From positions 1,922,009 through 1,986,008 of the forward strand of contig JAVTLE010000021.1 of assembly GCA_033439295.1 (NCBI GenBank): DNA of 64,000 nt, written 5' to 3'. The position numbers were made by a program, and so were the translations under genes. The first letter of the stretch is position 1; each line of letters starts with the position of its first letter. The notes under the pieces are model-generated. The model was not told the origin of the DNA. It saw nothing but the letters and a program-made list of their open reading frames with translations, and made no database searches. Positions 1-64,000 of this stretch are shown piece after piece. Source of the DNA: Deuterostichococcus epilithicus. Taxonomy: Eukaryota > Chlorophyta > Trebouxiophyceae > Prasiolales > Stichococcaceae.

Positions 1-2197
1 GAACGTGCCGGCCGCTCCCGATGTCGACCTCGCGGTGCGAGCGGCAGCTGTGTGACCCTGAGCGCTTGACTGCTGCGGGTTGCTGGCGCGCCTCGCCCTG
101 ACGATTCGTGCGCCGTGCACGTCGTGCGCACTTGGCCGGGAGGCGGTGTCTGTTGCTTGCGGTTGCCGCAGGCCCCGTCGCAGCAGCGCAGCAGGCAAAG
201 CCGCAGTGCCTGAAATGTGTGTGCTGCGGTCAGGTCATTGCGCGAGGCACGCCGGGGTTCAGTGGCGCCGAGCTCGCCAACCTGGTCAACATCGCCGCGC
301 TCAAGGCTGCCCGCGACGGCGCGGCGTCGGTCACCCAGGTGCCTCGTGCTGCTATGCCCTCAGTGACCCCCCATCCTGCCGTCGCGCATCGCCGGCGGCG
401 TGCTCCGGCAATGCGTGCTTGTGACCCTCAGGGCGACATCGATCCTCAGGCGACGCCGCAACCCAGGCTGTTCACCTGCGCTTTGGTCCTCTCCCGATGA
501 GCGCGCCATGCTGACAGTTTCCGCGTCTGGTTGCCGGCAGGCGGCCCTGGAGCACGCGAAGGACCGCATCCTGATGGGGGCAGAGCGCAAGAGCGCGGTG
601 CTGACCGCCGAGGGCAGGCGGCTAACGGCGTACCACGAGGGCGGCCATGCGCTGGTGGCAGTGCACACCGCCGGCGCGCATCCCGTGCACAAAGCCACCA
701 TCGTGCCGCGCGGTGCGTCGCACCATCGCACGGCCGCAGCTGGTCGTGGCACGCGGCCGCCGAGCCAGCCGCCTCTGCCGCGCGGCCGGCGTCTGCAGGC
801 GCAGCTGCAAGCCTGCGTCTCTTGCCTCAGCACCCCACAAAGCCGTTGAATCCGGGCAGTCTGCACTGCGCTGCCCCACCAGGCGCTCGCGGTTTCCGGT
901 TTGCCTTACATGCCGGAACATTTGGAAGAAATGATCGCGTGCTGATACCTGCGTCATGCGCTTTTGCTGCAGGCATGGCGCTGGGCATGGTGATGCAGCT
1001 GCCGGAGGCGGCGGACGAGCACAGCATCACCCGGCAGCAGCTGACGGCCAAGCTGGACGTGGCCATGGGCGGCCGCGTCGCAGAAGAGCTCATCTTCGGC
1101 GAGCGCGATGTCACCACCGGCGCCTCCTCCGACCTGCACCAGGTGTGAATTCCTATGGATCGTGACATTGTCTCTGCCTAGACAGCGGACTCCGCCAGGC
1201 CTCCCCTGTCACAACAGCTGCCGCTGTGCGTTCATGCTGTGCGCATTGCTTCGGGTCGTGCGGTGCCGCTGAGCGAGTCAAGCCCCGCAGGCGTCTGAAC
1301 CCCAGCAATGCCGTCCCTCCAACTCCGCCTGCATGGCGGGTGACCACCTGACATGCAGACTGACTACTGCGCGACTGACCGTCATCGCCCTCCCCTGCTG
1401 CGACCGCAGGCCACGCGTCTGGCGCGCGCGATGGTGACGCACTACGGCTTCAGCGAGGTGCTGGGCAAGGTGTCGCTGAACTACGACGACATGGGGCAGA
1501 CGCTGTCGAGTGAGACGCGCGCCCAGGTGGAGAGCGAGGTGCGCTTCTTCCCCCGATGGAACCCTCTTCAAACCTCCTGGATGTGCCCGAGGCCCACTCC
1601 ATGCGCAAATCCCGTCCTTGAAACGCCCGGACGCACTGCGTCCGGCCACGGGAGCTGTGCAGGGACTCTGCCTGGCATGGACAGGCGAGGCCGCTGTGTC
1701 TCCCTGCTGCGATCCTCTGGCGGGGGCGCTTGACTGTGTTTGCTGCTGCTCGCAGGTAAAGAAGCTGCTGGATGCCGCCTACGAGCGGGCGAGGATGGTG
1801 CTGCGTGACAACGAGCACGAACTGCACGCCCTGGCATCGGAGCTGCTGGAGAAGGAGTCGCTCACTGGCACCCAGGCACGCGCTCCCTGACCGGCACCGC
1901 GTTTTAGCTGCCTCAACGCAATGTAGACCGCCTGCAGTGTAGAAACGTGGCTGAGCTGTCTACGTGCTCTCTGCTCTGGCAAAGTGATGCTTGAAGGACA
2001 GGACATCGGTGACGGAATCTGCTGACGGCTTGGCGTACTGCTCGCAGATCAAGGAGCTGCTTGCTGGCCTCAAAGCCAGCAAGTCGGACAGCAAGGACAG
2101 TGGCAGCAGCGGTGGCGCGGGCCTGCTGCCGGTCAAGGCCAAGGCCATGCTGAAAGGAGCAGCCAAGCAGCCGAAGACGGCGTCGGCGGCAGCATGA
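1..2197 (+). CDS. FTSH: FtsH-type AAA metalloprotease (i-AAA/FTSH4-FTSH11 like), 5' part outside the window
   Basis: ATP-dependent zinc protease of the FtsH/YME1 family, which degrades misfolded membrane proteins in mitochondria or chloroplasts. Only the end of the AAA module and the protease domain lie here. Phase-consistent exons: ..2-34, 234-338, 541-712, 973-1142, 1410-1538, 1756-1875, 2048-2197. Visible motifs: the post-SRH segment [16 protein letters not shown], the zinc-binding HEGGH (coded near 640), the downstream loop around [14 protein letters not shown] with its third zinc ligand region, and the C-terminal helix LTGTQIKELL. A lysine/serine-rich tail of about 40 residues follows and ends at TGA 2195-2197. 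The last intron (1876-2047) has a GC donor: reading on past 1875 runs into a stop, while splicing restores the family sequence TGTQ-IKELL. Mitochondrial or plastid location cannot be judged without the N-terminus. Confidence 0.93.
1876..2047 (+). other. GC-AG intron in the FtsH gene
   Basis: The donor reads CAG|GCACGC and the acceptor GCTCGCAG. No GT donor gives the conserved junction, and both flanking exons are in phase 0. This is one of the better-supported members of a set of GC-AG introns in this window. Confidence 0.8.
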
Positions 2198-2500
2198 GCC
2201 TGCCTGAATTCGGACGAAACCAGGGGCAGGGGTGTAGCGTCAGGCAGGAACGGCAGCAGTTTTTAACGGACGAACATTTGGACATTCTGTCTGATGTTCT
2301 GCCTCGGCCTGGTTTGGGCAGAAGGTTACATGGCTTGTAAATTGATTGCAACAGCACACCAACTGCAGACCGGCAGGCATCAATCAATCCGAACATAGCA
2401 GAGTATATTGCATTGCAATGCCGCAGTTTCAAATGGCAAAGTCATGATGCGTGGCCTCGTTCCGGTCTCTGAACTAAGCCTTCGTGCGCTCCAATCGTGT
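2198..2500. other. Convergent 3' gap between FtsH and FLU
   Basis: Tail-to-tail spacer of 303 bases holding the 3' ends of both transcripts. It contains TGTAA on the + strand at 2336-2340 and on the - strand at 2326-2330, so the two mRNAs probably overlap at their 3' ends. Nothing else was recognised. Confidence 0.6.
2336..2340 (+). terminator. TGTAA poly(A) signal, FtsH
   Basis: TGTAA is the usual chlorophyte polyadenylation motif. It lies about 140 bases after the FtsH stop. A - strand TGTAA for FLU lies 5 bases away at 2326-2330. Confidence 0.5.
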
Positions 2501-5500
2501 TTACACCGGCCCATCGGTGTTCATGGACTCGATGTATTGGTCGTAATACCTGCAGAGCATAGCGCAAGGGGCATCAACATGTCTGCGCACCGTGTGCTGG
2601 AGCCGTTGCTGTTGTAGCTCATACGAGGCACGCTGCCAAAGCAGCTGTCCTTGCGCCAAGCAAATGCTAAGTGAGCACTTCAGAGGCCCATCCTCCACGC
2701 AGTGCTGCGCCTGCAATCTGGGACTGATGAAATGAGCAGGCCGAACGCTGCCGCTATGGTGAGCGACCTGAGTCCGCCCGCTGGGAGCTGCCACTAGTGA
2801 TGCCATTGCAGTCAGTGTAACGCAAACATCAAGCTCTGCTGTTTGGGACCAAATGCACAGGTGCGCACTTGGCGGCGGCGTCGAAGTCGCCCATGTCGGT
2901 GTAGATGTCAGCGATGGTGCCGTACGCGTCGGCGTCGCCCACGTGGTCGCCCATTTCGTTGGAGATCTCCAGGACCCGCTTCAGGTGGCTGATGGCTGCT
3001 GTGTACTGGCTCTGCGAGACGAGGACTCGGCAGGGGCTGTCAGCACTGGGAGTGTGCATGACGGCTACACACGGGCAGGACAGCTATGATGCTCACAGGC
3101 TCGTTTGCCTTCCTGGGTAAGCTAGATGAGGTTACCGACCAAACCATATCAGCCAAACTGACACAGGCCCCAACAAGCCAGGCTGAGCAACGAGCATGGA
3201 CCTCGAAAGATCTCTCGTGCTGTCAACAGTGGTGGCCAAGGTTTCCAAGGCGCTCAGGCGCGAGAGGGGCACGCCGGCGTGAGGCTCAGGGGCTGTTGCA
3301 TGCTGCTTCACCTGGATGCGGGAGGCGGCGGCGAGGCCGCGCACGGCCCTCCGCTCCTGGACACGGTTGCCCAGGAACTTGGCCAGCATGAGCGCCTTTT
3401 CAAAGTGCACCAGCGCCTTGGCACCCGCGCCCTCCTTCAGCAGCCTGCGGCACCGGCCGGCCTGGGGGTTCGGGCATCTGCTGCGGCACGCTTCCTTGGC
3501 ACACCATCGTCGATCTGTCGGATCCTCGACGAGGCAGGGCGCGAGCGTGCGGTGTGCACCGGCCGACGATGTCAAGGCGACCCGAGACACAGTGTCAATA
3601 ACATTGGCCATGACAGTCCAGCTCGGCAAGCAGCTGCAGCGGCCACAGGGGAGGGAGGGGTGCTCTGGGCGGCGTTGTTGGGGTTTTGGCTGCGCACCGC
3701 TTTCCCTCGCGCAGGGCCACGAGGCACTGGCGCGCCTCCGAGCTCATCTCGTCCTCGTCGATGCTCATCATGCTCGCCATGCTGGCCGCCCGCTTCATCG
3801 TCGACGGGCTGCGCGGGGGCACGAGCGGGTCGTCACTGTCGGCTCCGTCCCAGGGACCGATGCCGTGGTCGTGCTCGCGTCCAAAAGCAGCGGTGGTACA
3901 GGGTCCGCCTCTCCTGCAAAGTCTCTTCAGAAAGCGGGCACACACCGCGCGAGCCCGTGAGCCCAGCATTCACAGGCGGCAAGCACCTCTCGGGCGCCGA
4001 CACGTTGAGGGCGGCGCCATTGACGAAGGGCACCGGCGCTGCGGTGGCCTGCGCGGTGGCTGCGACGCCGAGCTCCGCACCCGGAGCCGGAAGGTCCGGC
4101 TCCAGGTCGTAAGCAGGGTGGGACGGGTCGCTGGCGCCTGCAATGCATGGGAGGCGTGGGTTGTGAGCGGTCATGGGATTGTGTAGCGAGCCCCATGTTG
4201 TGTTCTAAAGCAACCCTGCACTACGCCCCTCCATACCTGGTCCGCCGTCAAGGCAGTTTTGCCACTCACAGCAGGTCCAGACGCAGCAGGGCAGATGCGC
4301 GGAGCTGAGCAGCCACCCCCGTCAAAAGGGACCCGCTGCAGCCCTGCTGTGAGTGGGCGCGCGGCGGAGGCGCAGCCGTGTCATGGCTCCCGGCACAGGA
4401 GGCGGCAACACCCCCAGGAGACTGGGGCATTTGGGGTTTGGGAAGGGGTGCGGACACACCTGCGGGCACGTAGGTGAGACCGGGCGCGTAGATGGTGCCT
4501 GCCCGTGCCTGCTTCCGCAGGCTGGTGTTGATCTTGCGCAGCTGCTCGTTCAAGCGCTCCACTTCGTCCTTGCGCTGCCGCGACGTCACGCCTGCACCAT
4601 GGAGTGGGTCGAGCAGTGCGACGAGGATCGAGCGGATGTACGCGCAATTTCAGCCGCACAGCTGTTGCTGGTAGAGCCACCCCGGCTGAGCCCATGGTCC
4701 CCACCGTCACTGCAGGCGTGATATTTGGGTCGCCCTAGGGGACCAGCAGCGGCGCCTAGCATGCATGCCGCATGCGTGTGTTTAGCAGTCTTCCGCATTT
4801 CAGCCCCGCGTGCCGCTGCCACCCAGCTGCCACGGCATGCGAGCTTACCAGATTGCTGCCGCCGCGCTACGGCCCGTCCGAGATCGTGCAGCCGACATCA
4901 GAAAGAGCGGATAGTTTGAAGGGCGCCCACCGCCGACGAGGGCGCCGACCAGGGCGACAAACTCGGTGATGCCCACGATGTCGACGCCGAAGGGCGTGGC
5001 GCAAAGCTTGCCGACTTGTGTAGAGCGGCCCTCCTGCTCCAGGTCCACACGCGCCCTATCCAGCTCCGCCCGCACCTGGCAGCGGCAGGACCAGGTTGAG
5101 TTCAGGGTGTTGTTTTAGATTGATATTGATAGTTGCAGGCTGGCTGTACGATGTGCAACGAGAAGCTGTTGCTCGCCCCACCACAACCTCGAGCAGCGCA
5201 CGCCCGACCCGCAGCGCCCGGCCTGCGCTGCAGATGCATGCGGCCACGCATGTGGCGCGGGTGAGCTCCCCGATGCTGCTCCTTGGCACGCAGCCGCTGG
5301 CACCATGCAGTGCCTGCTGTCAGGATTGTCGGGTTGGCTGATAAGAACACACCTCTCGCTCTGTCTCCTGCCGCAGCCGGAACAGCTCCGCCTCCTGTTC
5401 CTTCAGCAGCCCTTGTGCGCCTGCATGTTTGCATGATGCAACGTGTGGCGCATGGAACCGCCGATATTCATGATCAGTCCCTGTTACCCCACACTGAGCA

Positions 5501-5884
5501 GCGTTCAGCCCCACTGCTACGCTGCGCTACAGCTGGGCCGGGGGCTTCATGCATGTCGCCGAGACAGAGGGCCTGCATGCCTGTCGCTGTGAGGAAGGGT
5601 TCTGCCGCCGCTGCCGATGACACCACCAGGCATGCCGACAGGGCTGTGGCTGCAAGGCCGCCCGCCAGCCGCGTTCGCCAGCTGCTGTCTGCTCGGCTGC
5701 TTGATGCAGTGGCCGCCGGTGCATCATCGTGCTGGGCGGCCACTGCTTGCGGGCGGCATGCTCTGCGGCTGACGAGCGCTGCAAGGGGCAGCCGTGGGCA
5801 GCTGCTCGGGAGCGAGGCATGCCGCCCTCTGCGCAGCGGCAACCTGCAGCTGAGGCTGCATTCACTCGAAGTGCGGGCCTGCAT
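2501..5884 (-). CDS. FLU: FLU (FLUORESCENT IN BLUE LIGHT): TPR repressor of chlorophyll precursor synthesis
   Basis: FLU/FLP sits on plastid membranes and binds glutamyl-tRNA reductase through its TPR domain, slowing ALA synthesis in the dark. Exons 5' to 3': 5884-5581, 5420-5353, 5075-4931, 4591-4460, 4137-3987, 3913-3698, 3444-3312, 3011-2869, 2549-2501; about 446 residues. The start is the ATG at 5884. Residues 1-60 look like a transit peptide, followed by a hydrophobic stretch ending SSAAAAEP. Then come a charged coiled coil, a membrane segment (GITEFVALVGALVGG), the FLU signature RQRKDEVERLNEQLRKINTS, a Pro/Ala-rich insert, TPR repeats, and the typical ending YYDQYIESMNTDGPV. It is longer than Arabidopsis FLU (316 residues) mainly through the insert between coiled coil and TPRs. 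The first intron probably uses a GC donor (at 5580); other GT sites nearby are possible. FLU heads away from the tail-anchored gene at 6601. Confidence 0.92.
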
Positions 5885-6600
5885 CGCAACGCCGCCTGCG
5901 TGCCTGCACGGTACCTGCACGAAGTTGCAAGCGGGCAACGTCGACAGTCAAGCTTGATTCTTATACTACGTGTACATAGTACTGTTACCAGAGATGAAGT
6001 GCAGCTCTCATTTGCATTGACGACAATCGGCACCAGCGCGTACCCTTGGCAAACGCCGCTGTGGTGATGCGTCAGTGGGGTGTGGCCTTTTGGCCTCGCA
6101 ACTGGCAAAGCTTCGCGAGCGTGTGTAGAAGACAAACCACAGCCGAACCCAACTGAACAGCAGTTGGACTCGCACAACGCAATATCAACTGGAGAAAGAC
6201 ACATCGATGATCGTGATCCGGGCGCATGCTACTTCGCGCCATCTCGAGTCCAGCACGTGCGCACCCGCCAAAAAATAAGTGTTGATGGTGTCGAGTCGAG
6301 TGCACGCAGCAGGCATCCATCTACTTCTATGTGTTCTTGCTTCTAATGAGCGCCCGTTAACATCTCACACGCGTACGCAACGCAGACCCTCGCGCAGCAA
6401 ACAAGCATTTGAACTGGTCCGCTGTCACTCCAGCGTGCAGTTGAGACATGTTCCACGCACCGTAGGGTTTGCGTCTTCGTTTTGACAGCTTTTTGGGCGT
6501 TTTGCGAGGTCCCGATCCGCCAGAGTCGCTGTTTCATGCTCAGATCCCCCTCGCTGCTTTGAAGCACCGCACATCACTCATCAGCAAGCAGCTTCTCGCC
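5885..6600. promoter_or_regulatory. Divergent upstream region, FLU / tail-anchored gene
   Basis: 716 bases between two head-to-head genes, so it must hold both promoters and 5' leaders. It is more AT-rich than the genes. No conserved element could be assigned with confidence. Confidence 0.45.
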
Positions 6601-9600
6601 ATGGACGACGAGTATGAAGTAGATGCTGAGCAGGTGAGCGACGATCGGTGCGCTGCGTGACACGCATGGCACGGCTGCGCAAAGCCGCATGACCACCGGC
6701 GTGGCGGCACATGGCTCCTTCGCCAGCTTGCAGCTCGCATGGAGCACACCTCAGTGTCAGCGACCATGCGTAATGTTCAGTGACGCGTCAGACACAGCCC
6801 TCTGACCCTGTTTGGCCGCATGCAGCTGGGCGTGACAGCGGCACTAGAGCGCACCTGCACGCTGGAGGCACGATTGCGGCAGGCCATCCAGGACACGCAC
6901 GTGATCAGCCGCGACTTCGACGCCGACGCCTACGCCGTCGACCGCGAGCTCGATGCCTTGCAGGCCGTCCGGTGCGCTGCCCGGACGGCTCCGCTGAGCG
7001 CCCCGCCAAGCTCGCTGCGCATGGCGCCGTGCCAGTGCAGGGTTCCGCATGCTCAGTCGGGGCAGGAGAGTGCCACATGCGCCAAAGCGACACACGCGAG
7101 AAACGAGGCCAGGCTCCGTGCGGCCTGCACAAAGCCGGCAGCCCCTCTTGCTGGTGCCGCTTGATCCACGCTTCGCCCTCTAACCCGACTGCGAGGTGTG
7201 TTGCTGGCACCGCAGTGATCAGCTGGAGCTGCTGGAGGACAAGCTGCGGGAGTACTCGGCGCTGGGCCCGCAGCAGTACGAGGACAAGGTGGGTCCTCAG
7301 GTCCCCCCATTCTGGGCACAGGGAATCTCCTGCCGCATGGCCGTCATGCGCTGGCCTTGATGTGACAGCCCGCGACTGCGAACACTGCATGTGTCACAGC
7401 ACCACGGCCCGTGTGTCGCACTGAGGGTGCTGGCGGCGTACATGGGGTGCAACCTGTATGCTGGCACCGCAGACGGTGGTGCTGAGCCAGCTGGACAGCC
7501 TGCGGCGGGAGCTGATCATTGTCGCGCGAGACAGCACCTCCGCCGTCACCTTTGCCAAGGTGAAACGCTTTGTTCAGCCAGTCTCCGCTGTCTCAGGATC
7601 CTGCCCGCCGTCAAGCTGCATGGATCCTGCGGCACCGCCGCCCTGCCCGCAGCTCTTGACACGAGCCTGGCTTCAGGCAGCGCCCGCTGGTCCTGTGCAA
7701 CACGCAGGCGACCCCGTCTCGCTGTGCGCAGGAGGTGGTGCGGGAGGTGCGGGCATTTGCCGAGATGCGAGCTGAGGACGACCTCAGCTCCGACGCGGGC
7801 CTGTCGGAGACGGAGACAGAAACAGAGGGCGACCTGGAGGAGGGCAGTGACGCGCTCGGCGGCAGCACCGCCAGCAACGCGTCACCCCACCGGTGGGCGG
7901 GGATTTTGGATATTCTGGCCCCGCGCTGGCCCCGTGCTTGACCCAGAGCCACTCGTGTCCCCTGCAGTGGCACGGCAGGGCTTGCACGCTGCGATGGCCG
8001 AGGTACTGCCATCGTCGCGACCACTCAGTGACCTGGACTGACAAGCTGGCACTGCTTCGCGCTGAGACCTGTTGCTGTTTGCCGCTAGGTCCCCCCGGCA
8101 CACAGGGAGTGGCAGTATGCCGGCAGCAGAGGCGGGCCTTGGCTCGTTTGACGTCCCCGCCAGCCTCGAGAAGCTGGAGGTGGGTCGCCAGCCCGCTTCG
8201 CATTGCCTTCTTGCTCGCTACCTGCCTGCCCGCGCAGTCACTTTGCAGCCACAGCTAATGGCAACAACGAGTTCGCTCTTGCAGCCTTCCTTTTGCAGGC
8301 CTCCTCGGAGCTGATGGCAGTCGCTGCCGTGCAGAGACCCCCCGCCTGGCAGCAGCAACACGCGTGGAACGACAGCTGGCAGGACGAAGAGCCCCCTCCG
8401 ACGCCGCGCCCGGCCCCGGTAGAGACGTGGTCGCCGCTGCGGCCTCACGGTATTGCACCTGGCCAGGGCCGGGCAGGGTCGCGGGCGCCGCACTATGGAG
8501 CCGCAGGAGCTGGCGCCTCAGCGGGCATCTCGGCGGAGGTGCCGGCTCCCGCGGCGCCTGCGGAGCCGGCGGCTCGATTCGAGAGTGCGGCGGACCGGAT
8601 TCTGGCCGGCGGCGCGCCGCCTGTGGCCTCGGGGCACCTCAGCGCCGCCGATCGCATCCTGAGCGGCGGACCACCGGTGTCAGGCAGCCTCGATCCCCCG
8701 CCTGATGCCTTGCCCACGGAGCAGCTGCCTCCTGGCCGGCCCAAGTCTGCGAGCCCGGATGCGAGGCCCCCGGCCGAGAGCCGTGCCGCTGCCCTTTCTG
8801 AGCCCACAGCGAGCCGCAGCCAGGAGGGTGCGGGTCAGCGCCACAGCCCGTCCATGAATGGCCCGTCCACCCCCTCCATGCCAGCGAGGGACGCGGAGCG
8901 CGGCAGCGGCCAGGCCGAGGCGACGCCGCGCTGGGCAGAGGAGCAGCAGGATGCCTGGCGGCCTTCGCACGGCCATGAGCCTGCGCACTCCAGGTGAGGT
9001 CTGGCGCGAGACTGCCCTTGGCAGCTTGGCGCCTATTGGCTGCGGTTTACATATGGCTGCACGGGAGGCCCCCATCGGCTGGCAAGCCTGGTGGTGGAGA
9101 GGGCCCCCACTGCCGCATAGTATGGCATGCGGCAGCAGTCACTCGGCCCAAGAAGTGCCGTCCTGTTCTTGCGCTGGCTTGATCATCACATGTCCAAGCC
9201 GCGAATTGTTTCCTGGCTGTGCCTGCCGCAGGTATGACCATGACACATATGACGGCAGCCGCAGTGGCAGTAGCACAGCTGCGGACGACCCGCAGTATGG
9301 TGGCAAAGTGAACATGCAGGGTTTTGCCGCCGGTGATCCTGCCAGCGACACGGCGCATTGCACGTCGCAGGCGACGCTACGCATCCACGACGGCTCTGCA
9401 AGGTCAGCTGCCGAGCACTCGCGAGAGCGCTCTTCTGAGATGTGCAAAGAATTGCGGCCCCTTTCCGCCGTGGGTGCATTGATGTGCGCTGCCGTCATGT
9501 AGGAGAGGCAACGATGCAGGGCGGATTGAAGACCACCCGGCTGCGGGGCGTGCTGCAGTGCATGCCACCGAAGCAGGGCGCCCCCGACGGCTGCGATGCG

Positions 9601-10049
9601 CGATTACGGCAGTGATTTCCGCCCTGGCCGGCGCCGGCGCTACCATGCTGCTGCAGGTGGGTCATCATCAATCACAGACCCCACCGTGCATTGTTGCCCA
9701 AGAGGATCAATGTTCGCTTGCCTCCGCTGTCTTACGACCTGCGCTGCTGCCGCGGTTTGTCGTGCTGAACCCTGGTGGTGGTGCTTGCAGGGTTTGAATG
9801 CCGGCAGCAGCCCCAGCAACAACAGCAGCCACGTCCCTGTCAACGATCATGTCGGTGTGGCAGAGGTGGGAGTCTTCTGGCAGTCTGCTGGGGCCAACAA
9901 GCAGGCCGCCAGCAGCAAAATACAGCACAGCATCCCATATCCTTCTCTAGTGCCGCCAGACGTGAACCTGGGGCGGGGTTGATTTCCTGGCATGCGCCTG
10001 CATGATTGTGGCCGACGAGCGATCACAGGTACGCCTGTCCAGAGTATAA
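6601..10049 (+). CDS. Unknown tail-anchored coiled-coil protein
   Basis: Family not recognised. Exons join in phase: 6601-6633, 6826-6971, 7216-7288, 7473-7559, 7732-7892, 8089-8179, 8299-8993, 9232-9402, 9503-9656, 9791-9865, 10029-10049; about 568 residues. The first ~115 residues are helical and charged, with heptad-like stretches (LEDKLREYSALGPQQYEDK, LSQLDSLRRELIIVA). An acidic Ser/Glu/Thr patch follows, then about 230 disordered residues rich in Pro, Ala, Ser and Gly that hold a repeat (SAADRIL twice). Near the C-terminus is one hydrophobic span (ITAVISALAGAGATMLLQ) followed by a short polar tail, the topology of a tail-anchored membrane protein. The layout resembles SNARE or tether proteins, but no SNARE motif abuts the membrane span, so that reading is not supported. 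The last exon is short and less certain. Confidence 0.7.
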
Positions 10050-10401
10050 TATGCGAAACAGTCACACTGTGTTCTGACTGTACCTCCAGTGTGGTGAGAT
10101 CCGTGGCGTACGCGTCCACCTGCTGTAAGCTTGACATTGTGCAAGGGTGGCAGGCCTCTGTTGCCAGGCGGTCATGGAACTTTCAACCCAATGGAGGATC
10201 CGATCGGAGAGGTACACCAACTAGGGATCGCAAATACATATGCTATTGTTGTACATACAATCCATTCTGAATGATCTGGCAACACACCGATTTGCACACG
10301 CGTCTTGCGCGCCTCTCAGTCTCAACCAATGTCACAACAACCTCGTCTCAGCTCGCGCTTTCGTCCTGACCCTCCCCCAATATTGCCTGGATGGCAAACT
10401 A
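10050..10401. other. Convergent 3' gap
   Basis: 352 bases between the stops of the tail-anchored gene and RbcX. It has a + strand TGTAA at 10124-10128, probably the poly(A) signal of the upstream gene. Nothing else was seen. Confidence 0.5.
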
Positions 10402-11797
10402 TCAGCGGAACTTCCGGCTGCCGCCCCGGCCCTTTGGCGTCGTACCTGACACGTAGCTGTTGCTGAGGTGCTTGACCTGTGCCCCCAAATGATGCGGTGG
10501 CTCGAGTTCCAACTCGAATGTGTGCTGAAAAGCAGGCCGTCGATTTAAATTGTAGCAAGTCCAAGATGTGCACAAAGAGTGCCATCCTCAGGCCGTGCAA
10601 GCCTCACCTTTAGCTCTCGGGCCTGCAGCTCCACGAAGCGTGGGAAGGTTTTGCTGATGCGCGTTGCGAGGTCCGACCTGCGGTGTGCAGCACATGGAGA
10701 AGCCTGCTTTGCGGTCATACCACATGACCCCGAGACGAGGCCCAGCGCCGCTTGCTCAGCATCAGTCAGAAGTCGTTTACGCCTCCAGGGACATGCACCA
10801 GTCAGCGGCACCTGGTGAGAAGGATGCGCTCAGTCAGGTCTGCCGGGGACACATTGTGGGTCATCTGGTTTGTCTTGTCCGTGATCTCGGCAGCTGCGGG
10901 CGCAAGGAGGTATGTCAGGCTTTGTGATGCATCCGCAGCCATACTCAGCGTGCTGCAGAGGTCGGGTCTGGGAGCAGATGTGGCACTGGTTGGCTTGTAC
11001 CGCAGCAGGCATGGCGCAGAGCGACTCACATCCCATCTTCATGAGCTCCAGCAAAAACTGCATTAGAAAATCAAGAGGTTATCAGATAAACAACTGCGCT
11101 CAATCTGAACCGCATGTCAGCTCAAGGTGAGCCGACGTACTGGTGTACATGCACCGCCTCACCTGGTCCCCCTTGGAAGGCGGGTGTGATGCGCAGAAGT
11201 CGCTGAGCCAGCTGGCGACATGCAGGTCCAGCTCCTGGAGCTGCATGAGGACCTTTTGCGTGGCGCGCACTGTAAGCACTCTCAGCAGCAGCCGTGCAGT
11301 GTCCCTGCAATCGTAACAGCAACACGTCATGTATGCACAGGGTTTCCATGATGCCTGCGGCGGCGGTGGTGATGCAGCGCTGATTGCACGAGTTTGACCC
11401 CACAGTATCTCACGTCTCAAAGCCATCGTTATCCTCGCCGCCTGCAAGGCGTGAGTCATGGCAGGTCAGCAATGGCGCAGTGCTTTCAACACAGTTTCAA
11501 CACAGAGACTCTCCAGCACATCAATTCCTGAAAATGCAAATGAACCGTGTCTGCACATCACACAAAGCTACCTGGGTCTGTATCATCGTCTCTGCCATCG
11601 TTGTCTGCCCATTTGTTCAGCTCGTTCGCTTCCACGTGCAGTGCCCCATGCCTGCATGTCCGTGCATTGCTGCAGGACCTCGGGCTCCGGTACAGCCTGG
11701 AGACGCTTCCGAAAGTTTGCCTTCGAGACTGCTGCAGCACCGTGCATGAAGAGCGGGCGCCTGACGCGGACAAGCCGGTGCTGATGCTGGCAGGCAT
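10402..11797 (-). CDS. rbcX: RbcX-type Rubisco assembly chaperone, chloroplast targeted
   Basis: RbcX dimers bind the C-terminus of the Rubisco large subunit and help L8 assembly in the stroma. Exons 5' to 3': 11797-11572, 11441-11414, 11304-11163, 11057-11030, 10893-10812, 10677-10608, 10524-10402; all phases match, giving about 232 residues. Residues 1-60 are Ser/Arg-rich without acidic residues, a good transit peptide. The core shows the RbcX pattern: a first helix before VLMQLQELD, the WLSDFCASHPP.KGDQ turn, FLLELM, then ADLTERILLTRSDLATRI and FVELQARELK. A family-atypical basic tail (GRGGSRKFR) ends the protein. Two exons are only 28 bases long. It is identified from the family pattern alone, so RbcX-I or RbcX-II was not decided. 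It diverges from the PsbP-domain gene across 281 bases. Confidence 0.8.
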
Positions 11798-12078
11798 CCT
11801 CTGGAATGTACTGCCGGTTCCTCGTGCTCGAAGCCCGACGGTGCAGCAAACTTCAGAAACAGTTGTTTGCTGCCGGCAACGCTTGTCGATCGCGATCAAG
11901 CTTTGGCATTCCAGCATCCGGCATTTCGAGCGGGGCTTTTTGCTTTTTCGCGTTCTCGGAGGGGAAATGATTCGCTGCAGCTTCCTTATCAACCTGGCTC
12001 TCGAGGTGTGTCTCTCGGAGTTCTTTGGCCTGTTGCCGCCCACAACTCAGTGCACCAGTGACACAGCGACCTGACACC
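11798..12078. promoter_or_regulatory. Short divergent promoter, RbcX / PsbP-domain gene
   Basis: 281 bases separate the two ATGs, which point outward. Both products are plastid photosynthesis proteins, so a shared bidirectional promoter is likely. No defined motif was recognised. Confidence 0.5.
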
Positions 12079-13424
12079 ATGAACGGGCAGGTCACGCGGC
12101 CGTCTGCTGCGCCCAGCCTGCGCTCGAGCATTGTCGCGCGGCCTTTCTGCACGAAGCAGCCCCGGCATCGAACAACAGCAGTCTGCAGTGCTGAACCGCA
12201 CCGCCATGCAGAGGAGTCACATGTCAGCATGAACAGGCGGCAGCTACTAGCTGCGGCGCTGGCAGTCGCGGCTGTGCAAGCTGCACCAGCCACAGCCTAC
12301 ACTCCGCCGCCGGCAGGCGCGGCGACGCATGCTTGCTTTGGCTGCCGTGTTCACTCTCACAAAGCGTGCCATTAATCATGCATCTGCTTACACATCAGCT
12401 CCTATATCTCTGCGCTTGCAGGCAAGCGGAGAAATGTGGACGTGCTGGATGGCTATTCTTTCCTGTACCCAGAGGACTGGGCAGTGGTGACGGTGAGACA
12501 CCGCTGCTCATTGCCTCGCAGGTTGATGCCCCAGGGGGATGCACTGCACTATCCGCACAAGCAAGCTGCGCCGACGTCGTGTGTCCATATGTCTGCCCAC
12601 AACGCGCCTTGCTCCGCAGACATCCGGCAATGACATCTTCTACCGCAACCCCTACAACGTGGAGGAGAACCTCTTCGTCAACATCACGTCGCCGTCGTCT
12701 AGCAGCTTCGACAGCGTGGAGAGCCTCGGCACCCCCCAGCAGGCGGCGCAGCGGCTGCGGCAGCAGTATCTTGGCGAATTCATGTCCACGCGGCTCGGCA
12801 GCCAGAAAAAGGCCGAGATCCTGAGTGCCACCAGCAGGACGGCAGACGGACGGCTGTACTACGACATCGAGGTGGGGCGTTTGGCACTTTGCTTGCCTCT
12901 GTGTGCAAGCAGTCCAGACGGCCGCCTGACGAGCAGTCCCCATCAACTTTGCGTCCATGCACAGCCCTCTGCATGATGTCCCATCCTCACCTCCGGTCGT
13001 GCCCATCCTGCTGCAGATGCGGGCGCAGTCGTACGCCTCCCGCAGCCCGCTTGCGTCCACGCAGGCAGAGGTGGACGCCTCCTTCGAGAAGGAGTGGGAC
13101 AGACGGCTCGTGACCACGCTGGGCGTCGCCGGCAAGCGGTTGTACGAGCTGCGGCTGCAGACGCCGGAGACCAATTTTGAGCGCAACGAGGCAAGAGTCT
13201 GCCGGGCCGCCCAATCGTGCTTGCTGTCATTGTGGGAGTCACGGTCCATCTTGAGGCTGGCAGAACGCGTGCTGCGAGCCGGCCGTGGACACATGTGTCG
13301 ATCAGCACCTGTCTGCGCTGTGATGCGCAGTTGAGCTCTCACTCTGGCTGCGTGTCCTTGGACGGCGCAGGACCAACTGAGGGCGATCACCTCGTCATTC
13401 CGCTGCAAGGAGGTCGAAGCCTGA
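12079..13424 (+). CDS. PsbP-domain protein of the thylakoid lumen
   Basis: A PsbP-like (PPL/PPD) protein, related to the 23-kDa subunit of the oxygen-evolving complex. Exons: 12079-12316, 12422-12492, 12620-12871, 13017-13190 (or 13196), 13371-13424; about 262 residues. A bipartite target signal is visible: a Ser/Arg-rich plastid part, then a twin-arginine motif (MNRRQLL) with a hydrophobic core ending APATA, so Tat export to the lumen is expected. The mature part shows family blocks: DVLDGYSFLYPEDW, GNDIFYRNPYNVEENLFV, the SQKKAEILSATSRTADGRLYYD region, WDRRLVTTLGVAGKRLYELR and the ending SSFRCKEVEA. The first intron uses a GC donor (GCAG|GCGCGG). At the fourth intron either GC after 13190 or GT after 13196 fits. 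Which PPD subgroup it belongs to was not settled. Confidence 0.88.
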
Positions 13425-14123
13425 TCTAGCTGAGGTGATATGGGCCGATCAGGGCACCCGGGCGGGGCATGCGAGTGGTTTTGCTTCACACTGCCTGACA
13501 ATTGCGGTTGTTCTCCCGTCTGCCGCTGTCACCTGTGAGACGCACGCGTTTCAATTCGGATCAATAATTTGATCGGCAACCGTTCGGATGTGGCCAATGG
13601 GCGTCCCAGTCCACCAGCAGCTGCAAGTAGCGCCAGCATATCGCATCACACAAGTTTCAAGACCGACTGCCCTTTGCTTTGCCACTTCTGTCTGTGTTGC
13701 ATGCTTAGCCAACCCCGCTTGAGTGCATCCCGCCAGCTCGCGCTCTGAACTTCGTTTCAGGGGTAGTGTCCTACTGTCCTTTGCCTTCACGTGCAGCGTA
13801 CTGGAGAGGCGAGGAGGGTTTAGGGTATAAGGTAGGGTTAGGGTTTAGGGGGTCAGACTGTCTGCGCGTCCCTTGGTTGGACACCAGTTACTCGTTCTTC
13901 CGATCTGTTCCTATCTTTTTGCCCACAGTGCGTCAGACTTTATAACGAATCGGTGACAGCTGCTTCTGATGCTGCGCCAAGCCCTCCGCTCGCCGTGAAA
14001 AGGCGACGTTCGCCTCGCGATTCGTAACATCCGTTCGAACAACACTGCGGTACGGCGCGGCTGTGCGCCTGCAGCTATCCAGTGTCTCGCGTGCTAGTCC
14101 TTTAAAGCCTTTTGACTATCACT
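13425..14123. other. Intergenic region with telomere-like repeats
   Basis: About 700 bases hold the 3' end of the PsbP-domain gene and the upstream region of the small Cys/His gene. Apart from the telomere-type run listed separately, nothing was recognised. Confidence 0.5.
13816..13851 (+). repeat. Interstitial telomere-type repeat (TTTAGGG)
   Basis: TTTAGGG occurs at 13819-13825 and 13844-13850, with TTAGGG at 13838-13843 and degenerate units between. TTTAGGG is the telomere unit of land plants and Chlorella. Genes on both sides show it is internal rather than a chromosome end. It may be a repair scar, a remnant of an old fusion, or a telo-box upstream of the next gene. Confidence 0.75.
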
Positions 14124-14741
14124 ATGACGTGGGTGACGCCGCCGAGGCAGCAGCAGCAGCCGCAGCAGGTGCCGATGCTGCGGACGTCGAGTGGCATACC
14201 GTGCCAGCCTCAGGCCTTCCAGCAGCTGCAGACGGCCTTCAGCGCACCCGAGGGAGGCTTGGCGAACCTGGCAGTGCCAGTGCACCGGTGCACGCGCTTC
14301 TGCGAGTTCCAGCATTTCGTGGGGAACGTCTACATCTGCGTCTCTTCAGGCAAGGCAGCCTGGCGCATTCAAGCAAGCCTTCGCGGTATTGCTTCTGCTT
14401 CCCAGACTGAATGCTATGTAGATTATCTGCCCGTGCATGCACTCTGCTGTGATTTATGGATCTGCTGGTCCTGGCGCAGGAACGCAGCACATTTGCGACC
14501 AAAATTGCACGCAGCGGGTTCAGGTGATCATCGATCCCGACAGTCGCTGATACCAAGTCGCACTGTCCGGCCTGATTGACACAATTCTCATATTATCACG
14601 TCTCTGCAGGTCGACAGCCATTCATCAGTCTGCAGACTCAGCCGCAAAACCTTTCACAATGCGGCGCTGCCATCCCGTCAGGTGCGAGCTCAAGCTAGTT
14701 GGCAGCTGCATAGCACACAAGTGATCTGTCAGTTGCGGTAA
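14124..14741 (+). CDS. Small Cys/His-rich protein, probably zinc binding, unknown
   Basis: About 133 residues from exons 14124-14349, 14480-14523 and 14610-14741, all in matching phase. The N-terminus is Gln/Pro-rich (RQQQQPQQV). The C-terminal half is a compact Cys/His module: HRCTRFCEFQHF, VYICVSSG, then TQHICDQNC and VCRLSRKTF. Paired C..C and H..C..C spacing suggests a treble-clef or zinc-ribbon-like fold; that is inference. The first intron has a textbook GC donor (TCAG|GCAAGG), and splicing there brings the second half of the Cys pattern into frame. The last exon may end earlier in another splice at 14684. It begins about 270 bases after the telomere-like run. Confidence 0.55.
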
Positions 14742-17019
<2,278 letters not shown>

Positions 17020-17032
17020 TTTTGAAGGACTG

Positions 17033-17037
17033 TTACA
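17033..17037 (-). terminator. TGTAA poly(A) signal, MRS2 (possible)
   Basis: It lies about 220 bases after the MRS2 stop and only 14 bases beyond the stop of the convergent methyltransferase gene. Confidence 0.35.
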
Positions 17038-17256
17038 GCCTCTGAATAGTGTACGAGCCCCGTTTTCTGAACAGGCGCTGCCGCCGGGATAAACACGGAT
17101 CCTGCTTGCCGGCCTCATCGGAAAATCAACTTTTTGAACCAGCAGTACCTGCACAGGCAGCGCGGCCAAGCAATGACTCGCAGCTCGTGGGACCATGCAC
17201 GATCTCGTTGACAACGAAAGGTTGTGCATGCACTTTCCTTTCTCTAGGTGTGAAGC

Positions 17257-20200
17257 TCACCAGAGGAACGCCAGGTATGAAACCATGCAGAGGCCGACGG
17301 AGATGAATGTCACCTGCCAGGCCCAAAACAGCAATGCTGAGCCCGAAAGCAGGTTCAAGCCGTTTGCCCGCAGTGGCTTTGCACGTACGTTACAGAGCAA
17401 GCAGCCAGGGCTGTATGAAATTTGGCCACACGCAGCCAGCGTGCACGGGTCAGAGCACTGCAGACAGGACACACCGTGTAGAAGGCGGGGTAGCTCAAGG
17501 AGTGAGTGTTGTTCAGGTTCATCGCATACCTGAAGAAAGAGAACCGAGAGCACATGAGTCGGGCACATGCACCACACTGGCTGGCACTGCATCAAGCAGG
17601 CTGGCAAATGACGCTGCCGTATTGTGAACGCGGAAGTATATTGGTGGGCGAACACTTCCGCACCATCCTGTCACCACAGTGATGAAGCTCTGCAATCACC
17701 GAGGATTCACGTAACACAATGGTTTGCCGTCATCTGTCAGCACAGTGGCTCATGCAGCCTTTCGATCAATGGTGTGCCAAAACCATGCCGCACCATGGAA
17801 ATCATTGCGGCAGTGGCGAGCAGATCCAGCCGAATGAGCTGATTCCTGTGGTTGTCCTGCACAAGCCCACGACGAAAATTTGATGACGTGCACGACAGGC
17901 TCTCAAATTGAAGCCGGGCAGCCAGAAACCTAGAAGAACCTCTTGCTGTGAGCAGACAAGCTTGGCATCCGCCAGCAAGCACCAACCTGCTCGATGTCGA
18001 TGTAGTCCTGTGGTCACACATGCCTCGGCATTCAGAACCAACGAAATCTTTGCCGTCGCTATTCATGCCCAGCTGGAGCGCGCCGCACGCCGACTGCTCT
18101 GGACATGAACCCCCACCAGACAACTGCGGCAGCCCCAGCAGCGTACCTCTGTGTCGTCCACATACTCGTACAGGGTGGCCAGCTTGTTCTCGGTGCTGGA
18201 CACCTAACAAACGACATGCGGTGATGTCAGCACCAAGTTGACCTGCAGCAGCGTCACCCGCCTGCGCCCGGCACGCAGCACACATGCAGGCGCAGCAGCG
18301 GAGGCAAGCAGCTCGGCTGCGCTGCGGTCTCGCACGCGGCCAGCCCAGTGCATCGACTGACGTGTGCGAGGGCAGCCGGTGCGAGAAAGCAAAAGCGAAA
18401 CATCGTTCCTGACTCCAGGCGGGGTGTGAGACGGCGACGGCACATCACGGTGACGACACATCACGGAGAAGATGCATCGCTGTCCAGCGTCCACAACGGG
18501 CGCGCCTGCATGAAGTAGGCCTCGAGCAGCTGCTCCACAAAGTCCAGCGCCTCCTGCGCCCGGGCCTTTGCCTCCTCCTCCGCCTCTTCGTCCCGTTGCG
18601 CCGCCGGCGATGACGGCTGCTGCCCCGCCTGCTGCTGCTGCTGCCCCGGCTGCTGCTGCTGCTGCCCCGGCTGCACATTCTGCGCGGGCGACGGTCCGTC
18701 AAGACTTCCACCTTCCACCATCCAGCTGCATGCCGTGTGCGCGTCAAGGCGCGGACTGCAGCCAACCGCGCCAGCCAGCAACGACAGCTGGCAGATCGCC
18801 GTCCCGCTTGACGCCCGGCCGCCTCTGCAGACTGCAACCCACGGCGGGCTCTGCGGCACCAAGGCATGCAGCGTCCAGTGTGCGCCAAGTGCCTCCCGAT
18901 CCGCAGCCCTGTGCACGACATGTAGCGTGGAGCTGGGTGTGTGCGGCGCACCTCGGCGTCGCCGCCGGCCTTCTCCGCGTCGAGGGAGATGCGCTTGAGC
19001 GCGGAGGTGCGGGCGTCCGCCTCGGCCGCCTTGGCCGACAGATTGAGGTCCAGCATGTCGGCATCGTCGTCCAGCAGCTTGCCCAGCAGCTCCTTCATCT
19101 GCGCCCCCAATCGAACGAGAGACTCAGACACTCGACACACTCGACAAAACACTCGATTTGAATCGCGTGAGATTGAACGGAAAAGGTTGCTTGCACACGG
19201 CCAGTGTTCCCAGGCTCGGCATGTCCGCATTGTCCTCCAGCAGCCCCCTCATCTGCGCCCAATGTTGCACAATACGCACCAGCACCAATTGCAGAATGCT
19301 CCTGTTGGGTGTGACGCACAGAGGCGAGCCGTGTTGCAGGGCCGACTCGGCGAGGGCGCAGGGCGCACTGCGGCCGAATGCAAGCGACATGCGCATTGGC
19401 GGCGTGCCGCACGTGCAGCCGAGAAAAGGATCATCTGCTGGACATCGCCGCAGGTCAGCGACGGACCGACGGAGTGGATAGCGACGCCCCATGGGGTAAC
19501 ATAAAACAACTCCCCTCCGTTCTGAAGGCGTGCAGTCGCACCGTCTCAACGCGTGTCTTCAGGCGCACGAGCCGCGTCTTCACGCGCCGCACCCGCTCCA
19601 GCGTCTGCGTCGTCACCTTGCGTGTCAGCGCGTCCAGCGCTGGGTGCGCCGCCGCCTCCAGGTCTGCCGTTTGCTCCGCTAAGTGGCGGCACACCTGGCG
19701 GGGGCGAGGGGACATGGGTCTCTCGGCAAAGCTGTGCACTCTCTCGCCGCCTCCAGGTCCGCCGTTTGCTCCGCCAGGTGCTGACGCACCCGGCGGCAGG
19801 GCAAGGACCAAGGGTCGGGCTTGTCTTGTCAAGAGATTTCATACCCTGCTGCGGACGGCAAGCTGGCCACTCGTCAAGCGTCTCTCGACATGGGTGTACT
19901 CCAGACATACTTCAAAACACCCAGCGCTCCACTCCGTCTCTGTCCTAGAGAGGTATCACATCGGCTGTCGAGGCAACCCCAGGACGAGAGCCATGCGTTG
20001 AAGCAATCGCGATATTGCTACGCCGTCTCTGCTGCAGCTCACCATGTCCAGTGCGACTTCCAGGGCGCGCAGCTCGAAGGGCGAATCGCCGGCTGCTAAA
20101 GTCACCTCCTCCTCCTGCCGTGCCCCCGGCTGTGGCTTGCCATTGCCATCGCCGCCGCCGCCGCCGCCGAACAGCCGCCGGCTGAGCGTCTCCACAAAGC

Positions 20201-21014
20201 TGATTGCATTCTGCTCCTCTGCGGGTAGCGCATTGAAACCCGCCTTTAGATGGTGACTGCCAAACATGCAGCACCCCTTTTGCACACATCCTGCCGCCTC
20301 ATCAGAGGCAGCTGGCACACAGAACGCCCTCCATGGCTGCCACGTGCGCTGCCGCTTGACCGCATGCACTGACCCAGACCCACAACCAGGGCAGGTTTCC
20401 CACGAGGCGCGCCTGGGTTCAGGATGAGCACGCAGTCACGGGTGACGACTGCCTTAACGAACTCCAGGTTGAGCACCAGCGCCGCATCGCGGGCCAGGAT
20501 GGCCGACGGGTAAGACGTCGCCAGCTGTGGGTCCAACAGCCGCAGGTCCCGCAGCTGCGTGACATCACATGCTATCGTTGACGTTATCATTCCAGCAGGG
20601 CACTCAGCCCCAGCCTGCGATCTCAAGTGACGGCAGAGTCAGGGCGGCGGCGGCAGTGGTGGTGGCTGGGCCAGCGCGCTCTTTTTCGCATCTGCAACCA
20701 CTCAAACAGCCGCCTGGACTGTTGGGCCAGGTGTTGCTGCGACCGATACAGCTTCGGCGACTAACAGGGTATGACGTGCGCACCTGGATGCGGGTCTGCT
20801 CCGCTATCTGGAGCTTGTCCACGTGCACAACGGAGGTACGGCCGGTGGCTTCCAGGCGCAGCCACTTGCGAGCGGTGCGTTGCTTGTTGCGCTCCAGGCG
20901 CTGCTCCAGGAACGGCTGCCGCAGGAACGCCGTCTCCAGCTCCGAGGTGGCCGAGTCGGAGCGCTTCAGCGGCTGGGTGAGCGACGGCCGGGGGCTGGGC
21001 TTGGCGGGCGCCAT
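17257..21014 (-). CDS. MRS2: MRS2/CorA-family magnesium transporter with AMN signature
   Basis: Two-TM Mg2+ channel of the CorA/MRS2/MGT family. Exons 5' to 3': 21014-20784, 20554-20413, 20218-20043, 19694-19542, 19252-19199, 19098-18952, 18679-18506, 18203-18147, 18007-17987, 17856-17794, 17689-17664, 17529-17475, 17313-17257; about 451 residues. Family blocks appear in order: [57 protein letters not shown], a DDDADM acidic motif, [38 protein letters not shown], then TM1 and TM2. A Gln-rich GQQQQQ repeat lies before LLEAYFMQ. Oddities: the near-universal GMN at the end of TM1 reads AMN (WYAMN); exons 19252-19199 and 19098-18952 look like tandem copies; one exon has 21 bases; two introns use GC donors (after 18506 and 20413). 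There is no clear plastid signal. Confidence 0.9.
17987..18007 (-). other. 21-base microexon of MRS2
   Basis: It encodes DYIDIEQ between ACCACAG and GTTGGT. The residues are the family block that directly follows YVDDTE, so its inclusion is firmly supported by homology. Confidence 0.8.
18952..19252 (-). repeat. Tandem duplicated exon pair in MRS2
   Basis: Exon A (19252-19199) and exon B (19098-18952) both start after GGGCGCAG with ATGA(G/A)GG(G/A)GCTGCTGG and encode the same acidic motif, NADM and DADM. Both begin and end in phase 0, so either, or both, can be kept without a frame change. B matches the family over more of its length. Confidence 0.65.
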
Positions 21015-21952
21015 GCTTGCCCGCACACCACAGTGGCTGTGTTGTCAGCGGTGGCGCGGCATCAGACCGTTGCTTCGCAGCGCTGCCCCAGGCTGCCAGG
21101 GCACTTGGATCTCTTGAAAAAGCGTGAAGGATGCGCCGCGGTTCGTCAGTGATCGAAATGCACCCAAGGGACAGGCTGCGGAGCGGCGCTTGGATAGGTG
21201 CCTCAGCCAAGCTGTGGCTCTTGAAAATTGTGCCTGGCCGTGTGCGGAGGAACAAGTTCCAGTTCAGCTGCCAATGTGGGCAGAATGTTTTCGCGAATCG
21301 CAACACTCGTTCCGGGGCGAATTTTTTCATGAGTGCAGCCAGATGAGGGGCAGAAGTCGAAGGGGAGATTCTTTGTCGTGCAACGTGTCGTGCAAACGCT
21401 CACGGTGATGCACGCAATGCACTTTGCGAAAAGACTACAAGCAGTGCCATCATCGAAGGCAGTCGGTCTTCGCGCAGGCGGATGTCACAGGCAGTTGTTT
21501 GTTGTGGAGATTGACACCGGGGTCGTCAGGCACCTCCAGGTCTCACAAGACGTGCCGAATAGGTTGACGCAACCAGCTGCGGGCCCTAGGGTCGTTGCGC
21601 ATGATATCTCGACGATCCATCTGTGCGTACTTTCGCTGATCCCCGGTGCAGATTCAAGCTGATTTGCCTTTGATGTTACGAGTTGCTCGGTTCTTGCTCG
21701 GGGGTTTGAAAAGTATACTTGACAGTACTTGGTGGTCTTGCAGGTGCTTTCGGATCCCTGTGCGTAGCCGCATTGCTGATCAGCACAGTGTGGCGGCGCC
21801 ACAGGGGGGCGTGGCAGCTAGCCGCGCTGCCCGGCTCCTATACAGACCCTTACGCAAGGGCTGCGGCTGCCGGTTTGGCGCTGTCACGCCAGCAGCACCC
21901 TAGCAGGATCGGCGCGCACCGACCGCGGAGCCCTCGCCGCGCTGCGCACAGA
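21015..21952. promoter_or_regulatory. Divergent region MRS2 / SGNH esterase, possibly with an extra 5' exon
   Basis: 938 bases between outward-pointing ATGs. From 21743 a frame stays open into the esterase exon and encodes a hydrophobic span (GSLCVAALLISTV) followed by basic residues. It follows a plausible acceptor (TCTTGCAG), so the esterase may start further upstream. Confidence 0.4.
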
Positions 21953-24441
21953 ATGGGGTGTGGATCCAGCCATGGCACGCGGTGTCGCAGCCACGGCGGC
22001 GACCAGCAGCAGCCGGTCCAGCCAGCCGAGCAGGCGCATGCGCAGGCGGCTCAAGAGCCAGGAGGGCTCGTGGCAGTGGGCCTGCAATTCGATAAGCTGC
22101 TGCTGGAGGGCCGCTTCAGCAGCCAGAACCGGCAGGAGGCCATCCTGTTCGAGTGGCCGCTGAGCACGATCAGGTGAGCTGGGATTGCGAGCAACTATAC
22201 TGTCACTTCTGGAAGGCCATCAGCCATGTCATCTGCGCCGCAGCTCGCATGCATCGTACCCGATGCAGGTTGAGTCGCATCCCTGCTGCGCCGACTCTCC
22301 GAATTTGCGGGCAAGGGGTGTTTGCTGCCCATGTGGTGCCTGGCCTTGGCATGCTGCCGGGCAGCAGATCCGATATGTGCTGCAGGGCGCGCTTTGAGGC
22401 GGAGTCGATTGCGATGCGCCTGGAGCTGCTGAACGGCAGCAAGGACTACTACGCTGTGCGCCTGGATGGTGGCCGCCCACAGGTCGTGCCCGTGGGAGGA
22501 AAAGATACCAGCGCAATGCTCTTCGAAGACTTAAAAGCCGGCCCGCACGAGGTGCGCAAGTGAGCGGCTTCTGGCTCAAGGGAGCTCCTTTGCCCTGAGT
22601 GCCCCGGCAGGGATTTCATACGCAGCCCTTGATTGCTGTGCTGTTCGCAGGTGGCCATCACCAAGCGCACAGAGTCGTTCGCAAGTACGGCAGAATTCTC
22701 AGGCTTTGACCTCGTGGGCGGCAGGCTGCTTGAGGTAAGCATTTCAATAGCCAAGATTTTTTTTCTAGATTTTTTTTCGAAGAAATCTCATATGTAATTT
22801 CTTATTTTACATTTGAGTTTCCAATATAATGTTTTCATCTTCACCTTCACCGGCGTCCTGATCGTCGTGTGGCTCATTGCGCCCCCAAGGATGTTGAGTT
22901 GACAACTGTGAGCCTTTGACACACTGCTTGCGCAGCCACCCCAGCCTAGGAGACGCCGCATGGAGATCATTGGTGCGCTGCTACTTGGCTGTGGCACAGT
23001 GCTGCCACTGACCCCGCTGACCGCCTCAGTTTCCAGGTGTACCATGTCTGAACTTTGCTAATTGCAGACATAGCTCACCTGGATGCCTAAAGCAATCACA
23101 GGCGACTCCATCTCTGCGGGCTTTGGCAACGAGGGCACTGCGCGCGGCTTCTACTCTCCGGCCACGCAGAATGCGGACATGTCCTTTGGCGCGATCACCG
23201 GGCGTCGCCTGGATGCAGAAGTGCGCATCGTCGCATGGTCAGGTACGCGGTCATGAGGTGACGAAGCATTATCTGGGCACTCCGGCTGTCTGAGGGATAA
23301 CATACTTCACCAAGGCTGCCCCTGAAGCACATGCTGATGGCCGACCTCTGCAAATGCGCGTCCGCCCAGTGACTGCAAGCTTCAGGGGCGGAGCACGCTG
23401 CCGCAGGCAAGGGGCTGCACCGCAACTCGGACCACGGCACGGATGCCACCATGCCGAAGCTGTGGAACCGAACGCTTCCGACCTGGCGACCAGAAGAGAA
23501 GTGGACATTCGCTGATTGGACGCCCGACGTCGTGGTCGTGAACCTGATGACCAATGATTATGTGAGCTCGCTCCCAGTTTTCAGAATGATCTGAGCCTGC
23601 AGCAAATCGATCAGTCTGCTGACGGTCAAACTTTGAGCGCGATTTCCGAACACAGCACCCGAGCATGCGAACTTGTGACCCTCAGCAAGGCCTGACCCCA
23701 TATGTGATGCCATTGCAGGCGCCGCCTCCGCCTGCAGCCGCAGACATGCGGAAGGCCTGGTCAGGTGAACCTCCGCAAGACCTGACATTGTCGGTCTGCA
23801 ATCATGTTTCACGTGCTGACTCCTGTGAGCAGCAACTAGTACGGGCGACTGGCACTGACAGCACGCCACCAACCGGCTGCACAGACTTCCTGGAGCGAAT
23901 ACGGCGCATCTACCCTGCGGCCGCCATCATCACGACACTAGGTGAGGGCGCCTTGGGGTCTCTCAATGCAAAGCAACGCGCCTCCAAAGTGCAGCAAGTC
24001 GTCTTTGCATCCCAAAAGAGGAGGCACTCAACTCGGTTCCCCTACCCTAGCTAGGTCCGATGCTGAGCGACGCGTACCCGCCGCGCTATCCGGGCATGTT
24101 GACAGACGCGCGCAAGGTGCTGCGCGGCGTTGTGGACTCCACCGAGCTGCACAACGTTTCCATGATCGAGTTCCCGCAGCAGTACTCTTTGGACCTGCCG
24201 CTGGGCTGCCAGGGTGATCGATGCCGCCCTGCATCCCTGTTCCCTGTTGTGGCCCTATGATGCCCATTTGCCTGCCGGTAGGCTTCATCCTGAATGTCAT
24301 TCAGCAATGCTGTAGCAGCTTCAGATCTAGCCATCATTGATTGAGTTAGTCCTAAAACTTGCAGGCCACCCGTCGGTCGCCATTCACAGGGTCATGGCAA
24401 AGCAGCTGACGGCGGCAGTCAAGGAGGTCACTGGATGGTGA
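21953..24441 (+). CDS. SGNH/GDSL esterase of carbohydrate esterase family 2 type
   Basis: Predicted O-deacetylase of polysaccharides, built like CE2 enzymes: an N-terminal beta domain then an SGNH hydrolase. Exons: 21953-22173, 22386-22551, 22651-22734, 22936-22972, 23102-23242, 23407-23561, 23719-23764, 23885-23941, 24055-24213, 24365-24441; about 380 residues. The beta domain holds FEAESIAMRLELLNG and ITKRTESF. Catalytic blocks: RMEIIGDSISAGFG (Ser), IVAWSGKGLHRN, WTPDVVVVNLMTND (Asn) and GCQGHPSVAIHRVMAKQL (His). From the ATG at 21953 the protein would start MGCGSS, a strong N-myristoylation/palmitoylation signature, unlike the secreted CE2 enzymes. If the upstream frame from 21743 belongs to it, it would instead be a type II membrane protein. 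Confidence 0.88.
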
Positions 24442-24777
24442 CACATGTACCTGACAAAGATTTCTGACTGACATACCTACATGACAAACCTGTGTCCACT
24501 GCCCTCGGTGTTTTGGTGGTTTCGAGTTGCATATGCTATCTGTCTTGATGTTGTTTTGCACCGAAATCAATCAACCGACGTCGAAGCTCAAGCTGTGTCC
24601 GTTATGCTCTTGCCGGTGGTTTACACCCCAGCCTTGCAGATGAAATGTGGCAAACAATGAAATTATGCAGTGCTCGCGTCCACACTCGCTCAACAATTCT
24701 CAACGCTCTCAAAACCAAACAGACCGATGCCGCACACCCGGCCGCAGTCGCTCAATTGTTCCGGACGACTTGAGCCA
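24442..24777. other. Convergent 3' gap SGNH esterase / ABC1 kinase
   Basis: 336 bases; contains TGTAA on the - strand at 24621-24625, about 155 bases after the kinase stop. No other feature was seen. Confidence 0.45.
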
Positions 24778-27700
24778 TCAGGAGTAGAGGCGCCCGGAGA
24801 CGCGGCCAAACAGATCGTTGACGAAGAAGCAGGGCGTGGCGGCGTCCATGAGGTTGACCTGCATCGCAGCGTCATTTGCTCCAGGTCCAATTCAGAGTGT
24901 CTGCCGTTCGCTGGTCAGTCTCACAAGCTGCCTGGGGCAGGAACCTCCAGACGGCTGCGCACGTAAGGTGCCTGAATCGACAGCATCGTGCAGGGGCCAC
25001 AGCCAGAGAGCAACAGACCTGTGGGTCAAGTCCGGTGGCAAAGCCGACAATGACGCACACGCCCAGCACCAGCGCCGCGTAGCTGCTGTCGATGGCCACC
25101 TGCAGTTCCAAACCTCTGATTTGATGGTCTCACTGTCATAGCGTCTGTCACATGCTACGCCTTTTCCACTTAGCAGGGGCTGGAGACTGCACAACCCTGC
25201 AAGCGCACTGCCTGGCACCGGAGCCACGAGACGGCAGGGGCCATGTGATCCATGCCCAGAGGAATAAAGCGGTGGAAGCACCTCGTGCTTGCGGGCAAGG
25301 CGCAGAACGGCCTTCAGCACAGCGTCCACGTTGATGCCGTCTGGGGCATCAATGTTGCACGCGCTGCAGGGAGATTGAGATGAGCATCAGACAGCCGTTC
25401 TGGTGGACCTCCGAGAGAGCCGCTGTTACAAGTTCTGTGACGCTGCAATATCCGCGCCTGTCCACGGGCAATGTTTTACCTTGTGGCCATAGTTGAGCGC
25501 GAACAACGCTGTCGGGCTTGTTGACAACAGGCGGCAAGGTGGCATAAGCAACAATACACTCGTGGTGTAAACACGCAGCAACGAGCAGGGCCGCACCGCC
25601 GGAACAGGTGGATCATGTCCGAGACGAAGCCCTCCCGGTCGGGGCACAAGCTGTTGTCGCCCATCAGCAGCAGCAGCTCAGCCGCCCGCTCCCCCCTCCC
25701 TGCAGCAGCCCAGCCACCGGCCCGGACTGAGCCCCTCCCGGAGTGCGGATGGTGCATGGTCGAGCACGTCCGGGCTCGTTCGAATGGGCCGCGACAGTGT
25801 TGCCTGAGACTGGACGGCACTTGGAAGGCAGGCGAGGGGTCTGTAGCCAGCCAGCGGGCGCTGACGCTGTCACAGTACACTGGTTGCAGCCCTGGATGAA
25901 GACTCGAGCAGCGCTTGCACAGCGGCCAGCACAGAGCTCGTTGAGCGATGTGCGCTGTGGTTCGGCATCCATGCAGATTCATCACATGCCCTGGAAACTG
26001 AAGCTGGGAACGTGGAGATGCAGGCCATGCACGGGCGACCAGCGGCGCACCAGAGGAGATGGCGTGCAGGAAGGAGATGAAGTGGTGGCGCACGGTCGGC
26101 GTCAGCTCCTCCGCCAGCCCGAAGTCCAGCAGCGTAATCTGCATGGGCAGGCGCTTGCCGGTGCCTGCCGCCGCCTCCAGGGCTGCCACGTCCGTCCGCT
26201 CCCCCTCCTGCAGCCAGCAGAGCCCAGCGTCAGACCTCACTTGGCACGTTGACTCCCCTCCTGGCTGCGGAACAGTTTGTGCAGATGATGCGCATTGCGC
26301 TCTGTGTCCCGAGGGACGCCAGGCTGTGCCGCCAGTGTTTTGCTTCGCTGCCCACCTCGTGCCGCTTCCTGGAGTTCGAGGAACACAGCAACTGCATGCT
26401 CGCGTTATCGGACGTGAAATGCAGGTGCCTCAATTCAGAGCCCACGCAGCAGCGCAGGACCGAAGTTGGCGGCGCACCTTTGCGCCCTGCTTGCAGATGA
26501 AGATGTTGCCCGGGTGCAGGTCCGTGTGCACAAAGTTGTCCACCAGCAGCATCTTCAGGTACGCGTCCACACCCAGGCCCACCACCTGCGGCATGTTAGG
26601 TGGCAGAGACAATCGTTCACTCGCAGCTGTGGTGACACAATGGCAAGTGCAATGGCCGCGACTGCGATGTGGCAGCGGCAACACTTGCTTCTCTTGCTGC
26701 AAGGTGCCCCATGGCCACAGGGTGGCGGCTTGCTCAGCAGGCACTCGGGATGCATCCGGCCACGCAGCATGGCAGAGGACAGACACATTGTGCGTCATTG
26801 AGGGGCACCTGGGTGTTGAAGGACGCGGGGCGGCGTATGAACTGCTCCACGCTGACGCCCGGCTGGAAGGACTCCACCAGCACCGCCGCCGACACCCATG
26901 GGTCCTGCACCATTACATTCTTGCCCCTCATCATTTTTGCCCCTCAGGCTGCGTCATGGACTGCACTGGCGCACCACAGCCTTGACAGCATACGAATAAG
27001 GAATAACCGCGAAGATGCAGCTGTCCCCACCAGCCGCTGGCTCTGCACGTCGCGCATTGGCCGCAGCACACTTTACGGCGCGAAACCTCAGCCGCAGAGG
27101 TCGCCTGTGCTGACACTTGCATTGTGCATGATGGCACCATGTCCCACCACGGGCTGGGGCGCGGTGATGGAGGCGGCCAGGGCCCGGAAGTTGTGCAGGA
27201 AGCGGCGCAGGTGGGCAGCCTCCACGCGCAGGTCAGCCTGTGCCGTCATCGTGTTGCTGAACTGGCTCACGCTCTGCTCCAGGCTCAGCCCCTGCGGCGC
27301 GCGGTGACTGGGAAGAGGTCACGACCAGCGTTTGTAGGTGCAGCGCCCTCTGCCGCAAGGCCTGTGCCGCAAGGCCGGCACAGTGCCGTCTCATGCTGTG
27401 TTCGAAGGGCATCTGGTGGCACTGTCTGGAAGCAGTGCCCATGTCAGGCTAGGCGGAAGACTTGTTCCTCATTCCCCAGAAGAAGAGTTGCACGAATTGT
27501 GAACAACAGGTAGAAAACGCTCGCCATCAAAGAGCCAACGTATATGCATTGCAAGCGCCTCGAGGGGCCGAGTCTGTCACCTTGAGGGCCTTGAACTTGG
27601 AGGTTGCGCGCGCGAGGGGGATGAGCAGCTGGAAGTCCTGGATGATGCGGTGCTCCACGCCCGGGTGCCGCACCTTGACCGCCACGGGCCGCGCCCGCCC

Positions 27701-30700
27701 AGCCACCGTCAGAACTGCCTTGTGCACCTGCCGCAGTGGACACAGGAATGATCGGAGCCCTGCAGCAGGCCTGTGTGTATGGCCCCAAGCGCCACCGAGG
27801 CGGACTGGCCAGCCACGGGGCCACATGCAGCACACCCCAGCGGCGCGCGCAGCTGCGCCCGTGCGGTGTGGCGATGACACCTGCGTGCGGCAACGTCATG
27901 CTACCCTTGCTGCAGCATGTGCGTACTTCGGACGACCTTGACACCGCGACTCTGACAAGTTGCGGTAGGCCACTTGCCTGCGCGATGCTGGCGGACGCGA
28001 GCGGCTGCTCCTCGAAGCTGTCGAAGATGGCCTCGATGGGGTGCCCAAAGGAGCGCTCCACCTGCGCACGCGTCTGCGCGTACGAGTGCTTTGGCGCGTC
28101 CTGCTGCAGCGCCGTCAGTATGTGGCACAGGTCCTGCGCAGTCGATTGGGCACACAATGGAAACGAATCCGCAACACAGGCAGCAGACTGGCACGAGATT
28201 AGCGCAAATGCTTGCCCACTGCAAGCGCTGTGATAACGAGACATGGATCCTGCACATCCGATGGCACAGCAGGAGCATGCCTCATCAGAAGGCAGGTGTG
28301 CAGACTCGCAAGCCTGCTCTGCGCAGCTGTGACGCCATGCTCTCATTTGCCATCGACAAGTGGCATGCCCTGCAGAACCTGTTGAAGAATGCTTTCGTTG
28401 CAGATGCCCATTCCTGCCCACCTCGGGCAGCAGGTCGGGGCGGGAGCTGGCCCACTGGCCCCACTTGATGAATGCGGCGCCGCTATTGCGGCAGCCGAAC
28501 AGCAGCAGCCGGAAGGCGGCCCGCCGCAGCGCCGCGCCGCGAGGCGGCTCTGCCTGCCCGCTGCTCTCCGCCAGCACCTCCTATGAGCAGCGACAGTACT
28601 TTCGGTGGGGACACGCTGAGGCCGAGTCGGCTGAGTCGGACTTGTCTTGGCTACAGCGCGGACATGCAGCACTGGGTCACCAAAACCCAACCCAAATGCG
28701 GCCCGTGGCCTCTGCGGAGCATTGCACAGGTCCCTGGGGCATGAGTACTGCCACAGGTCTGGGCACCATCCGTGCACACCCCACGGACGTTTATCAGCCT
28801 CTGAGCTTCGGCATTGCACACCTCGACAGCGTTCAGTGGCTTTGGCATGGCCGGCGCGACTGCCGCCATGCTGCTCGCCGGGCCCACATCGACGCCGCCG
28901 TCGGCTGTGGCGACCGCCACGGGCGCCTCCGGAGCTGCTGTGAGCACATCATCAGCCTGCAAACATATGTCTGATGTTCAAGCGAGTGTACCAGTGCCAG
29001 GTTCGACATGCAATCGTCCTGCTTCTGGCAGCAGAGAGTCGATGCGGCCGCGAGGTTGCCACGCATCAACAATCGATGTGAGGCCCCTCACATCACTCAA
29101 AAGTGTCGCCGCACGTGGATTGGAGCCCACCTTGTGCGCAGGCAGGCAGGCCGCGACGAGCAAAAGCGGCACGCCCAGTAGGAGAAAGGGCGCAAAAACG
29201 ACCAGCAGGAAGACCGCCCGGAAAAACAGCTGCAGCCGGTCGCCAGGCGTCAGCGGTGCGTCCTGCCGCCGCAGGTGGTCCGCTCGGCCGTACAGCGCCG
29301 CTAGCGGTTCGGCATCCTGGAAGGCCGGCCCCAATGCCTGCACATGGATCGAGCAGCTGCTCATGCCGATACCTATGTGCAGAACCTTCTGAGGTGTGCA
29401 CGCTTGCAGGCATGCCTGAGACATGGGCACTGGGAGGGCTGACGTTGCCTTGACCGCCTTGCGGTCAACTTGCACACGACATCAAGCACAGCAGCAGGGC
29501 GCCAGCCATTGTGAGGGCGCTTGGCATGTCATCGAGGCCACAATACCTTTTGCCCTGGTGCAAGCGGCGTGGTGCCGATGGCACCGTCTGCCGGCTGGAT
29601 AACAGGTACCGAGATTGCCGCGGGTGTAACTGAACGCCCGGCCGGGACTGCCAGCGGCGCCGTTGGGTCGCCGCCTGCAGTTTGTGCAACCATATGTGTA
29701 ACCACATGTGGATGTGTAAATGTAATGTGATGCGAGCAGCTTGACAACCTCGACAGCCTGCAAGGCGCTCGTTTCCAGTTCCATTTCAGGCTCTAGCGCC
29801 GGACCTAATTACCTGCCAGCGGCGTCGCTGGCTGCCGTAGGTCGAAGGACTCTGAGGCGCTGTCCACAACGCCGCCCGCCTCCAGCGCAGCGCCGCCCGC
29901 CGCCGCCGCCTCTGGCGCTGCGTCGGCAGCCGCCTGCGCGTCCGCCGCCTGCCGCAGCCGCGCGCTTACGGCGGCCAGCTCCTCCTTGGAGCGCACCGTC
30001 AGCAGGTGGCTGGTCGCGTACATGGGCTCCACGTCCGGCGTCCGCAGCCCCGCGCCGAGGCCGTCAATGTCGCTCGCAGCGCCTCCAGCTGCAGGATGTA
30101 GCAGTCCTGGAGCAGGGTGCAAGTCCGCATGTCGATCGACGTGTCGCTTGGGCAAGGGTGCCACAGTTCGGGTGAGCTTGCAGTGAGCAGACATACCTGG
30201 CGGCGGCGGTGGCCTGGAGCCGCCCCGGCCCGGCCGCGGTGCTTGCCGCCGGGCCTGCCCGCTGGCACGGGCAGCGCCCCGCTGCGGGCTGCCGCCCTGC
30301 TGGCTGGGACGCCGCCTGCGGCTGGTGGCTGCACTGCTGAAGGTGGCGCAGCTGCGCCAGCAGCCCGCTGCCGGGCTGCTGCCTCCCGCAGCGGTCCCGA
30401 CGGCAGCGGGCGCGCCACGCCGGTGGCCGCGCCGGAGGAGCCCGCCGGCTTGGAGAAGTCTGGCTCCGTGACCTCTCGCTTCCTCGGGATGGCGACCGAG
30501 CCCCAGAAGTTGATGCCGCTGTCGCCACTGCCCAGACCTGTTGGCGGCGACATGAGCTGAGCTGCGTGGACCGACGTCAGCTCATCGCTGCAATCCTGCA
30601 GGCAAAGCAACCGCCACCGCAGGAGGGGATTCTCGACTGCTGAGCCTGTCGGCCCACTATGCAAGGTGAATTGGGTCAACAGAGTCCAGGAGCTAGGCAC

Positions 30701-32463
30701 ACCAACCTGCGATGAGGGACCCCGGCCACAGCGACTCCGGCACGCCCGCAGGCGCCTGCGGCCCGCCGCCCTTGGCTGTGGCGAAGGACAGCAGGCGCTG
30801 CACGTTGCCAGCGGGTCCCAGGGGCGGCTTCTCCCGCAGGTCGCCCAGCAGCGGTGCCACACGCCGCGCCGCCCACTTGTGGCGCGCCCGGTAAGCCGCC
30901 TCCGTTTCAGGGCCGGGCGCCAGGCGGCCTGCGAATGACGGCGCAGCCGCTCGGTCCCGACTCTTGCAGGTTCAGGCGGAAGGTGATCGTGTGCCGATGG
31001 CAGGCGTAGCGCAGGTGCCCGACAACGTTGCTCAGGGGAACATGACGCCACATGCCTTCCGTGGTTCTGTGCTCTTGCATGGGCACATTGTCCTTCCTTT
31101 TCCAATGCAACAGGCATCAAATCCAGATCACCACCTGTGGCGGCGCGGCGGGCGGTCTGCGCGTAGCCAGAGGAGATGGCGAGCGACGCTGCGAGCGCCT
31201 GCAGCGTGCGGAAGGCGCGCGCGTCTGCATGGAACAGCGCCACAAGGCCGGCCGCCAGCAGCGCCGCCGCGACGCAGCATTCATGCGCCGCCTGCGCCGC
31301 CGCTTTTGCCTCTGCAGGCGCCCCAGCGCTTCGTCAGTATCAGGAAGCTTGCAGGAACATATCACACGGCTCTCCCCCAGCCTTTTGCGACAACTACACC
31401 TGCAGACCGCTGTTTTTCAGTCGAGAACAACACAAGAATCAGAGATCAGAGAATCAGAGATCACGCACCCTTGCGCAGCGCGCCGTGCTCGCCAAGGTTG
31501 ATGCGCAGGGAGGGGCGGCTTGGCAGGCGCCAGCCGCGGGCGGCAGCGCTGCGGCGGCCCGCTACGAAGATGCTGGACACTGTGCCCGCCGCCGCCATGC
31601 GGGCCAGCCATGGCAGCGCCTGGTCCGGGAACAGCAGCCCCAGAAATGCGAGCGCCGCGGCGTTCTTTGCCGTAACAAGAGCCCCTGCACAAGAGGATGG
31701 ATTGCACACGATGAGCAGTGCAGGCATTGGCCCCATGTGCCGAGGAATGCTGACCGCAGTCTGGCGGTGCGTGCATCATTGGCCGGCGTTTGGGTCTCCC
31801 TTGCACGCCACAGTTCAAGCTTCAAGCCCATTGGTCTCAGAGCAGCTGAGCCAGGCAACGCACGGTCTGCCGCTGGCGGCATGCGGCGCCGGTCCTTGCC
31901 GTCCCCCCTTTGGTGCTGCGCCGCATCGGTGCCCATGCGCACGCTGATGAGCTCCAGCTGCACGTCCGGCTGCGCCGTCAGGCCGTGCCGCAGCCGCACC
32001 GACAGAGGGAAGTCCACCTCAAAATCGCCAAACTTCAGGCCAGCATGCTGCTGCCACACGCCCGCCTGGTCAGACTGACCTGATGGCTGCTGCTTGCATG
32101 TTTCTGGCCTGCGGAGAATGATCAGCTGTCTGCAAATTCGTCATTAACAGTACACAACAGCAATGGAGTCCTCGACGCCGCTGCCTGCAGCACAGTAGAA
32201 GGATGCGTGCCGGTAAAACAGAGGAACATGTACTCCACATGCAATTTCGAGCACACGCACCTGCGCAGGGCCTCATGTAGGCGGGATGTGCCGTCGTTGA
32301 GCCGCAGCGGGTCCCAAGCCAGCGGCGCAAGCGCATGTTTAAGTCTGGCGGCAAGACCGCCTCGAGCCTGAGCATTTCCACGCTGCTTGCGGTTGCTGCG
32401 ATCCGTGAATAGCCGCGACAAGTCAAAACCCCCTCCCCCTTGCGGCTTCAGGTTGCCTACCAT
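24778..32463 (-). CDS. ABC1/ADCK-type atypical kinase with a long unknown membrane N-terminus
   Basis: ABC1 (UbiB/ADCK) kinases act in quinone metabolism of mitochondria and plastids. Kinase exons 5' to 3': 29674-29547, 29337-29131, 28956-28822, 28580-28422, 28133-27978, 27727-27581, 27291-27148, 26904-26809, 26585-26478, 26207-26051, 25699-25597, 25363-25282, 25099-25019, 24858-24778. Motifs: FIKWGQWASSRPDLLPE (KxGQ), PLASASIAQVHKA (Ala-rich loop), VAVKVRHPGV, HTDLHPGNIF, LLDFGLAEEL. A TM segment (FLLVVFAPFLLLGVPLLLV) precedes it, as in ADCK2. Upstream exons 32463-32261, 32129-31864, 31684-31469, 31311-31135, 30928-30707, 30561-30197 and a C-terminal piece near 30100-29812 join in phase and encode an unrecognised protein with two hydrophobic regions. 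Its last frame can splice in phase 1 into 29674. The junction near 30.1 kb is unresolved, and two separate genes remain possible (second ATG at 29783). The intron after 27978 is GC-AG (CAG|GCAAGT). Confidence 0.85.
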
Positions 32464-32910
32464 ACAAATTCCGTCGGGTACTATGGAGGACGAACGCCTA
32501 GCCCTGAGGCGGGTCTCTCTCGGAGTGCTGTGCGTAACCAACAGACTTTGGATCTCGATCAGCGGAATGTTCAGGCGTCCTGCTGCTGTGCTTGTTCAAA
32601 GCGCCTGTTTGCTTCCGCAACAACAGGCCGCGCCACTAGTCGCGGCTGAGTAAGGAGCCAGCCACATTATAATGGGTATCCTCAAGACCTGCGCTGCGGC
32701 GCTCTGTTGACGCCCGTTACCCTGCTGCATGTGGTTTCCTCTGGCCAGAACCTGTCGTGGCTTGTGACTCACTCTGCGCTGGCAGATTAGGTGAGCCGGT
32801 CATAGGTGGCTCTCGTCTCAGCCTCTCGCTGCAGCGCGCTCCTCCGTACTCTCGGGGATAACGCCCGTTTCACCGTGCAGTGCAGTGCCTGTGACCTGCA
32901 AGCTCGCGCC
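32464..32910. promoter_or_regulatory. Divergent promoter region, ABC1 kinase / P-protein
   Basis: 447 bases between two head-to-head ATGs. It must contain both promoters; no motif was assigned. Confidence 0.4.
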
Positions 32911-35900
32911 ATGGGAGCCGCACGCAGAGCCGTCGCCGGCTTGCTGCGCTCAGCTGCTTCCACGGCGACGTGCACCACCTCGACTGCCGAAGCGTCCCTA
33001 GCGTCGCCCCTGGCGCGCCTGTGCAATGCAGCAGCATCACCCGCGGCCTATGTGCCTCGCCGCAACTTCCTGACAGGCGAGTGAGGGCCACAGCAGCCCT
33101 GAGTAACCGCCGAGTGTTTGCTATGATGGGTGATGTCGTGCACGTCGGCGCTTGATACATCAGCCCATCGCTGCTGCGTTGTTCCTATCCACATGATGCG
33201 CTAATGCTTTGGATTTGCAGCGGGATCGAGCATCACAGTTCGTGCATGCACTGCTTGTACCCGGGAGCCCGCCTGACCGGATATCTTGCGCGTGCAGGCC
33301 GCAGTTTCCAGATTGTGCCGACCCTGGGCGCTGCCGCCGGCCCCTTCAGCTCCAGCGCCGGCAGCAGCCGCTCCATCAGCGTGGCCAGCCTGCAGCCCAG
33401 CGATGTGTACGCACTCGTTGCCGCTTTCCTAATATTTTCCAGTGCATGGCCCTGCGCCAGCGGTACTGCCGCCTGCCCTGTCGTTACTGGCCCTGTGAAC
33501 CTCAGTCATGGCCAGCGTTGTGGGTGCCGGCATTGATACATTCCTGACTCGATGCACACTTTGCTACACAGGTTTGCGCCGCGGCACAACAGCGCCACGC
33601 AGGCGGAGGTGCAGGACATGGTCAAGGCAGTGGGTTTTGAGAGCGTCGACGCCCTCATCGACGCCACTGTGCCGACCGCCATTCGCCGCGAGGCGATGGA
33701 CCTGGGCGAGTACACCAAGGGCTTCACTGAGAGCGGCATCCTCGACAAGCTCAAGTGCGACATTACGAATGCCGGTGCTGTAGACCCCATACGCTGCTGC
33801 ATGGCTGAAAGTTATTCTGTTCAACTCTTTGCCACCAGCCCCTGTCGACACGACTGGCAGGCCCACTGTCTTTTGGAGTGACGCCTGCTCGCTGGCCATG
33901 GATGCGGGACGCTGCACTTTCCCGCGCCGGCACGGTTGACGAGTGACGGCTTCAGGCGTGTGCGCCGCTGACACTTCCTGCATTTTCCTATAATTTCAGG
34001 CAGCTGGCCTCCAAGAACAAGGTGCTGAAGTCGTACATCGGCATGGGCTACTACAACACGCACCTGCCGCCCGTCATCCAACGCAACCTGCTGGAGAATC
34101 CGGGGTGGTACACCCAGTACACGCCCTACCAGGCAGAGATTGCCCAGGGCAGGTGGGCCGATGCTTTCGAGGCATTGCACATCTTGGCATCCCTGAGAAG
34201 CTGCCTCAGAGCCTAGGAGTCAATGCTGAGCAAGCATCCTTCCAATCCATGAATCTGCAGGCTGGAGTCGCTGCTGAACTTCCAGACGCTGGTGACGGAC
34301 CTGACGGGCATGGAGCTGTCTAACTCGTCGCTGCTGGATGAGGGCACTGCTGCAGCGGAGGCGATGACCATGTGCTCCGCGCTCGCACGTGGCAAGCGCA
34401 CCACCTTCCTTGTCTCGGTGAGAGCCTCTGCTCTCTCTGGCGAGGGCTGCTTCTCAGCTGCAGCATGCAAGTGGGTGTTTTCTTGTCAGCAAGTCCTGCC
34501 TGCCCTTTGACGAGTCTGTCGAGTCACCATCTCACAGCAACCAGGCTGGGCCGCAATGCAATGTATATTGATGCGCAGTCATGGGGAATCAATCCGTGCC
34601 CAGCGTGCGCAGGCACGACTGGTTTTGCAGCACTCTTTGCAGCACTCTGCATGTGCCAACCTTAGGGCCTGACCCTGACTGCCGCCCCGGGCGCCTCCCG
34701 CTGCGCAGGACAAGTGCTTCCCGCAGACCATCGCGGTCTGCAAGACGCGCGCGGAGGGGCTGGGCCTGACTGTCAAGGTGGGCGACGAGTCGACCTTCGA
34801 GTATGGGGACGACGTGTGCGGCGTCCTGGTGCAGTACCCCGCCACCGACGGCCGCGTGCTCGACTACTCGGTGAGTGCTGCAATGGAGCAACGTCGATGT
34901 GCGTGCAGCCGTCCGCCACACCTGTCTGCTTATTGAAGGTAGCACCAGCCGACAGGCAGGGCAGCGGCGCAGCATTGGTCGCGATGCAAGGCTAGTCTGT
35001 CCCAGCCCTCAAGCCGAGGGAGTTGCTCCCTTCGCAAAGCGGCTGCGCTCTTCAACGGCAACCGCGGGATCCTCTTGCAGGACGTTGCTGGAGAAGGGTA
35101 GGCGGCGGCAACAAATCCAACAGCCGTCAACCTCACATTATATGTTTTGCTATTGACAGGGTGTGGTTGAGAAGGCGCACGCGGCAAAGGCCAAGGTGGT
35201 CGTTGCCACCGACCTGCTGGCGCTGGTCAGCCTCAAGCCGCCGGGTGAGTGGGGCGCCGACATCGTCATTGGGTCCGCGCAGCGTTTCGGCGTGCCCATG
35301 GGCTACGGCGGCCCGCACGCCTCCTTCCTGGCCACCGCCGAGGAGAACAAGCGCATCATGCCCGGCCGCATCATCGGTGAGCCTGCCGCATGCTGGTTTT
35401 GCCTTGGTGACACCCTTGATGCAGAGTGGGACGGCTGAGAGGAGGTGCTCTGTCTTCACAGGCATTGGTCTGTCAAGTATCAGCGTGGCCAGATTTCCAG
35501 CGGGAAGCTGGCCGCTGCTGCTGCAGCTGCAGCAGGCATGGCCGCGCGAGGTCTGATCAGGGTTTCTTCCCAAGAACTTGCAGGCAGACATTCACACATG
35601 GCAAAGCGCGCCGTGAGGTACAAGCTGCACCTTGGACTGACATGGCTTGTGACCGGCCCGCAGGTGTGAGCAAGGACGCGCAAGGGGCGCCGGCGCTGCG
35701 CATGGCCATGCAGACGCGGGAGCAGCACATCCGGCGGGACAAGGCCACCAGCAACATCTGCACCGCGCAGGTCTGCGCTCCATCCTCAATGGACATGCGT
35801 CCAGCAGTTCATGTTACAGTATCCGGCGCAGGCGCAGCACAGACTCGGTCCGTGCAGAGTCCTGCCTGGTCCTCGGCCCCGCCCCTTGCCCACCTGCATC

Positions 35901-38336
35901 CTGTGATCGAACTGCAAACCTTACCACAGCACTGACTGTCATGGTTTTTGGTTCCGCAGGCGCTGTTGGCCAATATATCGGCGATGTATGCTGTGTATCA
36001 CGGGCCGGACGGCCTGAAGCAGATCGCCGACCGCGTGCACGGCCTCGCTGCCGTGCTTGCAGTAGGTGCGGTCCAGTCCGTGCAAGGCGATTGCTGCACC
36101 GTCCTGCAATACTGTTGCAACTTCTGCCTCATGCGCCCCTGCGTCACCCCAGCAGTCCTGTACTTCGACTCTGCCTCATGGATGTAAGCACATGCTTGAA
36201 GCAGGATTCGTCCGATTCTGCAGGCGCGGAGAAGCTGGGCCACAAGGTGGCCAAAGAGCCCTTCTTCGACACTATCCGCATCGACGTACGTTCTGTTCAT
36301 ATCAGGCAGCTGTATACCAGGAGCCCTGCGGCTCCCGCATGCTGGGTCCTAATGTAAATGCAACGAATGGTTGTGTGACCGTAAGGTCGCTGCTGCTACT
36401 ATGGTACTTGATTTTGACGAGTCTTGGCGCAACCTGAAGGTTTTTGCTTCAAGGTGGACGGCGCGGCCAAGCTGGTGGCCTCGGCGGCGGAGCAGGGCGT
36501 CAACCTGCGGCTGCTGGACGACGGCGCCGTGACTATCTCACTGGACGAGACGACATCCATCGCTGATGTGGACCACCTGCTCGCGGTGCTCAACGGTGGC
36601 AAGGCGGCTGGCTTCTCAGCAGAGTCCCTCGCCGACTCGGTGGGTGGCCCTGCTCCCATGCCTGCCGGTCCCGACTGGCGGGTCTTGCCTCCTTGGCAGC
36701 CGCGTTCACGTGTCTCGGAGGGCATTTCAAATGTGTCTCGCCAGCTGGCCACATCTTGCATTGGAGGCAGGTCCGGTGATCTCATGCTAGACTACTGGGC
36801 CGATCAGCCTGTCTGGGCATACCTTGTGAAGAGGTGTGCTGTCGGTGTGTCGGCAGGTGAAGGAGCAGTTTGGTGACTTCGGTCGCACAAGCGACTTCCT
36901 GCAGCAGCCCATCTTCAACATCTACCACTCGGAGCACGAGATGCTGCGCTACCTCAAGCGCCTGGAGAACCGGGACTTGTCGCTGTGCCACTCCATGATC
37001 GCCCTGGTGGGTGCCTGTGCCTGCCACGCTGACTGTCACCCACGCCTGACGTTTCCGTGTCATCGGCGTGCCGTACGCACCATCGCAGACATCTCCTAGA
37101 ACTCGTCTGGTCCCACGTCCTTTGTCCCCCTGCCGCGCCCCGTCACCTCCACACGAACGCGAACGGTGGCGTCATGCGCTGCAGGGCTCGTGCACGATGA
37201 AGCTCAATGCGACAGCGGAGATGATGGCCATCACGTGGCCAGAGTTCGCGTCGCTGCACCCCTTCGTGCCACTGGACCAGGCGGCAGGCTACCTCGAGAT
37301 GTTCGAGGTGCTGCCCTTACCCCCACAGCACGACCACGAAGCTTCAGGCTGAAGCCTGGCCACCAGACATGCAGCAGTCACACGCAGCAGCGCTTACAGC
37401 CAGCCCTTGTTGGTGGAGCGCGTGCCCAGACGCGAGCCAGAGCCTGCTGCCGCCCTCTGTGTCCCGCCTGCGCTGCGCAGCGCCTGCGAAACCCAGCGGC
37501 CTCTCTGATTGTGCTAGGCAAGGGAAAAGGTACTGCGAACCGTTCTCGCTGCACTGCGCTGACACTGCCCGACGCCGTCGCTGTGCGCAGGACCTGGCGG
37601 CACAGCTGACCGAGATCACGGGCTTCGACAAGGTGTCGCTGCAGCCCAATGCCGGTGCCAGCGGCGAGTATGCCGGCCTCATGGCCATCCGCGCCTACCA
37701 CAAGTCCCGCGGCGACAGCCACCGAAACGTGCGCCGCCGCTTCCTCCTGTGCAGTAATGCTGTGCCGTGTGGTGTCTGTGCGCATCCAGCAGCATCGGAC
37801 GGTGCTGACCGAGCTACACCCACCGGGCTTTGTAAGACCTCTTGGCCGTTGGTGCATTGGGTGCCTGTGATGCTTGTGCTTCTTGGCTCTTCGCAGTGTG
37901 CCGCAGGAGTTCTCACAGGTCTCAGCATGTAAAGTCTGGCTTTTCCCTGGGACAGGTGTGCATCATCCCCAAGTCGGCGCACGGCACCAACCCGGCGTCG
38001 GCCATCATGGCGGGCATGAAGATTGTGGCCATCAGCACCGACTCCAAGGGCAACATTGACATCGAGGAGCTGCGCCAGAAGGCCGAGCAGAACGCTGACA
38101 AGTGGGTGTTTGCTTCGTCCGCCTACCGTTTTCCCTGGCACACCTCGTACTATGGACTTAGCGCCTCACTGCCTTGTGGGTTCCGGGATGGCGTAAACTC
38201 ATGTTATGACAGCGACTGCCCACGCACCATCCACAGGCTGGCGGCGCTGATGGTGACGTACCCGTCGACGCACGGCGTGTACGAGGAGGGCATCGACGAG
38301 ATCTGCAATATCATCCACAAGCACGGCGGCCAGGTG

Positions 38337-38368
<32 letters not shown>

Positions 38369-40576
38369 GCCGCGCTGCCCCTCCCCACTGCTGCTGCCCC
38401 TCCCCACTGCTACTGCAGGTTTGCCCGCGGTCTTCCACCCAGTGCGCAGCTCTGAAAGCCACTGGCTGTGATCTCAGTCTTGGCTGCTTGTTGGGCAAGC
38501 CATGTGCATGTCAGCATGCCCTGGCTACAAGCTCAAAGCAGAAAGCTGGAGGAACATGGCCCGAGGTCTGCTGCAGCAAGAGTCGGGTCCCTTCTGTGAT
38601 GCCTGCTTCAGACCAGAGCATGGTTCAAACCATCCTACCGTTGATTCGCCCATCAGAACAACCATCAACATGCGCAGGTGGGCCTCACGTCGCCAGGCCA
38701 CATCGGCGCAGACGTGTGCCACCTCAACCTGCACAAGACGTTCTGCATCCCGCACGGCGGCGGCGGCCCCGGCATGGGCCCCATCGGCATCAAGGCCCAC
38801 CTGGCGCCCTTCATGCCCAGCCACCCCGTCGTCGCAACCGGTGCGCCCCCCCGCCAGCGGCAGGCGGGCGCTTGCAGGCAGCAGGACCTTTCGTAGGCTC
38901 TGGGCCCAGAGACTGTGTTCTGCTGTCTCGGGGGCCGCCCACCCGGCGCTTCAGAAACTAACGGCCTGCTTATTCGTCCTGCCTCGACGAATTTCGACAC
39001 ACGAGGTCTGCCAGCCGGTGCAGCTGCTCCTGGATCTTGAGTCATTGCATATTCTTCGCAGGGGCGCTGCCGGCGTTTGAGAACGACGACAAGTCGTTCG
39101 GCACGCTGGCTGCGGCGCCCTTCGGCTCCTCGCTCATCCTGCCCATCTCCTACGCCTACATCGCCATGATGGGCTCGGAGGGCCTGACCGAGGTGCGTGC
39201 CGCAGACACATCGGGCAGGCGCTGTGCGGCGCTCTGCTTGCGCTGGATGCTGCATTGCTGGTGCCAATGTGTGCTTGAACGGTGTCGAGGCAGCTGTCGA
39301 GGCAGCCTGATTGCTGCCAGGACTGCTTCCTCAAGCGCTGGGGCTTGCGTAGCTGCATCCTGTGCGTCCTCACCCTCGGCAACCACCGACGCATCCCCGC
39401 CATGCTCGTTATAGCCGCTGACCAATGCCTGTAGGCCTCGCGGCGGGCGATCCTGAACGCCAACTACATGGCCAAGCGGCTGGAGGGCGACTTCGACGTG
39501 CTGTACAAGGGCAAGAACGGCACCGTGGCGCACGAGTTCATCCTGGACCTGCGCAAGTTCGAGCACACCGCCGATGTCAAGGTCGCCGACGTCGCCAAGC
39601 GGCTCATCGACTACGGCTTCCACTCCCCCACCATGTCGTGGCCCGTCAACGGTGAGCGTCCCTGCCGGCAACCCGCGCAGCAGGGCGACTGCAGCAGCCA
39701 GCAAGCGGTGCAGTAGGGCAGCGGCGGAGAGGATGAGCATCACCAGAAGGCAACACTGCTTGATGCGGAGGCATGTGAAACATGGCCGCCTTCGAAGCCG
39801 CTGTTGTCGCCGCGCAGGCACGCTCATGATTGAGCCGACGGAGAGCGAGTCGCGGCAGGAGCTCGACCGGCTGGTGAATGCGCTGATCAGCATCCGCGGC
39901 GAGATCCGGGACATCGAGGAGGGCCGCGCCGACCGCCATGACAATGTGCTGAAGAATGCGCCGCACACCGCCGAGGTGGTGCTCAAGGAGGAGTGGACAC
40001 ACCCCTACAGCCGCGAGCTGGTGCGCACCCTCCACCTCTGCATTGCTCCTGGGCGGAACACGCGCTTCGACACGGCTGCCGGCTGTGGGGAGGGTGTGAT
40101 CTCCAGTCAATCAACCTGCTACGACCGACCCCCATATTCTATTGGATGGCGAAAATGGGCCAGACAGAGCCAGCCTGCTGTAATATCCACCAGAGCCCGA
40201 TCGATCTGTTCGTTGCCACGAGCAGGCGGCGTTCCCGGCAGCGTGGGTGCGGCAGGCCAAGTTCTGGCCGTCAGTCAGCCGCGTGGACGATGTCCATGGC
40301 GACAGGCAGCTCATTGCGCGGTGCGCTGCTTGCCCGCTGCCGCATGTTTGGTTCGCTCTGGTGCCTGTCCGGTTGCCCTGCTGCGGGGCGGCTGCTGCTG
40401 CTGCAGTCGCAGCTGGTGCATCCGCTGGGCTTCAAGTTGTACATGTGGCACACTACCTGCTACCTGGACAATCTATCGCAGGGATGCTAACTCCGTGCAC
40501 TGCATTCCTGACAACACGATCTCTCTGCTGCAGCATCGTCGAGGAGGAGGTGCCCCTCGAGGCCGTCGCCGTCTGA
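32911..40576 (+). CDS. GLDP: Glycine decarboxylase P-protein (mitochondrial)
   Basis: PLP enzyme of the glycine cleavage complex (EC 1.4.4.2), central to photorespiration: it decarboxylates glycine and passes the aminomethyl group to H-protein. 22 exons: 32911-33076, 33298-33406, 33572-33754, 34000-34152, 34261-34417, 34709-34870, 35160-35376, 35664-35770, 35960-36065, 36224-36285, 36454-36639, 36857-37006, 37185-37307, 37591-37728, 37956-38101, 38237-38366, 38678-38840, 39062-39192, 39435-39651, 39818-40020, 40226-40320, 40534-40576. They sum to 1049 codons in perfect phase, the normal length. Residues 1-55 form an Ala/Arg-rich presequence. Key blocks: [54 protein letters not shown], and [16 protein letters not shown] with the PLP lysine. 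The first intron probably has a GC donor (ACAG|GCGAGT); the competing GT site gives the wrong frame. Confidence 0.97.
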
Positions 40577-41280
40577 TCGGCACACTCCCAAGACGTCCGG
40601 GACAGCCCGCGGCCCGGGCAGCCCGGGCAGCGCTAGACACTGCTGCGACGGAGTACCCGACCCGCACCGCGCCAGACACAGCAATGGCATCCTGTGCAAG
40701 CGTTGTGCTGGTGCACAACAGGGGCTTCTCGACACGATTTTGCTGAGGTTTCAACGGGGTTTGGGTGTATTCATTGCTATTGAGTCAACGCACACAGCCT
40801 CGTCTGCATGCGGACAATTTTTGGGTTCTGCCTGAGCACACACGCTGTACCTTACAGACCACTGCTCCTGATTTCCAAACCACTGCATGGGGGGAGTGTA
40901 ATGCTTTTGCAATTCCAACGCCGCCAGACCACGAACTGATGCGCATGGACCCTTGCAACGCACTGCACCTTTGCCGAACACTGGTTGATCAATTACCGCT
41001 GTGGCAGCCAGGCGTCTGCCAGCACCAGAAGTGAGTGGAGAGAAGAAGAAAACAGAGTGGGCCCATGACGCTTGATTGACAAGCGTTTACCGTCATTGTT
41101 GCGCACGAGCACGAGCAATCATTGCCCTGCCTGCATCTACAAACTCTTGACCCCCTGCACACTACTCTGAATAGTCATTCCAGTCACCCCACGTCACACG
41201 TTGCAAAGTCCGCTCCACAAACCCAGCACCTCCGCCGCTGCGCCGCAGGGGCTGGTTCTCTATCCCTGCACGATGTAGGT
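40577..41280. other. Convergent 3' gap P-protein / PRMT10
   Basis: 704 bases. TGTAA lies at 40897-40901 on the + strand (for P-protein) and at 40852-40856 on the - strand (possibly for PRMT10), so the transcripts may overlap. No coding signal was recognised. Confidence 0.5.
40897..40901 (+). terminator. TGTAA poly(A) signal, P-protein
   Basis: Chlorophyte-type poly(A) motif, 320 bases after the P-protein stop codon. Confidence 0.45.
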
Positions 41281-44177
<2,897 letters not shown>

Positions 44178-44594
44178 TGCTCTTATACAACGTCCGATCT
44201 GCCTGTCAGGCTGTGTCACGCAACTACTTGGCCATATGTGGCTTGTTTGAGGGGCAAGCCGCCAGTGATGCGCAACTAACACTCGGCAGGCGGCAATTGT
44301 GAGACGGCAGTGGCAAAACGCGCAGCTTGGGGACCAAATAGTTCGCAGGAGTATGGAGGTCGAAGCTTTGAATGCCTTGGATCGCGCGTGCACAGCTTTG
44401 CAGGACAGAAAAGGGAGATGCCAAAACCATACAATGCCGAAACAGGCTCTGCGCAAGCGAGGCGATGCAGAAACGTCTGCTTGCATTGTCCATTCTGGAG
44501 CAACAGAGATCGATGACCTCGCTCCAACACACGATCGAAAGCATATCACGGTGCACTCCCAATTCGAGTCAAGCCCATTCTACAGCTTTCGGCG
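44178..44594. promoter_or_regulatory. Divergent promoter region, PRMT10 / FKBP42-like
   Basis: 417 bases between outward-facing start codons; no specific element was recognised. Confidence 0.4.
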
Positions 44595-46762
44595 ATGGCA
44601 GCACCAACGATAGACGTGACGAGAGACGGCCTGGTGAAGAAGACCGTTCTGGTAGAGGGCATTGGCGATGTGCCAACTCTGTACGCCAGGTGCCTAGGTG
44701 CGCCTGAATCGGGCGGGCATGGCGCTGCATGCAATGCATCTGGCCGAGGCTGGAGCTCTCTGCTGCACCAGATGATCGACTTCATTCCTTGGTGTGACTG
44801 CGCGTCGACCTGCTCACCCCCGATTGTTCTCGGACTGCAGTGCACTACACCGCACAGCTGGCAGACAGCGGCAGCACCGTTTTTGACAGCAGGGAGGAGA
44901 ATCGCAATGGCAGTGCACCAGCCTTGGTGATCGCAGGCCGCAGTGAGCAAAAGAACTACTCCTCGTAATCTCAAACCTGCTCGTTTCACGTTGACCATGA
45001 AGGTGATTTTCCGGAATGTTCGTCAAGCCATGTCGCCGACGGTGTGAGGTCTGAAGCTGGGCATCTTTCTGTGCCTGGCAGCGTCATCACTTCGGGGCAC
45101 GGGCCTGAACCTTGGTGTCGCCACTATGAGGAAGGGAGAGCGCTGTCGGCTGATTGTTGCGTCGGAGTATGGGTACGGTGCAACAGGCACGCGACCGAGA
45201 TCATGTCTCATGTCATGCGTGTCCCTGTGTTGCTCCCGTGCAGTCGTGCCCGCCTCCACGCGATTTCCCCAACATCTGGTGCCATCCAGCCTGCAGAGGA
45301 ACAAACCATGCACTGCTACGCTGCACAGGCAGCTTCTCGTTTCCCGCGGTGCCGCCGAATGCAGACCTGCATTATGATGTGGAGCTGGTGGAGTGGGAAG
45401 CCGACAGCGAGGAGCGCCCACGAGAGCAGATGCTGTGAGTCTCATCTCCTGGTGGCTGCTGGTCTCACGTCCAACACCGCCATCGTTCGGCTGGCCACGA
45501 CGGACCCAGCAATGCTGTGAAATCGAGACACCTTTCGAGTCGCGCCGTCCATGCCTCCGCCACCACCAGCTGCATGGCGGACAGGCATTTCCAATAAGAG
45601 GAGAGATGGTGCCTGGTCCCTCTGACTGATTGCAACACCCTCAGCTACGAGGAGCGACTGGAGGCGGCGGACCGGCGGCGGCTGGAGGGCAACGAGCTCT
45701 TCAAGGGCGGCGATGCCGCGGCGGCGGCGGCAAAGTACACCCTGGCGCTGTCGTTCCTGGACGAGGACTTCCTCATGCAGCTCGAGGGGCCCCACATCGA
45801 CAAGGTGAGTCACGGCAGAGACAGTAACCAGCACAAGGCTTGCCACGGTGCAGAATTGGCAGGTTGCCAACTCATGCTCCCACAGCCAGCACTTCAGTGC
45901 TTGCACGCCTGCTGCGCAGTCATGCAGCTCTCCGGCCCCATCCCACGGCGGCTGGGTGCATCACCTCGCCTGTGGCTCATCGTCCGAGTGTCTCGTCGTG
46001 TCGACCGAGCGCAGGTCAACGCCATCAAGGTGCCACTGCACCTGAACCTGGCGGCGTGCGAGCTGCAGTCTGAGCAGTGGCGCGCAGCCCTCGAGAACTG
46101 CGACGAGGTGGGCGACACATTTTTGCAGGACGCTTCTGCACTGCACAGATGCGAATGCCATCAAAGAAGCGGCCTGCATGACCAGCTCTGCAGCTGTTGG
46201 CCAGGTGTCAGTAGGGCGCGTGACTGAGCAGATTCACTCTTGCCGCCGCAAGGTGCTGACCAGCCAGCCGGACAACAGCAAGGCGATGTTCCGGCGAGGA
46301 AAGGCTCAGCTGCGGATGGGTAACACCGATGCAGCAGAGCGAGACCTGATACGGGCTGCAGCGCTGGCGCCCAATGATGCAGCCATAAAAAGGGTGCACA
46401 TCGGCAGCAAGTGCCAGCCTGGCTGCTGTCCCGCTGCGCTCCTGCCGTCGTTGTTAGGCTGGAGCAGCTGCACTTTTACTGCAGGCTGACGATCTTTGAG
46501 ATTTGAGCATGCGATGGCAAGTTCATATGCGCCACAGGAGCTGGCAGCGGTACGGAAAGCGCGGAGAGAGGAGCATGCAGTGCAGAGCAGCCTGTTCAGG
46601 GGGCGGCTGTTCCCGCCTGGGCCGCCGCCTGCGGACCTTGCAGGCGACAGGAGCATGCAGCAGCCGCTGTGGGGGCGGTTGTGGGCATATCTGGTCGGAC
46701 TCTTACGGCTGCTGTTTCCAGCCGCCATCTGGCAGCGTGGGGAGGCCCAAAGTCAAACCTGA
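44595..46762 (+). CDS. FKBP42: FKBP42/TWISTED DWARF1-like immunophilin with TPRs and C-terminal membrane anchor
   Basis: Membrane-anchored FKBP; in land plants TWD1 binds HSP90 and ABCB auxin transporters. Exons: 44595-44697, 44841-44942, 45082-45177, 45329-45434, 45645-45804, 46015-46107, 46253-46393, 46538-46762; 341 residues against 365 in Arabidopsis. Domain order: a diverged PPIase domain (LVKKTVLVEGIGD, VHYTAQL, FDSREE, LGVATMRKGERCRLIV, FSFPAVPPNADLHYDVELV), then YEERLEAADRRRLEGNELFK and three TPR units (KAMFRRGKAQLRMG is clear), a basic linker, and one C-terminal membrane span (LWAYLVGLLRLLFPAAIW). Aromatic residues of the PPIase active site are poorly kept, so isomerase activity is doubtful, as in TWD1. 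The third exon's acceptor (after 45081) is the least certain junction. Confidence 0.92.
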
Positions 46763-47047
46763 AGCAAGTGGATTGCATGGTGCACCGAGCAAGATATTGT
46801 GCACCGAGCGAGATGGTTTAGCATTTACTTGTCAAACACTGGGGAGACGAAACGATCAACAGCAAGGTAGCCCAGCTTGGGCGCTCATAATGTGCCATGG
46901 CACCAGACTCACAGCACGATGATACAAGAATCAAATAGCAATGCAATTCGTCATCTCTCTGCCGCTTGCCGCTCAGACAGTATTGAAGAGCCTCTCTGAA
47001 GAGCCTCTCTACGAAGCTTTTGTGTGACGTGCACTTCTTTGTGGCTC

Positions 47048-50000
47048 TCAAAAATAGTACAGCAAGTTTGCTGGCTGATGACCTTCCGGCAGCCTGGAAG
47101 GCGTCGGCATGCCTGAATCACTCATCGACCTGCACAGATGCAGAGAGATCAGTACATGGGCGATTTGGCAGAAGAATAACACGAGCAGGTTTGCAATGGC
47201 AAGTGATCTGCACAGCCGGATGGAGCACCGAATCACCTGGTCATCGTCAGATGTGACCTTCGGTGCCAACTGCGGTCGCAGCCGAGCAGACGGCGGCACA
47301 GCAGCCTCCCTGCCTGCAGCTGACGCGGCCGCAGCGGTGTCGGCTGCCTTCTTCTGTCGGTACTGCAGCGCAGCGGCCATGGCCGACCTGACGCGCGGCG
47401 GGGCGTTTGCCGGTGGCCCCGTCAGCGCTCGCGGCACAACAGCCGGTGCCTTGGCTGGCGCCGTTCTTGGCGGGCTCTTCGGGCCGCCGCCTGCCACGCT
47501 GCCTAACCACGGGACTGCCGCGCCGGCGCCGCTCGCTGGCGCGGCTGCCGCCGCTGAAGGCGGGCCGCTGGCGCCGGCACCGCCCGCCGAGGGCTGCGCG
47601 CCGTCCGCCGCCGAAGTCGCCGCCGCCGTCGCACCGGCCAGGGCAGCCAAGTCGGCGGGGGAGCGGTGCGCGCCGCCTGGGCGCGCTGTGCTCCAGGGCG
47701 GCAGCGTAGCGCGCCGCGCCGCTGGCGGCCGGCCCGCTGGCGGCGGGAGTGGACCAGGACCGCGGAGAGCTCTCGTCCATCGAGGCAAACGCCTCGCCTG
47801 CAGATCGTGGTTGCTGTATGTGTTGAGCTTGCGAGTCGCCCTGCTCGAGGCGGCTTTGGTGCCAGAATGTGGATGTGCGACACGAAGATGGCATCTGTCA
47901 CAGCAGCTGCAAGCCCAGACACGATGACAGGTGGCAGGGCTCCGCTGCTCACCGCCACCGGGCTTGGCTGCAGTCAGCTTGGTGCGCAGCTGGGGCGTGT
48001 CCATGACGAGGCGCTCCCGCATCATCACATAGCACTTGTACTTGGCCACGAGCCACTCCACGCCTGCAGGATGGGGCGGGAAATGCTTCCGATACCGCTA
48101 GCATCCATGCTCCAGTACTGTGCTACCAGCAGTTGGGTAGTAACAATCAGGCGTTCAGAGGGGAGGTGCGACGTCAGAGTCGTAGCCGGTCACCCACGCC
48201 TGAGCTGTGGTCGCTCACACTGCGTATTGCCTGCTCAGGAATGCGGGCACCGAGCAGCGAGCCAAGCAAGGCACGCGCTGGGTCCCGGCTGGGCGCTGTG
48301 TCAAGGAGGAAGGGCGGGCGTCAGCACCAGTGCGCTCCACGTCGATGAGGCGTGGCTTGCGGCCGTGGCGCTCCTGGAAGGCCTCCGTCCATGGCGTCAG
48401 CTCCTCCTGTAGCGTCCGGTACTCCCGTAGCGCTCCCCGATACCTGTTCCAGGCAAAGATGATACAGCTGTAACAGGTACACAGGGTTCGATGTGATTGC
48501 TCAGGCGACGCAGGCCTGCCTCTTGACGGGCCGCAAACAGCTGCGTTGCCGCCGCCGCAGTTCAGGATGCATTCCAGCAGTGACAGGAGCCGGCAGGGGT
48601 GTCAGCAGCCGTTGGTGCTCACGTCGCCAGGATCTGTGCCTTGTTCTGCGGCCGGCTGCCTTTGAGGCCCTTGAGGCCGCTGGAGCTGCCGGCGGTCTCC
48701 GGGTTGCGAAAGCGCGTCGGGTCGAACATCGGCGCCTTGCCCGATGCGCCGGCCGACGCGTGCACCTGTTCAGCGACAGGCGTTCCTGTCAGCGACGCTG
48801 CCCCTGATCTTGCTCACGGCTGACAGCCGGGAGCAGCACGTCGCATGGCAACGAGGAGGATTCAGAGCTGATGCCATGCTCACCTTTTCAATGGCACGCA
48901 GCACACGGCAGGCTGCATGGCGCCGCCGCTGCGATGCAGCGATTGCCTGCCGGTGGTCTTCGTCCTTGACACGGCCTGTGAGCTTCGCCGACAGCGTCGC
49001 CAGAGTCTCCTGATATACGCGTGCCAATGACAAACTCGTCAGTTGACCAACATCGGGCTTGGACATCGCACTATTTTGTCATCCCACTTTGCCATTCATA
49101 TGCAACACTGCACACTTCGTCAAGTACGCACCGGCGTGTGCATTTTGCCAGTGTGCGACTGGCTCATCTTCTTCCTCGTGGATTTGAGGTGGCTCTTGTT
49201 CTGCCGCGCCGCCGACATTTTGGCGCGCGTCTCGTCGCTCAGCTTCCGCCCCTTGTTCCACGGCGTCTGGCCCTGCATGCAAAAATCAAGCATTCGTGTC
49301 AGAACGGTGCCCTGAAACGGTGCCCATGTCAGCCAGTCGCAAGGCTTTCAGGCGACGTCAGGCTGGTCGCAACACATGCACTCCAGGCGGCGTCAGGCAA
49401 GACCCACCGCTAGCTTGGCGCTAACCGTCGCCCGCAGATCTGGATGATCCTTCCACCGCCGCTTTTGTGCCAGGCTGATCTTTCTGCGTGTTTCTGCTGA
49501 CATGGACAGACCCTTGTTCCAAGCTGGCTTCCTGCTGCTGCCGAGATGACCCCCGAGCACCTGCGCCATGGGCTCGAGGCTCAGCAACTGCAGGACATGC
49601 GGGTACCGGCACAGTGGTGAATGGCGTGTGAAGCCCGAACATGCAGCTGTTCTAGACATCTGCCCGATGCGCCTTGATAACGTGTACATCATCGTACCTC
49701 CACATCGTCGACCACCGTGGCGGAGCAAGTTGAGGTCGTAGATCTGGAGCTGGCAGGCACACTGGCTCCGCCAGCGCTGCCGTCGCCGCGCAGTGTGGAG
49801 CTGCCGCTGTGGTCTGGCAGGCTCTGCCCAAGCTGCGAGGCCCTGCTGCTACCCCTGGCGTTGAAGCCCGTGCTCGCGCACACGCAGAGGTTGGCGCATG
49901 AAAGGCGCACTGGGCGCCATGAGGCTGCGCCCGCCCGCATGCGCGGCTCTGCATTGAAGCCAGGAGTCAGCTTCTGCCGGCCGCCTGTCCTCGAATCTTC

Positions 50001-50090
50001 AGGAATCCCACCGTGTACGCAGCCAGCGAGCTCACCTGTCAAGGCTGGCGCACTACTTAGCTGAAAGCGTGAGCAGCTTCCCAGTGCCAT
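47048..50090 (-). CDS. NUMOD3-repeat protein, probably organelle targeted; C-terminus uncertain
   Basis: Exons 5' to 3': 50090-49698, 49587-49408, 49272-49132, 49009-48884, 48765-48623, 48443-48328, 48063-47959, then from 47797 on. Residues 1-131 are Ser/Arg/Gly-rich with few acidic residues, compatible with a long transit peptide. Two NUMOD3 motifs follow: PAWNKGLSMSAETRRKISLA and TPWNKGRKLSDETRAKMSA. NUMOD3 is a small DNA-binding module first known from homing endonucleases; plants have nuclear genes carrying it. Basic helical segments follow (HRQAIAASQRRRHAACRV) and two conserved-looking blocks (YRGALREYRTLQEELTPW, VEWLVAKYKCYVMMRERLV). After 47797 two reading frames stay open in GC-rich sequence: one starts EAFASMDESSPRSW and stops at 47247, the other stops at 47048. 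No nuclease motif is visible. Function unknown. Confidence 0.72.
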
Positions 50091-50646
50091 TTGATACCTG
50101 TCAACCCGAGGCGTAGGCTCTGCTTGGTGCTGATCTTCTCACACAATATCATTCAAGAACGTGTCTACCGTCCACTCATCTCAAAGCACAGCCGAATCTC
50201 GAATATTTTTGGGATATGATTGAAGGCGAGTTGACCAGACCCTTCGACATCGATCGGCATTGCACGCGCGTATGTGTGATCGTGTGACAGCTTCAGATCA
50301 ACGTGCTGCAATAAAAGTGACGCGAACGCGGCTCGAAGGCTGGTGGTGGTGAGGTGCATGCTGAGGCTTGTGGCGAGCCTGGTGCTCAGGGATTTGACCT
50401 TGTAGTCCGTGTCGAGATCTCACGTGCGCCGGGATGCACGTGCGTGCCAGCGTGCGTCTCGGAAGGCAAAACCTGTGCGTATTTCGGAGGTCAGGGACGT
50501 CATTGATGGTGCACTGATCATCTGGCTGCGTCCGATGAGGTTCAAATAACACAGCCACGGCATCGAGATGGACAGCAGGCTCGCCTACTATAGCAAGAGT
50601 GCTCACATTGCCAAAGAGCAAGCCTCGTACAGCTGCGGATTGGCCG
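50091..50646. promoter_or_regulatory. Divergent region NUMOD3 gene / mannanase, with one copy of a dispersed repeat
   Basis: 556 bases between head-to-head starts. It holds repeat copy A (50413-50470); otherwise nothing was recognised. Confidence 0.4.
50413..50470 (+). repeat. Dispersed repeat, copy A
   Basis: Starts CGAGATCTCACGTGCGCC and ends GTGCGTCTCGGAAGGCA. Both blocks are identical to a second copy at 57519-57563; a 12 to 13 base indel lies between the blocks. Similarity seems to continue weakly for about 40 more bases. Confidence 0.65.
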
Positions 50647-53600
50647 ATGCGCCGGCTGATTCGTCGGCTTCAGGCCACCGCGCGTCTCACCGTATTATTT
50701 GTGACTGCAGCAGCCACGCTGTTGCTGCTGGTTGCAACCACAGTCCCGCGCTCGATGAGTGCCGCAGCAGGAGCGGCAGCAAGCAGCCTGGGGCCACGAC
50801 CAGCTGGCTGTGCCGGCATTCTGCTGATGTCAAATTGCCGCGGTGCGTGCCGCTGCAAGCAGCATACACGCTGGACCCATCGCAGCAGGGCCATGCTGCC
50901 GCCAGCTAGCTCATTTGTCCGCCAGCCTGTCAGAACAACCCCTCATGTTGAGGGCTCACAACCCGCTGTCGTGGCCCCGTATCACCGCAGGCGTGTTGTC
51001 GGTGCAGGTTCAGGTGTCACAACTGCTGCCGGCGTCGAGACCACAGCGCTGGCAGCAAAGGCGCGGCCGGTGGACCCAATTCTAGCACACTCGCCACGCG
51101 TTGCTGTGTCTGACACCAGCTTCCTACTGGACGGCCGTCCGTTTCACCCCTCCGGTACCAACTGGTGCGTCGCCGCAGCTGCGCCAGTGCAGTGCGAACC
51201 ATCCTCACAGTGTTCCTACGCTGGCTCTGCGTGCGGCTGGAAAAGGCACCCCTTAAGGCATGAGCCACCCCATACCCCAATCTCTATGCAGCTGGTGGAC
51301 TCCAGGCGTCATGCTGGATTCTCGAGTCTCCGCAGGTACGACCTCATGAAGGCAGAGAACTACAGCCCCGCCGCCATCCGTCGCAGCCTGCGCATGCACT
51401 GGGACCACGGGGTGCAGGTGTGCACACCAACATCCGAGCGCGCATACACCGGGGGGCAGCTCCCAGATGTCCGTCGGCAGCAGTACAGGATGGTCAGCAG
51501 GGGCGTGTAGTGCCATGGTTTGAGTGTTTCAGCAGCTTCCCTTGCGCAGGTGCTGAGGGTGTTTGGTCATATCAATGGCTTTGGCGGTGGCGATGAGGAG
51601 TTGTCAGATTTCCCGTTCCAGCCTGTGCTCGGCGTCTTCAACGAGACCAATTTGCGACGCTACGACCTCGTGCTTGATGAGCTGTCCAAGGCGAGGCTGG
51701 ACCCTGCATCGCCTGCGCACTCGACCTGTGCATAGAGCTGCAGCCTGCAAACCTAGATCGGCCACAAACTCTCGCTGATTTCCGCCGATGCCCAGCTGAA
51801 TGTTGGCGCAGGTCGGCATCCGCGTGATCCTCACGCTGGCAAACTACCACCCCAGCCTAGGGTCGATCAAGTGGTGTGTCCCACTCTGCGCTGCGTGTCC
51901 GGCCTACTGCTGCGCTGCACAGCGCTCTGTGCTAGATGCCACAACGTGCTATGCAACAGCTGATGACATGCTGCCGGCCAATTGCTGCAGGTATGTGGGC
52001 AGCGTCGCAAATGCCAGCAGCGCCACAATTGCTGCCCTTTACCGGACGGCCGACAGCACCACGGTTGGGCAGGCAGCTGCGGCAGGGGAGGCTGCAGACG
52101 GCGGCGGCGGCGATGCAGCCGCCGCGGCGCTCAGACCAGAGCTGTTTTACACAGAGCCGCGCGTGCGCGCAGCGTACAAATCTTGGGTGAGCGCTGTCAG
52201 GCCACCGCATGAGGATTGCAGCACAACGATGTCTGTCTGCAGGCGCTGCACGATGCTTGCTGCTGCCGTCGAGCACAGACACAGGCAGGGAGCAGGCCTT
52301 CCTTTCCAGATGACTGTCAGGCAATAGCATGGCATGCATGATTAGTGCAGGTGCGCCATATCACGCAGCGAACCAACACCTTTAATGGGCGGAAATACTC
52401 GGAGGACCCTACCATCTTTGCCTGGTGACCCACCATTGTCCTGCATACCATTTTAACAGTTGTTCACCCCTAGTATGCGTGGAGTCAGGCTTTGCCATGG
52501 TGCATTTCCACCTGCTCGCGGCAGGCATTCTGCACCGTCCGGTTGCCTCGTCCTGACTCGTCATATGTTGCAAGCAGAGCCCACCACCAATGCTGGCGTC
52601 ACACACAAGTGCATCAGCATACAGCCTTGGCACTCGCATACCACACGTCCATGCATCATATCGATGTTCTGCTTGCTGCAGGGAGTTGTGTAACGAGTGC
52701 CACACCAGCGTGGACTACGAGCTGCACCGCACGATTCCCCCGGGCAGACTGCTCCACAACTGGCTGGTAGATGCGCGTGATATATGGAAATCAATTGCAA
52801 TGTCTTGCTAGACAGGCGGCAGCCTGATCCTCGTGTTTGCTCGCTTGATAGTCGTTGCAAATCTGCAGCTGCTGCAGTGCAATTCACGACCTGCTCATGC
52901 TGCAGGTCGAGATGTCTACCTTTTTAAAGACCGACCTGCAAGTACAGCAGCTGGTGGCAAATGGCAACGACGGCTTCAGGTCCCATGGAGCTTTCGATCC
53001 TGAAGCGCCGCTCTCAGACGTGCGTAGCTTCTAGCGAAGGATGGTCTTGCCGCACGTTGAGGCTGGTTTTGCTGTGTGGAGACCTGCAGACATTGCCTGG
53101 CAAAGCTTTTGGATCTGGATATGACTGCCCTATCCCACCCGCAGCCATTCAAGAACTTGACCATTGGCGCCCACCACGGTAAGCCTGTGGCACACAGAGA
53201 GTGCATGCATGCGTCATGCTTCACGTTGCGCCAGATCTGCAAGGTAGGGGCGCTTGAGAGCGGCCATGCTTATGCCTGCCGCCGCATGCGCCGCAGGCGA
53301 AGATTTTGCTCGGACGCTGACCATACCCACCCTGGACTTCATAACGACACACATCTATGTGAGGTCCCTCAACCAACAGGGTTCAACTCTCTGGCAAGAA
53401 TTGTTCGTCACTGCTCTGCCGCTGCAACCATGCGTGCACTGCCATGATCACGACAGGTCTGCCGATGGCCCAGCAGTAGTTGGTCACGCTGACATGTCAA
53501 GCATGCGAGGCCATGAGTACAACCGTCTGTGTTTGGCGCCGCTGCAGCCGGACCACTTTGATGTGCCGTCATACGCCTTTCAGTGGGTCAACGACAATTG

Positions 53601-56491
53601 GCTAGGTGAGCGGCCACTGTACTGCGCAGTGCTAGGCATTATGCCTGGCTTGACAAAATCATGCAAACTCCTTGCCAAAGCCTTGTAGATAGTTGCTGAA
53701 CCACGACGGCTCCCTGCCGATCTACGACAAGCAGCAATCAGCATTGGTGTTGGCAGGCGAGCGACAGGCCATGGCAGCAGCCGCCAAGAAGCCCTTACTG
53801 CTTGAGGTGCAGTATTGCAGGCTGACAGCGCTGGCAACCGTCCTCTGCACTCCGGCATCTCTTGCCTTGTCCTGTGCCTATTTCAGGGTATGTTGTGGCT
53901 GATCTGATGGCAGGAGGTGGGGGTGCCCAATTCCTATGGGGCGTCCCGCGATGCTGTACTCCGAAGGTGGGAATGGAAATTGCCTTCGTGTATCACCGCT
54001 GCATTGCCTTTCCATCCTTGTCCAACTGAAGTCTCCGTCAGCTCAACTCGCTGCACGCGCTGCCCAGTGCACATGCGTGCAGTTGCAACAAATTGCGCGC
54101 GGGAGCGACGGGATGAGACCTGAATATCTCCACTGTACTTAACGTTGGTGCCCAGTGTGCTCGGCGCTGCGCACCACTACGGGGTGGCCGGCACACTCCT
54201 CTGGTCGCTGTACACGCACGCGTGAGCTACTCAAAGTGCAAGCAACCTCATCGTGTTGTTCCTTGCTGCAGATGTAAATGTCGCATAGACACAGCATACG
54301 TCCGTGATACCGGGCTGTGCGAAACTTCAGCCTGCCAGGCTGTTGGTCTCCTTCTTGCAGGCCGCCACAAATCCTGCCAGCTGGCGCAAATCCGCGCGAA
54401 CCATTCCAGGGCCCTGACTACTACTTCTTTAAGTGTGTGGCCTCCATCAGCAGCGTGACAGGAGGCTGCCTTCTGGCTGAACAATCACGCCAGCAGCTAT
54501 GCTGTGCTGTTTGTACACGCCTGCAGCTGCACGCGTTCAGAACCAGCTAGTTTGGGCATGTGCCGCACAGATCCGTGTGCATATTATCCGGTAGCAGCTG
54601 CCTGACTTCCTGATTGGTGTTTGTGCTGACTGCAGCTACTCCCAGCCTGGCAGCAGCACAGCTCAACAGGAGTTCGAGTACCAGCTGACTCGAGTACGCC
54701 GCCTCATCCCACGCTCTTGTCCTGATCGCATTGCTGTGTTGCATGAGGCTCAGAGATGAAATGACCTGCAGCCACTGCAGGCTCAAGTCTCAAGTACGCC
54801 TTGGGCAACGCAGCCAAGGATGTCTGTGTCAAGCTGACCTGAACATTTGCTTTTGGCCGGGCAACAAGCGACTGTTGTGTCCGCAACATGTTGCCATGCG
54901 TGCAATGTATGCTTCAACTTCAAAGCATCCCTCCCAGTTCGCGCCGCATTGCCGTTCCATTGCAGCCCATGGCGGCCAGCAAAGGCATTGCAGCGCCGCC
55001 GCCCTTCGCATATGCGGCATTCAAGTTCAACGCCTGCGCAGCACCCTGCAGCGACGCGCCGCCGACCAAGGAGCTGAACTGCACGCAAGAGGCACGCACA
55101 GCAATGCCAGCTCACTTGCTGTATCTGATATGGCCCAGGGCAACGGCCAATTGCCCATCATGCTCGGCCCTGTGCAGCCCTAAACAATGTAGCGGTCAGC
55201 GCAATCGCTGTCGCTGTTGGTGGTTGCGCTGCGAAATGGTCATGAGGTTTGTTGCAGGCGCAACAGGGCAATTGCAGCACGGACGCCTTCATTCGGGGCA
55301 GTGCCACACACCCGGAGGGATTCTGCCAGATCAGCTGCGGCCGCTGCAGGTGCCAACAGACGCCGTCACAGCGCCTGCAGGACTTGCGGCTGGTTCCTGT
55401 GATCCGGTCGCAACGTCGTTGCCTCGGGCTGCGGCCTGACTGCTGATGCTGTGCACGCCCCTCGCCTTACTTCATAAACACGGCATCATGAGGCCCATGA
55501 CGCCATGAAACCAGCCCAGCTGATGAAGAACCATGACGTTTGGACTGCGGCGCTTGTTGTGCAGTTGCTTCATGTTGGACACTCCGCTCCCGGGCTGCGA
55601 CTGCACCGACGGCGCTCCTGATGAGCGGTACACCTGCGCCGATCAGGTGCGCTGACCACCACTTGTGTCCTGGCCTCGTCACAACGGCCCAAGGAGAGTG
55701 AGTGCCATCCTCGGATGCTTTCGCATGTCAGCCCACGGACGAGGCCTTTTTCACAGTCTTCGATATGGGTCCGCCTGCTGATCACAACTCCCACTACAAC
55801 TGCAGAGGACAGCACTGGGTTTGTCGCACTCTACTCGACCTGACTGGGCTGTCGTCTTGCTGAGCCACAGTTGAGCTTCGAGGCGGACGCTGGCGGCCCT
55901 GGGTCGAAATGCTGCGTAGGTGCGCTGTCCGGTACAGGCTGCCGCCAGTCTCGAAACACTCGCAAACCTGTGCCCAGATCTCGCTGTTGATGAGGCGTCC
56001 GTGGTGCAGCGAGTGCAGCATTTGGTGCAAGTTTCGCAGGCTTCATGCTGGAAGGCGACCGGATGAACCCGCGCGGCTACTGCGAGATCACATGCGGCCG
56101 CTGCAGGTGCTGCTCTCCGCTGGCTGATGCCTGTGCGTTGCGGGTGGCACAGGAACGTTGGCATCGCACCCAGCCTGCTGCTGCATCTGCTCGTCACGAT
56201 ACATAAATCCATACCTACATTCAGAGGCCTGCCATCCACAAACGTGCCACAAACATTGGACGTCTTTTTGCTGCGCTGTAAAAGTGCATGCGACCTGTAG
56301 TGCGGTAAACCGCAGTCCGGCTGCCCACATGCAGTTGCGCTCCCGGCGGCGCCGCCATCCAATGCAGGAATGGCACGGCACTGCAGCTGCGGTCGGGGCA
56401 GGGCAGCGGTAGCGCCCTGCGGCCTCCCATGGCAGCGGCGCTGCTCCTCGGCATCTGCGCCGCCGGTGCCGCCACTCTGCTGCAGTCGTGA
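50647..56491 (+). CDS. GH5 endo-beta-1,4-mannanase with cysteine-rich modules and hydrophobic ends
   Basis: Likely plant-type (GH5_7) mannan hydrolase acting on the cell wall. Exons: 50647-51164, 51336-51417, 51550-51690, 51812-51873, 51991-52186, 52351-52424, 52682-52766, 52906-53019, 53145-53178, 53297-53358, 53548-53605, 53742-53806, 53914-53966, 54156-54221, 54361-54432, 54636-54693, 54966-55091, 55258-55349, 55565-55646, one unresolved exon, 56040-56106, 56368-56491. The N-terminus is a signal anchor (LTVLFVTAAATLLLLVATTV). Family blocks: PFHPSGTNWYDLM, VLRVFGHINGFG, GVFNETNLRRYDLVLDE, IRVILTLANYHPS, EDPTIFAWELCNE (acid/base Glu), DFITTHIYPDHF, KPLLLEEVGVPNS (nucleophile Glu) and TLLWSLYTH. 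Two modules then end in FCQISCGRC and YCEITCGRC. The C-terminus is hydrophobic (ALLLGICAAGAATLLQS), GPI-signal-like. The usual NEP motif reads NEC. Two introns are GC-AG (after 51690 and 55091). The first exon may hide an intron. Confidence 0.85.
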
Positions 56492-56820
56492 GAAGAATGG
56501 CCAAATTGGCTCTTTGGAGAGGCGGCAGATACAGCACAGCTGGCATTACAGTACACCCAAGTTACTCATGCTGGTGCCTGCTGCCACTGTGGCGGCAGAC
56601 ACTGCTGGTCTGCTGCAGCGTCGGGGCAATGTGGCAAAGTGTTTCAGTGATATTGCTGTGCTCACACGGCCAATCCCGTGGTGCAGTAAGATTGAAGCTT
56701 GACGGCCCAAACCGGAATGCACGGAATGGAAACCTTTGGTCAGTGTCATGTTGCCTTCAGCTAGTTGTGTAGTTTGATGTGGGTTCCACCATGGAGTTCA
56801 TGGTTCGGCCGGCATTGAGG
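56492..56820. other. Convergent 3' gap after the mannanase
   Basis: 329 bases with a - strand TGTAA at 56546-56550 that could serve the small - strand membrane gene. A + strand TGTAA at 56922-56926 could serve the mannanase. Nothing else was seen. Confidence 0.4.
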
Positions 56821-57207
56821 TCATGTGGGGAATTGAAGCCTGACATTCAGGATGAGCAGAGTTGAGACGATATAGAGTGCGCACAGCCAGAGCCAAGCAT
56901 TCAACACTTTTGGTACCCTTTTGTAAACTTTGGGAGATTTAGCGCCCGTCCGCATGTGCAAGAACCTGCCGCGCTCTGCTGCTGCTGCCGCCTCCGCCGC
57001 CGCTGAGTCCGCTACAGCCCCAGTTCCCCCGGCAGCGCCGGGTTGGCTGCCGTCGCCTGCTCCAGGGCAGGCGTCTGCCACGCCGTGCCAGTGCTTGTAT
57101 GCCACTGCGCACGGCCCATGTCGCTCTGACTGCTGTGGGTCCCTAGCCCTCAAAAGGGGTTGCCGCTCGTCTGCTGAGGGGAACAGCGGCGTGCGCACTG
57201 CCAGCAC
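56821..57207 (-). CDS. Possible small single-pass membrane protein (last exon)
   Basis: Not recognised. The frame runs from an acceptor-like GGCAG near 57203 to a stop at 56821 (TGA). It encodes a leader with a dileucine-like motif (ERQPLL), an Ala/Gly-rich stretch, a basic segment (KVYKRVPKVLN) and a C-terminal membrane span (AWLWLCALYIVSTLLILNV). A donor-like GTAAGT near 57210 suggests a 5' exon further up that has no obvious ATG. The membrane span and the - strand TGTAA downstream argue for a real gene; absence of a start and of homology argues against. Confidence 0.35.
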   Translation of the reverse strand: MLAVRTPLFPSADERQPLLRARDPQQSERHGPCAVAYKHWHGVADACPGAGDGSQPGAAGGTGAVADSAAAEAAAAAERGRFLHMRTGAKSPKVYKRVPKVLNAWLWLCALYIVSTLLILNVRLQFPT

Positions 57208-57994
57208 TTACGAGGCGTCTGTGCCAGAAAGGCTGCGCAACCTGGTGCGCAGATGCAGCCACGGCGGCCGGTGCAACGGTTGCTAAGCAAATGCAGGTGA
57301 CATCTGCACAGACGACATGCAGCGTGTGCCGCTGCTCAGGCCCGCCACGAGGTGGTCATGCCCCAGACATGCTGCACCTCTGAATTTCAAGCACTGCTGA
57401 GCCGCTCTGCACGATGATCAGCAGCCTCCGTGTCCAGCGTAGCTGCAGGGCCTCGGCAGCCGCGCAGCCGCGCCGCCGCCCAAAGAACCCCTGCGGCCGC
57501 CGATTGCGCGGCCGCCATCGAGATCTCACGTGCGCCGCACGTGCGTGCGTCTCGGAAGGCAGAAAATAGGTCCGTTGTCAAGCTCAGAGATGCCGTCATG
57601 TCTGATTGTCCAGGCTGATTCCAATGTGGTCCCAATTGCTAATGCCATCTGGTCCAAATTTCATTCGCAATCGCGACAAGACTTTGCATAATACCTTAGG
57701 TTGACTTCAACTCGAGACCATCGCGACTCTGTTTAGCATACACAAGTACAACATGCAGCTCGCACAGAAAATTCCTCACCGTCTAGGCATGCTACGTCAC
57801 AACCCTTCATGGAGAAGCTCGAGGCCAGTATCTGCGGCACCACTGTGCCATGGCGCTGCAACAGTTGCAGAGCCGCACAGCGCCAGACGGCTGAGCGGTG
57901 GCGTTCAGGTGTGAAGCCGCTGTTACAACTACGCATCAGTGCAGCGCAAGAAGCAGACCCATTGGTCTAGGCAAGACTGCGCCGCTGGCAGGTC
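57208..57994. other. Intergenic region with dispersed repeat copy B
   Basis: 787 bases. It includes the second copy of the dispersed repeat, possible 5' exons of the - strand membrane gene, and the upstream region of the asparaginase gene. No other signal was recognised. Confidence 0.4.
57519..57563 (+). repeat. Dispersed repeat, copy B
   Basis: Shares an 18-base and a 17-base identical block with copy A at 50413-50470, in the same orientation. The pair brackets the mannanase gene, about 7.1 kb apart. Confidence 0.65.
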
Positions 57995-60710
57995 ATGGAC
58001 CGTGCCGAGCCCGATGTGCAGCAATGGGCTGTGGCGGCGCAGGTGCGAGCGGAGGCGCGGGCGCCGGACGCTGCCAGCGGCAGCGGCAGCGGCAGCGGCA
58101 GCGACACGGATCTGGACGCCATCGCAGAGACTGTAAGGACAGTCACCCGGCCGCTGCCGCGGGTGCTTGTTGTGCACACCGGGGGGACACTGGGCATGGA
58201 CCCAGGAGTGTCGTACAGTCTCGACGCCGACGGCAAGGCCGTGCTGGCCGCCGGCACAGGAGGCACCTACTCCGGAGGGCTGCGCCCAGGTCGGACTTGG
58301 TTTGTGGACTTCAAACCAGCATCACCAGCCGCTGCACCTGTGTGCAGCACTGTGTAATGGCAAACCACATCAACTCGCATGCATGCTTCTCCTTCTCACT
58401 GTGCACGCCTTTGCTCACAGGAACAATGCTGAAGAACCTGCTCCAGGTAGTGGGTGTTCGTCAAGCGTATGTCTGGCAGCAATATGAACTGCTGTCTCAG
58501 ATCCTGGCGCGACTGGATGTTTCTACTTCTGACCCGCCTGCTGTCTTTACAAGGTGGTGCCGGAGCTGTCGGCCATTGCCAACCTGGACCTGAAGGTGGC
58601 CTTCAACCTCGACAGCTCGCGCGTCGGGCCCCAGCAGTGGATTGAGCTGGCCAAGCTGCTCGATGCCAACAGGCCACACTATGACGGCTTCCTGGTCGTC
58701 CATGGTGAGCGTTCACATCACAATGGGCCACTGCTATGACTCTTATGCCATTGCACAATGCTGACCTGTGGTGCCCATGCCCTCAGGCACGGATACGATG
58801 GCTTTCACAGCAGCCGCGCTGTCGCTCATGCTCGCTGGCTTCAAGAAGCCCATCGTGCTGGTGCGCTGCTAGGACGCTGGTACACAAGCTCGCATGGTGC
58901 CTACCGCACCATGCACGCCATCACAGTGTTCCAATCTCGTCGACACATGTGTGCTGCGCCCCGATTGCGGTCTGTGTCCGCTCAGACAGGGTCCCAGCTC
59001 CCGCTCCTGCTGCCGCGGTCCGATGCTCGTCAGGTGCGCAGCCGCACAAGGTGCGTTGTCGTCTTCTCTATCTGCAGCTGCTGCTTGGTGCGGCAATCGC
59101 CCTCTCTGCAGCGCTGATGCTGGCTCCTTGTGCGGCTCGCAGAACCTTGTGGACAGCCTGACAGTGGCTGTGGACAAGCCGGCACATAACCGCCTGTCCG
59201 AGGTGTCGATCTGCTTTGGCGGCAAGCTGCTGCGCGGTAATCGGGCGCAGAAGGTGGGATCACGCTTCACGTGGCTTAGCAGGAGATGTTGCAGATGCGA
59301 GTGCTTCAAGTGCAAGCCGGCAACATCTTGTGCCCGGCGCGAACATGCACGTGCCGTCTCTGCAGGTGCACTCCTCATCGTATCAGGCATTTGCAAGCCC
59401 CAGTTACCCGCCGCTTGCAATTCTGGGCGTGGACGTCGAGTGGAGGTGGGTGCAGCCCGATGTGCATCATGCAAATGCATCACGGCTGTCATGACCAGTT
59501 GCCCACGACAACAGGACACGTGCTGAAATCTGCGGTCATGGGCCCTGTGTGTCCTGTATGCAGGCCTGCCTACCTCCTGCAGGTGTGTGCGCTGCCATGC
59601 TCCAGAGCAGAAAGGAGGGTTTGGGGCCATTGTCACGTGCAACCGCTCTGTACTCGTTGTGGACAATCCTGCATGTCCTCAGCAACCGTCTCTGTATGGA
59701 TACGCTGCCTGTCGGCCTGCATGTTGATTCTGATCCGGTGTGTGTGTGCCGCGCAGCCGCAAGGCGCATACAGCCCCCGCTTCGAGCTGGACCCTGCGGT
59801 TTTGCGCATTCCCATCGTGCCGGGCACAGATCCGAGGACGAGCTATGGCGACCTGGCGGGTGACATGACAGTCCGTGCGGGTCCCTGCTCTTGACAACCC
59901 TGGCATTTGATGCTTGTTGGCGGGGGTCGCTCCTGAAACCGGACTGTGCGGGACTGCAGCGCGGGGCGTGAAAGGTGTCGTTCTCGAGGCCTTTGGCGCT
60001 GGCAACATGCCAGACGACTCAGCACAGCATCACTGGCTGCCGTGGCTGCGGGAGCAGCGGCAGGCGGGCCTGCAGTTAAGCGCCTCACTTGGAAGCCTTG
60101 AGAGTCCCTGCGAACGGGCTCTTGTCATGCAGCTTGCGCGTCGTGCCACCAGAGCTGAGATGTGTGCCAGGCATCGTATTGACAGATGTGGGTGTTGAGC
60201 TGCAGGTCTACCTGTCGTCCCAGTGTCTGAAAGGTAACACTGCATATCTGCTGGCTTTGACCTGACGATTGGAGTGCTTGCTGGGCAGGTGCAACGCGCT
60301 TGATCAATCATAAACTGCTCGTATTGCTGCAGGCGGACTGCAGCCTGAGCTTTATGCAAGCGGTTCGGGAGCACTGGCCGCCGGATGCGAGGCTGGCCCG
60401 CTCATGACGGTGACATTCTTGCCATATAACCCCAAGCAGCGGCCCTGACTTGAATTGTCTATTGGAACAGCACTTCTGTCCCTGTTCAGCGCTGACACGC
60501 CAACTGCAATGTGCTGTGCAGCCGGAATGCGCAGTCGTCAAATTCATGTTCCACCTCAGGTCCGAGCTGTGCATCACTGTCAAACCAGTTCATCCATCCA
60601 TGTTTGATCGAAGACGTCGATCGCGATCACCACAATACGAAGGGAATATGTATTGACTGTGCAGGTATCCGGACATCTCTATGGGCGTGCCTTTTGTGGG
60701 CGAGATGTGA
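57995..60710 (+). CDS. L-asparaginase, cytosolic type I (AnsA-like)
   Basis: Hydrolyses L-asparagine to aspartate and ammonia. Exons: 57995-58289, 58421-58446, 58554-58704, 58787-58860, 58986-59033, 59143-59253, 59366-59449, 59757-59859, 59960-60063, 60206-60233, 60333-60409, 60522-60559, 60665-60710; 394 residues in perfect phase. Catalytic motifs: LVVHTGGTLGM (first Thr), FLVVHGTDTMAFTAAAL (second Thr-Asp), GFKKPIVLTGSQLPL (Lys). Further family blocks: VPELSAIANLDLKVAFNLDSS, GVKGVVLEAFGAGNMPD, PECAVVKFMFHL. An acidic Gly/Ser repeat (GSGSGSGSD) precedes the catalytic domain. The intron after 60063 seems to use a GC donor (CAG|GCGGGC); the donor of exon 59366 could also be GT at 59434. No signal peptide is present, so the cytosol is likely. 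Confidence 0.92.
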
Positions 60711-61044
60711 TGCGGCAGGTAGCACTCGCGATTCAGACATCAGGATGTGTTTTGCATTTGCGATTATTGATCTCATCATTCGATTTGTGGGCTCAAGTCA
60801 ATACCAGGGTGGGCAGGTGGGTACTTCGAGCTCGCAAGTGCGAGCTTATGCGATGGGACTCTGAACTACTTCATATACCTCCAGCAACGCCCGTGGGTAT
60901 CATACCCCTTTCCTATCCCATGTCGACCTGTGTGGCAATGATGCACGTGACTTCAGCCCGCAGAACTGTGTTTGCAACATGCAAACTGAACAATGAGACC
61001 ATTCACATTTGAGGACACCATTTTTCCATCCAACAACTCTCGCA
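60711..61044. other. Convergent 3' gap asparaginase / EBP
   Basis: 334 bases between two stop codons. No poly(A) motif of the TGTAA type and no other signal was identified. Confidence 0.4.
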
Positions 61045-62234
61045 TTACCTTTGATTGGCAGCAACCGCCATGTGGACTGCGCGCGCCGCATTGATGATGA
61101 CAACGCTGGGTATGAGGATCCAGACTGCGTTGACGATCACGAAGTAGAACCAAAAGTAGAGGAACTCTGGTCTGGAGTGCACTAGGCCTGCGGCCATGAG
61201 CGCCGGCAGCCTCAGCGGTGACATCATCAAGGATGGGGACGGTCTGCTCCTGCCCCTGAGCTCGCCAACTCTCAAATGCACAGGCCCATGCACCTCACCC
61301 TGCCGGCCACAGAGCATGCACGAACGCAGCCAGAGCGGCTGATCGCCTTCCAGCAAAGGTCTTTGATGTAGGCAGAGCGGCCTACCTTCCAAGACGGTGG
61401 TGGCAAAGTAGAGCACGTCGCCATATATCTGCCCGAGAGACACCAGCAGCTGCACTGTGTACGCCCACGGTCGGCGGTGCAGGATGGCATACACCGCCGC
61501 GAAGCAGGCGGGGCCCTCCACAAATGCCGTGACCGCCTCCATGGATATGACGAAGGAGTCGCGGGTGGCGTACCGTGAGTCAGCCTGTGCATACTCCTTC
61601 CCTGCACAAGTGGATCGAATGGCGGCTGACCACCGATAGTGTTGCAGAATATGAGAGCGCTTAGGCAGATGTCCCAAGATTATACATTGACGTATTGTTC
61701 CGCCCAGCGGTCGCGGAACAGAACCCAAAGACAGGAGGTGTCAGAGCGCACATATCTCTGATAGCACGCCGCCCGAGGTTTCTTTATAGAAACTCGGAAA
61801 CAGCACCACGTAACCTGCACGCAGACAAAACGTCAGCAAAAGGGACACGCACGAGCAGACTCCCTGAGTGAGCATTGGAGAGGCGCCAAGGCTGTGTTAG
61901 AGGTCGCACCTTCAATGATGAAGTGCACCATACCGGTCATGGCAAACCAGCTGGCAGTGATGCGCTCCTGCCGTCGCAGCTCCTTGTAACGCCCTGTGAG
62001 GCAGTAGCACGCTGTTTGCCATGCCCGCTGCGACGCGACGCGGTGAGCACACTGTCAGCTGGCAGTGCAGGGTGCGGAGAGGCCAAGCATGCCGCGCGCA
62101 CCTGTGAACATCCATGTAATGACGAAGAGGGTGCCACAGGCCGCGAAAAAGTAGGCTAGCACCTGCTGGAAGGGGATAGCCGGCGCCGCATAGCCCGGCA
62201 GCTCAAGGTCGATGGGGAAGTACGGGTGCCTCAT
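61045..62234 (-). CDS. EBP: 3-beta-hydroxysteroid Delta8-Delta7 isomerase (EBP/HYDRA1)
   Basis: ER membrane enzyme that moves the sterol ring B double bond from Delta8 to Delta7 in sterol synthesis. Exons 5' to 3': 62234-62102, 61993-61910, 61814-61752, 61601-61386, 61187-61045; 212 residues, near the 223 of Arabidopsis HYD1. Start ATG 62234. Family blocks: YKELRRQERITASWFAMTGM, VHFIIEGYVV, EIWKEYAQADSRYATRDSF (active-site Glu/Asp region), MEAVTAFVEGP, LVSLGQIYGDVLYF, and HSRPEFLYFWFYFVIVNAVW. Four to five hydrophobic spans fit the EXPERA fold. The ending AANQR lacks a KKXX-type retrieval signal. Confidence 0.96.
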
Positions 62235-62780
62235 GTCTCTATGGAAGCCAAGTTGTTTGAAGCTTGGATTATGAAAACCTGTTTTAATGTATGTTACTCG
62301 CAGTGATGTTCGTTGCCTCAGATCTCACTTGATCTGGGTCCACGTCTGGACGCTCAGGCTTGCAACGCCGGCCAGGACTTGATGCAAATCTCACTCACTG
62401 ACACACCACAATCGTGTGACACGGGCCGTAACTTGATGGTGAAGCCTGCGAGTCGCGTTTCGGCGTTTACATGACAGGGTTTATCGTTCGCATGGCCTGC
62501 AACGTCAGCACGCACAGGGCTTCTGAGTTCTGACGCACCTCCGGAGTCCTGACCTCCACAACCTGATCAACCGCTGGAAGCCCGGAGCCCCAGCCTTGAC
62601 GCCAACGCCATTTCACATCACGGTGTCTTTCTGTGTCGTCAGCCGGGCCGAGGGATGCGTCCATCGCGCTGTGCAGCTCCCTGAAGTACAAGCTTGCCAC
62701 GTGCCGCTCTGAGCACGGAAGGCATGGCAGGGGCAGCAGGCCCTCGCGATGACCGTGTGACGCATCATGGCGTAAAGGGT
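62235..62780. promoter_or_regulatory. Divergent upstream region, EBP / 3' partial gene
   Basis: About 550 bases upstream of EBP. A - strand frame at 62467-62700 lacks an ATG and looks like chance coding in GC-rich DNA. The region probably also holds the first exon of the + strand gene to the right. Confidence 0.35.
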
Positions 62781-62799
62781 TCAGGCGATTGCTGACCTC

Positions 62800-64000
62800 G
62801 AAGCATTGTCGCTGCGTATCCGCGGGTCAACCAATACGACGCATGTACTTCCAGCTCCGGCTTTCGAGCGCGACGGCCCGAGGCAACCGCGACGCGTCTG
62901 CTTCTCTCGTGAGCCGGTGCGCTTCTTCTGCGAGGTGTGCACATGGCCGTGCGCCCAGCAAGCCTCTGTCGACGCCGAGCCTCCCGATCCTATGCAAAAC
63001 CTCTGGCATACCCAAAATCGGCGCTCCCTGCTGGTGTCACGCTTCACACTGGTGGACACGGAAACATTTCAACACCGACGTGCCCGTCCATCAGCACGTC
63101 ACGATCTGTCAGTGCCCTGCAGGTGTGTCTGACCGAGATCGGCACCGGAGCAGCGTGCAGCAGCTCGGTGAGGTGAGACGCCGCGCGAGAGCGCACTTTA
63201 CCCAATTCTCTTCTCATCTGGAGTGCCGCTGCTGGCCGCGCGGTGCTGAAATTTTGAACGGCACTTTCGAAGGTGGGACAACTTCGAAGGGCACCGCCAT
63301 ACCGTAGTGCGGGCGCGCAGGTGCCTCTGCTTCCGCCGGGCCATGGCCGGGCGAGATTGACAATTCAGCGCTGGCACATGATGATCGCGGATGCGAGGAC
63401 GCCGGAGCACAAGCGCAACGCATCCCCTGATGCGCTTGTGAACACGCAGAGCAGCACCTCCTCAGTGCGCCGTACCTCAAGGTGAGCCCGTCTCAGCTCT
63501 AAGCTACTTGTGTTCGTCGCTCTGACTTGCTGCCGGGTCACCACTGCGATGACGACTGGCGCGGCATGCGCCAACGTACCGGAAATTGGGTCGCGCACCT
63601 GGTCCTGGCAATCCGACCCTCGCTGCCCGTCATCTTGACGTGTTGCTCCTGGCTGCCGCCGCAGGGCCAAGCACCCGAAGCGGGTGCCGCCGCTGCTGCA
63701 GGGTCGCGACAGCAGCAGATGCGCCTCGCAGCACGGCCCCTCGGCCCATGACGACCGTGCCGTGACCCGCAAGCTGTCGTTCACCATGTGCGAGCCGGCG
63801 GCGGCGGAGGAGCGCCCCCGCAAGCGCAAGACGTCCGCGTCGCTCAGCGCCACCAGCGAGTCCGGCGGCAGCGCCAGCCGCGACAGCCGTGGCACGGAGG
63901 TGTCCTCGTCCAGCGTGTACAGGTGCTTCGCCCTCCGCTGCCCATGCCCCTGATTGCTCACATCCTCGTGCTGGCTTGCCGCTCGAAGCCGGCCGATGTC
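62800..64000 (+). CDS. Unknown basic, Ser-rich protein, incomplete at the window end
   Basis: Not recognised. Likely exons: one ending near 62941 (with RRVCFSREPVRFFCE before a GTGTGC donor), possibly 63124-63168 (VCLTEIGTGAACSSS), 63369-63481 (RWHMMIADARTPEHKRN to RRTSR), and 63666-63919, which ends in a GTGCTT donor. The last two join in phase (TSR-AKHPKRVPPLLQG). The product has a nuclear-localisation-like cluster (EERPRKRKTSAS), long Ser-rich disordered stretches, and RVCF/VRFF peptides that resemble PP1-docking RVxF motifs (inference). No ATG was found in frame with the first segment, so the 5' end is open too. The gene continues beyond 64000. Confidence 0.45.

Follow-up and report, generated by a model that had tools for sequence, protein, structure and literature searches.

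GC-AG introns have been counted in several algae, with widely differing results. In the available text of Iwata and Gotoh (2011, PMC3033335), they make up 7.7% of transcript-supported introns in Chlorella sp., 22.2% of introns in Micromonas pusilla and 39.6% in Aureococcus anophagefferens, and the link between G+C content and GC-AG share is described as rather weak outside three species. The Chlamydomonas counts in the accessible part of PMC2846911, 532 U2-type GC-AG against 25053 U2-type GT-AG introns, correspond by our own division to a share of 2.1%, and about 55% GC donors are stated for Emiliania huxleyi in the available portion of PMC7779022. Our literature search for GC-AG introns in Trebouxiophyceae found no paper, and the accessible text of the Auxenochlorella genome paper (PMC12636532) leaves such introns unmentioned. 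In the window analysed here, a stretch of 64,000 nucleotides, the GC-AG share is about 5–7%, and conserved protein joins require GC donors.

The host is a green alga with high G+C. The G+C content of the window is 62%, and its PRMT gene best matches an entry named PRMT 4.2, which we take to be the Arabidopsis protein (384 bits, against 191 for the next match). Of the 12 gene ends checked (15 predicted), 7 have TGTAA, the green-algal poly(A) signal, no more than 700 nt away, where 0.26 would be expected at each. A tRNA scan of the window gave no matches, and an Rfam scan found no families, hence no snRNA and no U1. Two gene-finder runs found 164 and 168 introns, in line with the roughly 160 of the original prediction; a first unsupervised gene model with loose penalties predicted 374 introns and tiny exons and was set aside.

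The original prediction had listed twelve introns with GC at the donor, and all twelve sites do read (C/A/G)AG/GC at the places given, minus-strand sites being at most one base off. As GC-AG introns, five are firm and five probable, while one is ambiguous and one unsupported (Table 1). The further claim that GC was the only workable site in most cases held for 5 of the 12. The observation as a whole is borne out in large part, and the interpretation put on it is partly supported.

Table 1. Predicted and candidate GC-AG introns in the window; a slash marks the boundary between exon and intron.
Gene	Position	Strand	Splice site	Phase	Status
FtsH/YME1-like protease	1876..2047	+	CAG/GCACGC...CGCAG/AT	0	firm
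TPR (FLU-like)	5421..5580	-	CAG/GCATGC	1	probable
PsbP-domain	12317..12421	+	CAG/GCGCGG	1	probable
PsbP, extra candidate beyond the original twelve	13191..14213	+	GAG/GCAAGA		ambiguous
Cys/His, originally predicted GC donor	14350..14351	+			unsupported
YtqB-like rRNA methyltransferase	16073..16246	+	CAG/GCCTGC	0	firm
MRS2-like Mg transporter	18204..18505	-	CAG/GCGCGC	0	probable
MRS2-like, same gene	20219..20412	-	CAG/GCGCGC	1	probable
ABC1-family atypical kinase (SIAQ-VHKA)	27728..27977	-	CAG/GCAAGT	0	firm
Glycine decarboxylase P-protein, transit-peptide region	33077..33297	+	CAG/GCGAGT		ambiguous
GH5 mannanase	51691..51811	+	AAG/GCGAGG	0	firm
Mannanase, Cys-rich tail	55092..55257	+	GAG/GCACGC	0	probable
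Type I-like asparaginase	60064..60205	+	CAG/GCGGGC	0	firm

Each of the five firm sites combines a GC donor with an AG acceptor and joins conserved coding sequence, as U2-type GC-AG introns do. In the FtsH gene, reading through the donor at 1876 meets a stop four codons on (after ARAP), the nearest GT (1857) does not match the phase of the acceptor at 2047, and the in-phase GT at 1798 would remove conserved sequence; the four alignments listed, to yeast YME1 and to bacterial FtsH, show no gap at the join. With flat GC odds the gene finder gave this intron a gain of 7.6 nats; the gain in spliced alignment was only 1.0. The other four were scored in spliced alignment with and without donor context, the gains being 15.3 and 12.0 nats for the methyltransferase (16073), 10.2 and 6.3 for the ABC1 kinase (27977), 8.7 and 6.7 for the mannanase (51691), and 10.9 and 2.9 for the asparaginase (60064; -0.6 ab initio at flat odds). 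The methyltransferase matches PF06962 with 117.5 bits when joined at the GC donor and with 103.1 bits when joined at the GT chosen by the gene finder; because PF06962 was not found in the 10 genomes searched, PDB alignments were used for this gene, and its join is gapless against 3EEY and 4PON. The same holds for the SIAQ-VHKA motif of the kinase in all four PDB alignments listed, and for the mannanase join at 51691 against 8GF3, 4QP0 and 3PZ9, and an Asparaginase_C match spans the asparaginase join.

To quantify the share, we aligned ten conserved genes in splice-aware mode, and nine of them received introns; the homologue sets were partial (21 of 25 loci for ABC1, 7 of 9 for PSBP). Five of the 74 introns placed were GC-AG, or 6.8%, with a 95% interval (2.2–15.1%) made wide by there being five firm introns in one window that was chosen for looking odd. 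Some of the 74 placements are doubtful, such as those around PsbP and the mannanase. Comparison with a 1% share gave P=0.0009, in support of a GC-AG share several times higher than the usual 1%, and a 2% share is excluded only weakly (P=0.017, uncorrected for the choice of this window). Once trained on the window, the gene finder scored highest (16.1) at a GC share of 0.05, falling to 12.5 at 0.01 and 8.4 at 0. Both estimates bear out the share of about 7% originally proposed. Its description as unusual stands relative to 1%, but not for a GC-rich alga, as the figures for Chlorella sp. and Chlamydomonas quoted above indicate.

In GC-rich DNA a GC is always nearby (it forms 12.5% of the dinucleotides of the window), and such proximity could produce false GC introns while the true share lay near 1%. 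A precedent for such over-calling is a nematode gene set in which, according to the available text of PMC5906903, 8.9% GC-AG introns fell to 0.8% after re-annotation. We compared GC with the other possibilities by testing the 15 non-GT dinucleotides one by one, at equal penalty, in spliced alignment of the conserved genes. With donor context, GC gained 46.2 nats in five uses, followed by CA (11.5), TT (10.6) and CT (9.4); the other 14 classes were placed 28 times in all, 24 times no more than 100 bases from one of these five GC donors, as makeshift repairs. Without donor context, GC gained 28.0 nats and the next class, TG, 10.5; this run retained four of the five firm sites but not that in FtsH, and it placed a second, doubtful GC donor in the mannanase gene at 51999. 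The far smaller gains of the other 14 classes, together with the comparison against a 1% share, argue against over-calling, which we consider unlikely. The case for GC donors is weaker without homology: at a 1% GC prior the gene finder's score improved at only 4 of the 12 listed sites, and when all 15 other donors were allowed, each with the same prior (0.002 or 0.005), it used no GC introns.

GT alternatives exist at several of the twelve sites. The FLU-like donor (5580) was selected by the gene finder at a 7% GC prior with a gain of only 0.8 nats at flat odds; the in-phase GT at 5565 has a context score of -5.6 against +2.3 for GC, and Pfam showed no domain at the join. The PsbP join at 12317 falls just upstream of the conserved domain identified by Pfam, and its donor context scores +3.9, that of the in-phase GT at 12347 only -1.2. 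For the MRS2-like gene, spliced alignment placed no introns and has no bearing on either donor. At 18505, PF22099 scored 16.4 bits with the GC join, 13.6 with a GT join of the same length and gave no match with the gene finder's GT join; the donor context scores +5.2 and that of the same-length GT join -6.7, and the ab initio score lies 2.6 nats below GT-only at flat odds. At 20412 the gain is 2.9 nats at flat odds, with a context of +5.2 against -0.3 for the in-phase GT at 20403; a weak match (E 0.001) to human MRS2 shows no gap at the join, and Pfam slightly favours GT (38.1 bits, against 36.9 for GC). The mannanase donor at 55092 gained 2.4 nats at flat odds, and manual reading of the Cys-rich repeat showed that its join preserves the CxxxAxxGxC spacing of ShK-type domains; the tail had no Pfam domain match.

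At the P-protein site (33077) a GC donor is not forced, the GT-AG intron 33081-33220 being equally open and in frame; the donor context favours GC (+4.7 against -1.1), and the ab initio score is -3.7 nats at flat odds. The Cys/His donor at 14350 scored 5.4 nats below GT-only at flat odds in the gene finder, in an unclear gene model. The extra PsbP candidate at 13191 was picked by the gene finder, with a context of +1.7 against -3.0 for the GT at 13197, and the Pfam PsbP match continues into the next exon; spliced alignment used it with an acceptor at 13370 in one setting and left it unused in later ones. Two further gene-finder GC calls, at 33019-33272 on the minus strand opposite the P-protein start and at 52773, were judged spurious.

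None of the twelve listed donors carries RTATCC, given as the U12-type donor motif in the accessible part of PMC2846911. The original prediction noted variable bases after GC but missed a constant one: all twelve read AG/GCNNG, with G at +5, which occurs in 246 of the 855 AGGC sites of the window. AG before the donor together with G at +5 was found in 5/5 GC introns and 26/69 GT introns (P=0.011), and matches to the U1 consensus outside +2 averaged 5.80 of 8 in the five GC introns against 4.32 of 8 in the 69 GT introns (P=0.002). The rest of the donor site is thus stronger in GC than in GT introns, an enrichment that is partly circular in that aligner and gene finder both used donor context, although four of the five sites were also placed without it.

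Strong flanks compensate for a mismatch at +2. We conclude that the introns very probably belong to the ordinary U2-type GC-AG class, in a green alga rich in G+C, with a share raised by base composition. The major spliceosome would remove them, with U1 pairing to the GC donor despite the +2 mismatch (described in the available text of PMC7242645), which may be tolerated because AG at -2/-1 and G at +5 bring the rest of the donor nearer to the U1 complement than the average GT donor here. The share would be raised because composition pushes GT to GC and the change persists where the remaining site is strong. The raised share would then be an expected oddity of GC-rich algae, a phenomenon already published, with no new mechanism.

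The +2 requirement might instead be relaxed, through a U1 or U6 modification or a protein change, leaving GC a regular second donor whose share among close relatives is set by the machinery and not by base composition; we hold this to be very unlikely. Altered recognition of the 5' splice site more generally, by a variant U1, a U1 modification or protein, or a change in U6 or PRP8, would likewise make GC a second regular donor. Such causes have been raised before: in the accessible text of PMC3033335 the excess in Aureococcus and M. pusilla is described as an enigma, with RNA modification or U1 proteins put forward as causes, but the U1 5' ends of Aureococcus, M. pusilla and Micromonas RCC299 are reported there to be standard. 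The GC donors of the window moreover retain strong flanks, as if compensating for the mismatch (a partly circular point), and altered recognition appears highly improbable. Sequencing, assembly or allele errors turning GT to GC would need just one T-to-C change per site, but random errors would not be expected to yield five firm cases, all with G at +5, in genes that are otherwise open, and this account can hardly be credited.

If the share holds genome-wide, gene finders limited to GT would break about one intron in fifteen in such genomes and truncate conserved proteins. A further alga with an intermediate share is also useful for testing which of the two, G+C or the splicing machinery, determines how common GC-AG introns are, a question that Iwata and Gotoh do not settle in the available text of PMC3033335.

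As far as the cited portions of these sources describe them, the known systems resemble the present one to different degrees. Emiliania huxleyi is likewise an alga rich in GC donors, but GC is the majority donor there. M. pusilla and Aureococcus share high G+C and many GC donors with it, whereas their GC-AG shares are three to six times our estimate. Chlamydomonas reinhardtii is a green alga with the same intron class, but its share of about 2% falls just under the lower bound of our interval. Chlorella sp. is, like this host, a GC-rich green alga, and its share is compatible with the five of 74 introns found here, although that figure is genome-wide and transcript-based and ours comes from one window and from sequence only.

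The window has a G+C content of 62% and carries intron-rich genes on both strands. Pfam and PDB matches revealed an FtsH/YME1-like protease, a TPR protein, a PsbP-domain protein, a YtqB-like rRNA methyltransferase, an MRS2-like transporter, an ABC1-family kinase, the glycine decarboxylase P-protein, a protein arginine methyltransferase (PRMT), a GH5 mannanase, an asparaginase and an EBP-type sterol isomerase (EBP). The TPR protein is the gene originally called FLU, a name that was not confirmed. TGTAA followed 7 of the 12 gene ends checked (15 were predicted), with 0.26 expected per end; this motif and the best PRMT match agree in pointing to a green-algal origin. A predicted gene at 21274-24441 (+) has a translation with a GDSIS motif and reads like an SGNH-type esterase, and another, at 46599-49940 (-), contains repeated short basic motifs, which we take to resemble NUMOD3-type DNA-binding motifs.

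Judged from the DNA, the excess of GC-AG introns is very probably real and near the predicted 7%. Profiles were taken from prokaryotic relatives (GCSP, 80 sequences; FtsH, 25; ABC1, 21; PsbP, 7; asparaginase, 3) and from PDB sequences (mannanase, 3; methyltransferase, 2; PRMT, EBP and MRS2, 1 each), and were used in a splice-aware protein-to-DNA alignment in which every non-GT donor carried an equal penalty and the 15 non-GT dinucleotides were added singly in turn. When GC was allowed, five introns that used it added 46.2 nats to the total score; the runners-up were CA (11.5), TT (10.6) and CT (9.4). Of the 28 placements made by the 14 other classes, 24 lay at most 100 bases from one of the five GC sites. 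When the donor context (the donor-flank score) was removed, GC still ranked first (28.0 nats; TG, 10.5), with four of the five sites kept, FtsH lost and a doubtful site at 51999 gained. A five-gene run gave GC 22.2 with context (next TT, 8.3) and 9.1 without it (next GG, 4.5). These dinucleotide controls meet in part the concern, raised in a passage of PMC5906903, that annotation artefacts can inflate the GC-AG share.

The GC run placed 69 GT and 5 GC introns (68 and 5 with a shorter PsbP region), approximately reproducing the original figure with a share of 6.8% (5/74; exact 95% interval 2.2-15.1%), some of the 74 placements, such as those in the PsbP and mannanase regions, being doubtful. 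This count speaks against a share of 1% (P=0.0009) and, weakly, against one of 2% (P=0.017), and is compatible with the 7.7% of Chlorella sp. (PMC3033335). The spliced alignment placed no GC introns in the P-protein (18 introns), PRMT (9) or EBP (4), and no introns at all with the MRS2 profile.

A two-strand gene-finding HMM, trained on the window only and with GT donors only, converged on 164 introns, matching the roughly 160 originally counted, with a donor consensus of about CAG/GTGCGC and an acceptor of about YNGCAG. Window-wide, its GT donors prefer GTGCG (G at +3, ~84%; C or A at +4), far from GTAAGT, and its acceptors prefer GCAG (G at -4, ~76%; C at -3, ~94%). Retraining with the predicted 7% as GC prior gave 168 introns, 10 with GC, comprising 8 of the 12 predicted sites and two others. 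With the GT-only parameters kept fixed, the score peaked at a GC share of 0.05 (8 of 165 introns), where it stood 16.1 above the base run, compared with 12.5 at 0.01 and 8.4 at zero. With each dinucleotide given a 7% share, GC showed the highest gain of the 15 (15.7; TC next, 8.9), with poorly separated usage counts (GC 9, CT 8, TC 6). When all 15 classes were admitted together, no GC introns were used at 0.002 or 0.005 each, 3 to 5 at 0.01, and 4 to 8 at 0.02, where GC was the commonest non-GT class. A 1% prior gave a gain at 4 of the 12 sites, clear in FtsH and bare in PsbP, MRS2 (20412) and mannanase (51691). The ab initio case, taken alone, is therefore moderate.

About ten of the twelve predicted sites were upheld, five of them firmly.

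GC donors and GC-AG introns in the window, by status
Status	Position	Strand	Gene	Remarks
Firm	1876-2047	+	FtsH	Stop after four codons of read-through past donor
Firm	16073-16246	+	Methyltransferase	
Firm	27728-27977	-	ABC1 kinase	
Firm	51691-51811	+	Mannanase	
Firm	60064-60205	+	Asparaginase	
Probable	18204-18505	-	MRS2	Pfam 16.4 bits vs 13.6 for GT join of same length; gene finder's GT join gives no Pfam match
Probable	55092-55257	+	Mannanase tail	
Probable	20219-20412	-	MRS2	Donor context in favor; Pfam 1.2 bits towards GT alternative
Probable	12317-12421	+	PsbP	In-phase GT alternative has much weaker context
Probable	5421-5580	-	FLU-like	In-phase GT alternative has much weaker context
Ambiguous	33077	+	P-protein, transit-peptide region	GT-AG intron 33081-33220 likewise open and in frame
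Unsupported	14350	+	Cys/His gene	
Possible, additional	13191-14213	+	PsbP core to last exon near 14214	About 1 kb; weak GT donor six bases downstream shares phase

The last full FtsH exon holds three GTs (1798, 1805 and 1857), of which only 1798 is in phase with the acceptor, and a donor there would delete 26 codons of conserved sequence; this and the read-through stop fix the GC donor independently of the spliced alignment. The mannanase gene appears to extend, at 54966-55646 (+), into a Cys-rich tail that contains two ShK-like repeats and in which Pfam called no domain.

All 12 predicted donors read AG/GCNNG, with G at +5, versus 246 of the 855 AGGC sites in the window. AG before the donor plus G at +5 occurred in all five firm GC introns versus 26 of 69 GT introns (P=0.011), and matches to the U1 complement, leaving out +2, reached 5.80 of 8 positions in firm GC donors versus 4.32 in GT donors (P=0.002), results that are partly circular because the donor context model took part in choosing the sites. 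Such strong remaining flanks are the pattern expected if U1 tolerates a mismatch at +2 in donors that are otherwise strong. All five firm GC introns were in phase 0, as were 44 of the 69 GT introns, and median lengths were similar (172 and 178).

The plant average is given as 1.2% in a passage of PMC6310983, and GC donors reach ~55% in Emiliania huxleyi according to part of PMC7779022. The comparative paper PMC3033335 leaves undecided whether composition or machinery determines the GC-AG share. The GC-AG excess observed here is one more case of a feature already reported for GC-rich algae.
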